64,000 nt of DNA from Physcia stellaris. Taxonomy: Eukaryota; Ascomycota; Lecanoromycetes; Caliciales; Physciaceae. Location of the stretch: NCBI GenBank assembly GCA_018902385.1, contig JABSSW010000003.1:868001-932000 (forward strand), given 5' to 3'. The position numbers and the translations under genes are program-made. Shown piece after piece: positions 1-64,000 of the stretch (position 1 is the stretch's first letter; every line of letters starts with the position of its first letter). The notes beneath the pieces are model-generated. The model did not search any database and was not told the origin of the DNA. It saw only the letters and a list, made by a program, of their open reading frames with translations.

Positions 1-702
1 TGCATCGTATGTTTCGTTGGTCAGGGTTTGGATTAGCGGACGCAGGGCAATCTAATCCTGGAGAGCATCAGGCTCAGGGGAGTTTCCTCCATCGCATCCC
101 AGTGCGCATGACGCCAGCGGCAATTGGCTTGAATCTCGATTGCAGATGAAGGACTGGCCGAATGGCGAATGAGTGATTCTTTTCGGGCCAAGCTAGCAGC
201 CGAAAGGGGAAGCTGAGGCAGCCGATCAAGTCATGGCTCGCATTGCATTTGACACTTGCCAGCGAAACCACCCTTGACCCTTCCTGGCAGTGGCACAACT
301 CTTTAACCCTAAGAGATGTAGCAATTTTCACTTGGCTTCAATGAGAAACAGAAGGACGTCAAGGGCAATTCGTCCTGAAACTTTCTTGGTAAGGCTCCGA
401 AGGAGTATCACGCCTTCCTCGGCACAACGATCTTCGAGACTGTTGTCATGCTAGATGCTGAAATTCAACAGCAAAGGGTCTAATTCCGGGAGCAATCTAG
501 AGAGTAACTGAAAATGCAAAGACCTCAACCCGACAACATCATGTTCGTAACACCATTGCAAAGGTTGGAACAAAAGTCGTATGTGACGAGCAACGAGTCA
601 CGGCACAATTCCAAACGAAGAGGACTACTCGTACACGACGTAATTAGCAAGGTAACAGAACAAGAAGGGAAGTCTGGATATATCCCTTTCCATTAATTCA
701 TT
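1..702. other. No gene recognised
   Basis: Short open frames occur on both strands, but none has a recognisable domain, a credible start context or a splice pattern. Base composition is ordinary. The stretch probably holds the 3' side of the SGNH-like gene that ends at 703 and intergenic DNA. Confidence 0.5.
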
Positions 703-1813
703 TCATCTGTTGAAGGTGTTCGGCACCACCATCAACCCGTGCTCCTCATTATGCTCAATGAAAACGTCCAGCGCGACCTCGGCGAAAGCATCCTTCATAG
801 CACTGTAGCCTTCTGACGTGGGATACATAGCAGTCTGACCAGCTTTCGAATCAAACCAAGGATCCTTGTCACAAATTCGATGCCAATCGAACTTCTTATC
901 GACATCCACAAAAATGACACCGACTTCGTTTGCAATTTTACGGAGTTTGTCGTTCCACTCCGTGATAAAATTGTTGATATCTGCTTTGAGATCATGCGGT
1001 GGTAACAAGTGCTTATCGGGACATGAACTTTCAGTCAAAGAGTAGGTACGCGGAAACCCGATCACGTAAACTTTTCTGTTCTGATTTGGCGCGAGGTCAT
1101 GTGTTTGTATTTTTCTAAACAATGCTTCATACTCCTCTTGTATGTTCATGATGATCGTCCTGCCAGCAGCAATAGCATCTAATTCAATCCGAAGTCAGTA
1201 GGGTCGGTTAGGGATGTCTTTCTGGTATAACACCATTCGCAATGTCCAGAAGAAAGGGGGGAGACGTCGATATTTACTTACCCTGGCATCCTATGATATA
1301 CCATTGATTGTCCACGAAGGGTCCAACTACAGAATGTATGCATTTTTCGCCAATTTGAGTATATGAATGGTGTTCCTCGACGCCTATGCTAATCGTGACA
1401 AGATCCGGCTGACCAAAATCGTACCACACACGAGGAAGCGGAGAAAGAGACAATCCCGACTCGATTTGATCCCCAATTGATTTATAGCCAATGTCGAGAT
1501 TGCAGGCGGGAAAATTAAAGGTCTTTAGTCCTATACTGTCGCCGAATTCGTTGATGAATAGATATGGATAGGAGTTGACGGAGCGTTGACATCCGTAAAT
1601 GTCCGTCTGGTTTTCAATGTAGATATCACCGCCGCCAAAGCCGGCTGCTAGCCCACCTCCAAGGGCAGTATAATGATTAAAAATCTTATTGTTGGGATTG
1701 TGACCGCGATCGATGTACGTGGTGACTCCGTCCCGTTTATGCGGAGACCCAATAGCCAGAATTAGCTGGACTGAGAAAAGGGTGAGAGTATAGAGGTAAG
1801 CTAGAAAGAACAT
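703..1813 (-). CDS. Secreted SGNH/GDSL-hydrolase-like protein lacking catalytic residues
   Basis: Two exons, 1813-1282 and 1178-703, give 335 residues. The 103-nt intron has a GTAAGT donor, a TACTGAC branch site and a TAG acceptor. This splice keeps frame and joins the two halves as in fungal SGNH lipases. Residues 1-21 are a hydrophobic signal peptide, followed by a Kex2-like Lys-Arg at 26-27. Block I of the fold is clear (TALGGGLAAG, residues 49-58), but the family GDS is GGG, so the nucleophilic Ser is Gly54. In block III the GxND Asn is Glu146 (IGVEE). In block V the DxxH His is Tyr296 (AMYPTSEGY). The fold is therefore inferred to be kept while hydrolysis is lost, giving a secreted pseudoenzyme. 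The coding frame is intact, so this is not simple decay. Function is unknown; a binding or decoy role outside the cell is possible. Confidence 0.75.
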
Positions 1814-2984
1814 TTTAGAGATGCTTGTAAGATTTCTATGGATTTAAAGACTTTCTATGGATGGAAAGATTTTCTATGGATTGATGATACCGTGAAAGAG
1901 AAATCCAGAAGGTGAGACGAAAGATATAGACCTTGAATATATAATATGTATAGAAATGTAGGTTGAGTTGCAAAGTATCCCATGGTCTGGTAATTAGTGG
2001 TGCTTAATTTTTGGATCCACCCACAGATCTACGATTACCCGGCTTCGGGCGAAATCAGAAGATGATGTTGTCTTCATGTCACTTTCATATCGTCTTCAGG
2101 TCGTCTTCATATGCTTTGTGCCAAACACGGGTAAGCGTGTTATCATTTTGGGTGTATTGATGGCAATGCATTGGAGGCAAGATAGCACCACACCAGACCA
2201 TGGGATAGCCTGGTGAGTTGAGCAGTCAACAAAGAAATTATTGCGTGTAGAAGCTGACGATTACACCGCACCTCATCCGCGACTTGAGATATCCGAAAGT
2301 TTGTTGGACTCAAATGATCCACAATGATATACACAACCAGAACCGAAGGTCCCGGTCCCATCCTGGCCAAATTACCCAAAAGTCCATGTAATCGCTATTC
2401 GAACTTCCACTCAATATGCTGATAGTGGTCCACCTGCCTTCTAGCGAACACCGGAAATCATCGATGCCCTATGGCTACCATCTGCTCTCCCAAATTACTT
2501 CTCTTTACTTTGTTTTCTGGCAAGATGGCTTCTGCATATGCCTCCAGCGTATCACTGGACCTCAAGGGGTGATTAGCCAATGACGGGTTTTACTTTCTCT
2601 CGCAACTTGTTATGCTCTTAGGCTTGAAGCTGACTTTTTAACAAGAGATGCGTTTTGCAGTGCTTGCGGGGCTACCACCCAAGGACCAGGAGGGTAAGCC
2701 TCTGTGGCTATAGTATACCTCAAATACTGTGACTTTGGACCTGACTTGCCGGTCAACGTTAGGATCGTCCGGTCATTGCACTTAAGCCTTGCTTAACATA
2801 GTTATATCATCATTACCATGGCAAGCCCACTATAACCGGAATTGGGAAGGCTAACATGGTTTGAACGAGGAGCCAGAGAATTGTTGAAGTAAAATAGACG
2901 CATAAAGATCATTATTAGGTCCGAGTGGGAAACTTAAACTCATTACGAATTAAGCTTCCGTTGAATGATCTCGTATAACACTTT
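1814..2984. other. Intergenic; promoter side of the SGNH-like gene
   Basis: Apart from the short tandem repeat near the start codon, I see no gene, RNA or mobile element. A stretch near 2065-2115 repeats CGTCTTCA-like words, but too loosely to call a repeat. Confidence 0.45.
1831..1888. repeat. Short tandem repeat in the SGNH-like leader
   Basis: Three imperfect copies of an 18-19 bp unit containing TTTCTATGGAT lie just upstream of the SGNH-like start codon, in its presumed 5' leader or promoter. No function is evident. Confidence 0.6.
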
Positions 2985-3233
2985 TCATTGAGCGTTCACC
3001 GTGTTATTCTTGATCCTTTGTACTGTCAGAGGGCTCGCCCAAATGACATGAAAAAGCCCATATCTCCCAACGATCATCCATCCGTGAGTAGCAGGTGAAA
3101 ATATTCTGGGACTCAGGCATTCTTTCAGGACGGCTTGCACGGCGTAAGCAATTCCACTTACTTGAATCTGATCATCAGCATGCTCGCTGCCGTGAATGAT
3201 GTCGATGCCCACTGTGCGTGCATTTCCCAGCAT
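2985..3233 (-). CDS. Weak candidate: 3' exon of a small unknown protein
   Basis: An 82-codon open frame has protein-like composition, with a predicted amphipathic helix (AVQAVLKEC) followed by a compact beta-like tail (HGWMIVGRYGLFHVIWAS). This layout recalls small secreted fungal proteins. I could not find a clean upstream exon: candidate leader sequences between about 3240 and 3440 run into stops or need unusual splice sites. It may be the last exon of a small gene, the remnant of one, or chance. No function is proposed. Confidence 0.22.
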   Translation of the reverse strand: MLGNARTVGIDIIHGSEHADDQIQVSGIAYAVQAVLKECLSPRIFSPATHGWMIVGRYGLFHVIWASPLTVQRIKNNTVNAQ

Positions 3234-5270
3234 TACAGCATTGAATGATTTCGGTTGTCGAGGGCAGGCACCCTTTCTCCTGCTTGCATGGAGTGCGGGT
3301 CTTTGGCGTACGTTACTCTATCCTCGATAGGCAGATCACTTGCTCGCAGCCGGCGATGGATTGGAGGAGGCTCTGTAGAATAGGTCGCGCAATTGAAACA
3401 GCATAGATGAAAGGTTTCAGAAGAAGGAGCATAATGTCCATCCTACTTCGACAACGGATAGCAGAAAGCAAAGGGTCTTGTGAGCAGTAGGGAATATCTA
3501 AAGGTACTGACGGACCATGACACTGTTAATACGTAGGGCATCAGCGTACCTGCAGCGCAGTACCTCCGTAGCAATGGGAAATTGTGAGGAGATAATAATG
3601 CAAGTGACAGCATCCGGCTGCGCTTCGCAAAACATTGATAAGATATTCCTGGTCCGCGTGGACGGGGTTATCCTTAAGCAAGAGCTGCAAGCCCTCGTGA
3701 AGTGGCATTTTGAAGGGAACGATCGACTTGGGAGAATGAGCAGTGGAGAAGCAGATAAACTAGTACGGGAACGATGAGGCGACCGCCATGAACCTGTTGC
3801 CTGGTTCGTAGACCAAGAGTGACCGTCCTCGCGTGTTGCGCAGAGAGTTTCTGGTTGATTATTGTCCAAAATTTTCTTAGTCGCTTCCGAATTTTACAAA
3901 TGGTGCGAGGGAGACTCCCGTCATGACACTCGACGCTGACAGACTAGTGACTGAGTTTGGGATAAGCTGTGCATATGACAGGTCTTATATTAAGCTTAGG
4001 AAAGGTCTTGAAGTTACATTGTTGGCTATAAGACTGGAAAGTCTATGGAATATCCACGTACCTCCATGGTGTTTCTCACATGTGATTGTGAAGGAAGCCT
4101 TAGGAAGGGACATTGCAGGGATTGGCGGCGCTACGTTTCCCCGATGTCCTGCGGCTCATTACATTGCTTTAGCTTGATTGGGATGAAACAGACCGGGTAT
4201 TGTGGAAAATGGAAATTTGAGCTATCCCGCTTCACATTCCTGGGAAATTGAAGTCTCGGTTCACAACCGAGAGACTGGTTCCACGAAGCGAGGATTTCCA
4301 CCGTTGTGATGGTGGTCGCGGGACTGATCAGCTTCTGGAGTAGGACTGTAGGAGAAGAGCGGAAGGTAGGATTACGCGTCAGCAGAAGCTAAAACCCAGC
4401 AAATCTGTTGCTTGACATCAGCACTGCGTAGGAACCAAAGAAACGGCTTGCTTCTGCCTTCTTGGAGGGGAAAGTTGGCCACCGGGAGGGGTTTTCCAGA
4501 CTTCTCAATCCAGCAGTGCCACTCGAAATCATTTCCAGCTCGGCCGTCGGTCAGTAGTTCATGTTGTCACTACTCCTCGTCTCCTCAGACCATATCTTAG
4601 CCAAGACCTTAGCGTCAGATCGGTCTCTCCTCCGTTATCCTTTTGGTCGAGTCGGACAGCCTCGACAGCCTCCCTATTTTCGAACATTCAATGTTGGAGC
4701 GGTTTGAGAGTGGCAGTGGTCGGTCTTGCCAGCCTTGTGTGTTGCTCGCTTATGACGGCTGAATTGCGACGTTGCTGCATGAATTGCAAGAACAGGTAAA
4801 AGGCGAGAGGTTGGTGATGTTGTTGGTTGGCTGGGCGGGAGCTGGGCGAGACTGGGCAAGACACTTAGAAGACAGTGGCTGCGGTTCCCGAGGTTGGAGG
4901 TGGGACCGTGGGAGGAGCTCCTTCCCCTCCTAGGTATGGCTCCATTCACCATTTGCCAGAAATAGGAAAGATTGCGGGCGACAATTGGCCTGCCAGCCAA
5001 TACTCTAGCGGAACTAGCCCGCCTAGCGCTCTTGAAACTGATCCAGCCGATGATCCTCTCGTATTTGTCTTTCCCACCTCCCTCCTTTTCTCTCCATCGT
5101 CTTCCTCAAGTACTCCTCCAGTTCCTTGCTCTCCATTACTTTCGTTCTTCAATTTACAAGTCATTCGCTTCCTGCTGCATAGATAGCCCCAGCTTCGTCT
5201 TTATATCTTACTAATCTTCCCCTCTGCTTGTTTACCTCGCTGCTCCCCCTTGAATCATCTCCAAAACACC
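3234..5270. other. Long gene-poor stretch ending in a pyrimidine-rich promoter
   Basis: Open frames of 60-120 codons occur on both strands but overlap each other, and none shows a domain or convincing splicing. From about 5070 the plus strand becomes rich in CT tracts (ccacctccctccttttc and similar) up to the ATG at 5271. That is the usual look of the promoter and leader of a strongly expressed fungal gene. Confidence 0.45.
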
Positions 5271-6121
5271 ATGAAGTACGCCGTAGCTGTTCTCGCCCTC
5301 GCGGCCTCTGTTTCCGCCCAGACACCACCTGGATGCTCAGAGAACTTCTCTGGCACCTTTGAGATCAGCCCCATCAATGCTACCACCTCCACCAAGCGCG
5401 GCCTACTGGAAGCTGTAGGTTTTCCCATCCCACGACGTTGCCGTTATACTGCTGACCTTCATCACAGCGAGCACTGAAATTCGAAAAAAGAGCCCCTTGC
5501 ACCAACACTCCCGTCGTTATCTTAAAGAACGGTATCCTTACCGACCAAAACAATCGACAAGGTGAGGTCGTCGCCAATCAGCAATTCCAGTTCGACACAC
5601 CTCTTCAACCCGACGCTCTCTTCACATCCGGCTTCTCCATCTGCGCCAACGGTTCGTTGGCAATCGGTGGTAGCGCTATCTTCTACAGCTGCAAGAGCGG
5701 ATCCTTCTCCAATCTATACCACGAGAGTCAAGGTGGACAGTGCGATGAAGTCTTCATCGACACTCACGCCTGCGACAGCCCGAGCGGAACGCAGAGCGCC
5801 CAGTCCGCGTCCCTGACCTCGTCTGCCTCTACATCGTCGAGCTCGACACTATCAACTACCTCCGCACCAACTACCACCCCAACCGTGGTTGCACCTATTC
5901 CCGTGTCCACCCCCGCCACTATTATTCCACCTTTCCCAGCTGGCAATGCTACCAGCCCATCAGCCACCGCTACTGGCTCAGCACCTGTCACTACCACTAG
6001 CAAACCCGCTTCCACCACCTCGCCAGCTGCCTACCAGCCATCGAACGGTGCCGGCATCCTGTCCACTGGCTGCCAGTTCTTGGTTGCCGCTGCCGGTGTT
6101 GCAGCCTTCGCCATGTTCTAG
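5271..6121 (+). CDS. GPI-anchored cell-wall protein with PIR-type C-terminal domain
   Basis: Exons 5271-5414 and 5468-6121 encode 265 residues. The 53-nt intron has a GTAGGT donor, a GCTGAC branch and a CAG acceptor, and splices at phase 0. Residues 1-17 form a signal peptide ending SVSAQ. The mature part has a Lys-Arg pair (FEKRAP) of the Kex2 type found in PIR wall proteins. Next comes the domain seen at the C-terminus of Pir/Cwp-like proteins, with its cysteines (APC, FSIC, FYSC, GGQC, HAC) and the motif FYSCKSGSFSNLYHESQGGQC. After it lie about 90 residues rich in Ser, Thr, Pro and Ala, a probable O-mannosylated stalk. A C-terminal hydrophobic tail (FLVAAAGVAAFAMF) after small residues fits a GPI signal. 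The product should sit at the plasma membrane or wall. The start is the first ATG after a CT-rich leader. Confidence 0.82.
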
Positions 6122-6757
6122 ATCCAGCACATGATCCGAGTACCGGATTATCTACAGCTGTTGTCACGCAAAGATCTCATGAGATAAGACAGAAAGGAGG
6201 GGGACAGGGCGCGCTGCACGGCCGGAGGCAAATCGGATCGAAGCATTTAAACTTGGGGACTTGCTTTGAAAAAGGATGGTTACGTGCTTTGGATGATCTT
6301 CGACCTCGTGAGCTATCTGATGAGATTTCTTATACATACGCAAGCATCTATTCATGATAAAGTATGTAACCAGATACAATTAATATTAATGAGATTAATC
6401 ATCAAACATCCTCATACTTCTGGGCTGCCGGAAACTCCATAATTCTTGCTGTTTGCGTATCTCGTTCAGGCTCCAAAGTTGTTTACATTCTTGCGAAGCT
6501 GCACAACAACCCACATTTCATCACTTGACTAATCTCCTTCGTAAACAAGTCTTGCATTCAATTTGCATGTCGCTAGCCAATGTTGCATAGACGCTCTCCA
6601 TGATAGCACCGTTCTCAGTAGCCTCACACGCCACCTTTACGAAGCGATTACGCTTGCTGAAGACGGAGCTCATGATACTCGAACGTTACAACACCCCTAG
6701 CATATCAGCCTTCCCAAAGTAACCAGGCCTGCCCGCCCCCATCACGCACTCGAGACA
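6122..6757. other. 3' flank of the wall-protein gene; no gene seen
   Basis: It includes the presumed 3' UTR of the upstream gene, with AT-rich words near 6370-6400 that could serve 3'-end formation. No further feature is supported. Confidence 0.45.
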
Positions 6758-7350
6758 TTATCCATAACATATTTGCCATTCCAATCCGCCAGTCCCCACT
6801 CTTTCGAAAGCCCCTACCCACAACCCCGAAACCCCAGCACTCGGCACACGCGCAATATCCTCCACACCAAACTCCATCTTCCTCATCGGCCTCCTCGTCT
6901 CCCATTCCTGAAACTCCTCCTCCTCCGACCATTTCAGCGTCTTCGCCAACGGGCCCCTCGTAAACAACTCCGGCCCACTCGCCCCCACCCGCCCGGACCT
7001 CACCATTGCCACTTTCCCCCAAAACTCCCTCCCGCGCGCATGACTCGCGAGCGCATTCGCAGCCTTGCCTTCAGCCCTGGCGTTGCGCTGACCGTAGTAG
7101 AAGTGGTATCACTCTTCTTCGCCGTTCTGGTCATAGAACTTGCCGATTTCGCCGCAGGAGGTCCAGTGTAGGCGATCTCGGCGGACTCGGTGCCGCAGTG
7201 CGGAAGGTAGAAGGGGGAGATGTGGGGCTGCGGATTGGTGAAGGCGGAAGTGGGTGTGGGGAAGGCGAGGATGAGGTAGCGGTTGCATTTGCGGGTGGAG
7301 GTTTGGGATATTGAAGTGTCCTTAGGAAGCATCCCGGCAAGCGGGGGCAT
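6758..7350 (-). pseudogene. Possible decayed or misassembled coding stretch, family unknown
   Basis: The minus strand looks protein-coding in composition: GC-rich third positions and long frames that take over from one another. One frame gives SPFYLPHCGTESAEIAYTG. A second, offset frame continues with FYDQNGEE, an in-frame TGA, FYYGQRNARAEGKAANAL and a polar tail. The switch of frame near 7165-7190 and the stop suggest a broken host gene or an unrecognised intron. I do not recognise the family. Chance open frames in GC-rich DNA remain possible. Confidence 0.28.
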
Positions 7351-8259
7351 TCATGTTCGTAACGCCGGGCCTGGGGATGGAGCTCGGATGAGAAGTCGCG
7401 AGGCTTATATTACTTATTAGGCGGACTTTTGAAATGCCTTGCTACGGTAGCTTGCATCTCTGCGTCCGCTGCAGTGGAGAGTGCTCATCTGAGAGTATGT
7501 TGAAGGTATGATGTCGGCTCACCAGGCTTGTGTTGCAGGTGGTTTGTTTTTTGCGAAGATTCAAGGAGGGCCTAGTTTGGATTACTGGAAGTGCCTTTAG
7601 ATGAAGTGTCAAGGGCGTCTCTGCGGGCTCATGCTTGGTCTTCAATGCCCGACAGGCAGAGTGATATCATACGCAACTCGGGCAGCCGTTGCGTTCCACG
7701 ATCGTTAGTCTGGGTCCCAATGACTTGGCCGTGCCGCTGGGTGGTATCTTGGACACCGAAAGGGTGATATGAGAACGTTCATGCTGATTGATTGAACGCC
7801 TTGGTGGTCCCTGGGTGACGATCATGAATCGCGTACTCCGCACAAGGTGTTCAACACGCTAAAGTGAACCGCGTATTAGTTCGCATTGCGGACCTAAGGT
7901 TCGATAAGTCCGGTGAAGCCTTTCGACAACGCTGACCGAAAGATGCCATAATCGTGAAACCATGCCGAGTACGAGTAGCCAGTATGCGTCCGTTCCCGAC
8001 TGCTGACTATCGACTGGTCGGTATCAGATGAGGATAGTTTCGATATCCGATGCGTTGTCACGAAAAGATGGCCAGACGCAAGGGTCGGACGCTCGCTCTC
8101 ATTCGGGCTTTGATTCCTAAGCACCGTAAACGGTAAACCACCCATGTAAAGTCCTCTTCTCATTCTCTTCTGTCATTCTCTCGCTCTCATTCGACCTCGA
8201 CTTCTTCCATCTTCCTCTTCCAATTTAGAAGTCTGGCTCTCCGCGCAAGAGCTCCTAAA
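7351..8259. other. Intergenic; promoter of the FrnE-like gene at its right end
   Basis: No gene is supported. The last 100 bases before 8260 are CT-rich (cattctctcgctctcattcg), typical of a fungal leader. Confidence 0.45.
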
Positions 8260-8916
8260 ATGACAAACTTCAACATCTCCATCGTCTCAGACACGGTCTG
8301 CAGCTGGTGCTACATCGGCAAGAACAAACTCGACCGCGCCATCTCCACTCACAAAACCCGCCATCCTTCCGATACATTTACTATCACCTGGCATCCATAC
8401 TATCTCGACCCTTCTGCCCCCAAAGTCGGTGTCGATAAACGGCAAATGTTTGCCGCCAAGTTCGGCCCTCAGAGGGCCGCCATGATCGACGAGCGCGTTG
8501 CGTCTATTGGAAAGGAAGTGGGCATCAACTTCCGCACCGGCGGTAAGATTGGAAGCACAAGAGATTCGCATCGTTTGATTTACCTGGCGGGGACAAGAGG
8601 GGATAATGGGCAAACACAAACGAGGGTTGTCGAGGGGCTTTTTAGGAAGTATTTCGAAGAAGAGCAGGATATTACGAGTCATGAGGTGCTGAGGGAGGCT
8701 GCCGTGGAGGCTGGAATTGATGATAAGGAGGCACGGAAGTGGTTGGAGAGCGATGAAGGTGGAGCAGTGGTGGATGAGGAGGTTAGGGCTGCGCAGATGA
8801 AGGGGATCAATGGTGTGCCGAACTACACGTTGCAGGGACAATTGGACATAGGGGGCGCTCAAGACCAAGAGGCCTTTTTGAGAGCATTTCAAGAGGTAAA
8901 GGCCGTCGAAGGGTAG
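8260..8916 (+). CDS. FrnE-like DsbA-family thioredoxin-fold protein
   Basis: A single exon encodes 218 residues. The N-terminal beta strand and active site read ISIVSDTVCSWCYIGK, with the CxxC dithiol (CSWC) at residues 14-17. Further family marks are WHPYYLDPS near residue 45, DSHRLI near 101, the helical insert that DsbA/FrnE proteins carry in the middle, and the cis-Pro loop GVPNYTLQGQLDIGGAQ near the C-terminus. Length and order match the DsbA-like/FrnE group (2-hydroxychromene-2-carboxylate isomerase relatives), which act as soluble thiol oxidoreductases or isomerases. No signal peptide is seen, so it is probably cytosolic. The substrate cannot be told from sequence. The gene converges on the dioxygenase gene. 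Confidence 0.9.
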   Translation: MTNFNISIVSDTVCSWCYIGKNKLDRAISTHKTRHPSDTFTITWHPYYLDPSAPKVGVDKRQMFAAKFGPQRAAMIDERVASIGKEVGINFRTGGKIGSTRDSHRLIYLAGTRGDNGQTQTRVVEGLFRKYFEEEQDITSHEVLREAAVEAGIDDKEARKWLESDEGGAVVDEEVRAAQMKGINGVPNYTLQGQLDIGGAQDQEAFLRAFQEVKAVEG

Positions 8917-9281
8917 AAAAGAGCTTCCTATAGCGCCCGGGCGAAATCGAGTGCAGATCTCAGCCCTACATAATTGGTCACAGTTGTCCATCTAAAAGAA
9001 AACGAATAAACGAATGCCTGGTTTGGGAAATACGTCGAGTCTAAAACTCCAGTCTTATCGCTTTTTATTCTGAACGTCAAGGTCGGGTAACCTTCATCTG
9101 ACACGTGATTCATCTTACCGCACTCATTTTTGTCTGGGGCGGTAGAATGCAGCTGAGAAAGGGTTATGCATTGACGAAGCCTAGGGTATCTGTCTATCGC
9201 TTGACTGTTAAGAGCTTCAGTGTCAGCAGCAATCCTAATCCTGAAAGCTTTTCTGATGTGAAACGTTTCTCTGGGCTGTGC
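8917..9281. other. Convergent intergenic spacer
   Basis: This holds the 3' flanks of the FrnE-like gene (plus) and the dioxygenase gene (minus). Short open frames here have no support. Confidence 0.5.
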
Positions 9282-10926
9282 CTAAAGGCTAGGGGAACAC
9301 CTACCGCACAGATCGCTCCTAATCACCCATTTTTCACCTTCCTTGACTTCCGCCCCTTCGTGCAATAGACAGTCCTGGCCGTGCTTGTGTAAAAGTGCCA
9401 TACCGACTTCCAAGCCCACAGAGATAGGCTGAGTCCCTTCAGCGGATCTTCCAGAGTATTGTTTCGCGGAGCCTAGTTCGGGATAAAAGATAGTCTCCCC
9501 ACCTACACAACCAGTTTCAGGTCCCGTCAGATAGATAAGAAGCGTCCATGTCGTTTTTGCTGGGGTAGAGGGTGTCGATGGGAACATGAGCTGATTAGAC
9601 TCGTCATCTGTAATTAACAGTCAGAATCCACCACAGATGTCTTGTTTCTCATATACTGAAAAGAAGAAATTACTTTGTACCACGTACAAAGTTGCAACAC
9701 CTGCAAGGTCCGCTTTTTGTCAGGATCTCTCAAAACTCATCAAAAGCATCTAAGTTTAATGCATCATGGGGTTGGATCTCGTCGCCGAGGAATAACCTTG
9801 GCTCGAAGTCCTTATCCTCAAGGAGCGACTATCGTCTGCTCGTCTCCACCGTTGCCATAATCTGCCACATCTAGATTGCCCAAGCCAGGAAATGGGTAGA
9901 TGGAATGACTGGGAAAAGACCAGTAGATGGTATACGCGTTAGTGGCGGTACCAGGGTGACAAATAGGGCAGCAATACAGGCTCCGGATCATCAAGTCAGA
10001 ATATGCTGTCGAAATTTTGAAAAGAGATGGACACGTCACTCGGGAGGGTTTCTCAGGGAAGTGATCACGATGGACACAACATCTCGAGACAGCCAGGAGA
10101 CGAAAACAATGGTAAAAGCCCCCACCAGTAGATAACCAGGTACATATGAGTAAGAGAGGAACTCAGCTTGCTATGAGCTTAAATAGGTTGCCCTTCTCTC
10201 TCGGAGAATGTCTGTAGACGGATTTAGGTCTATGGCTGGTAGGTTAAGGATGAAGGTCCTCTGTGATTGAATGGAGGTTTTGAGAGATGTTGAACAGCTT
10301 GGGTAAGGAGAAAGAAAGATACTAGGGGTATAGGTATGTCATGGGATAGCGGATGGGATCAAATGAGGACAGAGAACCAGAGAGGAGAGTGACAACCTAC
10401 AATGTTCACCAAAGAATTGCCCCTTCCCTGAGCATCTCAGTTACAGATCTCGACTTGTGATGCAGATGGTTGAATTACCGTATCTGTATATCCTTATTCT
10501 AGGATTTAGACCCAAAACCTCTCCCCCAAAGATCTTTTCTAGATTTGGCTTCTCTAAGTCTCCTTCCCCCACGATGCTGTCTGAACCGCCGATAACAAGA
10601 TCATGAAGAGCAGTGTTACTCCATAACATCTGGGCAAAAGCCGGATCATCTATCTGAAATCGATCATTGACCCTCAAGGCCTCGTCTCTCTTAGGCTGGA
10701 TCTTGGTGGTAGCCAAAGGCAAGGAAGACAAGAAGGTCACGTATTTTCTGCACAGAGAAGAGGTAAACAGATTGTGGACTAAAAGGATCTGGTCTGCCAG
10801 TAGAGTCTCCAATCGGAGATCTATTGATGGTACTAATGGTGTAAGAGGAGGCCAATTTGGCAGGGGTTCCTTTACGATGGCCTGCTTCTTCAATGGAACG
10901 ACTGCTTTCTTGCTCTTGGAAGGCAT
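9282..10926 (-). CDS. Prolyl-4-hydroxylase-like 2OG-Fe(II) dioxygenase with a giant intron
   Basis: Three exons, 10926-10479, 10427-10401 and 9607-9282, encode 266 residues. Intron 1 is 51 nt and intron 2 is 793 nt; both are GT-AG and keep frame. Exon 2 is only 27 nt. The joined centre reads GKGQFFGEHYDESN, giving the iron-binding HxD (HYD) of the double-stranded beta-helix. It is followed by TWTLLIYLTGPETGCVGGET and the distal histidine plus 2-oxoglutarate-binding arginine in LLHEGAEV...KWVIRSDL. This is the small fungal P4H-like group, known as hydroxylases of prolyl or other residues; the substrate here is unknown. I chose the ATG at 10926 (MPSKSKKAVVPLKKQ) because the basic start suits a cytosolic or nuclear protein. 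An in-frame ATG lies at 10980. Confidence 0.85.
9608..10400 (-). other. 793-nt intron 2 of the dioxygenase gene
   Basis: Donor GTAGGT and acceptor TTACAG interrupt the tyrosine codon of the HxD motif. The other introns supported in this window are 51-103 nt, so this one is 8-15 times larger. No missing exon is needed, since the protein joins cleanly across it. I found no terminal repeats or coding remnant. It contains a 9-bp inverted repeat at 9672-9692. Confidence 0.75.
9672..9692. repeat. Perfect 9-bp inverted repeat inside the large intron
   Basis: The arms ACTTTGTAC and GTACAAAGT flank a 3-base loop (CAC), about 65 nt from the acceptor. In RNA it could fold as a hairpin near the 3' splice site. 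Confidence 0.6.
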
Positions 10927-11570
10927 GTTCGTAATTAGAGAAATACACGAGGTATTGATTTTGCAAGGATGGTAAAGCAATAAGAGACGTAGGATTGTCA
11001 GCAGACGCTGATCAGATGTTCCTGCAACATTAAAACGTGGATGCGCTGGTCATGCTCTATGACTCATTGGGGTAGAGTCGATTACTAATCTGACAGGAGT
11101 TCACACTCTCTCCCAGGTTGTCTCACATGAATGATTGCGGATGAGAGAGCTCAAGCGCGTCGTATCTTCCTTCACCTTTGTTGTAAGTATGGTGGCACAA
11201 GCGGAAGGTGCGCTGTATGTAACGTTGAAACTCAACCAAATTTCGCCAAACAAACGTGCATAAATTCATCAAATGCATTTCCGCTAGCGTGACTTTATGC
11301 TTTAGCGCTCGGATCATTTAGCGAAAGAGCTGATCTGCAGATTGACGATCCCCATCACTGCATCAAAGCTCCAACAACTTTCGCTACCGAATACCGAATA
11401 ACCACCAGCGTGTCGCGACAAACACATACACAATCTGACATGTTTTCACGCCTTTTGCGAGATTGACCTCACCCCTTTATGCGCTTTCTGCCAACGAAAC
11501 TAGCCGCACGCCTCCAAACAGCTTAAGTTGAGTAGGTGCGCCCAGGGAAAATGCGCAAAAGGTTTTAAGC
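10927..11570. other. Divergent promoter between the dioxygenase gene and fhl1
   Basis: The two genes diverge across about 640 bp. It contains no gene. Specific operator sites cannot be assigned with confidence. Confidence 0.5.
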
Positions 11571-14500
11571 ATGGAGCAAGAGAGGGAAGATCGGGATTCG
11601 GCCGAAAATGACGACTCTCCTATGGACCTGTTGGACACACCCGCCAAAGAAGCTACAAATGTTCTTCGGAAGCTCTACGCTGAATCAACGCCCTTGGACG
11701 ACATGGCAATTGATGCAAGTGGAGCTCGACGACAGCAAATAGAGAACCTCATTGATCCCAGCGAGGTACAATATCAAGAAGACATGGACGTTTTCTATTC
11801 ACCAAATTCTGTGAACGGCATGCGTGACAATACATTGACGCGACCGCTGAAGTCAGGTCTCGATCAGTATCAGAAACATATCTATACTCCAAGGAGTACA
11901 CGCTCAATGACAAAGCCCACCGGAAGCTCTCATGCGGAGCCTGAGTTTGAGGATCGGCCTGTAACCGAAGCAGCTTTCTCTGCCGAGGAGTCCGATGTGC
12001 CGCAAATTCAGGCCTTTGCTAAGCTAGAATTTGATGATGGAGAATTCTACATGAACACATACTCAGTGGAGCTGGGCCGAGACCTCCAATCAGCTCGTCA
12101 AGCGGTAGACAAGACTTCGACCCCTGCCAAACGCGGCAGGCCCAGAAGAAGAAAGCGAAGTGCGAGTAGTGGCGATACCTCCCATATACCCCGGAAGCTC
12201 AAGCGGGAGCACAATCGGTCTCACCCTAGTAGCGTAGTGAGTGAACGCGGAGGAATCATAGCTGTTGATCACTCGGACGCTGAGTCTCTCGGAGGGTACT
12301 ACTCAAAGAAGCCAGCTTCCACAAGCTCTTCATCACAACAAATGTCTCGGAAAAGCTCAATGCTGTTCGCACCTCACCACACCGATTACCAGTCTCTTGC
12401 AATGGCTTCCCTCATGGGCCCTGATGCCTTGCGCCATGATGACAGCTCAAACCCTCCTTTACCTGCCCCAGAAGCTTGTCCTTTGATACCTATTCATCCA
12501 CCTGCTACATTACCGACCTCGATCGACGACTTAGCTGCTGCCTCAGATGGTGCTGATAATTCGGGAAGCACTGTCGGAAAACACAAAGCAATCTCGCGGA
12601 AGCATGTGAAAATCGCTTTCAACTTCGAGAAACATCTGTTTGAGGTTCACGTCTTTGGTCGCAACGGAGCATATGTTGATGAAGAATATTGCCCATGTGG
12701 TGACGTTCGACCGTTAACAAACGGAAGCTCCTTACAAATAGGAAATGTGAGCGTCAAGTTTTTACTCCCCGAGGTCGCCCTTGGAGAGACTGGTGCCGAA
12801 AGAAACGCAATTTCACGTGGTTTAAGCGCGACTTTAGATTCTGAGGATCGCAGCTCTCTCGATAGCGACAGGAAGGTTCATAGAAACAATGAACAGGCCA
12901 GTGAGGATGAGGATGACAGCGATACTGGAAAGACATCGGCACAAACATCTCCGGAGCAGAAGGTCCCTTCCAAAGCCAAAGTCAAGGAACAAGCTACGAA
13001 GGTAGGAAACTCCACTAAAAAGGGCTCCAAGGCCGAGGAACCGGCTCCAGCTCCGAAGCGTAAAGGCCCGGGCCGACCTCCTAAGAATGGAGTCATGTCT
13101 AAGAGGGAGATGGGATTAATAGCAAAGCAGGCCCGAGAGGAGGCCAAAGCTGGAAAAAAGGAGGTGGACGGCGAACCTGCTCCTGGGAAAGGAAAGAGTG
13201 GTAAAATTAGCAACGATAAACCCCCTGAGGTCCCATCAATCCAGCCAAATGGGAAACGAAAATATACCAAACGGAAGAACAAAGTCGATCCTAGCCAGGA
13301 AGCCCAAGAGACACGGGAAAGCACAGAGCACACAGATTCTGTTGCGCCCGAGCAGATCGTACCTCCGAAGCCCCCTAAAGAGAAAAAGCTACCGAAGCCG
13401 CCCAGGTCGCCTTCCCCTTTTATTGACAGAAACTCACTTACCGAGGAACAACTAGCGAAACCAGCCCAGTCCTATGTGGTGTTGATTCATGAAGCTCTTT
13501 CTGAGAGCGAGAAAGGACCTATGTCTCTCAATCAAATCTACAGAGCTATTGCACATAAGTACCCCTACTTCAAGTTCGTAGTCACGACCGTAGGCTGGCA
13601 AAGTAGTATTCGTCACAACCTGCTGCAACACGAAGCTTTTGAGAAGATCGAGCGAGAGGGCAAAGGATGGATGTGGGGACTAAAACCTGGGATTTCTATT
13701 GAAAAGGAGAGAAAAAGAAGACCTACACCGCCGCCGTCGCAATCTCATGCTTACTATCCTCCTGCCCATATGATGCAGCAGCAGTATGGGTATTATCCTG
13801 GAATGCCTCCACCACCGAATGGCCAACCGCCTTACCACCCGCAATATGGCTCGCCGGCTCAAGGCATCCCTCCTCACGGTTTGCCACAGCAATATCCGGT
13901 TTACCCACAAGGCTACTATCCTCCTCCGCCAAGGCCGGGTGGCCTTCCTCTACCGTTACTCAATGCAGCAGCGGATAACTCGAATACTTACCAATCACCT
14001 TACGAATCCAAAGCTCCAACCGCGCCCACTCAACCTGAACAACCAGCCACCCAACAGCAGTCTTTATCGCAACAGCTCACTACGAATGGCCAACCTAACA
14101 GTCATCCTGCTGAATCACCCTACGCACCCACCGCTCCACCTAACCCCCAACCAAACCAACGGCCTCCTCAATTCCAAGCACACCAAACACCAGCCACACC
14201 TTTTCTGTCACCCTTGAACATGACCTCGGAGTCACGCCAAGCAGTTGACAAATTCAAGGATGTCCTTATGTCCTCCATGCCCGACAAAGCCTTCGGCGAG
14301 CTCCTTATCACCTCCGCAATCAACCGCGTCTTTGGCTCGCAGCAGCACTCTAGCCTTCCGAACCGAAGCACTGGTGCGGCTGAGCATCCCCAGGAGGTGA
14401 TGGTTATGAATGCATTGAGGACTATGATCCCAAGTGTTGTACCGAAAAATCCTTCTAGCGAAGCGCAGAGGAGAGACGAAGGCAAAGATGGGGAGAAAGC

Positions 14501-14825
14501 TAACCATGAACAGCGGCTTGGCAGTGGAAGTCTCACGCCAGGAGGAATTGCGAAGGGGCTAATTGATGATGAAGGCGCCATCAGAGGGAGTACGGAGGCC
14601 GAAGTGAAGGAAGAGACTCTGGACGCTTCTGCTGCCCCTGGAACGCCCGCAAAGACGGAGTCAAGGAAAGCTGAAGACAGAGATGATCATCCAGCTTCCG
14701 CTGTTGTCACCCCTGACAAACACGAAGCCGACACTGTTGACGTGGACGAGCCTGCGATCCCCGCTACACTGGATGGCGTTCACGCAGCGAATAGCAACTC
14801 TGGCGCGGATCCAGGGTTGACTTGA
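11571..14825 (+). CDS. fhl1: Fhl1-type FHA/forkhead transcription factor
   Basis: One exon encodes 1084 residues. An FHA region begins around residue 153 (FDDGEFYMNTYSVELGRD) and resumes at about 339-402 after a long insert (SRKHVKIAFNF, FGRNGAYVDEEY, LQIGNVSVKFLLPE). The fork-head domain spans about residues 630-710 (KPAQSYVVLIHEAL, LNQIYRAIAHKYPYFKF, WQSSIRHNLL, KGWMWGLKPG). Two AT-hook-like segments lie at about 187 (KRGRPRRRKR) and 497 (GPGRPPKNG). The rest is low-complexity: a charged linker, a Pro/Gln/Tyr-rich stretch at about 725-880 and an acidic tail. In yeast, Fhl1 binds ribosomal-protein promoters and its FHA domain docks Ifh1/Crf1; a nuclear role in ribosome-gene control is inferred here. 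FHA followed by fork head, and the length, fit this orthologue group well. Confidence 0.9.
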   Translation: MEQEREDRDSAENDDSPMDLLDTPAKEATNVLRKLYAESTPLDDMAIDASGARRQQIENLIDPSEVQYQEDMDVFYSPNSVNGMRDNTLTRPLKSGLDQYQKHIYTPRSTRSMTKPTGSSHAEPEFEDRPVTEAAFSAEESDVPQIQAFAKLEFDDGEFYMNTYSVELGRDLQSARQAVDKTSTPAKRGRPRRRKRSASSGDTSHIPRKLKREHNRSHPSSVVSERGGIIAVDHSDAESLGGYYSKKPASTSSSSQQMSRKSSMLFAPHHTDYQSLAMASLMGPDALRHDDSSNPPLPAPEACPLIPIHPPATLPTSIDDLAAASDGADNSGSTVGKHKAISRKHVKIAFNFEKHLFEVHVFGRNGAYVDEEYCPCGDVRPLTNGSSLQIGNVSVKFLLPEVALGETGAERNAISRGLSATLDSEDRSSLDSDRKVHRNNEQASEDEDDSDTGKTSAQTSPEQKVPSKAKVKEQATKVGNSTKKGSKAEEPAPAPKRKGPGRPPKNGVMSKREMGLIAKQAREEAKAGKKEVDGEPAPGKGKSGKISNDKPPEVPSIQPNGKRKYTKRKNKVDPSQEAQETRESTEHTDSVAPEQIVPPKPPKEKKLPKPPRSPSPFIDRNSLTEEQLAKPAQSYVVLIHEALSESEKGPMSLNQIYRAIAHKYPYFKFVVTTVGWQSSIRHNLLQHEAFEKIEREGKGWMWGLKPGISIEKERKRRPTPPPSQSHAYYPPAHMMQQQYGYYPGMPPPPNGQPPYHPQYGSPAQGIPPHGLPQQYPVYPQGYYPPPPRPGGLPLPLLNAAADNSNTYQSPYESKAPTAPTQPEQPATQQQSLSQQLTTNGQPNSHPAESPYAPTAPPNPQPNQRPPQFQAHQTPATPFLSPLNMTSESRQAVDKFKDVLMSSMPDKAFGELLITSAINRVFGSQQHSSLPNRSTGAAEHPQEVMVMNALRTMIPSVVPKNPSSEAQRRDEGKDGEKANHEQRLGSGSLTPGGIAKGLIDDEGAIRGSTEAEVKEETLDASAAPGTPAKTESRKAEDRDDHPASAVVTPDKHEADTVDVDEPAIPATLDGVHAANSNSGADPGLT

Positions 14826-15451
14826 TTGCAACATTTCGTTTCGCGACGACCTCCGTGACCGTTAGGTGCGTAGCATATGTGGTATGCTTTAGTAAGACGG
14901 GCATGCGTGCTTGGCGTTTAGTGAAGGGAAACATGATTCATCGACGCATGGGTGCGTTCAACATTATGTTGCATTGCACGAAACTCGGCGTTTAATGTAT
15001 GTTAGCAATTGGGGGGAGGAGCTTACTTATCATGTGGATACCGGACAGATTACGAACATACTTGAGAAGGAATTATTAGCAGCGTCGCTGTAAATAGCCC
15101 CATAGAAAGGCGTAATCGTGGCTGGATAGCTTCATTGCTATCTACTCTACACTACTAAATAACATCATCGAAAAGGACTCCCGCTGCGTTTCGCTATCAG
15201 TGTCAAAACGCCTGTGACTGCCGCGACCTGCTGTGCGCCCAATATCAGAGAATTATGCTGTTTCTTCATGCTATCCCATTTTCCTGCAATTGCCTGATTT
15301 GTATGCATGACTCATTACTTCACAATAGGGTATTGGCTTCTCTCCCGGTGCTTGTTCCATAGAAGAGGAAGAATTTTCAAGGTCCAATTGCAGGTAAAGT
15401 TACCGAACCGAGTCTGTAGTTGCTCTCTCCGCATAGCCGATAACAAAGGCC
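14826..15451. other. Convergent spacer between fhl1 and snf7
   Basis: This holds the 3' flanks of both genes. Short open frames here are not supported by domain or codon pattern. Confidence 0.5.
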
Positions 15452-16387
15452 TCACATCGCCATCTCAGCCTGCAGCTTCCGCAACTCCGCCTCTTCGTCC
15501 TCCTCTTCTTCCTCGACCGCTTTCGATTTGCCTTTGACTAACGCAAAATTAGCCCCCAATTGCTCTTCTACTTTCAACACGGCCTCGATCAGGAGAGTAC
15601 TTACTTTCCCCGTTAGCCGCAGCTGGTAGATTCCGCAGTGTTGTCTGCGGGACCGTGCCCGTCCCTAGCATCTCGTTGTCCAGCTTCTCTTGCTCCATGG
15701 CCGCCAGATCAGCTTCCAGCTCGTCTTCGTCGATGGGCTCGGTTATTGGCATGGAGGTTATGGCGTTGCCGATTTCTTGGGTTAGTTCGTGTTGCTCGCG
15801 GAGTTGTTCCCTGTGCAGGCTGTATCAGTTTTTTTGCGCGTTCGAAGCATTGAGGATGAGGGAATTGGGAAAGCATCATAATTAGGGAATTAGGGGGAGC
15901 GCATACATAGTAACATCGACATCTTCCATCGTCATCTTGCCGTGTATCTCCTTCATTGCCTTCCCGGCGTTCTTCATCGCGACAAGGGTTTCTTGGTTTA
16001 TGTTTGCGGATTCGATGGAGTATATCTGCTGTTCTAGCATGCTTATCTGGCCGTTCGTCTGCTCGAGGGAATGTTCATGTTGCTTCTTTCGTTTCAGGGC
16101 GTTGCGCGCAGCTATCAATTCGCACATCAGCCTCACACTTTCTTTCACATAACTTCCACAGGTAGTGGACCACCCGGGAAAGGCATGAGATATCCATGGG
16201 GCAGCCTACCCGTTTTGTTCGCGGTGACGTTTTTCCTGGCTATCTCATCCTGCTGGCTCATTTGTGTCTCTAAATACTTCTCCCGCTTCTGTAGCATATC
16301 CAGCTGCTGCCGCAGGTCCAGAATCGCTTTCTTTGGCGCATCTTTCCGCTTCTGGGCCGTTTGCCCGCCGAACCATGACCCCCACAT
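15452..16387 (-). CDS. snf7: ESCRT-III core subunit Snf7/Vps32
   Basis: Four exons, 16387-16210, 16111-15907, 15810-15605 and 15537-15452, encode 224 residues. All three introns (98, 96 and 67 nt) are GT-AG and keep frame. The N-terminus MWGSWFGGQTAQKRKDAPKK is the membrane-binding start of Snf7. Basic helix 1/2 (RKNVTANKTAARNALKRKK) and the coiled coil (QQIYSIESANINQETLVAMK) follow. Helix 4 and the acidic linker come next (LREQHELTQEIGNAITS, IDEDELEADLAAMEQE). The C-terminal MIM1-type helix ELRKLQAEMAM binds Vps4. Length and every segment match fungal Snf7. It polymerises on endosomal membranes in multivesicular-body sorting and, in filamentous fungi, also acts in alkaline pH signalling. Confidence 0.95.
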
Positions 16388-16779
16388 TGCGGTGGGCGGA
16401 GGTCTCTAATTTAATTCGGTGTGGCACAAGGTACAGGTGATGTTCACGGCTCCAGAAGAAGGCTGCACCGTTACTTTGTTTCCTTACGAGTATGGTAGTG
16501 TCGGTGTGGTCTTGAAGAAGCGATAAGCCTTAGGCTGAAGGTTAGAGGTGCCTTGACTATGGAGTCGGCGCTCAAAGCTTTGTCGATGGGAGGTCAATAA
16601 ATTTCGATTTGGAGCGTTTCACTAGTCCTTGCAATGTATCAGGTAGGTGTGTGAAGAATCCAATTAAGGTGTTCAGGTGCTGCCTGTCGAGGTAGGTAGA
16701 TGGTTATCGTATTTGGAAGATGCACGACCGATGTCATATTGCCGTCCCTAGCGCGCTAAGCTTCTGTCACGTGCTTATA
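16388..16779. other. snf7 upstream region up to the DNA transposon
   Basis: Presumed promoter and leader of snf7. No other gene seen. It ends at the TA target duplication (16778-16779) of the Tc1/mariner element. Confidence 0.5.
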
Positions 16780-16876
16780 CTCGCGCCGCTAAGTGAACTG
16801 TAGTCCACCAATCAGACCGTTTCCCTTTCCCCCACGGTTATAACCAATTAAACCTTGGTGTTTTGGCTTAGTAAGC
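16780..16876 (+). repeat. Left terminal inverted repeat, 97 bp
   Basis: It begins CTCGCGCCGCTAAGTGAACT directly after the TA duplication and ends GGCTTAGTAAGC. It is identical to the reverse complement of 19022-19118. Runs of C that the window's mutation process would be expected to hit are intact. Confidence 0.95.
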
Positions 16877-17057
16877 CCACCGAGCTCCGCATCATGAGGT
16901 CACGATATCGATTTCTTGGTGTTTTCAACAATTATTGAACCAGAATTTCGCATACAAAATCATTTGACGTCATGGTCAACTCAACTGTACAATTCACCGT
17001 CGATTTCGTGTGTAAGTAAGGTGTAATAACGTCTCAATCAGCTCGCTTTGCCCGCAG

Positions 17058-17390
17058 ACCCCCCTCTCTCTCGATGAGGTCAAAAATTCAACTAATATCA
17101 CTTCAGACAATCCAAATAATTTCCCTATCACACATCGTGTTTCTCAGGCCAACGATCGGCTCGAATTCATACTCAGAAGCAGTAATATCTTGGCGCAAGG
17201 CGGCGGAATGGCCCTCATGGATGGTGGTTATGGCGGTACATTTCTGGGCTGGGTCAGACGAGGCCAAATCGTTCAAATAGCAACGAGATTAGGTCAGACC
17301 ATACCTGTGGAGGGCCGAATTACGGCCATTACGCGTACATATCAGCATCAAGGCGTGACGTGTTATGAGGGCCGAGTTGATGTGTTTTGA
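17058..17390 (+). CDS. Passenger ORF inside the DNA transposon, possible hotdog-fold fragment
   Basis: The frame is open for about 110 codons and ends in TGA at 17388-17390. Its 5' end is unresolved. The likeliest layout has an upstream exon from ATG 16972 with a GTAAGT donor at 17012, but that donor is out of phase with the CAG acceptor at 17055-17057. The segment ILAQGGGMALMDGGYGG, then RRGQIVQIATRLGQTIPVEG and QGVTCYEGRVDVF, resembles the central helix and strands of PaaI/4HBT hotdog thioesterases (GGxxATLxD, then strands ending in an exchange of G and E residues). That match is by eye and only moderate. It reads opposite to the transposase, shows no decay, and keeps GG and CC words. It may be a captured host gene fragment or a family-specific accessory gene. 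Confidence 0.42.
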   Translation, partial: TPLSLDEVKNSTNITSDNPNNFPITHRVSQANDRLEFILRSSNILAQGGGMALMDGGYGGTFLGWVRRGQIVQIATRLGQTIPVEGRITAITRTYQHQGVTCYEGRVDVF

Positions 17391-17559
17391 CGGTGATTTT
17401 GGTGTTTTGGTGGTGATCTTGGTGTTTTGAGGTCTTGATATCAACAGATTGCTAGTCCTTGAATTTATTGCTTCCTTTTACCTTGATACACTGTTCTAGC
17501 TTCGATTTGAATCGTCTGCAAATAGCGGTGACTGCTTGTTGTTGACCGGATCTTCATTT

Positions 17560-18987
17560 CTTTAATACGATTCGACGAGCATGTTCTTTGGCTTCTTCAT
17601 TGGCGTCATTTCGCCCCAAATCGTACTCTTTCAACGAATCTTTGGTGTAGCTTCAGACATTCTTTATTGGATGTAGATTCGGCGAGTTGGCCGGATGCGG
17701 AGCTATGCGAATACCCATTTGATTCCTATATCGTTCATCTATTCAAGCGGCCTTGGAGTGAGCCGAAGCGCCGTTCTTCACAAGGTATACGGTTTTGCCT
17801 GGATTAGCGGCGACGATCTTGAGGTAATATGGATATAAATGAGGCCGCAGGATGTATTTGCGATACAGAAATCAGTCGATATTTTTACCCTCACCACGTG
17901 TAAGTTTTTCGTATTTGAATAAGCGTTCCGGCGTGTACAATTGTTTCATATCCTTTCGATATCGAGGCGTTATTCCATTGTTGGCGGCGATGACCTGAGC
18001 GTTGTATTCCTGAATAGAGCGGTTTTTTTCATGGAGTTTTCGATACGTTTTCGTGCCTGGTATGCGAGTCTTCTGTTGTTGAGCAATAGATCGTTGCAAT
18101 CGCTCTAGATTTTCTTGTTTCAACTCTTTTTTGTGCTCCTCTCTTTGCTTCTCAGTTTCAGGCAATATCCAACAGTGAGTCGGTCGTTCGATGGATTCGT
18201 CTTCGCAGCAGCCGCTTCACAGCATAATGGTGAAAGCAACGGGAGGTTGAGAAACAGAATAAAGCTCTGAGGGTGCGCCAACAGGACGAGAGCATTTCTG
18301 TTTCTTGCGTGGAGTTTCACCTATTTCTATGTACGTCTCGTCGGTAAAGATGAAAATAGTCTCGTTATCAAGCTCAATGATAGCTCACTCGCAATACTTC
18401 AAGCGGATTTCTTCGTCATACGGTCCAAGATGTGGTTTTGCAGGTTGTACAGCTCATTTAATAGCGTACGGATGCGTTTCATTCCGGTGATTTTTGGCGA
18501 TATTTTCGACGGTTTTTCTGGACAGCTTGTAACCCGATTTCTTAGCTATCTCTTGCCAAATTGTCTTATTATCTTTCAGAATATTGGTGCGTATGATAGC
18601 CGAATCGGCAGTCTTTTTCGCAACCTTTGGAAGCCGTCCTGAATCCACATGACTATCGACAGAGCAAGCAATGATTTCGAGCGGTTCGTCATTTGGAGCG
18701 TCGGCTATGGCTTTGCGGACGATCTGTGATGTTGTGCCCGGTTTCACATCTGTTTTTTTCTGAATGTAAGCATACGAAGCGTCTTCAAGCGTTTTCAGAG
18801 TCACAACAGAAGTACGGATTTGATTAGAGAGATTTTGAGCTCTCTTTCGTGACGAGGCGTCTTCGCCTCGTTTTCGCTTGTTGGGGTCAGCAAGAGCTGG
18901 AAGGCGAGCTATAGCACATGTATTCGGGTCAATTTCTCGAAGAGGCATCGTATAACGAGTGGGTAATTGGGTATAATGGGCTTGCAA
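17560..18987 (-). pseudogene. Decayed Tc1/mariner transposase
   Basis: The first 177 residues (18987-18454) are open. They include a basic segment (NKRKRGEDASSRKR) and helix-turn-helix-like parts (TIWQEIAKKSGYKLSRKTVENIAK). The catalytic domain follows with several in-frame stops, all TGA. Four sit where tryptophan is expected (for example KYCE-stop-AI and KNV-stop-SYTK). The first catalytic Asp survives (IFIFTDETYIEIG). The second is Asn (VYLVKNGASAH). The PDLNPIEN-like motif reads PNLHPIKN, so the last acidic residue is Lys. These losses are explained by C-to-T or G-to-A change, mostly at GG or AG on the coding strand. The element cannot supply its own transposase. Spacing between the second and third catalytic positions is about 36 residues. 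Confidence 0.88.
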
Positions 18988-19021
18988 AGTCTGTTGTTTA
19001 TTTACTTCTCGCAGAGCGGAC

Positions 19022-19118
19022 GCTTACTAAGCCAAAACACCAAGGTTTAATTGGTTATAACCGTGGGGGAAAGGGAAACGGTCTGATTGGTGGACTACAG
19101 TTCACTTAGCGGCGCGAG
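19022..19118 (-). repeat. Right terminal inverted repeat, 97 bp
   Basis: Exact inverted copy of 16780-16876, followed by the TA duplication at 19119-19120. Confidence 0.95.
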
Positions 19119-19260
19119 TAGGAGCTTTCAAACGCTTCAAGACCACCGCCTGCACCTGGCAACCAACGTCTGCTCGTGCGCAAGCGACAAATACTGGAAC
19201 GTTATGGCTACACAGTCTAAGATCAAGATGAAGGACGCTTCTAGGGTCTAGATCACAACG

Positions 19261-19731
19261 ATGAACCACGGTCCCCTCCCCACCCGCCTGGTCTTCCTTT
19301 CCGATCTACCAGCTATTGCCCTTGGAACCAAAGTACGCTTCCTAGGATGCGTCACGGATTACAACAAATCCACGGGCTGTCTAGCACTGGGACACGCTTA
19401 TCCACCTCCACCTAGTCCGTTTTTGACTGCTCTCGTAGACGTCAACATACTGCTGGAAACACTGAAAAGCACGGATACCAGGATTGGGGAGTGGCTTAAT
19501 GTTATGGGTTATGTTGAGGCACATCCAGAATTGTTTGAAGAGGAGAAGAGCCATAGAAGAGGTCATCATAATAACGCGCGAAGAGGGGAGCAGGAGAAGG
19601 AGGGGCCCACGGCTAGGGTACGAGTGCAAGCTGTCATGCTTTGGTCCGCTGGCGCTGTCAAATTAGCAGAGTATGAAAAGGCGCTGGCTGCTCGGATTGA
19701 AGTCGAGCATGATATAACCAAAAACCCTTAA
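19261..19731 (+). CDS. ten1: CST-complex subunit Ten1
   Basis: One exon encodes 156 residues. The N-terminal block PTRLVFLSDLPAIALGTKVRFLGCV followed by STGCLALGHAYPPPP is the first part of the OB fold of fungal Ten1. The helix and strand LVDVNILLETL, then IGEWLNVMGYVE and VQAVMLWSAGAVKLAEYEKAL complete it. An Arg/His-rich insert (SHRRGHHNNARRGEQEKEG) sits between the last strands. Length is normal for Ten1. With Stn1 it caps telomeres and limits telomerase. The start is the first ATG of the frame. The mariner-type insertion ends 142 bp upstream. Confidence 0.87.
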   Translation: MNHGPLPTRLVFLSDLPAIALGTKVRFLGCVTDYNKSTGCLALGHAYPPPPSPFLTALVDVNILLETLKSTDTRIGEWLNVMGYVEAHPELFEEEKSHRRGHHNNARRGEQEKEGPTARVRVQAVMLWSAGAVKLAEYEKALAARIEVEHDITKNP

Positions 19732-20222
19732 AACGGAGGAAACCTACAAAGCACATTGTGGCCACTGGCGATTACGACAGTCCCAAAATGATAAAACTTC
19801 AAGAGCCAATGAGCCGGCTCAGTAAATGCGTTTGAACAAGAGTTGATGGTAGCAACGTTGTTGATAAATTACCGATTTGAGCATTTGCCGCCCCATTGCG
19901 CCCTCGGAAATCCGTGATGAAGGCTATGTGCAAAATTTACCTAAATCTAAGGATCGAAAGGAAAGCGTAAAGCTGAGCAAGACCGAGCTCACTCCCCATA
20001 GGTATACGCTTCGTCTTAGTCGGTGCGCTCTAGTTTCAATCCTCTTTCCCCTATTTACACCCCTCGCCTCGAAAAAGGCTCTCTTACCGTGCATAACAAT
20101 CGAGAAGAGTGCCTGCTTGCTATGTCGTCATGCTGCCGTCACCCTTGGCATCCTAGGTGGTTACCCGCTTCAACTAGAGTCGGGTCAGCTTCAAGAAGAC
20201 TTTGAAAATCATAGTATTGCTC
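19732..20222. other. Convergent spacer between ten1 and the bZIP gene
   Basis: A plus-strand frame running through this region into the bZIP gene has no domain support. A possible extra 3' splice unit of the bZIP gene (GTAAGA after its last codons) was considered but is not needed. Confidence 0.45.
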
Positions 20223-21982
20223 TTACCTCCGTTGACCCGCAATTATCTGCTGATTGTTCATGGCCATCCCATATGAATTGGTGTGATTGTTATACTCTTG
20301 CTGCTGCTGAAAATAATTGCTAAGACCCTGCGCCTGTGAAACCGGGCAATCCTTGTGTTGTAAGAGAATCGACTTGAGCTGAACGATCTCTTCCCGCATA
20401 GCATTGACTTGAGCCGATAACGAATCGTTCTCGCTGCTGAATATCTCCACCTTCGCCTGCAAGTTTGCAAGCCATTGCTTCTTCCTTTGTCGACATTTGA
20501 GCGCAGCAACCCTTTAGAGTGTGTTAGCCTTATTCGGAGACAGCAAGTTCACATGTTAGTATACCTGTTCCTTTCCAGGAAGTTCTTCCTCTTTTCTTCG
20601 TCGGTCATCTTCTTCCCATTTTCATGATACTGTTCTTCTTTGATGTTATTTTGCTCATCGTCCGAATCCATACCATTTATGTCCATATCCATACTCATTT
20701 GCGCAGCGCTGATACTGTTCTTTGCTTTCTTGGCAGCTGGCTGCTTTGATGGCGGTTCCTCGGCTTTACGTCTGCCATTGGTGGCTGCAGCTCCCTTGCC
20801 TGTCGATGTACGCTTTCCCCTATTTCGAGTAGCGGGCTTCGACTGATCACCGCTATCTTCGGCGCTCATCTCGCTTTGGCCCCTGACAGATCCGGAAATA
20901 CTTCCACCGCCTATCGATCCGTTCGCATTGCGAGCAGCTCTTTTGGCCATCTGTGGAGAAGTTTCTTGAGAACCTGTTTGGCTATTGTTAGGGATGTTGC
21001 TTGGAGGGTTGGGCATGGCGAATTGGTTGTTCGCTTGGGCACCGTTCCCTGCCTGCGCCAATAGAAAGAGACCATTGGCAGCGTCGTGCTGGTCGAACTG
21101 CTGGGATTGCGCTGCTTGATTCATCGTAGCGACAGGTGCTCTGCTATCTTGCGCACCAGTGCCGTTGGTGCTGGTCGAAGTATTGTTTTTCCTTTGTGCA
21201 GCAGCGTTCATAGCGGTCCGGTGAAAATCCAGTGTACTTGGTGTAGCACCACCGCCTGCTAACTGCTGATAAAGTGCCTGGGAGTTTGGTGAAGGGGCCG
21301 GGAACATAGACCCTCCTCCGCCAGGAGTCAAGCCGGTCCGAAGTGAAGACTCTTGTGGTGTAAATCCGCCTCTTAAAGCACCGTCAAAATAGCCTTCGTT
21401 AATCGAGGATCCGACGGGACCACCCAGCATCGCCGGGCTCAGCGGACCAGAACGCAAGCTTGACCAGTTATTTGGAGTACCGCCAACGAGGGGTGCAGGG
21501 CTCGTAAGAGCTGCGACAGGAGGTAGTAAAGATTGTGAGCCAGCTGGTGCTTCTGATGATGGCACTCCAAAAGACCTCTCGAAAGGATTGGGTTCTTCTA
21601 GGAAACGACTATTGTTATGCGCGGAGAAGTAATCGGATGATTCGTTTGCCTGGGACGGCCGTGGTGGTGGAGCCAAGGGCTTAGATTCTGCATTGGGGCC
21701 GTCCTTGGTGCCAGTACTCTCATTAGGGGGATCCTTAAGTGTTGCCGGAGGATCTGGCGACAGTCAGTAACGACGAGTCTTCAATGCGCAATTCAGCCAG
21801 CGACATACCTGATCGCGGCGGCGGGCTTTTGCCAATTCTCCCAATAGAAGGGTCGATTTTGGAAGTGTCTAGCGCAAGTGTTAGCTCGAGGTCAGGTGGC
21901 AAAAGCGACAGAGGCAGCTGGCGGAATAAAGTCAGGTACCTTCAGACTTTACAACAACTCCTCCTCCCTTGTTGCTGTCCAT
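20223..21982 (-). CDS. atfA: AtfA/Atf1-type bZIP transcription factor
   Basis: Four exons, 21982-21940, 21868-21809, 21753-20565 and 20511-20223, encode 526 residues. The introns are 71, 55 and 53 nt, GT-AG, all in phase. The bZIP basic region spans the last splice: KRKNFLERNR joins VAALKCRQRKKQWLANLQ, with the NxxAAxxCR signature. Four to five leucine-zipper heptads follow (VEIFSSENDSLSAQVNAMREEI). Upstream lie Ser/Pro-rich blocks typical of Atf1/AtfA: an N-terminal SP/TP-rich stretch with likely MAP-kinase sites, a Gln/Asn-rich middle, and a Lys-rich segment (RKAEEPPSKQPAAKKAK) that could import it. Family members act downstream of the Hog1/Sty1 stress kinase and bind TGACGT sites. The start ATG at 21982 gives MDSNKGGG. 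Confidence 0.9.
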
Positions 21983-23701
21983 ATGGGTAAGCTTGTGATA
22001 GGTGGAGGAAAAGGGTCTCAATGTTGAGGATGGAGGATGACGATGGTGATGACGCAAGAGTGCCTCTCAATGCGCGACCGAGATGCTTATCCCTGGACAA
22101 CCATCGACTACCCTAGTGAAACGATAACCGAAAGACTTTCGCACCGCGAGTGACTTTGGGTCAATAGGCAATGCCGGCTACGTCAACGGCGATGATCTGT
22201 CGACTGTGGCAGATGGATAGATTGATTGTGTGTCGTAATTGAAGGTAAAAATACTCTGACGTCCTCCCTAACCCCTCTTTATGTGTACTGTCCCTTTTAC
22301 GGTTTAGTGCTTCGGTTCCTCAAATTGTCCCTTTCAACCCCGACTTCACCAGAGCTGTGAAGTCGTGAGTCTGTTTATCAACTCGAATGAAGCATCTCTT
22401 GTTGTATGCAACATTCTCAGGAGTCTTCGGTCGAAAGGGAGTTTTGGCCGTGAAAGCCATAGAACACCCGATGTGCTGTCAAATTGGCAGTGGCCAGTGT
22501 GTTGGTGGGGCTATCGTACCCTTTACAACGGCAATCTCTGAAATGGTAGGTTAAAAAGTGTTAGATGTGCAATGTGCTGAGAAAAAGGGAGATAAATAAA
22601 TGTGGTTGTTGGAAGCTATGAAAGGTGAATCTCTAGGTAAGGTAATCCTCGATGTTCTTAATTCTCATCGATCGCTTGAATACTTGTCCTATTTGAGTTG
22701 TAGCTGCCAATAGACTATTGTCTTCATTTTGTCTTTCTTCTTATGTCTTTCGACATTCAATGCTGAACATGTTGAGTGGGTTTCGTGCTTGAAGCATGGG
22801 AACATCCGAGATCGCTCGTTCATGTTGGCGCTGTAAGAGCTTCGATAGATAGAAGACTGAGCAAGGCGTGGGGCGGTAGATCTCAGGTGAAAGACTATCC
22901 ACCGATACTGGAATCAATATCGCGAGTACGATGCATGCATGAGTTGTCCTTGCCTACTCAAAGACTCATGATTGCGTTAGTGGGTTGTACCATTCGTAAG
23001 AGAAGCCGATGTGTTTTGAGAACGAAGCAACTACCATCACTTCAGAACTGTGACGAGTATTTCCTGTTGGGAGAGTCCCACCAAAGTGCAGTGCGTGCAA
23101 ATCCTCACCGGGCCTATTTCGACCGACCCTCTGTCGATTTTAGGGAGGTTTGTACTCGTACAGTTTTTCATCGGGATTCAGGGGAATCCGTTTACCAGCC
23201 GTCTTGATCGTAATGCTGTCTAGTACGATGGCTGTCCATGAGAGCTTACATACTTTCATGGCAGAACTGTATACTGCACGTTGGTTGCTTTTCATCATAT
23301 TTCCATCTCGTGAAGCGTCAGCCGCTTAACACTCCTTCCTATTTCTACCTCCCAGCAAATGAAATGCTGTACTCCCTACATATTGACCAACTTTTTCCAG
23401 CTCCCTCTATCGGGACTATTTGCATCACATTTGGTAGGATTTAAATCCTAGCTTGGGCTACACACCTCTGCTTACTTCTAAGCCTCAACTTATCTATCTC
23501 ATGGTGTCTTGCAAAGCAGCAAGAATCGTAAAATTAGCGAGTTGGTAAGAATGATTCGCTTAGTCGCAACCGATATTAGATATGTACGACCTTCACCAGT
23601 TGCATTGATCCCGTGATCGCATACTCCGGGTACATGATGGGAAGGCGAACGTAACTGCCCGGTATACGAGGCGGAACCAGGGACCACCGCCTGTCTATGC
23701 G
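21983..23701. other. Long 5' region of atfA; left flank of the 40-kb insertion
   Basis: No gene is supported. An open frame at 22776-23207 (plus) shows no domain. Positions 23697-23701 (ATGCG) are the left target duplication of the Copia element. Confidence 0.5.
22257..22264. promoter_or_regulatory. CRE-like site upstream of the bZIP gene
   Basis: TGACGTCC lies 275 bp upstream of the atfA start codon. It matches the ATF/CREB core bound by this family, so autoregulation is conceivable. A related word (TACGTCAA) lies near 22172. Eight-base matches can occur by chance. Confidence 0.35.
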
Positions 23702-23845
23702 TGTAGAACTAGATGGCCAATCAGGGGCCGCCAAGAGCTTAGTAACTAGTGCGCACTCCAATGACATTAGATGCTAGAAACCATGTAAATTAACACTTCA
23801 TAAAACAACATGCAATCAATGACTTATCTATTCAGAAGTTTTACA
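23702..23845 (+). repeat. E0 left LTR, 144 bp
   Basis: TG...CA ends, and a direct copy of 63669-63812. It follows target duplication ATGCG. Confidence 0.95.
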
Positions 23846-24524
23846 GTTATGAGTTCGAATCACGCTTAATTGTTGCATTCAATACGTGATCTACTTGATT
23901 ATCAATATTTTCAGCATTCGATTGCTTCGACAGATTAACACGAAAAATCAAAACATCGCGAAAACATTTCTGTGTTTACATTTTTCTAAAACAACAATCA
24001 AAAATTTCTTTCTATTTATTCGTCCGTTCAGCACGATGACGAATACGAAACGAAAACTCAAATTAAATTTTTTCAAAAATTGAAACGCGTGACTTTCGAT
24101 CGTACGAGTCAAAATCACAAAATATTCGATTTGAAATCTCATCGATTCATTCAACGATACTAAATCAATAAAGAAAATTGAATTTTTAAAATTCAATTTT
24201 GACACACAACAAAGTGCGAATTTCAGCGAAAAACATGCTCGATACAAAATAACGACATCGAAATACAAAAAGAAATTTCAAAACTGAAAAAAGCAAAAAA
24301 ATTTCATGACAAAAATAATCGATCACATTTACGATACAACAACGATTACAAATTTCAATTTTATTCAAATCGTTGAAATTCATTCATGAATCGTTTTTCG
24401 CGTTCTCAAAGCACGTTTTGCATTCATCGATTCGACTAAAAGTTTGAAATTGAAACAAAAATACAATCGTTTGATCAAAAATTCATTCAATCGTCAAAAC
24501 ATCGATGTTTGATTAAACGACTAT

Positions 24525-26489
24525 TTGAAAATGTTGATTTTCGTTAAACAAACGAAAATTGCTGAAATCATCGATAACAAACGAGTTTATCGTGACTTTT
24601 TACACGCAATCGACAAAATCGCATTTATTTTCGTTGAAATACAATTATTTCAGTTAGACATTGTAACGAATCACGAAATTCAACTTTTCATTTTTATCGA
24701 AACTTTTCGACATCACATGCGCATGAAAAAAATTCGAAAAAAAAAAAAAACGATATTCAATTCGACATTCGTTATTGACGAATGCAATCACACAAATCAT
24801 CGAAATCATTTTGAAATTTCGTCATTTCGAAATCAAAATCAATTTCGAAATTTTTGCATTTGCGAAAAAAAACATTTTTACGACGATTGTTTTTATCTCA
24901 ACGAGAAAATACGCTCAGATGATTTCAAACTGAAATCAGAAATCGTGACTAAAATAAACGAAACGAAAAAAAATTCAAAAAAAAGAAAACAAATAGAACA
25001 AAACATCAAGCGAATTGACGAAAAACGTCAAAAAAAAAACGATAATAAAAGCACAAAAATCGAAATAAAATCTTTCGTCGTCATTCACGTCAATGTCATA
25101 AAATCGTTTACAAGCGACTCGTTTTCGTCAAATTATTTTTTTCGTTCGTCATGATTTATGAATCACGATTTCGACATTCACGTGATCAACAACACAATGA
25201 AACAACGCTTTCAAAAAAAACGAAATTGCACAAACGAATCGAAAATTATGTTCGACATGAAATCATTTTTTATTTTGACATATGATCGAATGCGTATCAA
25301 CGTCGATACGTTCACGAAAAAAAAATCAATAAAATTTTTAAACGTCAATTACGTATCAGATTTCATGATCAATATCGTCGCGAAAAACATTTTCGCAAAC
25401 AAAAAATTGCACTTTGATACAATTCATGAACATTTGCATAAAAACGATGCATCGATCGTTTTCGTGTCACGAATAAAAACACATTACGTTTTCGAAAATA
25501 ATAAATTTGAAAAAATGAACGTTTTCGCAATCATCGTGCGACAAAAATTTATTTTGAAATGACATCAGTTTTTCGCTCATGCAAATAATGACGTCATACA
25601 ACATTTACAAAAAACAATTGAAAAAATGAAATTCATCAACAAAAATAAAATGTCACTAACTAACAAATGCGAAAAATGTGTTTTTTTCAAAGCACATCGA
25701 ATTGTATTCAAATTTTCTGTAAAATCAGAAATTTCGAACAAGTCGTTTTATCGTATTACATACGATTTCATCGATATGACAACGATCTTGAACAAACACA
25801 AATGAATATCACACATGACATGTTTCGAAACAAACTTTCACATGATATACACGCATGAAAACAAAAAACAAATTACGAAAATATTTATTCGAATCATTCA
25901 CATCATCGAAATCAAATACAACGACAAGATAATATTTGTACGTTTTGACGACGAACGCGCGCTAAACATTGTTTGAAATGATTATTGTGCATTCAAAAAC
26001 ATTACACATGAACTTTCGATCGTTGATATTTCAACACAAAACGATCACAACGAACGATTAAATGACATACTGTTGATCAAATCACGAACAATGAAACTCG
26101 AAACAGATTTATTTGTTTATTTATGATTTTGAATCAATGAAATCGTTGATTACATCATGAATCGTACATTTTTCAAAAAACATGAATGAAAAACATCGTT
26201 CGAAATGATTATCGACAAAAAATCGAATTTTGCTCACATCGTTCAATATGAAGCAAAAGCATATTTTCTGAATAAAAATATTTCGAAAAAGAAAAAAATG
26301 AAAATCAAAACACACATCGATTTTCTTGTAAAATATGACAGCATCAACATCTTTTTAATTTGAATTTTTAGTCAACGAAAAATTATACGCACACGTGATG
26401 TCACATTCAACGAAAATTTACGTTATCGTTCTAACGAAATAGATTTAATTCAACTCGTCAACGAGCTCTTTTTGACTAACGATACACTT
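24525..26489 (+). pseudogene. E0 Copia gag-protease-integrase remnants
   Basis: A gag part with a CxC...H...C knuckle-like segment (FCICEKKHFYDDCFYLN) lies at about 24,860-24,905. A Copia protease-like region (HVINNTMKQRF, NVNYVSDFM) follows at 25,158-25,560. Integrase remnants run to about 26,490 (KCEKCVFFKAHRIV; then KAYFLNKNISKKKKMK and IDFLVKYDS, the region after the Copia integrase core). Assignment rests on these short matches. The region is broken many times and is a fossil. Confidence 0.8.
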
Positions 26490-26494
26490 GATAT

Positions 26495-26708
26495 TGTGAG
26501 GTGCTATGCAGAGGTATGAACTAACTACATAACTACACGAGGATATCGAAGTGGGAAACTAACTACTGGGGCCTGGCAGGGCATATGTAGGAGGTTTGGT
26601 CATAGCGGGATCCGGGCCCGGATCCCGGTGTGATAAGATAAGGGTGTTAGCCCTAGTGACTGGCCAGGTGTTGGCCCCAGGTGTTGGAACCGGTGCACGC
26701 TCGTCACA
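26495..26708 (-). repeat. TR-GAG-like element, LTR (3' in its own orientation)
   Basis: A direct copy of 32508-32721, 214 bp each, with two transitions between them. It contains a 22-bp perfect palindrome at 26606-26627 centred on GGGCCC. Confidence 0.95.
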
Positions 26709-26870
26709 TTATCCCCCGTTCCCTTCCAGCTTCGCCCCGAAGCGATTAACTCATTGGTCCTTCTCCTCCCATCGGTCGGCAGGATACGTGGTCTTGGCGG
26801 CTTGTTCGTAGGTGTGTAAAGTCCATAGCAGACGCGACAGCCGTGGAGACGTACAAGGATTTGAGGTGAA

Positions 26871-26934
26871 GACGGCGGAGACGGCGGAGATGGCGGAGAC
26901 GGCGGAGACGGCGGAGATGGCGGAGACGGCGGAG
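26871..26934. repeat. 9-bp minisatellite
   Basis: About seven tandem copies of GACGGCGGA with one-base variants lie just inside the LTR. Read on the minus strand it would encode Pro-Pro-Ser repeats. Confidence 0.85.
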
Positions 26935-27689
26935 TAGGCTCCTGCAGGCCTAGACGGCCTTGTATTTGCAAGGACCGTTGGATGTCAGAGATACCTGGCG
27001 TTTAGTATGGCGAAACGGCCGTTTTCTCGGAGCATGGAGGCCTCCCAGGAAGCTTGCGTTTTGAATCGAGATGTGAAAAGGATTATTAAGGCAGTTGAGA
27101 TATGCAGGGATATCGTGTTCTTTTGTATGGCAGAAGCGCTCTCTCTCCTGTAAATCCCAGAGCATGCATGCAATGTTCGTTAGTGATTAGTACAAATACA
27201 GAGTAGGAAAGATGGAAACGTCCTCGAAGTTCTGTTCGAAATCTGACTGCGAGGCATGGGCCATGGTACCCGTGAGTAAGTGGTATGATAGGCCATTTGA
27301 AAGTACCTGAAACCCGAAAACCTTGAAGCAGGCTGTTCGAGGCGAGGAGATTGATCAATGCTCTGAGCCTCTGATCAGGATAGCGATTCGCTTCTATCAG
27401 GCTTTCGATATGGGTAGAGGTACCTGTATTCGGTGCCGGATGCAGGCCTATGCGAGGTATCTGAAGCCGGGGTCATTGCAGCTGATAAAAGAACTGATCT
27501 GCAGTCAACTCGCTGAGGATGCAGACGGTGACGTAAATGATGAAGTAGACAGACGATCGAAAGCTTGCTTCTCCAGAGTCTAGTACGTAGTTTAGAGTGT
27601 AAAGGATCGGAGACTCGAGCTTTTGGATGTAATGAAGGCATTAATGTAGGCGTTTCGCATTAATGTAGGCGTTGGATCCTTGCAACATC

Positions 27690-28144
27690 AGGCCGGTTAT
27701 ACGATGAGACGAGCAGTTTGGTCATGTTAGTAGAACCATCGCAACAACGATTAACGCATTGATACTTCTGCATATGCGAGAGTTGGTGTGTACATTGCAT
27801 TCAATAGAACATCAGCGTAATGGACCTCCTGAAAGGTGGCCAATTCATACAATCTTTCGCGAGTAGCTCCGGCGACAGTTAGTAAGCAAACAATTGAGAA
27901 CCTTCGAAAATCTCAGATCGGTTATATCATGAGACAAGCAGTTTCACCACATTAGTAGAATCAGCGTAACAACGATTAACGCATCGATACTTGGGCGCAT
28001 GCGATAGTCGATGTGTACGATCCATTTAGTAGAACGTGTATGTAAGAAACCTTCTGGAAGGTAGGTAGTTTTTGCGAGTCTTATAGGTAACTCCGGTGAG
28101 ATAATAAGGCATTGATGTAGGCGTTTACCCCCCGTCTCTTCTCA
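27690..28144. repeat. Imperfect 225-bp tandem duplication in the element's non-coding part
   Basis: Two diverged copies share words in the same order: GGTTATA, ATGAGAC, AGCAGTTT, ATTAGTAGAA, CAACGATTAACGCAT and CTGGAAGGTAGG-like ends. The copies start near 27,695 and 27,920. This is downstream non-coding DNA of the element in its minus orientation. Confidence 0.65.
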
Positions 28145-28169
28145 GCTTCGTCCCGAAGCGACGAATGCG

Positions 28170-28997
28170 CTACTCGTATTGAATGGCACGGCCAATGGCC
28201 GAAATAGCTTGTCCGTAGGCGTTAATGCAGCCCATTGCTGCAGCTGACATGGCCGAAACGATTGCGAGAGCAAGGAGTAAGGCCGGAAGAAGGCGGAGAA
28301 ATATGGAAATGAAGAAGACGGCTTCTGCAGCCCTATTCGGATTCGAAGGCTTCAAATGGCAGGAGACATCTGGCAATTTGCATGGTAAATCGGCCGATTT
28401 CTCAGGCAAGTTTTCGCTGGAGGCAGTGCGGATTGGTTCCGCAGGCATATGCTGATTTAAACTCTTCGGTTTTGAGCTTTTCGAGTCCCGACTAATCGAC
28501 GACTTCTGATTGGCTGTAAGCTTAAAGTAGGAAGCAATTCGCATTTGGCCTGGGGGGATGCCTCGAGAAAACACGCCCATTTGGCCTTCGAGCAGGCTCT
28601 TTTGGCTGTAGAGTAGGTTCTTTCTCCTGAGATTCCCACTGAACATCCTGGACAGATTTTCGATAGTGAGGTAAGGCTTTTTCGAAGGAGTTGAGCATGG
28701 CCGACCAGGTTGACGAAGGCCAAAGCCCTGCGGAGAGCGATAGCGATTTTGGTGCTGTCTTGGGCCATATGGTCTAGATTTCCCAGCAAACATGCGGTGC
28801 AAATCATCCATAGTCAGATAGGACTTCTGGATGTGAGGTTCTTGGTGTTTTCGAACTGGTGTATGCGGTGGAGTAGGGGGAGCAGTGAGCGGGCAATTGA
28901 CGACTGCGCTCTCCATCGGCTTCGGGCTGATTCTGTGTGTCGAAATCGAGAGATTCGAGCATTTCGATGATAGGGATTGCGAAGCTATTTCCGCCAA
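28170..28997 (-). CDS. TR-GAG-like element ORF2: PIP-box-like and repeated TIxxLxxMF motifs, hydrophobic tail
   Basis: An open frame of 275 residues overlaps the end of the preceding ORF. The motif [YP][YL]xTxxxLxxMFxG occurs twice (SYLTMDDLHRMFAG and PYLTIENLSRMFSG). At residues 151-158 QMRIASYF matches the PCNA-interacting-peptide pattern Qxx[ILMV]xx[FY][FY]. It is followed by TANQ, a Ser/Lys-rich linker, MPAEPIR and PEKSA. The same string of features, in the same order, is found in the ORF at 41814-43304. Residues from about 225 form a long hydrophobic stretch (FFISIFLRLLPALLLALAIV), a probable membrane segment. No known family is recognised. Function is inferred only from the short motifs. 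Confidence 0.7.
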   Translation of the reverse strand: MAEIASQSLSSKCSNLSISTHRISPKPMESAVVNCPLTAPPTPPHTPVRKHQEPHIQKSYLTMDDLHRMFAGKSRPYGPRQHQNRYRSPQGFGLRQPGRPCSTPSKKPYLTIENLSRMFSGNLRRKNLLYSQKSLLEGQMGVFSRGIPPGQMRIASYFKLTANQKSSISRDSKSSKPKSLNQHMPAEPIRTASSENLPEKSADLPCKLPDVSCHLKPSNPNRAAEAVFFISIFLRLLPALLLALAIVSAMSAAAMGCINAYGQAISAIGRAIQYE

Positions 28998-31369
28998 AGG
29001 TATCTGACTTCGTGGTGTTGCAGGGGGGGTAGTCGGAGCGAGCGGAGCAGGCGGGCATTTAGTTGCTGATTTCTCCTTGGTTTTACATGTAGGGGCTCGG
29101 AGATCAGAGCTTTTGGCCGGCTTTCGAGCATGATGTTGACGTATATGCTCGTGAAGCTTGTTATTGGAGTTGAAGCTCTGCTTGCAACGTCTGCAAATTC
29201 GAGCGCAAGCAATCTGTTGAATCGGGGTCTCTCCACAAATTTTGGTGCAGGTTCGAGTGCTGATAATTGGAGAGCTGCCCGTTCAGCTTCTATTCTTACG
29301 CGAATGCGAGCAGCCTGAGCTCGGATACCCGCGATCGAACTTTTGGTGGCCTCTGCAGCTCCTGCAGTTTCTGTAGGAGGAACTGATGCACTCTCCGCAT
29401 ACTCGGACGTGATTTCGGGTGTCGTAATCAGGAGATTCGAACGTTTCGACGAATCGGTTTGCGAAGTTGTTTCCGTATCTTTCTGAGCAGGGGTTTGCAA
29501 TTCTTGCGAAGCAGGCAGAGCCGTCACATCCTTGGCTGCTGACTTCTCCTCTGCTCTGCATACTGGTTTGGATGCATGAGATCGGAGAGGCGAGCTGATG
29601 GCAGTCTTCTGAATAGAGATTCCTTGATGTTCTGATTCGAACGTTTGAGGAGGTGCCGACTCCGGCGGAGCAGAAGAAGACTGAGTTGACCTATTCTCCT
29701 CTGGCTCTGATACAGTTTCTGGTGTATGAGATGGGAGATGTGAGTCCTCCAGTGAAGCCACTGCTTCGGAGGTCATTGCAGACTCAGATTTCTGCTTTGG
29801 TGTTGCAATAGAAGCTTGCGGCTCAGGCGAAGCGGGCGAACCATCGAAAACTGACTTTTTCTCGTCTTGCAAAGGTGTTTGCGTATTTGGAGGAAACGCC
29901 TTCGTTAAAGCTATACTGAAATCGTGCAAGGAGGTGAAATTCGATTGATTTTCGAACCAGGTGTCGGCAGGACCACAAAGAATTACTTCCATCCATTCGA
30001 GCAATTCTGACTCACAGCACAGGTGCTGACATTGCTGAAGATGTTGAATGAAGGTGGTGGCCTGATTGAATCGTCTTTTTTCTAGGTCCTGATGAGGTCG
30101 ACTTGGATTGAAGGTACCAAGGCTCGCAGGTAGGGGTAATGTGTCCGGTTGTACGGCAAGCGAAGCAGAAGGCGATGAGTTGACTGTTGATATCTCCACC
30201 GATTCGCATGCTGATTTAGCTGCATCGATCGAGAGATGAGAACTGACGGCAGGCCTCTTCGCATGCTGCTCGCGTTTGTGCTGACGAAGCATCTTCTTGG
30301 AGTTGAACGTTTGTTTGCAGTGCCGGCACGTCGCTGATTTCTCTGCTGATTTTGGCTCAGTTTCCAGTGCAGGAAGCGAGAGATCCGAGCGTTCTGGTGG
30401 AGGGACTGGTCTGGATGTTGCTGCAGGCTCGGATATTGAGTTCTGAGGTTCCGCAGGTGGAGCAGGTGGTACGTGCGTGGCGGATGACTTCTCCTCGTCT
30501 TCGCACATCGAGTTGAGTGTATTGATCGAGAGAAGAGAGCTCTCGATAGGCTTTCTTCGATGTTGTACGCGTTTATGCTCGCGAAGCGATTCCTTGGAGT
30601 TGAAAGTCTCGCCGCAATGCCTACACGTTGTTGATCTCTCTGTTGATTCTGGTATAACATCGAGTGTACTTAATTGGAGATCCGAACTACTTGGTAAAGC
30701 ACGTCGTACAGACGTTTTCGGAAATGCTTTCGTTATAGCCCTACTGAAGCGTTTCAACGAAGTGAACTCAGACTGAGTTTTGAACCAATCAGACGCATGA
30801 CCACATAAGCACTTCGGCAACAGGTTCAGCAAGTCTGACTTGCGATACAGACGCTGGCATTGCTCAAGATGTTGCAGAAAAGTCGCGACGTTGCTATACA
30901 GACCGAACTCAGGCCTGTCAGATGCCAATGATGGGTCGAAGATACCGAGATCTTGAAGCGTTGGTGTTTGTTTTGCTGTTTCTATGCCATTTAACTCAGC
31001 TCGCTCTGCGGCTTTTCGAGCTTTACGCTTTGCTCTCTTCTGGGTCATTGCTTCCAACTCTCGTTGTTCTTGCGAAGGAAATGCTTTCGTTAGAGCCATA
31101 CCAAAGCGAGGCAGGGAGTTGAAATGCGTCTGCTTCTTGTACCATTCCCAAGCAGGACCATTGAGGGCCCAAAGCATGTATTCAAGCAGTTTTGTTCTTC
31201 GGTATCGATACAACCCCTGACAGTGCTCAAGGTTTCGTAGAAAACTCGTGACATCATTGAATTGTCTGGTTTCCGAATCAGGGCATGGCAGGCTCGGATT
31301 GAAGAGGCCGATATCTCGGGAAGGATCGAAAGGACCGAAATTCGAAGGCAATGGGGGTATCGAGGACAT
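28985..31369 (-). CDS. TR-GAG-like element ORF1: three gag-like repeats and C2H2 fingers
   Basis: An open frame of 794 residues contains three copies of a gag-like module at about residues 20-98, 141-218 and 417-494. Each runs GxFNPS...F..ATxFLQHLEQCQxLYR..LL......GxAxxWFxxQxxFxSLxxFxxALTKAFP. The pattern of a charged start, a helix, then a conserved G-A-x-x-W recalls capsid regions of fungal Ty3/Gypsy gag. Two C2H2 fingers (CRHCGETFNSKESLREHKR at 249-270 and CRHCKQTFNSKKMLRQHKR at 348-369) lie between modules 2 and 3. A third finger-like stretch is visible around 29,130-29,215. The remainder is Ser/Pro/Glu-rich. It probably encodes a structural particle protein; no enzyme domain is seen. Confidence 0.72.
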   Translation of the reverse strand: MSSIPPLPSNFGPFDPSRDIGLFNPSLPCPDSETRQFNDVTSFLRNLEHCQGLYRYRRTKLLEYMLWALNGPAWEWYKKQTHFNSLPRFGMALTKAFPSQEQRELEAMTQKRAKRKARKAAERAELNGIETAKQTPTLQDLGIFDPSLASDRPEFGLYSNVATFLQHLEQCQRLYRKSDLLNLLPKCLCGHASDWFKTQSEFTSLKRFSRAITKAFPKTSVRRALPSSSDLQLSTLDVIPESTERSTTCRHCGETFNSKESLREHKRVQHRRKPIESSLLSINTLNSMCEDEEKSSATHVPPAPPAEPQNSISEPAATSRPVPPPERSDLSLPALETEPKSAEKSATCRHCKQTFNSKKMLRQHKREQHAKRPAVSSHLSIDAAKSACESVEISTVNSSPSASLAVQPDTLPLPASLGTFNPSRPHQDLEKRRFNQATTFIQHLQQCQHLCCESELLEWMEVILCGPADTWFENQSNFTSLHDFSIALTKAFPPNTQTPLQDEKKSVFDGSPASPEPQASIATPKQKSESAMTSEAVASLEDSHLPSHTPETVSEPEENRSTQSSSAPPESAPPQTFESEHQGISIQKTAISSPLRSHASKPVCRAEEKSAAKDVTALPASQELQTPAQKDTETTSQTDSSKRSNLLITTPEITSEYAESASVPPTETAGAAEATKSSIAGIRAQAARIRVRIEAERAALQLSALEPAPKFVERPRFNRLLALEFADVASRASTPITSFTSIYVNIMLESRPKALISEPLHVKPRRNQQLNARLLRSLRLPPLQHHEVRYLWRK

Positions 31370-32507
31370 CGCAGAAGTCTGAGAAGAACGTTGATTGACT
31401 AGGTAATTGGGTGTAGTTCTGCCGAATTCTCAGGCACAGTGGATAGATTCAATACCGAATGCTGATGCAAGGTTTCGCTAGAAGGTTCTTGTCGATTCTG
31501 GTAGAAGGATATTGAGTTTATCCCTGTAGCAAGAGAGAGATGCCGGTTTGCTATGGCCAACAAGTATGTTTTATGGCCAACTCTCAAGTAAGGAGGATGG
31601 CTTCAATGCTGGTTGTTTGAAGAGGTATTGTGAAAGGATTCGAAGGTTTCTAGACGAGATATCGAGTTGACCGAGTGAGTAGGAGAGGACGGTCAATTCG
31701 CTAAGAATTTGATAAGGATTCTGAAAGATTCTCGAAGCAGGTAGATGGTTCGAATTCGGTCGAAGGTTTCTGATGCAATGGCCGAGGTTCTGGTGCAGTC
31801 ACTGCTTCGAAGGTCTGATATTGGATTCACCGAGGGTATTGGAGAGTGAGGTGGATTGGTGAGGGTCAATAGGTATGTTTTTGAACTGCTTCTCGACCAA
31901 GGGAGATGGTTACAATACCAGATGCGGATGTAGAGGTAAATGGCTTCCTAACGGATTACTGAATCGTTTCCTGGCTCGATACTGGAGCTACCGAGTTGAT
32001 GTGAGAGGACAATCGATTTGGTAAGTAAGTTGGTAGGATTTCGAAAGGTTCTCGGGTGAGGAGGATGATTCGAGTATTGGGGGTCAAAGACCTGGTTCCT
32101 GACTCAACGGCGGAGCTTCTGGTCCGGCCCTTGCTCAGATATGGTGTTTTCTTGGTGGCCTAGGCCTGGTTTGGTGACTTAACCGGGTCACCTCCGTGAC
32201 ACTTTGTCAGTCGAGTGGAGCGGACCTGAATCAACGCTCGGGGGGGGGTTTGTTTGTGAACCTAGACTATCGCGTAGATCCGTCTGTTCTGGGTGCCAAT
32301 TGGCGCAGACGAACGAGCCTATTATGCTCCGTTTCTGCTTACATCCACAACGAGCTCACTGTTGTTTGCTCCGATGCTCCCTTCGGATGACCGAGCGATA
32401 CGAGCCTATTATGCTCCACTACCACAGGGCTTTATTGAAACGGGATGCTTTGTTTATTTAATGCTCGCGTACCTTAAACGAGCATGGCGTGAGCGACTTC
32501 GATATAA
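31370..32507 (-). other. TR-GAG-like element leader region with diverged internal repeats
   Basis: Non-coding DNA lies between the upstream LTR and ORF1. Blocks around 31,660-31,800 and 31,985-32,125 share ordered words (ACCGAGT, GAGAGGAC, GGTTCTGG/GCTTCTGG and similar), suggesting an old duplication. CGAGCCTATTATGCTCC occurs twice, near 32,317 and 32,401. Confidence 0.55.
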
Positions 32508-32721
32508 TGTGAGGTGCTATGCAGAGGTATGAACTAACTACATAACTACACGAGGATATCGAAGTGGGAAACTAACTACTGGGGCCTGGCAGGGCATATG
32601 TAGGAGGTTTGGTCATAGCGGGATCCGAGCCCGAATCCCGGTGTGATAAGATAAGGGTGTTAGCCCTAGTGACTGGCCAGGTGTTGGCCCCAGGTGTTGG
32701 AACCGGTGCACGCTCGTCACA
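32508..32721 (-). repeat. TR-GAG-like element, LTR (5' in its own orientation)
   Basis: A direct copy of 26495-26708, followed by target duplication GATAT at 32722-32726. Confidence 0.95.
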
Positions 32722-33214
32722 GATATATCGAAAAGCGATTTCACGAAAATAATAAACATCGAATCAAACAACGACGAAAATGTATGAAAATTAACATTTA
32801 CAAAATTTATTATCGATCGCGATGCAAAGAAATCTCACAAACAAACAATTGAAAACGATTCTGAATCAAAATATTTATTCTCATTTGTTTCATTTTCGTC
32901 AAGAAATGAAAACACGTCAAATACGTTTGATTTTTCGTCATTTGTCGTTACAGAAAATTTCTCGTCATTTGTCGTTGCAAAAACAATAAAGAAATTATTT
33001 TCGTCTGCATCGTCGTTGAAAAAAAAAAAATCGAAACATTGAACGAAAACAACGATTGACGAAATCAATATTCAGTTCGAAAAATTCATTCGTATTCGCA
33101 AATCAAATTCGTTTCGAAACTTCAATCATTACATTATTTTGAAAAACGCATTCGCAAAAAAAATGCGTTCATTTTACGAAACATTCATGATTTCATTAAC
33201 GATAAAAACGAAAT

Positions 33215-33408
33215 TGTTATGACGCAAAATCAGATTAGATGATTTAAACTTAAATCGAATATTTTTGCAAAACATTTGACAAGAATTTTGTCATCATTTT
33301 ATACTAAATGAGTGATGATCAGACAACTGATTCGCAATTACTGTACATAAATTGACATTTTGTTTTTCATAGTTTCTAAATCAATCAATACACATTTCAC
33401 GCATAACA
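33215..33408 (+). repeat. E1 left LTR, 194 bp
   Basis: TG...CA ends; closest partner is 61772-61965 (both share the central word TTTTTGCAAAACATTTG). Inverted 7-bp tips TGTTATG and CATAACA. Confidence 0.93.
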
Positions 33409-35331
33409 ATTGATAGCATCATTCAAGCGATGATTTGTACGTAAACAAATCGACATCATCAATTGTTCTTGACGTATCAATTCTCGAGATAGCACACGAT
33501 TCTAAAATGTCAATTATTCATCATTGACGTCGCTGTCGCGATCGAAAACTTCGCTGTTCTTTCGATTTGACGTGTCGATCGAAATCAATCATCAACAACA
33601 GACATTCAGTTGAAAATGAAAACTTCAATCAAATTTTCTCAATTCTTTACAATTTTCAGTAAAGACGATTGATTTTTCATTCAAATATTCAGAACATTTC
33701 GATTTTTCGCTGAAATTCGCATTGTCATCGCTCAGTGACGACACATTTGAATGTCAATTCACATTTGAATTTTTGTTTGATTCGAGCAATTCAATTTAAC
33801 GATTTCATTTGTTTTTTCATCAACAAATAATTTGTTCAACAAGTTTTGAAAACTTCAATTCGTTTTTTTTTTGTTTTGTTTATCATCATTTTATTTCAAA
33901 TTTCAATACGGCACATTATTTTCATTTAAATCATTTTGATTGTTTTCACATCACAAGTTATTCGTATTGCGTTCGAGCTATTCGACTACATCGATACAAT
34001 TGATTCGATTTATTTTGTCAATACATCGACAAAAATTATTGTGAACAACATCGTAATCAACTTTTCTAAATCAACATCGCTGTCAATCATTAATCATTCG
34101 ATTTCGACGAACACTGTTTATTCAACAAAATGAATCGTCGACAGAATTCGTTTTCGCAAAAATTTTAAAATTTTCGTGATCGTCATCGAAATTTATCGAA
34201 ATAATCAATCATTTCTCGATTGAATTAATGATCGTGTTACGTCATTCATTTCTGATTTAAAATCGACGATTGCAAATATTTTTTTTGATATTTTTTACAT
34301 TCATTTTTCGAAAAATTTACGTCGTAAATTTCAAATCATTTCGTCGACGTCGTTTTTTCAACGACGAAACAACATCATAGTTTCGCTGAATACTATTTTT
34401 CGAAACACAGAAAATATCGAATCTATTTTCGCATCTAATACAAACATGACGAATGAAAATAACAATTGACAAAACATTGAATTCATTCAACAACAATGAC
34501 AAACATTTCAGATTTTGTTCGAAAATATCAAAAACAACACTCAAACAAAATTTTCAGAATTCGTCGAATCATCAGATTCAATCGAATTTTTTGACAATGA
34601 TGATGACGTCAAATGAAATGTTCAAAAAACGAATTTTTTTGATTCGTGATACGAGAAAAAAAACGTCATTACAGACAATTCGATCGAACATTCGAACAAA
34701 AATACATATTTTCGAAATGTTCATTTTTACATTGAAAAAATCAAGAATATGACGTTGCTCAAAGATGCTGATATAATTCGAACAAATTTTTATAATTGCA
34801 TACGTGATTACGCGTTACGTTGATACACAAAAATAATCAACGATGATCAAAAACGATTGATCAAATTCGAAAATGACGTAAAAAAATGAAAACGCTTGTT
34901 GTTGAAACGATGAAAAAAATCGTCATCGACAGCGCTGACGATCATCACGAAAAAAAAATACACGATGAAAAATGCTCGTCGATATCGCGAGTCATTCGAT
35001 TTCGTTGAAATTATAATCAGAAAAATTAAATCGACAATGATGTCAATTTATTCGCAATTGTATTTAATTTACAATGAATTGAAATTGAAATTTCGACAAA
35101 ATTTGATCAAATCGACAGAAAAAATTACAATGAATGAGTTTTTTCAACAACTTGATGATAAAAAGAAAATATGATAAAACATCGAAAATCGATATCGATT
35201 TTATCATTCGTTCGAAAACGAGCGTCGTTTTCAATTCATTTATCGTTTTCAATTATCAATTTTGTCAATATCATTCGATTCGTATAATATTTTCTTTGCT
35301 ATCAATGAGCGTGTAAATTACGAAAATTTCA

Positions 35332-37157
35332 ATGAATTTTTTTCGCAATTTCGTCAAATTCAATATTCGACATCGTATCAGTTTGAAAAACAAAATAACG
35401 TTTACACTTTTCAACAACGTTTATATTAGTCAGATTATTCAAATCGACAGCAATCGACACAAAATATGCAAAAACGTTCATACGAAAATCAACAATATCG
35501 ATTTCAACAAACGCAACAAAACGAAATTCAAAAAAATCGAAACACGTTCGATTCGCGATTTCAATACTCGCAATTTTTACGTTTTAATCAATATTTTGTT
35601 GATTTTTCAAATTCATTTTCGTTTTCGTCAAAACAAAATATTTATCTCAATCAGAATGAAACGTTTAATCAAAATGAAACATTATATCGACGAACGTATT
35701 TTGCGAATGAAAAAACAAAAAACAATTATTCGAACGACGAAAAAAATTATCAAAACGATCACAGCATGAATATTGAGAACGCGTCGAAAATATTTGCGAT
35801 AAATAATGAATATCATGACGAAAAACATTTCGAAACTCAAAAATTCAACGAGAATTTTGTGAATCATGAGTCATTCGAATATTTTGTGAGTACTTTTGCA
35901 AAACAAACGAAAATTTATTCGTGCAAACGTTGTCAATCGAAATTTTATTTCAATAACAAATTTCATCGACATTTGCGTTCGTGTCAAGTTGTTTCGACTA
36001 AATTTGACATATCGTTGACGAAAAATACTCATGATCATCAAACATTTATTATACAATCAAACGTCAAAACAGATACGCGATTCAATTTTGAATTTCGTTC
36101 GTGACGTTACGTCACGATGAAAATCAACATTGAACAATGTTTCACGAATATGTGCGTCGATATCGAATGCGATGCGTCATTAATCGATCGTAAATTTCTG
36201 ATGCAAAAAATATTTGATTATCAAATTCATGCGCGACAGACTATGAAATTTCTCAAAATTCGCGACATTGAGAACGTCGTTGTAATCACGACGAATCATA
36301 TTTCATTAATTTTTCGAATTCTCGAAATCTCGATTAATGACGAAGATGCGATCGTCACGTTCACTCGACAAATTTACATAGTGAAAAAATTGAAAACAAA
36401 GATTTTTTTTGACAATGATATATTGAATTCAAAACGAATGAATATAAATGTAAACAAGCAAATGATTATCATTGAAAATTGCAAAAACATTAAAATTCAA
36501 TTAAATGTCATTAATGCTGAATCGTCGATCAAACGCGTGACTCGTGTCAACGAAATTATTAAAATTTCAATTAAATCAACTTTTACGATTTCTTTCAAAT
36601 TACGTGAAAAAGATAGTTTATTTACTGAACGCGATTTTATGTTCACGTTTTCACGAATTGAACGACTAAATTCAAATGAAGACGTATTTTCTCATATTAT
36701 TGATGCACATACAAAAATGATTCAAACGAACAACGTCAGTTTTGAGAATGTTTACATTTTCAAAAATACGCGTTTAAGACTCGTACAAAAATACGAAAAA
36801 AAAAAATGTTATTTAGCTAATTCGAAATACGCGCATTTAATTGTTAATGTTCATAAACTTGTTTCACGCAATTGATTCAAACAAATTATGAAATTTGATG
36901 TTTCGATTTTGATCGCTGACGCGATTATCGCGATTAATTATGAAAATTTGCACGATGCGATCGCGTTTAATTTCGTCGTTTCAAATTTCAATTTTACGAT
37001 CAATTTTGCAATTAATTCGTGCGAGAATTTTAACAATTCTGTTTCAAATTCAAACATTAATGTTGAGAAAATCTTGCTCGCAAATATCACGATTTACGAT
37101 GATATTAACGCACGAATTAAGTTTGCTAATGTAGTCGAGAATTATTCAGAATTGTGA
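35332..37157 (+). pseudogene. E1 gag and protease remnants
   Basis: The gag part is rich in Asn, Gln and Tyr and ends in a C2H2-like finger, CKRCQSKFYFNNKFHRHLRSC, near 35,921-35,985. A retropepsin-like region follows near 36,117-36,300 (MCVDIECDASLIDRKFL), then a conserved linker to the reverse transcriptase. Fossil, many breaks. Confidence 0.72.
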
Positions 37158-37352
37158 AATGATAATCAGTTTACTGTGCGAATTTCGTCTGAAAAATGAA
37201 TGTCAATTGAGTTCAAATTCGACGCGAAAATTGAAACAACAAAAATGTATTCGCTTGATTTCGCAAACAGAAAGTTTGTAAACGAAATTTTTGACAAGTT
37301 ACATGCACAAAAACGTATGAAATACATTATTCAATTTACGTCGCACGATTAT

Positions 37353-37546
37353 TGTTATAACACAAAATCAAATTAAATAATATGAATTTAGATCAAATAT
37401 TCTGACATGACTTTTGACAAGAATTCTGTCGTCATTTCATACTAAATGAGTGATGATCAAACAACTGATTCGCAATTATTGTACATAAATTGACATTTTG
37501 TCGTTCATAATTTCTAAATGAATCAATTCACACTTTACGCATAACA
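37353..37546 (+). repeat. E2 left LTR, 194 bp
   Basis: Pairs with 40122-40315. Both carry the central word TTCTGACATGA, which the E1 LTRs lack. Confidence 0.93.
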
Positions 37547-38696
37547 ATTGATAACATCATTCAAGCGATGATTTGTACGTAAACAAAACGACATCATTTT
37601 CTGTTTTTTAACGTATCAGTTTTCGGACAGTCTTGCACTCTGTATGCAAGTCAGCTATTCATCAGTATTTTTCTCACGATCGCAATCAAAAACTTGATTG
37701 TCGTTTGATTGACGTTTCGACTGACAATCAATCATTCATTTTCATCAGCAATCAATATTCATTTGAAAATGAATCATTCAGTCACGTCTTTTCGACTTTT
37801 TACAATTTTCAGTAAAAACGGCTGATTTCTTTTTCAAATAGCTGAGCATTTCAAACTTTCGTTTGAATTCGTGTTGTCATCGCTCAGTGACGACACATTT
37901 GAACGTCAATTCATCATCGAATTTCTGTTTGATTCGAGCAATTCAGTTTAACGATTTTATTTGTTTTTTCATCAACAAATAACTTGCTCAACAAATTTTG
38001 AAAATTTCAATTCGCTCTTTTTTTTTTGTTCTGTTTATCATCATTTTATTTCAAATCTCAATACGACACATCATTTTCATTTAAGTCATTTTGATTGTTT
38101 TCACATCACAAGTCATTCGCATTGCGTTTGAATTATTCGATTACATCGATACAATTGATTCAATCTATTTTGTCAATACATCTGCAAAAATTATTGTGAA
38201 CAATATCGTAATTAACTGTTCTAAATCAACATCGTTGTCAGTTATTAGTCATTCAATTTCGGCAAACATTGTTTATTCAGCAAAGTGAATCGTCGACAAA
38301 ACTCGTTTTCGCAAAAATCTTAAAATTTTCGTGATCGTCATCGAAACGTATCGAAACAATCAATCATTTTTCGACTGAATTAATGATCGAATTACGTCAT
38401 TCATTTCTGATCTAAAATCGACGATTGCAAATATTTTTTTTGATATTTTTTACGTTCATTTTTCGAAGAATTTACGTCGTAAATTTCAAGTCATTTCGTC
38501 GACGTCGTTTTCTCAACGACGAAACAACATCATAGTTTCGCTGAACATCACTCATCGAAACGTCAGTGAGCAGAAAAATGACGATACGAAATTTATATCA
38601 AAGAAACTCAGAACAGAAATCAACTTCGCGATAGATACGAATGACATTATATATCATGTTGACATTGACTCGCGTCGATCGTGTATATCGATCACA

Positions 38697-39960
38697 ATGA
38701 AACGCGAAATATTTCGTTTAACTCACGATCAAAATTATCACTCGAGAGTTCATCGATATTATGACAGAATTTTCAATACGTTATACATATTTCGACTTTC
38801 GCGAAAAATCAAAAGATACATCGAGCACTGTTCTATTTGTCAGTTAGCACAAATCAAACGTCATCGATCGTACGAAAAATTAATGTTTATCACATTCGCG
38901 TCGCGTTCATTTCACATCATTGCAATTGATTTCATTTTAACTATGTTTGATGAAATGAATATTGTTATGTTCGCAACATGTAAACACTCTCGTCGAATTT
39001 CATTGATTTTCGACAAAAAAACTTATGAAACGAAAAAATGAATCAACGCATTATTGAACAGATTGTTAATAGTCGATTGAAATGTGTTTGAAACTATAAT
39101 TTCAAATCGAAATTTCAAATTCATGTCGAATTTCTGACAAATGTTTTTCATCAAATTAGACACGCGATTGCTAATTTCAGTGACATATCATTCGCAAACG
39201 AATGACTCATCAAAACGAATCAATCAAATTGTTGAAATTGTTATCAAATATTTCGTCATCGAGTTTTCGAACATCGATTACATTTTAGTTTTTTTTGCAA
39301 TTCAAATTCAGCTAAACAACACGCTTAACATCGCTACAAATTTATCATTCAATGAGATCATATACGAATTCAAAATCAGAGACGCGATATCAAGTTTAAT
39401 CGCATTCAACACAGCAAAAATACAGAACTTGTCAGTTCAACGCATGAAATATCAGCGAGAAATTGTCGATGTCACGAACTTTGCGATTGTCAAAATCAAA
39501 ATATATTATGACTCGCGTCATATTTCTATTCGACTAAAACAAGATGAAAAAATCTATTTACAATTCAACAAAGATTACAAGTTGTTTGACAAATCAAATT
39601 CGAAATTATTTCAACAACGTTGCGAATCATTTCGAATTCTTGAACGTATCGAACGTTTCGCGTACAAATTGAAATTGTCATCAACATGACGAATTCATTT
39701 CGTCGTGTTTATTGCACAGTTCGAATCAACATTTGTCGAAACTGATTTTTACAATCGTTTTCGCTTTCATTATTTTGATTTCATTGAAATCGAAAACGAT
39801 ACGAATCAGTACAAATCTTATGAAATTGAAAAGTTAGTCGGAAAACGAACTAGAAAGTACAACAAAATTTTCGTAATTCAATATCTAGTCAGATGAATCG
39901 ACTATGAATCGAAATATGACGAATGACGATTCATCTTCGAATTACAAAATTTTCAGAATC
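38697..39960 (+). pseudogene. E2 integrase and chromodomain remnants
   Basis: An HHCC-type zinc-binding segment (HSRVHRYYDRIF, HCSICQLAQIKRH) is followed by the integrase core and, near 39,820, a chromodomain-like stretch (SYEIEKLVGKRTRKYN, then YLVR). This places the family among chromoviruses. Fossil. Confidence 0.8.
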
Positions 39961-40121
39961 TCATTGAACAATACGAATTCAATCATTCGCAAAACTTTGA
40001 TGATCGCAACGGCAAACGAAAAGCGAAAAAAAAATAAATTGATGCATGATATGATTACGCATGATAATAAAACATGAAATTCAATGAAAACATTGATTTT
40101 TCTTTTCTTTGATTGACAAAT

Positions 40122-40315
40122 TGTTATGACACAAAATCAGATTAAGTGATATGAATTTAGATCAAATATTCTGACATGATTTTTGACAAGAATTCTGTCG
40201 TCATCTCATATTAAATGAGTGATGATCAGACAACTGACTCGCAATTACTGTACATAAATTGACATTTTGTCGCTCATAGTTTCTAAATGAATCAATTCAC
40301 ACTTTACGCATAACA
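40122..40315 (+). repeat. E2 right LTR, 194 bp
   Basis: Pairs with 37353-37546. Followed by target duplication ATTAT. Confidence 0.93.
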
Positions 40316-40521
40316 ATTATTCAATATTCGCAATTTGACGAATCGTGTTTGAATCAAACGATTCAAAACGCAAAAAACGCGTCGTTGTGAATATACGCGA
40401 ACTAAACAAAATCATTCTAATCGATTTTTATTTTATGTTTTTTCAATCAGACATTATTTCAACTGTCGTCGAATGCAAATTCATTTTTGTTTTCGACGCA
40501 ACGAATTTCTTTCATCAATGA

Positions 40522-41322
40522 TTGATAAAGTTTGCAAACAGACATAAATTTATCGTCGTTTCACATAAAGAACAGAAACAGTTTAACGTCGCAATGATGA
40601 AATTCAAAAATTTTTTATCATACGTACAACGACGAATCGACGTTATTTTTCGAAATTTTCGCGAATTTGCTCGTGTTTACGTAAACGACATTGTCGTTTT
40701 TTTCAATATTTTTGAAAAACATATGACTCATTTACACTCGATATTCGAACGACTGAATATTTATGAAATTAATTTGTCGTCGAAAAAATCATTTTTCGAC
40801 TATTTTACGATCGCATTTTTTGATCAGAAAATTGACGTTTTTGATTTCATTATCGCAATCGATAAATTGAAAACAATAATCAAATTGAATTTCTTTTATA
40901 TTTTCAAGAATCTGAAAGTTTATCTAAATTTTACAGAATGATTACGAGATTTCGTCGCGTTTTATGTTCAAAAAACGAACGCGTTACAACGTCGCAAAAT
41001 TTTATTTTTACGTCAATTTTCAAGCAACAAAAAAACGATTCGCAAAATCTATTCGCAAAAAATTGTAATGAACAATTTTTCAATTGAGAAATTAAAATTA
41101 TATCGATTATTGCAGAAAACGTTTAACAAAATTTCATTTTTGATACATTTCAATTTCGATCGAAAGTTGTACATCGACATCGACGCGTTTAAACGACGCG
41201 AATTCGACGCGATAATTTATCATCTTAAAACAGACAGCAATTCAGACAAATTCAAACGTAACGACATCGAATTCATTTTATTTCTAAACAGAATGCTGAA
41301 CGAAATCGAAATCAAATATTGA
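40522..41322 (+). pseudogene. E1 reverse transcriptase/RNase H remnants
   Basis: The reverse-transcriptase palm and following helices are recognisable (FARVYVNDIVVFFNIFEKHMTHLHSIFERL), then an RNase H start (LIHFNFDRKLYIDIDA). This is E1's own DNA between E2 and the TRIM-like element. Fossil. Confidence 0.75.
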
Positions 41323-41400
41323 TTCATCGAACTCGAAATGTGTGACTTAATATGAATTGTCAAAAGAGTTCGACATATGATAAAAGCAATCAAGAATATC

Positions 41401-41552
41401 TGTTACGGTAAAACCTCCACATAGGGCTGGAGTCAGGATATCTTGACCAGAAGGGACTAGCGCCTTGGCAGCCTGGCCCATATCTCGCACTCTGCCTCCT
41501 AGATAGTAACAATCAAGCATATTATCCACCCACATCACGATTTATCGTAACA
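41401..41552 (+). repeat. TRIM-like element left LTR, 152 bp
   Basis: TG...CA ends; direct copy of 43294-43444 with one extra A. Confidence 0.95.
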
Positions 41553-41553
41553 A

Positions 41554-41569
41554 TGGTAGCATCATCGAG
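41554..41569 (+). promoter_or_regulatory. Probable tRNA primer-binding site
   Basis: TGGTAGCATCATCGAG starts 2 nt after the left LTR. TGG at this place pairs with a tRNA CCA end. The same 12-base core, with A for G at some positions, stands 1-3 nt after the left LTRs of E1 (33411), E2 (37549) and E3 (50567). The tRNA itself is not identified. Confidence 0.7.
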
Positions 41570-41813
41570 TTCGATTGACAGCTTTCCAAGCTGTCTATGA
41601 GTTCCTCCTAGCAGCAACCAACGCCGTTGGGCCGTACCAGCGCCGTTGGGTAAGCATCAGAACCGTTGGGTATCACCACCTCCGCTGGGAGCATATTTGC
41701 GTTTGTTATTGTATTAGAAACCACCATACCAACATACCTAGCCATTCGGCATCAGCACACCTATCGACCTACCTATTTACCTACCTACCTGTCGACCTGC
41801 CTATCTATCGACC

Positions 41814-43304
41814 ATGACATCGATCGTGGGCTCCGAGCTCGTCGATCGATGGGCCTCCTTCGTCACGTATCCTTCTACCTTACTGCCTACTCCACACCAA
41901 CTGTGCGTTTCTGGTTTCACCTCCAAACAGAATCCAGACATTCCGAGTCACGTCCATTGCATCCACTGCGGCATTCAATTCTACGGATTCAAGCCGAATG
42001 AGAATGCCTATCGAAAGCATTGCGAGTACTCACCAACATGCCCTTGGGTAGTTACCATTAAAGAACGCCTCGCATCAAGAGCCAGTATCACATCGACCGA
42101 GGCCGCAATGACTACACCAAGCGAATACGCAAGATCTACACCAAAAGCAGTGACCGCAGGGCTTACACCCCCGGCAACACCTCCTCCACCAAGTGAGCCG
42201 ACATTAGTGCTGACTCCACCTGTTACCTCGTCGAAAACGGCCTCCAATACCTCACTTCCTATGACCCCACCAACCTCACCAGTTACAACACCAAGAAAGC
42301 AGATATCCTGGGCAGAAATCGCCTCACGCCCAGTTGTTGCACCAAAGCCGTCACGTCTCCCAATCCCTACACCAAAACCAACACCCGAATGCACGGAGAC
42401 TGCACCATTTACCTGCCCGCCTACTCCGTCGCCAATACCTCCCCCAAAACCCTACATGACCATCGATGATCTGTACGAGATGTTCGATGGGAAGCACAAG
42501 AGAATGGACCTCCTACACAGCAATAACAAGGCCAAGAAGCAGGCGTCCTCCCCATGTGTCTCCCGTCAAGCCAAGATCACATCCTACTTCAGGCCTGCAG
42601 CCAATCAGAGCAAGCCGATTAGTCAGGGCTCGAAAACGCCGAATCCGAGGAGTTTTCGTCAACTCATGCCTGCGGAATCGATCCGCGCCAGATCCTCACC
42701 TCATACCGAAACCATGCCAGAGAAATCGGCCGTTTCGCCATACAAAAGGCCCTCTATCTCTGAAGGCATACCATTTACACCTGCTCCCTACCCCTACAAG
42801 GGCCACGCACTCAATGGAGGCCCCAATTTCTGCAGCCAATGGATCAGACCCCAGCAAGTCAGCCAATCAGAAGCCGTGCATTATCAAGGATGCGGTGATT
42901 CAATGCATGGTTCGGAAGCGAAACTATTCGCTGGGTGGTATGTTGGCCGCAAAGCTTCGAAAACCACCCCCATACATGCCGCCGCTGCTTTCGAGCCTTC
43001 CGCTCCAATAACGACCTGCATGGGCACCTCCGCTGCACCCATTTGGAGCACCGCCGCCGCCGCTCCACCGAACGAACCCCCCGGGTCAACGCCTGGATCA
43101 GCCCTGGAGGAAGGTCTAGGCAGTATCTCTGGCCCGGGCGCAATCCACGGAGACATCTGGGCCAATGGGCGGAGAAACAGGCCGTTTCCTTACTTCTTTA
43201 CATGTATTACTAATAGATTTCTCATGGATGGATCGCATGTCCCCGCCACGCGGCACAACGAGGGCGTTGTGGTCTTCTTTCGTTGGTGGCATCTGTTACG
43301 GTAA
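41814..43304 (+). CDS. TRIM-like element ORF with PIP-box-like and TIDDL motifs
   Basis: An open frame of 496 residues ends just inside the right LTR. Near residue 45 is a CxxC...H...C finger-like segment (HCIHCGIQFYGF, AYRKHCEYSPTC). A Thr/Pro-rich linker with repeated TPPxTP words follows at about 90-205. Next come PYMTIDDLYEMFDGK (213-227), QAKITSYF (252-259, PCNA-interacting-peptide pattern), AANQ, MPAESIR and PEKSA. These last blocks align in order with the 275-residue ORF of the TR-GAG-like element. The C-terminal 150 residues are Ala/Pro-rich without a recognised fold. Preceding DNA has a TACC microsatellite (41,765-41,805). No known family. Confidence 0.72.
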   Translation: MTSIVGSELVDRWASFVTYPSTLLPTPHQLCVSGFTSKQNPDIPSHVHCIHCGIQFYGFKPNENAYRKHCEYSPTCPWVVTIKERLASRASITSTEAAMTTPSEYARSTPKAVTAGLTPPATPPPPSEPTLVLTPPVTSSKTASNTSLPMTPPTSPVTTPRKQISWAEIASRPVVAPKPSRLPIPTPKPTPECTETAPFTCPPTPSPIPPPKPYMTIDDLYEMFDGKHKRMDLLHSNNKAKKQASSPCVSRQAKITSYFRPAANQSKPISQGSKTPNPRSFRQLMPAESIRARSSPHTETMPEKSAVSPYKRPSISEGIPFTPAPYPYKGHALNGGPNFCSQWIRPQQVSQSEAVHYQGCGDSMHGSEAKLFAGWYVGRKASKTTPIHAAAAFEPSAPITTCMGTSAAPIWSTAAAAPPNEPPGSTPGSALEEGLGSISGPGAIHGDIWANGRRNRPFPYFFTCITNRFLMDGSHVPATRHNEGVVVFFRWWHLLR

Positions 43305-43444
43305 ACCTCCACATAGGGCTGGAGTCAGGATATCTTGACCAGAAGGGACTAGCGCCTTGGCAGCCTGGCCCATATCTCGCACTCTGCCTCCTAGATAGTA
43401 ACAATCAAGCATATTATCCACCCACATCACGATTTATCGTAACA
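43294..43444 (+). repeat. TRIM-like element right LTR, 151 bp
   Basis: Pairs with 41401-41552. Followed by target duplication ATATC. Confidence 0.95.
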
Positions 43445-43455
43445 ATATCATTGTT

Positions 43456-44295
43456 GTGTTCACGAATCATGTCGTCAATATTTTCATCGCTAAACAAATC
43501 ACGATGAACTCGAGCAATATCGATAAATTCAATTTTCGTTTTGTTCGTGTTTCAGTTTATCTGTCACAGTTTAAATTGAAAATGAAATATAAATCAAAAA
43601 AAAATCATGTTGTTTCGAATGCGTTATCAAAATTAACTTCTGAAAATGAACAAATCGACAAAAGTTCAAAAAATAAATTTGATCTGAACACATATCATGA
43701 CGAAATAATCGATTTTTCGAATAATTTCGACTGTTACGCATTTCAAGACATTTCTATCGCAATGTCGAAAAATCTAAAAAAGAAAATCAAAAACGAATAT
43801 CAAAACGAAAAAACATGACGAAACATGATCACGATACTAAAATCGCTGACGATTCGAATGCACGAGAAAAAACAAAATCTGTCGATTCGAAATTTTCAAA
43901 TCTCATCGTCGTTCGAAAACAACGTAACGAAACGAAACGTCAATGAGCAAAAAAATGACGATACGAAATTTATATCAAAAAAACTCAAAACAGAAATCAA
44001 TTTCGCGTTGAATACGAATGACATTATATATCATGTTGACATTGACACGCGTCGATCGTGTATATTTGTTGTTGTGAAACGCGAAATATTTTGTTTAATT
44101 CACGATACGAATCAACATTCAAAAATTCATCGATGTTATGACAAAATTTTCAGTACGTTATACATATTTCGATTTTCGCGAAAAATTAAAAAATACATCG
44201 AACATTGTTTTATTTGTCAATTGACACAAATCAAACGTCATCGATCGTACGAAAAATTCATGTTTATCACATTCGTTTCGCGTTCGTTTCATATC
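43456..44295 (+). pseudogene. E1 RNase H end and integrase N-terminal remnants
   Basis: After an RNase H tail (LKMKYKSKKNHVVSNALSKL), the integrase zinc-binding region is seen (HSKIHRCYDKIF, HCFICQLTQIKRH), matching E2. E4 entered here, and the integrase core resumes at 60,597. Fossil. Confidence 0.75.
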
Positions 44296-44300
44296 ATTGT

Positions 44301-44612
44301 TGTAAAACACTCAGAATTCAGATCGACATAAAATATGATCGAATTTCGATAAAATCGAAATATCATAAAATCATGATCACATGCACGTTGAAATCGTCAA
44401 ACATCGAATTAATAAAAAAATGCAAATTTTTCATTTCTTTGTACAACAACAAGCAGTAAGTCGAGTGATTTGCAATTGAAATTTTTTATTTTCTTTATTC
44501 GTACATTTGTATATAGCGAGAAAATAATGACTAGAATTTCTGATTCTTTAGAAATTAATTTAATTATCAATCAGAAATTATACATTTCTGATGTCACACT
44601 TCGTATTTTACA
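44301..44612 (+). repeat. E4 left LTR, 312 bp
   Basis: Pairs with 60297-60591; long shared words such as CGTACATTTGTATATAGCGA. Confidence 0.9.
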
Positions 44613-45701
44613 TTTTAATTTTTATCATAATCATCAAATTAACATCATTCGTGTATTTAGCACATCAAGTCAACAACATGTTTTTTTTTTTTTTTTCACG
44701 AACATCAATGAGTCGATTTTTGATTTTTCAAAATCAGACGTCATTTCGCAAAAGTATCGAGCATACATTCAACAACAAATTGCTCGATATGAAACATTAC
44801 GCAATCAAATCATTTCATCAATCGTTCAGATTATTTCTTTCAAAAAAAAGTCATTTTACATCAAGATAATGAACGACAAGTCAAATCTATTTTCAAAAAA
44901 CAATTACAAAGAATGAATTCAATACGTTTGAAAAATAAAAAATCAATTCGACATGAATCAAGCGAACGAATATGTCGAGAATTCGAACAAAATCAAACTT
45001 TTTTTTGTTGTCATTTTTTTGAAAAGAAAATTTAATGTTCAGTTGCTGTGAAATGTCAAAATCAAAAACAATTCAAATAAAAAATATACATGAAAAAAGT
45101 ATGTTGACTTTTTCAAAAAAAACATTCAGAGAATTTTCACTAGAAAGAAAAACAATTTTCAAAAATATAGAAATTATAAACAACGAATCAATCAATCAGT
45201 ACGAAATTACGATGCTCATCGTATTGTTCTCGTTGCGAATTTACATTTTATCATGAAATTTTCATTTGCAATAAAATTACAGAATTTCATCTTGAATTTC
45301 ATTCAAGACAATCAGAACTTTTTTGCAAAACAAGATATCGAAAACAACAAAAATGAGATTTTGAAACGTTTCAAATGTCGAAAAAATAATGAGCGCAAAA
45401 AGCAACGCAATTCAGACAAAAATAAATTTAAAAACGACTATAATAAGCGCAAAAAAGACGAGAAAAAGTTTCGACGAAAAAAACAATAATCAGTCTCGAT
45501 TCAACAAGAATCAAAAAAAAAAAAAAACGATAAGAAATTCAAATCTGATAATTTTAATCAAAAATCAATCAAACTCAAGAGATTATGACGTTGAATCAAA
45601 AACGAATTCAAAAATATTGTGAACAACAATAAATGCAGAGATTGCGATAAATCAAATTGTATTTTCAAAAATTGTAAAAACAAAAAGTCGAAAAAGCATA
45701 C

Positions 45702-48700
45702 ATGAAAAATAGCATTCGATTCGAAATCAAAAAAGTAATCGATTTGATGATTTTCAATCAAATTGACACAACGAAAAATTCTATATTGAATAACGAAATT
45801 GATTTTAATTTTGACGAATCGTTTACGATCGATATCGAAATCAAAAGCGTCAAACGTCGTCGAAAAAAATTTCGCATGACTAAATGCAAAAAGACAATGA
45901 TCAAGATAAATAAAAAATCAGACGAGAAAAACAAGTTAAAATTCGAAACAATCATGAATTCAGAAGCAAAAATCAATTTGATAAATAATATTTTTGTTAA
46001 ACAATTTGAATTAAAATCATTCAACGTGTCTAGTTGCGAAACAGTGATTATCGATAATCATTTTTTCAAAATTTATGACGTCTATTTCGTGCAATTCGAA
46101 ATGCAAAACGAAAACGATGTGAATCGTTTTTTCAATGATAACTTTTTAGAAACGAATCTGACATGAAACATAACGTTAAATTTGTCATGAATGCAATTAT
46201 CAAACGCAAAAATAAATTGAAAAATCGACAAAATCGAATCGTGATCATTGATTGTAAAATCAATTTTTTTTATCGTAAATCGTATCGAGAAAATCGAATC
46301 AAAAGAATTAATCAGCGTTGTCGTCGATGACAAAAAACAAATTTTCGTCATGTTCGTACGAGTTTTTCATGACGAGAAAAAGAACATGAATAACGTACAC
46401 ATCGAACGACGAACACAAATTGATTCGATTTTTGCGAAAATGAAAAATAAATCAAATATTAAAGTCATCATATTCGAAATTTTGAAGAAATTCGCTGATT
46501 TGACAGATGAAAACAAAACATACGAATTATTTGATCACGAGTCAAACGATCATGCTATTGATTTGAAATCAAACAAGAAATTTTTTTACGATTTCATTTA
46601 CTCATTGTCAGAAAACGAGTTTAAGATATTACGAATTTATTTGAACAAACATTTCAAAAACGATTTCATCAGATTTTTCATTTTTTCAGTCGAAGCATCA
46701 ATTTTGTTCGTCAAGAAAAAAAACGAGATTTTGAAATTATGTGTGAATTACAGAAATTTGAATTTTTTGACGATAAAGAATAGATATTCTTTGTCGTTAA
46801 TCGATGAAAGTTTAAATCGTTTGAGCAAGATTCGCATCTATATCAGTTTCGATATGATAGCAACGTACAATAAATTACGTATCAAAAAAGAAAACGAGTG
46901 AAAAACGACGTTCAAGACACGATACGAACATTTTGAATATATCGTTTTATTTTTCGATTTTACTAATGCATTTGCGACGTTTCAGAATTTCGTCAATAAG
47001 ATTCTGATCGAACGATTCGATTTCACTGTCATAGTTTATTTGAACGATATAATCATATATTTCATGAACGAAAAACAGCACATCGAAAACGTCAAATAAA
47101 TGTTAAATCGTTTGCGAAAACACAAATTCTTCATCAATATGAAAAAGTGTAAATTTTTCAAAGACAGCATTGATTTTCTAAATTTCGTTGTATTTTCAAA
47201 GAAAGTACAAATGCAAAAAAATAAAATCGATGTCATACAGAAGTGATCGACGCTCAGAAACGTGTCAGAAATTCTGAAATTTCTTGAATTGTGCAATTTT
47301 TATAGACGATTCATCAAGAATTTCAATAAGTTGACATTATTTTTAATTTCAATGCTAAAAAAGTCAGCAGAGTTTCATAAGAAAAAAATCAAACGAAAAC
47401 GTAGTTCGAGCAAAAATCGAAACAGAAATCACAACAAAGAACGATTGTCGAATGATTTTTTGATTTTCGAAATTTACGAAGTTTTCAAACGTTTACGAGA
47501 TGCATTTTTGAAAACATTTATTTTGCAATATTTCGATTCGATTAGATTCATACGTGTGAAAATCGACGTCTCGAACAAAACAATAAATGAAATTTTTTGT
47601 CAATTCGACGATCAGAATCATTGACATTCGATAATTTATTTTTTCAAAAAAATGATTTCAACGAAGTGCAATTATGAGATTCATGACAAAAAGTTTCTGA
47701 TTATAATTTTCGCATTCAAGCAATGACGTCATTATTTCGAAAAAACGAAAAAACAAATATTCGTTTTGACGAATTATCGAAATCTCAATCGTTTCATGAT
47801 CACAACGAAATTATCATTTCGACAAATACGATGAACGCAAAAATTGTTTCGTTACAATTTCGTCATCGATTATCGTTTTGACAACAAGAATTTTGCAAAC
47901 GATTTGTTTCGACAATTTGATCATATGATTACAATTGAGAAAAAAATTGAAAATAATCGTCAAATTTTGACGCGTTTGCGACAATTTTTGCAATCGATTT
48001 CGAACGAATTTCAAATTTGCGTGAACGAAATTAAAACGACGATATTCGAATTCAATAATGAAAAAGACAAATTTGCGAATGATTTTTTTGATTTTTAAAA
48101 ATGTGCATCAGACGTGATTATCGATGAATGAAAAATATTAATATTGAATAATGCAACGATTTTTCAGTCGATCAACGAAATGTTTGCAAAAAAACATATT
48201 CACGAACATGATATTGCATACGACGATAAAATTATTGACAATTTCGTCGAATTGATACGTTCATTGTTAAATCAAGACTCATGCGCGATTCAAGTGAAAC
48301 AAAAATTAATTATTTTTGATATGTCACATTCGCATTGACAAAACGAAAAAAAAATATTGTGACACGATGATTGTTTGTACGTTTCGTCAAATTTGAAAAA
48401 AAATGTCATAAAAACAAATCATAACAATTTTCTCGCTGATCATTTCGAAATAAAACGTATTTTTGAATTGATACGAAAAAAATATTATTGATTTAATCAA
48501 AAGCGAAACAATTTCGAAAAAAACGTCGAACACGATTCGAACATGCGTACACAAATAAAGAAACATTGCGAAACATGTGTTATTTGCAAAAGAAACAAGA
48601 CATCTCGTCACAAATCATATGAAAAGTTTTCGTTTTTTTTATATCGAAATTCAAATGAGCTGATTTTACAATGAATTTCGTAACGAATTTTTCAAAAAAC

Positions 48701-49372
48701 AAAGCATGAAATGAAACGACGTATGATGCAATATTCGTTGTGATAAATCGTTTGATCAAAATGACACATTACATTTCAATCACGAAAACGATGATCGCAA
48801 AGAATTTCGTCGAGATTTTAATTCGAGAAATCATTAAATTTCATGATTTTTCATCGTCAATAACAACAGACAGAAACTCGATTTTTATCGCTAAATATCA
48901 TGACGCATTATGCTATGCTTTGAAGATAAAATTGAAATTATTCACGATTTATCATTCGCAAACAAATGATCAAACGAAACGACAAAACTCAATCATGAAA
49001 CAATATTTCAGAATTTTTGTCAATTTTGAGCAAAATGATTGAATGAAATTACTGTCGATGATTGAATTTGTTTATAACAATAATAAACATGCGTTCACGC
49101 AAATGTCATCGTTCGAAACGATGCAAAAATACACGTTCAAAATGTTTTTCGAAAATTTTGCAAATTTTAAAATTAAATTCAAATTTGTTAAAAAACATGT
49201 CGAAAAGCTGATCGAACTAATGAAAATATTGAAAATCAATTTAGTTTACGTTCAAAAACAGCAAATCAAATACAAAAATGCAAAAATCAAATTGATGAAT
49301 TTCGACGTGAAAAGTTACGTCAACGTCAACGTCAAAAATATTCGTATCAAACGTAACAAGAAGTTGAAATAA
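45702..49372 (+). pseudogene. E4 protease, reverse transcriptase, RNase H and integrase remnants
   Basis: Recognisable pieces are a protease-like start (ETIMNSEAKINLINNIFV), reverse transcriptase (LKLCVNYRNLNFLTIKNRYS, then VIVYLNDIIIYFMNEKQH), RNase H (ILQYFDSIRFIRVKIDVSNK), an HHCC segment (about 48,540-48,600) and integrase core (TDRNSIFIAKYHDALCYALK, YHSQTNDQTKRQNSIMKQYF). The order is that of Ty3/Gypsy. Fossil, many breaks. Confidence 0.85.
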
Positions 49373-50319
49373 AAATTTTTCGAATCATTCAAAGTATTGA
49401 ATACAATAAAGAATCAAGCATATCGCATAAATATATTCAAACGTTGACGAATTCACAATGTTTTTCACGTTTCGTTGTTCGAAAAAATCATATTTAAAAG
49501 AAAAAAGAAAATTTCGTTAAAATTCACGTATCAATCAGATGACATCGACATCGAAAAAAACGAAAAATTCATCAATGAAAAGTATTGAGTCGAAATCATT
49601 TTAAACAACAAAATTTACAAAGAAAAACAGATTTCGAACAAATCATATAATGAATCAAAATTCTATTATCTCGTTCAATGAGAAAATTACGAAAAACGCA
49701 TTTGAAAATTCGTTTCAGTGATCAAGCATTTTAGAAATATGCTCAGAAAATTTCATATGAAAAATTCGAAAAAAAACGATGTCAATAAATTTACGAATCG
49801 TCGACGCGTTCGACGTCAAATAAATGTAATTTTTACGATAAAATCGTTGACAAAAAAATCAACATTTCACATTTGATTCGATGCTATTTATTATTTAAAA
49901 TTTACGACGCATGAAGAATTGAATCGTGTCAAAAATATTTTCAAAAATTGTTGTTCGATTTGATTGAACGTTGAATATAAATGTGAAATATGTTGTTGAA
50001 TGCAACGATGAAAATTTCGAAATTTGATATGTCAATTGCGATCGCGATTATTCGAATTTATTTCGTTTAACAGTTTGCAATAATATATCGATTTTGATAT
50101 ACGAAAGCAAAAAAATGAAATATGCAAAAAAAATTCAAATTCGATTTCGTTGTCAACAAATCAATTGTCAATCATCATATCGAAAATTGTGAATTGTACG
50201 AAATTAAATCATCGATATTGAAAACAACAAACAGTAAAATCATCAAATCATGCTTTTTTTGAATCATTCAAAAAGATGTTTTTTCAAATTTTTAACGCAG
50301 ATTGACTGTGAATTGCGAA

Positions 50320-50412
50320 AAATATTCGATGCGAAAATCACGATCACAGTGATTTTTCAAATCAACGATTTTCGATGCGAAAATCACGACGACAATGATT
50401 TTTCAAGTCAAA
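50320..50412. repeat. Short tandem pair with internal inverted symmetry in E4
   Basis: The phrase TTCGATGCGAAAATCACGA with a following GATTTTTCAA occurs twice about 46 bp apart. Within each unit AAAATCAC and GTGATTTT (or a close variant) face each other, so each could form a hairpin. Confidence 0.55.
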
Positions 50413-50420
50413 AAATATAC

Positions 50421-50564
50421 TGATACGAACACAAATAATTGCTTGATGATTGTTAATTCGCATTAAATTGACTAGCTGTATTTAAGAAAATTTCTACTTT
50501 AGTTAGCAATTCAATTCACTTATCATCGATTGATACTGATTTTTAGTAATTGACTATTTTAGCA
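50421..50564 (+). repeat. E3 left LTR, 144 bp
   Basis: Direct copy of 60068-60211. Its equal length to the E0 LTR is coincidental; the sequences differ. Confidence 0.93.
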
Positions 50565-50743
50565 AATGATAACATCATAAATTCGATTTGTATTACGTAT
50601 TTGACATCATTGATTGTCGATCGAATACGTCGTTTTACATCAAATCGAATTTGTCAACAATCAAACGCATTGTTTCAGCAATTTCATCAACTGATATCAA
50701 CTCTAAATCGTCGACTTAATTGTCGTGAAAAATCAAATTACTC

Positions 50744-53700
50744 ATGAATTCGACACGTCATTCACAATCGAATGAATTGACAAAACGTTCGAATCATAAC
50801 GTGCGCGTCTATCAATTTCAATATTTCGTTGTCGAAAAATTTGAAACAAACGAAATCTTCGTCGCATCGATTTTACAAAACAATTTAAACGACAAAATTG
50901 TTTTTCGAAAGTTTTTCGCAAATTTCAATTCAAACAATTTTACATCGACAATCTCGTTCTCAAGTCAACAATCGATCTTTATTTAGTCTTCGATTTTGCT
51001 AAATGACGAATTACGTCAAACGAATTTGTCGTTCGAATATTTTTATCTTAGCGTTTGCTCTTTTTTAGCGTTTGTTTTTTCGAGAAATTTCGTCATTTTT
51101 TCAAGACAGTTTTTCGTTTTTTCGTTCATTTTGTTTATTTATTTTTGCTATTTTCATTTCATTGCATTTTGTTGTCATCGTTTGACGCAATATTTGTTTT
51201 AACTGACAAATCATTGTAATATATCAGCTTGTCATTACATGACAAACATTTTTAGCTAAACAATCAAATTGATTTCGTTTGATATTTCGACTTCGCGTAT
51301 TTCAATTCAATCGATGAACAAAAAAATCGTCGTCATTGCGTGACATTTTCATGAATTTGAATTAACAAATCATTCGTTGACAAAAACTTTATCAAAAAAA
51401 ATCATTCAAACAATGATAATTTTTATAAACATCAATTTTCGATCAACAAAATCGTCAACAACTCGAAAAATCAAAATAACGTCAATCGAATTTCTAAAAT
51501 ATTCGTCAAAATGAATTATCAACATTGCTATCTTTAAAACGATCGCTTCACGATTCTTTAAAAAAATCGAAAAATACAAACAAACATTTGTTTATCAAAA
51601 CTTTCAATTTAAACAAAAGATCGAAACATTTGACGACAATTCGACATTTAATGATATTTCAATCATTTCGAATCGTAAAACAACTGTATTTCAGATTATC
51701 GTTTCACGTATAAAAAATCGATTTCGATACGAAAACGATATTTTCGTAATCGAACGAAATCAAGTTCACGTTAAAATTTCTCGTGTTTCAAATTATTCAT
51801 CTATTATCGATTCAAACAATCGTTTTATTATCGATAGTCGACAAGTCAACAATAATTTGTTTATCGATAACAATTCGACTATTACACGCGAAACGTCAAT
51901 CGAGAAAATCATATACGATCAATTCATAAAATCTAATTCAATAACAATCGTCATGAATTCAATTTTTCAAACAATTATCACGATTGTCGTTAGTGTCGTC
52001 GTTACTCAAACTATCGAAAATATTAAAGCAGAAATACGTCAGAAAATGCAGCAAATCAATCAGCGAAATCAGCAAAAATCAATTGAATCATTCGATTCAT
52101 TCGACTCATCTAAAAATGACAATGATGACAATGACAATAATCAATTTCAATCGAAACATTTAGATTTTTTCGATTCGTTTCATGACGACAAATTTGTAAT
52201 TATCGATGCAATTATGAAATTTATTAACGAAAACATCGTTTTTCGTGACGTTCATTTGTTCATGATTAAAACAAAAAATTTCGTTATTATAAAAAACGAA
52301 AACATTGTACGTCGCAATCTTTTTCAATGTTTAAAAAATGACGCTTTGAATTGATATACGTCATTTTTTATCGACATGAAAAAAAACTTTTTGCTATTAA
52401 ATCAAAATCTAAATCAGTGAGAAAAATATTTAGTAAAAAAATTTCGAGAATCGTCAACTAAAATCATGAAAAAACTCGTCAAAAAATCATACAATATGAC
52501 GAATGCACAACATAAACGTGAATTTAAAAAATACGCGCAAAAAATAATTCGATTAAACAAATCAATTGAATTGTCAATATTCAATCAACTATTACAAATT
52601 TGAAACGAGTTCGACGTTGATTTTCAATTACACGTCAATAAATTTATCAATGACATCAAACTGAATGACTTTTTACGAAACTTGAATGATCGAAAACATT
52701 CATGATGAAAATTGATTAACAAACAATTTTTCGAACAAACTGATCGACGAAAAATCAATGTCAAAAATAAAAACATTCGCGAGCAACGTGAAAATAAACA
52801 ATCACAACGTGACATGTCGAAAATAGATTATCGCGATCGCGATCAATCAAATGTCGAATATGACGACAATGTTGTTGATAAATATATTCAAAACGACTAT
52901 TTTCGATTTGACATTCAATCAATTTTCATTTTTGTTCAATTTTCGAATTTCGTATCGCAAAACAATTATGTTTCGCAAAATTATGTTCAAATTTGAAATC
53001 AAAATCGTGTTTACATGCAACAGCAACAATCAACAAATCAATTTTCAAACGTACAACAACAACAATCGATTTTGTCAATTTTTTTATCACGCAAACAATT
53101 GATCGTTGATTTTTCGAATCAAAATCAACGAAATCAGCAAAAAAAAAACGCGTCAGATTCGAATCGTCGATCATTTGTATCTTTTAACGTCAACGTTCGC
53201 TCGTTTCAATCAATGTATTATAACGTCAACGTCGACGACATTGACGTCAACGATGAAAACGTTTATTATGATGACAAAACAATAAACGATATTATTTTCG
53301 TTTGACACATTGTCGCGAAACGTTTTGCTGTCATCGAAAAAAATCAAAATCAATTTGAATTTGTTTTTTTAAACGACTCAATCTTTCATTACGATTCGAT
53401 GATTATGAACGCGTCGAAATTCTCATTTAACGTCGACGAATCAAACGTTAATCACGTAATTTTTTTTGATTACACGTGTCGAATGTGCAAAATTGATTTT
53501 TATTTCAACAACAAATTATATCGTCACGTTCGTATTTGTCGCAAAAAACGTGTTAATAATTTGTCGATTATTAAATCAATAAACGCTTTTCACAAACATT
53601 CAATCGATGACAAAATACTATCGATCGTCGAATTTACAATTATCATTATTTTCGACGTCGATCTCAATTTTCGTAAATGACATTATGTTAAATTAAAAAT

Positions 53701-54439
53701 CAATCACAGTTTGAATGACAAACTAGTCAAAATCTGCGCGAATATCGACTGTACTATGTTTTTGATTGACAAAAAATATCTATTGAAAATTAAACTCGAT
53801 GTCACAATTCACAAAACAAAGCAATCGATTCGAATACATGACATCGACGACAAATTACATGACAATTCAGAATATACAAAATTGAATTTTTACGTTGTCG
53901 ATACGTTATCAGATCAATTATCAACTATAATTCACTTTCGTCGTGAAATTCATTTAGTGAATGATTTGAGAATTCACGTTTTGTTCGATGTCGATATTTT
54001 AAAATTCGAGCAAATAATATTTGACATGAACAAACGTATTATCATTTTTCTCGTTTGTAGCAATTTGACAATTTTCATGAAATTGATTTTCAAAAATCAA
54101 CGCATTGTGCGAACAATAAAATCAATTAACAAAATCACTATATTTTCGCATATTTGTCTAACTGTATTTGTCAAAATACGCGATCAAAATCTGTCAGCAA
54201 ATAAAAATTACAACTTCGAATCTAAACAGAATTTTCAGCAATTAAAATTCGAAAATGATTTTTTCAATCACATTATCGATGCTCATCTCGTCGTCGTACA
54301 AATACGAAACGTTATCAATAAATCAATAATTTTGTCAAAACATGCAAAGATTGACATGCTACGCGACTTCGAAAAAAAAAATTGTTATTATGTCTTTTTT
54401 GACGATCGACATTTAGCAATCGTTTCGTCACGTAATTGA
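50744..54439 (+). pseudogene. E3 gag and protease remnants
   Basis: Gln/Asn-rich gag stretches are followed by a finger CRMCKIDFYFNNKLYRHVRIC (about 53,481-53,543) and a retropepsin-like start (KICANIDCTMFLIDKKYLLK, 53,726 on). Layout and finger match E1, though the sequences are well diverged. Fossil. Confidence 0.75.
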
Positions 54440-55140
54440 ACGAAAACGTTACGTAATGTGATCATGATAAATTTAATCGACGTTTTCGTTGATTTTACTA
54501 CGTTTAACATTTTTTCGATTATCATTTCTATGCAAGTCAATTCGTCAACTAATTCAATATTTGATGTATCGATATTCGAAATTATTGTGTCATTTATTTC
54601 GTTGAAAATCGTCATGTCAAACGAAATCATCGTTTTTGACGATTCGTCTGTTTACAATCGATTTTTCACGATAGCGAAAATCTATTTCGAAATCTGACGT
54701 GACATCGACGACACGATCAACGTGCTCGAAAAACAATGAATGTTTATATTTATTTTATTTGACGTTAAATCGAAAATCAACAAAATGTATTCATTTAATT
54801 CGAAAAATAAAAAAGTAATCGACAAAAAGTTCGATCGATTACATAAAAAAAACAAAATGACGTGAACTAGTCAATTTATTTCGTACGATTATTCAGTTTT
54901 CGTAATATGACGTATTGTCAACGAACAACGCAAAAATCGCGTTGTAATAAATATTCGTGAATTAAATAAAATTTCGATGTTCGACGTTTATTTCATGTCG
55001 TTACAATCAAACATTTTGTCAGCAATTATCGATTGTTCGTACATATCGATGATGAATTGTGTCGATTTCTTTCATCAATAATTAATACGAATGATGAATA
55101 AACACAAATTGATTGTGATCAATCATCGAAACAACGAACA

Positions 55141-57960
55141 ATGAAACGTAATTGTCATGAATTATCGCAATTTTTTGTTTACGTTCAACAACAAATCGAT
55201 TCGATTTTACGAAAATATCGACATTTTGCTAAAACGTATGTAAACGACATAATAGTATTTTCGAATTCGTTAAAGAAACATTTACGACATTTGAATCAAA
55301 TTTTCGTTTTTTTCAAACGTATGAACATAATTTTCAAAATTAGCAAAATTTTTTTTGATTATTTTATCATATCACTGCTAAATCAACGAGTCGATAGTTT
55401 GAGATTGACTATCGCGACGAATAAATTTGAGATTATTTTCGCTTTAATTTTCTTTCAAACTTTTAAACAGTTGAAAATTTATTTAAACAAAATCGAATGA
55501 TTGCGTCAATACGTATCATACTATGCTCAAAAAACGTTGTCATTACAAAAACGTAAAACTCGTTTGTTACGTCATGCATTTAACAAAAAACGATTTCGTC
55601 AACAACATAATCGACGTATTTCAGTCGATGATTCGTCGTCGATCGAGATAAACGCTTTTAATCAATTACAAAGCGTTTTTAATCGATCAACGTTTCTGAT
55701 TCATTTCGACAAAATTAAAATTTTGTATATCGACGTGAACGTCAGCAAAAAGCGCGATTTTGACATTATGATTTATCACGTTAAATTTAAAAACGAACAG
55801 AAAATGATTGTTATCAACATTTCGTTCAAGCGAACGAACGTCGAATTCATTATGTTTTTAAACAAAATACTATCGTCAGCAGAATTTCGTTATTGATCAA
55901 CGAAACTGAAAATGACATCACTAATATGATTTGTTCGTAAATTTCGTTTGATGATCATGAACAATCAACATTCAATTGTCATTTACATCGATCACGTCGC
56001 AAATTCGATTATTGTCAATCAAATTAAATTGACATTCAGCAATGTGAATAAATTGAATTTCAAATTAATAAAAGTCAACATTTATTTTTTTCAATTTCGT
56101 TTTCGAATTTTTCATAAAGTTGAAAAATCTAATATCGTATCAAACGTTTTAAATCGATTTTCAATCGTACGTCATTTCAATTCAGATACAAAAATCGATA
56201 ATTTTGATTTGAAAATTTATCATTTTCACATCGATAAATCAGATTTCAATGAAAACTCGATACGAATTACGTTAATCGAAATGTCATCGAATTTTCGCAA
56301 GAAACTCATCATCGAATATCAAAAAAACGTTAATTGAAAAATCATTTTCGATTTGTTGAAACGTTTTGTCAACGACGACGTTAAAAATCGATTATCAAAC
56401 AAAAAATCGACGATTATCGAAAAAATGTCAAATGCGAAATCATTCACGATCATTTTCACGTCGACATTTTTTAACGAAAACGAAATCACAAAAATCGTCA
56501 TTTTTGTGTCGTTTACAACGTTCGTTTCGTCGTCGAATAAAGTCACGATGTCAAATAAAAAATCATTTTCGAATTCAACATATTTGATTTTTAAAATCGA
56601 TTTTCAATTTATCGACGATTTTATTTATTATGTAAAAAACGATCAATCTAAACTATGCATATCGGAAAATAGTATACACGACGTGTTCAAATTAGCACAT
56701 GACGACAATTTTCATGTCGATCATCATCGAGTTTACGATCGATTAAAAACAATTTACGTACGACGATTTTTCAAACGATTAATCAATTACATTCGTCATT
56801 GTTTTTCGTGTCAGTTGAATCAAACTAAACGACATAAATTTTATGAAAAATTAACATCGATAAGTATTTTCAACATGTTTTATCACACGATATCGATTGA
56901 TTTTGTATTGATTTTATTTAAACAAAATCACGAATTCGACTGTTTCATGTTCGTTATTGACAAATTCATTCGAAAAACATTATTGATTCAAAAAAAAAAC
57001 ACATGATCAATCGACGAATGAACAAACGTTTTGATCGATCGACTGTTGTTGTTGACAAATTGAAATATTTCAACAGAAATCATTTTCGATCGAAATCGAA
57101 AATTCTGTTTCGATTTTTGACGAGTCATGTTCAAACGTTTAAGCATTAATTTATTCATGAACACGATTTATTATTCACAAACGAACGATCAATCGAAACG
57201 TACAAATCAAACAATGAAAATTGCGTTTCGATTTTTTATTATCGTCAATTTCAATATAAATTGAATGAACGCGTTGTCAATTTTGCAATTCAATTTGAAC
57301 AACAATGTACATGCAATCATCGAAAAATTTTTCAATCAAATCGTTATCGATTTTCAATTCAAAAAAATTATGATCGCGATAATCGTGTCATTTGTTTTAC
57401 GACAATCGTCAAACACGATTATTTCAATCGCTAAATCGAAATTCGAAAAAAATCGTTTTGTTTTTTAAAAGAAAATTGACGAAATCATCGTCTTCGCGAC
57501 AGCAAAAATTAAAATTTTTTATGACAAACGTCATCAACATTTGAAATTTAATTTCGAAAATAAAACGTATTTTCGTTTGCATCACGAATATTTTTTCTCG
57601 TTTCAAATCAATGCTAAACTGTCTAATCAAAAAATCGAGTCGTTTTTGATAAAACGCAAAATAAAAAAGTTTGTTTACGAACTGAATTTGTCGTTCAAAT
57701 GACAAATTCATTTAGTCATATTCATCATGCAATTGAAATCGACGTCAAAAAACGTCGATTTTTATAATCGATTTCGTTCGAATCATTTCGACGTCGTCGA
57801 GATAAAAAACACATTTAACATTTTTTGAAAAAAGTTTTACGAGATAAAAAAGTTGATGAAAGAAAGAAATCGAAAATACGACAAAATCAAAATAGTGAAA
57901 TATTTGATAAAATGATTAGATTATGAATTTGAATTTGATGAATGAAAATCATTGTCAGTT
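55141..57960 (+). pseudogene. E3 reverse transcriptase, RNase H, integrase and chromodomain remnants
   Basis: Reverse transcriptase (FAKTYVNDIIVFSNSLKKHL), RNase H (FLIHFDKIKILYIDVNVSKK), integrase zinc-binding (HDDNFHVDHHRVYDRL, HCFSCQLNQTKRHKFYEKL) and core (FYHTISIDFVLILF), then a chromodomain-like stretch (YEIKKLMKERNRKYDKIKIV). Fossil, many breaks. Confidence 0.85.
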
Positions 57961-59223
57961 TTAACGAATTTCATGACATTGATGAAAAATTACGAAAAAT
58001 TCAATTTTCAATCAATCACATCAATTTCAAACACGATTCGCGTTATCGATTTTATATCATCGATTTTTAACAATTCAAAACGCAAACGAAATAAACTCAG
58101 CAAAATTATCGTCGAAAATCAACAAAAGCGCAAAAAAAATCGATTCAAAAAAATCAACGCATTTTGAATAAATGCGTACGTTGATTTCGTCAACGAATAA
58201 ATTTTATCATCATCGTGATTTAAATATTACTAAGCAATTTCGCTCAATATTTTAGCGTTTCGTTTAATAAACATTGTCGCGTCGTTAATCGAATATCGCG
58301 AATTTTCATTTTGAATTTTCATTTTGAATTCTCATTTCGAATTATCATTTTTATTTTTTATTTTGATTTTGCTCGTCGCTAAAACTGATTTATCGTTATT
58401 CAAATATGATTACATTCAATTTTCAACATCGTCAAATGCATTTTTTAATTAGTTTTAATTGAAACACGTCAATCGTTCTCGAAATTGCAAAAATGTTTCA
58501 CGATTGATTTGTACATCAAACATTTTTCGAATACGATTTTTATAATGTGCGTTCATTCAGTAAAAATTCAATTTGATTGAATGCATTGTCAAAAAAAATA
58601 ATATTTTTCGACGATCTTTTTTGAATCGTGAAAAACAAATACGACATTTTCGACAAAATCAAAAAATAACGTTTTTCGACTGATTTTGTTAGCAAAGAAA
58701 AAATTCATGATAATCGTTCGCATAAAAAAAAAATCGTCAAATACAATGACGACGCAAAAACGTGATATTATCGTCAAACGTTTACTCAAAACGACGACTC
58801 ATATATTTTGTGAAAAAATGAAAACGAAATGACATATGATAATTTATCGAGAAATCAGCGTGATATCATAGCAAAATTGTCGATCGCAATGCAAAATAAC
58901 AATGATTTTATCGTTGTTGAATTCAACGATGCATTAATCATAAATTTTGACAACACGTTTGATTTCGACTCAATCAATTTTGTCAATTTCAATATTGTTT
59001 TTGCTATCGTCAATAACAGCAAAACAAAACAAACATTTTCAATCGTCAATAACAACAAAATCAAGTCGATATTTTCAATCGTCGCTAACAAAAACGACGA
59101 CGACGATGAAAAAATGTCAATCAGCAAACTCAACAAAATTCAAAAAAAAAAAAAATCAAAAAATTTGCAAACAATGCAATCAAACGACGCAAAAAAACAA
59201 AACTATTAATTCGTCGAAACAAA

Positions 59224-59886
59224 TTGATGAATGAGAAAATTCTTGAAAACGAAATTCTGATAAAGAAATCGACAAACAATCAAAAAAAATCGAAAAAATC
59301 GAAAAAATTTGAAAACGACGAGAACGTTGATAACGCGCAAATCAACAAAAAGATAATATTCGAAAAAAACATGAAATCAATCGACATTGACAAAGCAATT
59401 GACAAAAATATCAAAATTGATTTCATCAAAACGTTCAAATCGAAAAAAAATGAAAATGACGACGAACTGTTCACTGATATTCAATTGAGCAAATTTCGAT
59501 ATCATGATTTTTTGCTCAACGAAAAACTAAAAAACGTCGAAACTTTTTTGAATTTCGCACGAAAATTCGACAATCAAATTTTTGAACTATTTCAACGTAT
59601 CGAGATCATTCTAACAGATTTCGATGAATGTACGATGTCAATTGTTGAAAAAATCGCAATCGACGAATTTATCGAAACGTATCGAATTTGTCGAAATCAA
59701 AAAACGAAAATGAAAATTACATTGATCAACAAACGTTCTGATTTAATCAAATTGATAATTCAACATATCGACTCAATCGTCAAAAATGTTGATCGCAATT
59801 TTCTAAACGTTTATTACGTCGTCGTTTGCGAAAAACGTTTTCGATCGAACATTAACATCGAACACGATATTTTCAAAGAATACTGA
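59224..59886 (+). CDS. E3 extra 3' ORF of unknown function (fossil)
   Basis: A 220-residue open frame lies downstream of the chromodomain and upstream of the right LTR, a place that usually holds only a short untranslated region in Gypsy elements. It is Lys/Asn/Asp-rich at the start, with a more globular second half (RYHDFLLNEKLKNVETFLNF, ELFQRIEIILTDFDECTM, CRNQKTKMKI). No family is recognised. An adjacent Asn/Ser-rich frame lies at 58829-59209. Composition bias from AT enrichment makes any reading uncertain. Confidence 0.35.
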   Translation: MMNEKILENEILIKKSTNNQKKSKKSKKFENDENVDNAQINKKIIFEKNMKSIDIDKAIDKNIKIDFIKTFKSKKNENDDELFTDIQLSKFRYHDFLLNEKLKNVETFLNFARKFDNQIFELFQRIEIILTDFDECTMSIVEKIAIDEFIETYRICRNQKTKMKITLINKRSDLIKLIIQHIDSIVKNVDRNFLNVYYVVVCEKRFRSNINIEHDIFKEY

Positions 59887-60067
59887 ACAAAAGTTTTAAA
59901 ACTATGAATGATCAAAGCGTTGACGTTGAAACTAGCGAAAACTATGACAAAAAAATCACGAAAAGTTAAAGCGCTGAACTATGACGTTTAACAATGAATA
60001 TGAAACACAAACAAAATGAACATAAAACATCAACGTGAACGCTGAACTTTTTCTCGTTGCGAAATGT

Positions 60068-60211
60068 TGATACGAGCACAGATAATTGCTTGATGATTGC
60101 TAATTCGCATTAAACTGACTAGCTGTATTTAAGAAAATTTCTATTTTAGTTAGCAATTCAATTCACTTATCATCGATTGATACTGATTTTTAATAGCTGA
60201 TTACTTTAACA
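60068..60211 (+). repeat. E3 right LTR, 144 bp
   Basis: Pairs with 50421-50564. Followed by target duplication TATAC. Confidence 0.93.
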
Positions 60212-60296
60212 TATACAGATTTAGAAATTTTTGTTACAAAACAGATGAAAAAATTTTGATCATCTCAAAAAATTTCGATGCTAAAAAAAAAACGCA

Positions 60297-60591
60297 TGTA
60301 AAACATTCAAAATTCAAATCGACATAAAATATGATCGAATTTCGATAAGATCGAAATATGCATCATGATCACATGCAAAGCAAACATCGAATTCGAAAAA
60401 ATGTTGTTTGCATTTTTTTGTACAACAACAAGCAATAAGTCGAGTGATTTGCAATTGAAATTCTTTATTTTCTTTATTCGTACATTTGTATATAGCGAGA
60501 AAATAGTGACTAGAATTTCTGATTTTTTAGAAATTAGTCTAATTATCAATCAAAAGCTATACATTTTTGATGTTACATTTCGTATTTTACA
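60297..60591 (+). repeat. E4 right LTR, 295 bp
   Basis: Pairs with 44301-44612. Followed by target duplication ATTGT. Confidence 0.9.
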
Positions 60592-60596
60592 ATTGT

Positions 60597-61692
60597 CATT
60601 GATTTCATTTTAATTATGTTCGACGAAATGATCACTATTATGTTCGCAATTTGTAAACATTCTCGTCGAGTCTTATTGATTTTCGACAAAAACATTTATG
60701 AAACGAAAAAATGAATCAACGCATTATTGAACAGATTATTAATCGTCGATTGAAAAATGCTTGAAACTATAATTTTCGATCGTGATTCAAAATTCATGTC
60801 GAATTTCTGACAAATGTTCTTCATCAAATTAAACACGAAATTGCTAATTTCAGTGACATATCATTCGCAAACGAACGATTCGTCAAAACGAATCAATCAA
60901 ATTGTTGAAATTGTTATCAGATATTTCGTCATCGAATTTTCGAACATCGATTACATTTTAGTTTTTTTTGCAATTCAAATTCAATTAAACAACACGTTTA
61001 ACATCGTTACAAATTTATCACTCAATGAAATTATATACGAATTCAAAATCAAAAACGCGATATCGAGTTTGATCGAATTTAACACAACAAATGTACAAAA
61101 TTTGTCAGCTCAACGCATGAAATATCAGCGAAAAATTGTCGATATCACGAATTTTGCAACTGTCAAAATCAAAATATATTATGATTCACGTCATATTTCT
61201 ATTCGACTAAAACAAAATGAAAAAATTTATTTACAATTCAACAAAAATTACAAGCTGTTTGACAAATTAAATTCGAAATTATCTCAACAACGTTGCGAAT
61301 CATTTCGAATTTTTGAACGCATCGAACGTTTTGCGTATCGATTGAAATTGTTATCAACATGACGAATTCATTTCGTTGTGTTTATTGCACAGTTCGAATC
61401 AACATTTGTCGAAATTGATTCTTACAATCGTTCGCGTTTTCATTATTTTGACTTCATTGAAATCGAAAGCGATACGAATCAGTACAAGTCTTATGAGATT
61501 GAGAAATTAATCGAAAAACGAACTAGAAAGTACAACAAAACAGATGAATCGATTATGAATCGAAATATGACGAATGACGATTCATTTTCGAATTACAGAA
61601 CTTTCAAAACTTTATTGAACAATACGAACTCAATCATTCGCATAACTCTGATGATCGCAACGACAAAAAAAAACGAGAAAAAAATAAATTGA
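60597..61692 (+). pseudogene. E1 integrase core and chromodomain remnants
   Basis: The integrase core resumes after E4 (TYHSQTNDSSKRINQIVEIV, NYKLFDKLNSKLSQQRCESF), then a chromodomain start (SYEIEKLIEKRTRKYN) near 61,490-61,540. It closely matches E2 39,141-39,896. Fossil. Confidence 0.82.
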
Positions 61693-61771
61693 TCGTGATA
61701 TGATTACGCATAATAATAGAACATGAAACTCAATAAAAACATTGAAATTTTTTTTTTTTTGATTGACAAAT

Positions 61772-61965
61772 TGTTATGACGCAAAATCAAATTAAATGAT
61801 CTGAATTTAAGTCGAATATTTTTGCAAAACATTTGACAAAAGTTCTGTCATCATTTCATACTAAATGAATGATGATCAGACAACTGACTCGCAATTACTG
61901 TACATAAATTGACATTTTGTTTTTCATAATTTCTAAATCAATCAATACACACTTCACGCATAACA
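61772..61965 (+). repeat. E1 right LTR, 194 bp
   Basis: Pairs with 33215-33408. Followed by target duplication GAAAT. Confidence 0.93.
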
Positions 61966-62188
61966 GAAATCGCATCGTGACAATTTTTTCGTCGAATCAA
62001 AGTTTTATCATCAAATGCTCAAACATGCTAAAATCGTCGATTTTTTACGAGTCATTGACGTGAAAATCAAGACATTACAATCAAAGCAAATCTGAAAAAA
62101 AATATCATGAAATCATGTCAAACAAGCAAAAAAGATTTTTATATTTATCACATGAATATTCAAATACAAATTCGACAATGAGAAATAT

Positions 62189-63173
62189 TTGATAAAGCAC
62201 AAAACTAAATTGTGTGTTCGAAAAAATTTTCAACAAATCGAGCAAGATGTTTACGCAACTACATTAACTATTAAAATTTTTCGAACATTAATGATCATAA
62301 TTACAATTTTCGATTTGAGCATTCGTCAATATGACGCAATCAATGCATTCGCAAATAGCGATATCGACGAATTCATTTATTGCAAATCGTTTGACAATTG
62401 AAAAAAAACAAACAATGTGTTATTTTTTCTATTGAAAACATTATACGAATTGAAACAGTTTTCAACATTATGATATCGACATTTCTCGATCATTTTTAAC
62501 AATTTAAATCTGAAACAAATGTTCGACATCGAATGTTTATTTATGTGCGATTACATGATTTTATTTTTTCGTAAACGATATAGCAATCATGTATTATTTT
62601 CAATATTTCAAACAAATCGACGTCTTCGAAAAAAAACTTTTCGAAATTTACGAAATGAAAAACATGAACGAAATCGAATGATTTTTCAATATTCGCATTA
62701 CACGCGATAAAAAACAACAAACAACGTCATTTTGTCAGAACAGTTACATCGATAAATTCATCAATAAATTCAATATCAATATGAACAAAAAAGAATCAAA
62801 GTCATCTATAGTCAATTATATTTCGATGATAAAGAATGAAAATAATGTTATTTCACAGAAAATTCACATGTATCAGCAGAAAATTGATTCGATCAATTTC
62901 GTTGCAACAATCATTCGATCAAATGTGATCGTTGTTGCATCATTACTATCTGAATATTTTACGAATTCATTTAAACATCATGCGAAACAAACGACTCGAA
63001 CGCTAAAATATTTGACTCACATCAAATATTACGTCATTGTTTACAAAAATCAAACAAATCATGAAATCATCATTTTTTTAATCTCGTCAAATGCGTCATT
63101 CGCAAACGATTTAGACATTCGTCAAAATTCAAATGAATATTGTTTCATGTTTTTCGACGATTTCATCGATTGA
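62189..63173 (+). pseudogene. E0 Copia reverse transcriptase and RNase H remnants
   Basis: Copia reverse-transcriptase words are clear (LCVRKNFQQIEQDVYATTL, FDLSIRQYDAINAFANSDID), then MFDIECLFMCDYMILFF, and an RNase H stretch near 62,940-63,170 (TTRTLKYLTHIKYYVIVY, NASFANDLDIRQNSNEY). This right arm of E0 confirms that the two outer LTRs belong to one Copia element. Fossil. Confidence 0.85.
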
Positions 63174-63668
63174 AAAATCACAAAACAAAAAACAATCACA
63201 ATTAATTTCATCGAAATCGAATTGTTGATTATGTCAATGACGATCAACATCAAAATGTGATGAAATCGTTTTTTTGAATCAATACAAATGAACATGAAAA
63301 AATTTATTCACATTCAATGCGATAATCGTCAAATTATACGAACGTTTACTATGTCAGCGATCAAATTAATCATTAAATTACGTCATGTCGATATACATCG
63401 TCACTAATTACGTCAGAAAATGCAAAAGAACACGATCAACATTCAATGAACTTTTACAACGAATATTTTGATCGATGATTTCATCAAAATTCTATCATCT
63501 CAGAAGCAGAAAGCATTCGTGAAACTGATTGATTTAAAATTTATTTCGATATCAAAATCGAAAAAGAACAACGAATTCGATCAATCAAAAACCGAATAAG
63601 TCACATCGAAAAATGGATAAAACATCAAGAATAGAACGAAATATCAGATATTTTCTTTTAAAGAGATG

Positions 63669-63812
63669 TGTAGAACTAGATGGCCAATCAGGAACCGCCA
63701 AAAGCTTAATAACTAGTGCGCACTCCAATGACATTAGATGCTAGAAACCATGTAAATTAGCACTTCATAGAACAACATGCAATCAATGACTTACCTATCC
63801 AGAAGTCTTACA
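63669..63812 (+). repeat. E0 right LTR, 144 bp
   Basis: Direct copy of 23702-23845 with nine transitions. Followed by target duplication ATGCG at 63813-63817. Confidence 0.95.
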
Positions 63813-64000
63813 ATGCGGCATTTTTCTTTTTATCTCATCACATTGTCCTTTATAGTCCCCCCCTAAATAGCCACAACACCATCTTAATTATGTAAAGGCT
63901 TCATACATGGGTATTATCACGTATCATACTGACATAAGATATCGGACCTCTTCGTGTAAGCCGGGTCAAATCTTACCCCGAAAGCTGACAATTAACTCAA
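63813..64000. other. Host DNA right of the insertion
   Basis: Base composition returns toward normal. No gene is seen in the remaining 188 bases. Confidence 0.6.

What the first reader, a model, noticed from the sequence alone, without database searches (positions are those of the whole stretch)
23702..63812. RIP-like hypermutation that targets CpC and CpT rather than CpA
I compared four LTR pairs by eye (E0, E1, E2, E3). All of roughly 46 differences are transitions. About 42 lie at C followed by a pyrimidine (or the reverse complement), about 4 at CpA and none at CpG. The AT-rich bodies agree: CC and GG are almost absent, CT and AG are reduced, while CA, TG and CG stay common. The two differences between the young TR-GAG-like LTRs are also at GG. 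The lost acidic residues of the mariner-type transposase fit GG or AG change too. Classical Neurospora RIP prefers CpA, so this suggests an enzyme with another context preference (CpC first, then CpT).
Basis: partly seen in the sequence, partly recalled or inferred. Interest (0 to 1): 0.85.

Follow-up and report, generated by a model that had tools for sequence, protein, structure and literature searches.

The report
Fungal repeat mutator hitting CC, CT
This fungus has riddled its transposons with C-to-T mutations as in the genome defence called RIP, but almost only where the C is followed by another C or a T, nearly the reverse of the usual preference, so the standard RIP indices miss it here.

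Summary
The three AT-rich blocks keep 10 CC/GG dinucleotides in 31.5 kb where composition predicts about 1,315. Directional comparisons give C-to-T rates by 3' base. Family 1 copy L025: CpC 93%, CpT 62%, CpA 7%, CpG 5%. Four copies of another family: 92%, 75%, 6%, 3%. rDNA pseudogene against Rfam consensus: 85%, 46%, 5%, 0%. The 5' base matters little, which argues against APOBEC-like or UV signatures. A third family, not mutated, shows no bias. CpA-based indices of 127 windows RIP-positive. The genome has DIM-2 and two intact-looking RID/Masc1-type genes. Best reading: a RIP-like process with inverted preference (CpC>CpT>>CpA>=CpG; N. crassa CpA>CpT>CpG>CpC), most likely RID-driven. The enzyme, the link to sex and the homology dependence are inferred. 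Some copies over 90% identical are unmutated, so it is not exhaustive. New variant of a known kind.

The parts
23702..63812 (.). Outer LTR element E0 with nested insertions; LTRs about 145 bp, ATGCG target duplication; LTRs only lightly mutated
23846..26490 (.). AT-rich hypermutated block, 1 CC/GG left (116 expected)
26491..32721 (.). Younger GC-normal (49.5%) LTR element, LTRs 98.6% identical; reference for directional test 1
32727..41395 (.). AT-rich hypermutated block, 6 CC/GG left (390 expected)
33211..61965 (.). Inner LTR element (LTRs 33211-33408 and 61768-61965; 14 differences, 12 CpT, 2 CpA); pairing inferred from lack of transversions
37351..40318 (.). Inner LTR element (LTRs 37351-37549 and 40120-40318; 12 differences, 10 CpT, 2 CpA)
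41398..43446 (+). Younger GC-normal (53%) short LTR element (TR-GAG-like), LTRs identical but for a gap; its family is not mutated (negative control)
43450..63667 (.). AT-rich hypermutated block, 3 CC/GG left (809 expected)
50421..60214 (.). Inner LTR element (LTRs 50421-50567 and 60068-60214; 12 differences, 11 CpT, 1 transversion)

Best explanation
A repeat-directed, RIP-like mutator converts C to T (on either strand) in transposons and an rDNA pseudogene of this fungus. It reads the base 3' of the target cytosine and acts on C followed by a pyrimidine: CpC fastest, CpT about 2.0-3.4 times slower in the less saturated copies, CpA and CpG almost spared. Shown: context, direction, few other changes, saturation, both strands hit, no CC depletion in GC-normal DNA sampled, steep edges at E0. 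Inferred: that a cytosine methyltransferase of the RID/Masc1 group (one of two paralogues here) does it with an altered 3'-base preference, probably in the sexual phase as in Neurospora.
For: Directional C-to-T by 3' base: L025 CpC 152/163, CpT 128/206, CpA 13/196, CpG 10/202, 10 transversions, 6 reverse transitions; L059-L062 pooled CpC 1319/1437, CpT 1062/1419, CpA 87/1346, CpG 45/1390; rDNA against Rfam CpC 34/40, CpT 23/50, CpA 2/39, CpG 0/35. Isolated CC before A or G becomes TC in 62 of 68 cases in L025. Unmutated family: 171/1968 at CpC against 115/1837 at CpA. Two RID-type genes with PCQ and EET or EQT (triads from PMC6709928). Context by 3' base is how RIP contexts are described.
Against: No genetics or methylation data. 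Some copies over 90% identical are unmutated: L055/L056 94.9% over 3,493 bases, L043/L044 93.6% over 1,830 and L045/L046 90.4% over 1,261. Published RID-linked signatures are CpA, CpT or CpG, not CpC (PMC4352252). The heaviest copy L062 shows CpA 39/336 against CpG 16/345, a hint of weak CpA activity. Strand-run test gave nothing clear.
Confidence: 0.7

Rival explanations
1. DIM-2, not a RID-type enzyme, is the mutator: heterochromatic repeats are methylated with CpT/CpC preference and mutated in a DIM-2-dependent branch of RIP.
For: A DIM-2 gene is present (L002, E 2e-181 to 9bap). A review table lists DIM-2 methylation as all CpN contexts with CpT preference (PMC13297926 passage). A 2025 Neurospora paper says older repeats need the double knockout to abolish RIP (PMC11969663 passage).
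Against: CpC leads here, not CpT. In N. crassa testers k-mer shifts needed Rid1, not Dim2 (PMC12543289 section).
Confidence: 0.15
2. No hypermutation: slow, long-term deamination of 5-methylcytosine laid at CpC and CpT in silent repeats.
For: Would give C-to-T at the same contexts; heterochromatic AT-rich blocks fit.
Against: L060 carries 605 CpY changes in 722 sites with 22 transversions and 13 reverse transitions; ordinary decay of that extent should bring many more other changes (inference).
Confidence: 0.05
3. A cytosine deaminase unrelated to RID (AID/APOBEC or DddA-like) edits repeats.
For: C-to-T on both strands is what such an enzyme would leave.
Against: Known ones read the 5' base (recalled); here the 3' base decides. 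APOBEC_N and NAD1 profiles found nothing in the genome, though those searches had no eukaryote positive control and other deaminase families were not searched.
Confidence: 0.05
4. Ordinary CpA RIP made to look different by saturation and alignment bias.
For: Saturation does distort LTR comparisons: CpT dominates there.
Against: Direction is fixed by GC-normal relatives and rRNA consensus.
Confidence: 0.02

Closest known systems
RIP of Neurospora crassa (RID-dependent)
   Same: C-to-T on both strands of repeats, near-saturated AT-rich blocks, RID-type gene present
   Different: N. crassa order CpA>CpT>CpG>CpC (PMC5496416 passage); here CpC>CpT>>CpA>=CpG
RIP of Trichoderma reesei
   Same: RIP seen in crosses with an order differing from N. 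crassa
   Different: CpA about equal to CpG, then CpT, CpC last (PMC5496416 passage)
CpT signatures of Botrytis, Sclerotinia, Magnaporthe and some Colletotrichum families
   Same: CpT as a C-to-T site in ascomycetes with RID genes; a RID motif was proposed to explain it (PMC4352252)
Monilinia RIP (CpC-to-TpT double mutations)
   Same: CpC is mentioned as a substrate
   Different: Described with classical CpA-to-TpA and as double change to TpT (PMC8959702 passage); here isolated CC before A or G gives TC
RIP-mutated rDNA pseudogenes of ascomycetes
   Same: Displaced rDNA copies riddled with C-to-T
   Different: CpA/TpG mutated more often there (PMC5555474 passage); CpC and CpT here
CpG or TpCpG repeat mutation of basidiomycetes (Microbotryum)
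   Same: Repeat-directed C-to-T with a non-CpA context
   Different: CpG context without RID genes (PMC4352252); CpG is spared here

Membership tests
RIP | Near-exclusive C-to-T (G-to-A) transitions in repeated DNA | tested here: met
   GC-normal DNA (182 of 200 sampled 1-kb bins) keeps CC at 22-34% of C-next
RIP | CpA preference (usual, not strictly defining) | tested here: not met
   CpA 6-7% against CpC 92-93% in the clean comparisons; indices negative
RIP | Triggered by sequence duplication above a length and identity threshold | tested here: inconclusive
   signature sits in repeats, but pairs of 90-95% identity over 1.2-3.5 kb are unmutated
RIP | Acts before meiosis in the sexual cycle | not testable with these tools
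   needs crosses
RIP | Requires a RID gene | not testable with these tools
   two RID-type genes are present; requirement needs deletion
RID/Masc1 methyltransferases | C5 cytosine methylase domain (PF00145) with PCQ | tested here: met
   (L001 and L003)
RID/Masc1 methyltransferases | EQT or EET triad in motif VI instead of ENV | tested here: met
   L001 EET, L003 EQT; rule from PMC6709928
RID/Masc1 methyltransferases | Very short target recognition domain | tested here: inconclusive
DIM-2 methyltransferase | Full-length similarity to a solved fungal DNA (cytosine-5-)-methyltransferase | tested here: met
   L002, E 2e-181 to 9bap over residues 220-905 plus an N-terminal stretch; that 9bap is N. 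crassa DIM-2 is recalled
AID/APOBEC deaminase editing | 5' base decides the site | tested here: not met
   CCR becomes TC 62 of 68; CpC 82-97% for each 5' base in L025
AID/APOBEC deaminase editing | Gene of the family present | tested here: not met
   PF08210 and PF18778: no match at E 0.1; weak negative, no eukaryote positive control

The most novel reading that the evidence does not exclude
One of the two RID paralogues (or the pair) has switched from CpA to C-pyrimidine recognition, giving a RIP lineage with an inverted dinucleotide code. It would be a natural specificity mutant showing how a RIP enzyme reads its target, and a class of RIP that CpA-based surveys miss.
Probability: 0.5. Interest if true: 0.85.

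Novelty: new variant of a known kind. Interest (0 to 1): 0.78.

Why it matters
RIP is usually described as a CpA process; a 2025 survey of 1,239 genomes concluded that RIP-like defences share a CpA preference (PMC12543289). A genome where CpC, the least favoured site in N. crassa, is exhausted and CpA is spared shows that the target code can be inverted. The usual indices score RIP as absent here, so RIP-negative calls in other fungi may need another look. It also offers a comparative handle on the biochemistry of RID, for which in vitro methylase activity has not been detected (PMC13297926 passage): two paralogues with different motif-VI triads beside a changed spectrum. The coding outcome changes too: internal stops in RT matches are mostly TGA (250 of 286).

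Tried and rejected
Rejected: canonical CpA RIP; original base composition (same calls); APOBEC-type editing; UV signature, because in L025 TpC sites before A or G are little hit (TCA 9/51, TCG 3/65).

Tried without gain: strand-run test for processivity (7 of 8 copies like shuffles, L059 with somewhat fewer strand switches, 0.015 of shuffles as low). Species naming by assembly statistics found nothing usable; the 5.8S search returned one match, the mutated rDNA (39 of 2,644 candidates scored). Taxonomy therefore rests on gene content: RID plus DIM-2 points to an ascomycete. The EET triad is cited for B. cinerea and P. destructans, both Leotiomycetes as I recall, a hint and not a test. A DDE_1 search and the fetched L054, L057 and L058 were not taken further. 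DNMT5: PF00145 gave no fourth gene, but a paper calls a Dnmt5 too divergent to align, so its absence is not established. Literature searches aimed at a CpC/CpT RIP listed none that I recognised in the held open library; for most listed papers I saw the listing only, and Clutterbuck 2011 was not seen, so an earlier report cannot be excluded. No structure prediction was run.

Rows dropped: I used only printed Rfam blocks, left out LSU 454-635 (poorly conserved) and the SSU blocks from 1373 on, and counted only columns and neighbours in capitals; 6 of the counted C/G columns carried other changes. Family 1: 15 stretches by highest score from 107 matches; all 21 alignments are pooled, including GC-normal L026 and L030. 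Unmutated family: 12 stretches from 72 matches, 13 alignments. The third-searched family (L055): 4 copies of 41 matches, chosen to spread over 70-80% identity; GC-normal L056 is shown but not pooled. Searches used the best alignment per locus only.
Full report
WHERE. The window is contig C3, 868001-932000, of an unnamed 43,974,083-base, 147-contig genome, fungal by its genes (inference). The left 23.7 kb is gene-like DNA of 49% GC. From 23702 to 63812 lies an outer LTR element (E0, ATGCG on both sides) with elements nested inside. Three AT-rich blocks (28-30% GC) are interrupted by two GC-normal, evidently younger insertions, 26491-32721 and 41398-43446.

OBSERVATION. Four LTR pairs differ at 47 sites: 38 CpT, 4 CpC and 4 CpA transitions, 0 CpG, and 1 transversion. 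The AT blocks keep 10 CC/GG in 31,532 bases where composition predicts about 1,315. As a share of C's, CpT falls about twofold while CpA and CpG rise. The edge is steep: next to E0 host DNA has 11 CC/GG per 50 bases; inside, CC/GG reaches zero about 100 bases in on the left and about 220 bases in on the right. E0's own LTRs are thus only lightly mutated.

ELSEWHERE IN THE GENOME. Twenty 10-kb stretches of four large contigs give 200 1-kb bins. Nine bins of 15-29% GC have CC at 0-0.3% and CT at 2-9% of C-next. Nine bins of 30-39% GC are intermediate (CC about 4%, CT 26-27%). The 182 bins of 40% GC or more have CC at 22-34%. None of the AT-rich classes shows a CpA-type loss.

DIRECTIONAL TEST 1. 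The GC-normal element 26491-32721 was compared with 15 relatives out of 107 matches. L025 differs almost only by C-to-T: CpC 152/163, CpT 128/206, CpA 13/196, CpG 10/202, 10 transversions, 6 reverse transitions. Pooled over all 21 alignments, GC-normal L026 and L030 included: CpC 1472/2307, CpT 1403/3045, CpA 287/3040, CpG 306/2801.

DIRECTIONAL TEST 2. An intact reverse-transcriptase element (L055) was compared with four of its 41 matches: CpC 1319/1437, CpT 1062/1419, CpA 87/1346, CpG 45/1390; 21-30 transversions and 13-20 reverse transitions each. In the least mutated, L059, -ln(1-p) is 1.70 (CpC), 0.65 (CpT), 0.039 (CpA), 0.026 (CpG). The CpC:CpT ratio of these values is 2.0-3.4 in L025, L027-L029, L031, L036 and L059 and lower in saturated copies. 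In the most mutated, L062, CpA reaches 39/336 against CpG 16/345, so weak CpA activity is possible.

DIRECTIONAL TEST 3. The one 5.8S match found lies in an AT-rich rDNA pseudogene on C41. Against strongly conserved Rfam columns: CpC 34/40, CpT 23/50, CpA 2/39, CpG 0/35, 6 other changes at C/G columns, 8 changes in 305 A/T columns (blocks left out are listed under Tried and rejected). This reference is independent of transposons. Fisher p for CpC against CpA: 2e-70 for L025, 8e-14 for rDNA.

CONTEXT. In L025 an isolated CC before A or G becomes TC in 62 of 68 cases, and CpC is mutated at 82-97% for each 5' base; in five intermediate copies at 49-72%. The rule is 'C followed by a pyrimidine'. 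Both strands are hit; lightly mutated L028 is asymmetric (CpC 29/48 on one strand, 13/82 on the other). Strand-run tests gave nothing clear.

CONTROLS. The family of 41398-43446 (13 alignments) shows no such bias: A 115/1837, C 171/1968, G 181/1495, T 154/1463; two of its copies, L043 and L044, have a slight CpC excess (34/266 and 31/258). Canonical indices fail: TpA/ApT 0.40-0.44 and substrate index 1.26-1.32 in the AT blocks; 0 of 127 windows of the whole window and 0 of 39 of the largest block pass (thresholds recalled, and the stricter published ones would pass none either). Of 150 RT matches listed, 140 carry stops: 250 TGA, 33 TAA, 3 TAG.

AGAINST A SIMPLE STORY. Some near-identical copies are not mutated: L055/L056 at 94.9% over 3,493 bases, L043/L044 at 93.6% over 1,830 and L045/L046 at 90.4% over 1,261. 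The process is not exhaustive; it may be rare, recently lost or evaded. L055 and L056 differ with a modest excess at CpC and CpT (36 and 30 against 21 CpA and 18 CpG, 32 transversions).

ENZYMES. PF00145 found three genes (four matches). L002 is DIM-2-like. L001 and L003 align at 40% over 174 catalytic residues, carry PCQ, and have EET and EQT in motif VI, the published mark of Masc1/RID enzymes (PMC6709928 passages). Both look intact, with introns judged by eye. APOBEC_N and NAD1 profiles gave nothing (weak negatives). DNMT5 was not specifically searched.

MECHANISM. Most likely a RID-type enzyme with changed 3'-base reading, acting on repeats (0.70). DIM-2 is the chief rival (0.15), since a review lists CpT preference for its methylation (PMC13297926 passage). 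Slow decay of methylcytosine is disfavoured by spectra with hundreds of CpC/CpT changes beside about twenty transversions. None of this is shown genetically.

LITERATURE. Seen: PMC12543289 (outline with abstract, and the introduction, RIP-gene, k-mer and discussion sections); PMC4352252 (passages and conclusions); passages only of PMC2621366, PMC3017866, PMC7882544, PMC11969663, PMC5555474, PMC6709928, PMC8959702, PMC12550465, PMC4522978, PMC13297926, PMC5496416, PMC4014442 and PMC6180176. CpT is often reported as a second or even leading RIP site in alignments (PMC2621366, PMC7882544, PMC4352252, PMC6180176 passages). CpC as leading site was in none of the passages I saw, and searches listed no paper that I recognised as reporting it. 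Subscription papers, Clutterbuck 2011 among them, were not seen.

VERDICT. The finding is real, recurs across the genome in what was sampled, and lies outside the RIP contexts I could find in print: a new variant of a known kind, with the enzyme still to be named.

Noticed in passing
window 16778-19120: Perfect 99-bp inverted repeats (16778-16876 and 19022-19120) around a 189-aa minus-strand ORF (18454-19023) in GC-normal DNA: looks like a recent terminal-inverted-repeat transposon.
   Followed up: no
L041 (G000:C41:42000-49500): A displaced rDNA unit (18S part, 5.8S, 28S part) mutated by the same CpC/CpT process; the only 5.8S match returned for the assembly.
   Followed up: partly
L001 and L003: Two RID/Masc1-type genes with different motif-VI triads (EET and EQT) in one genome, 40% identical in the catalytic part.
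   Followed up: partly
window 41398-43446; L042-L053: A short LTR family whose copies, some over 90% identical, escape the mutation.
   Followed up: partly
L028 (G000:C13:804100-805430): Lightly mutated copy with strong strand asymmetry at CpC: 29/48 against 13/82, as if one strand had been hit.
   Followed up: no
L009 (G000:C1:900001-910000): Two adjacent 1-kb bins of only 20-21% GC, lower than the other blocks seen; perhaps repeatedly mutated or centromere-like.
   Followed up: no
window 28170-31429: Long minus-strand frames (814 aa, with three diverged copies of an about 84-base direct repeat) with C2H2-like motifs, by eye, in the young element 26491-32721.
   Followed up: no
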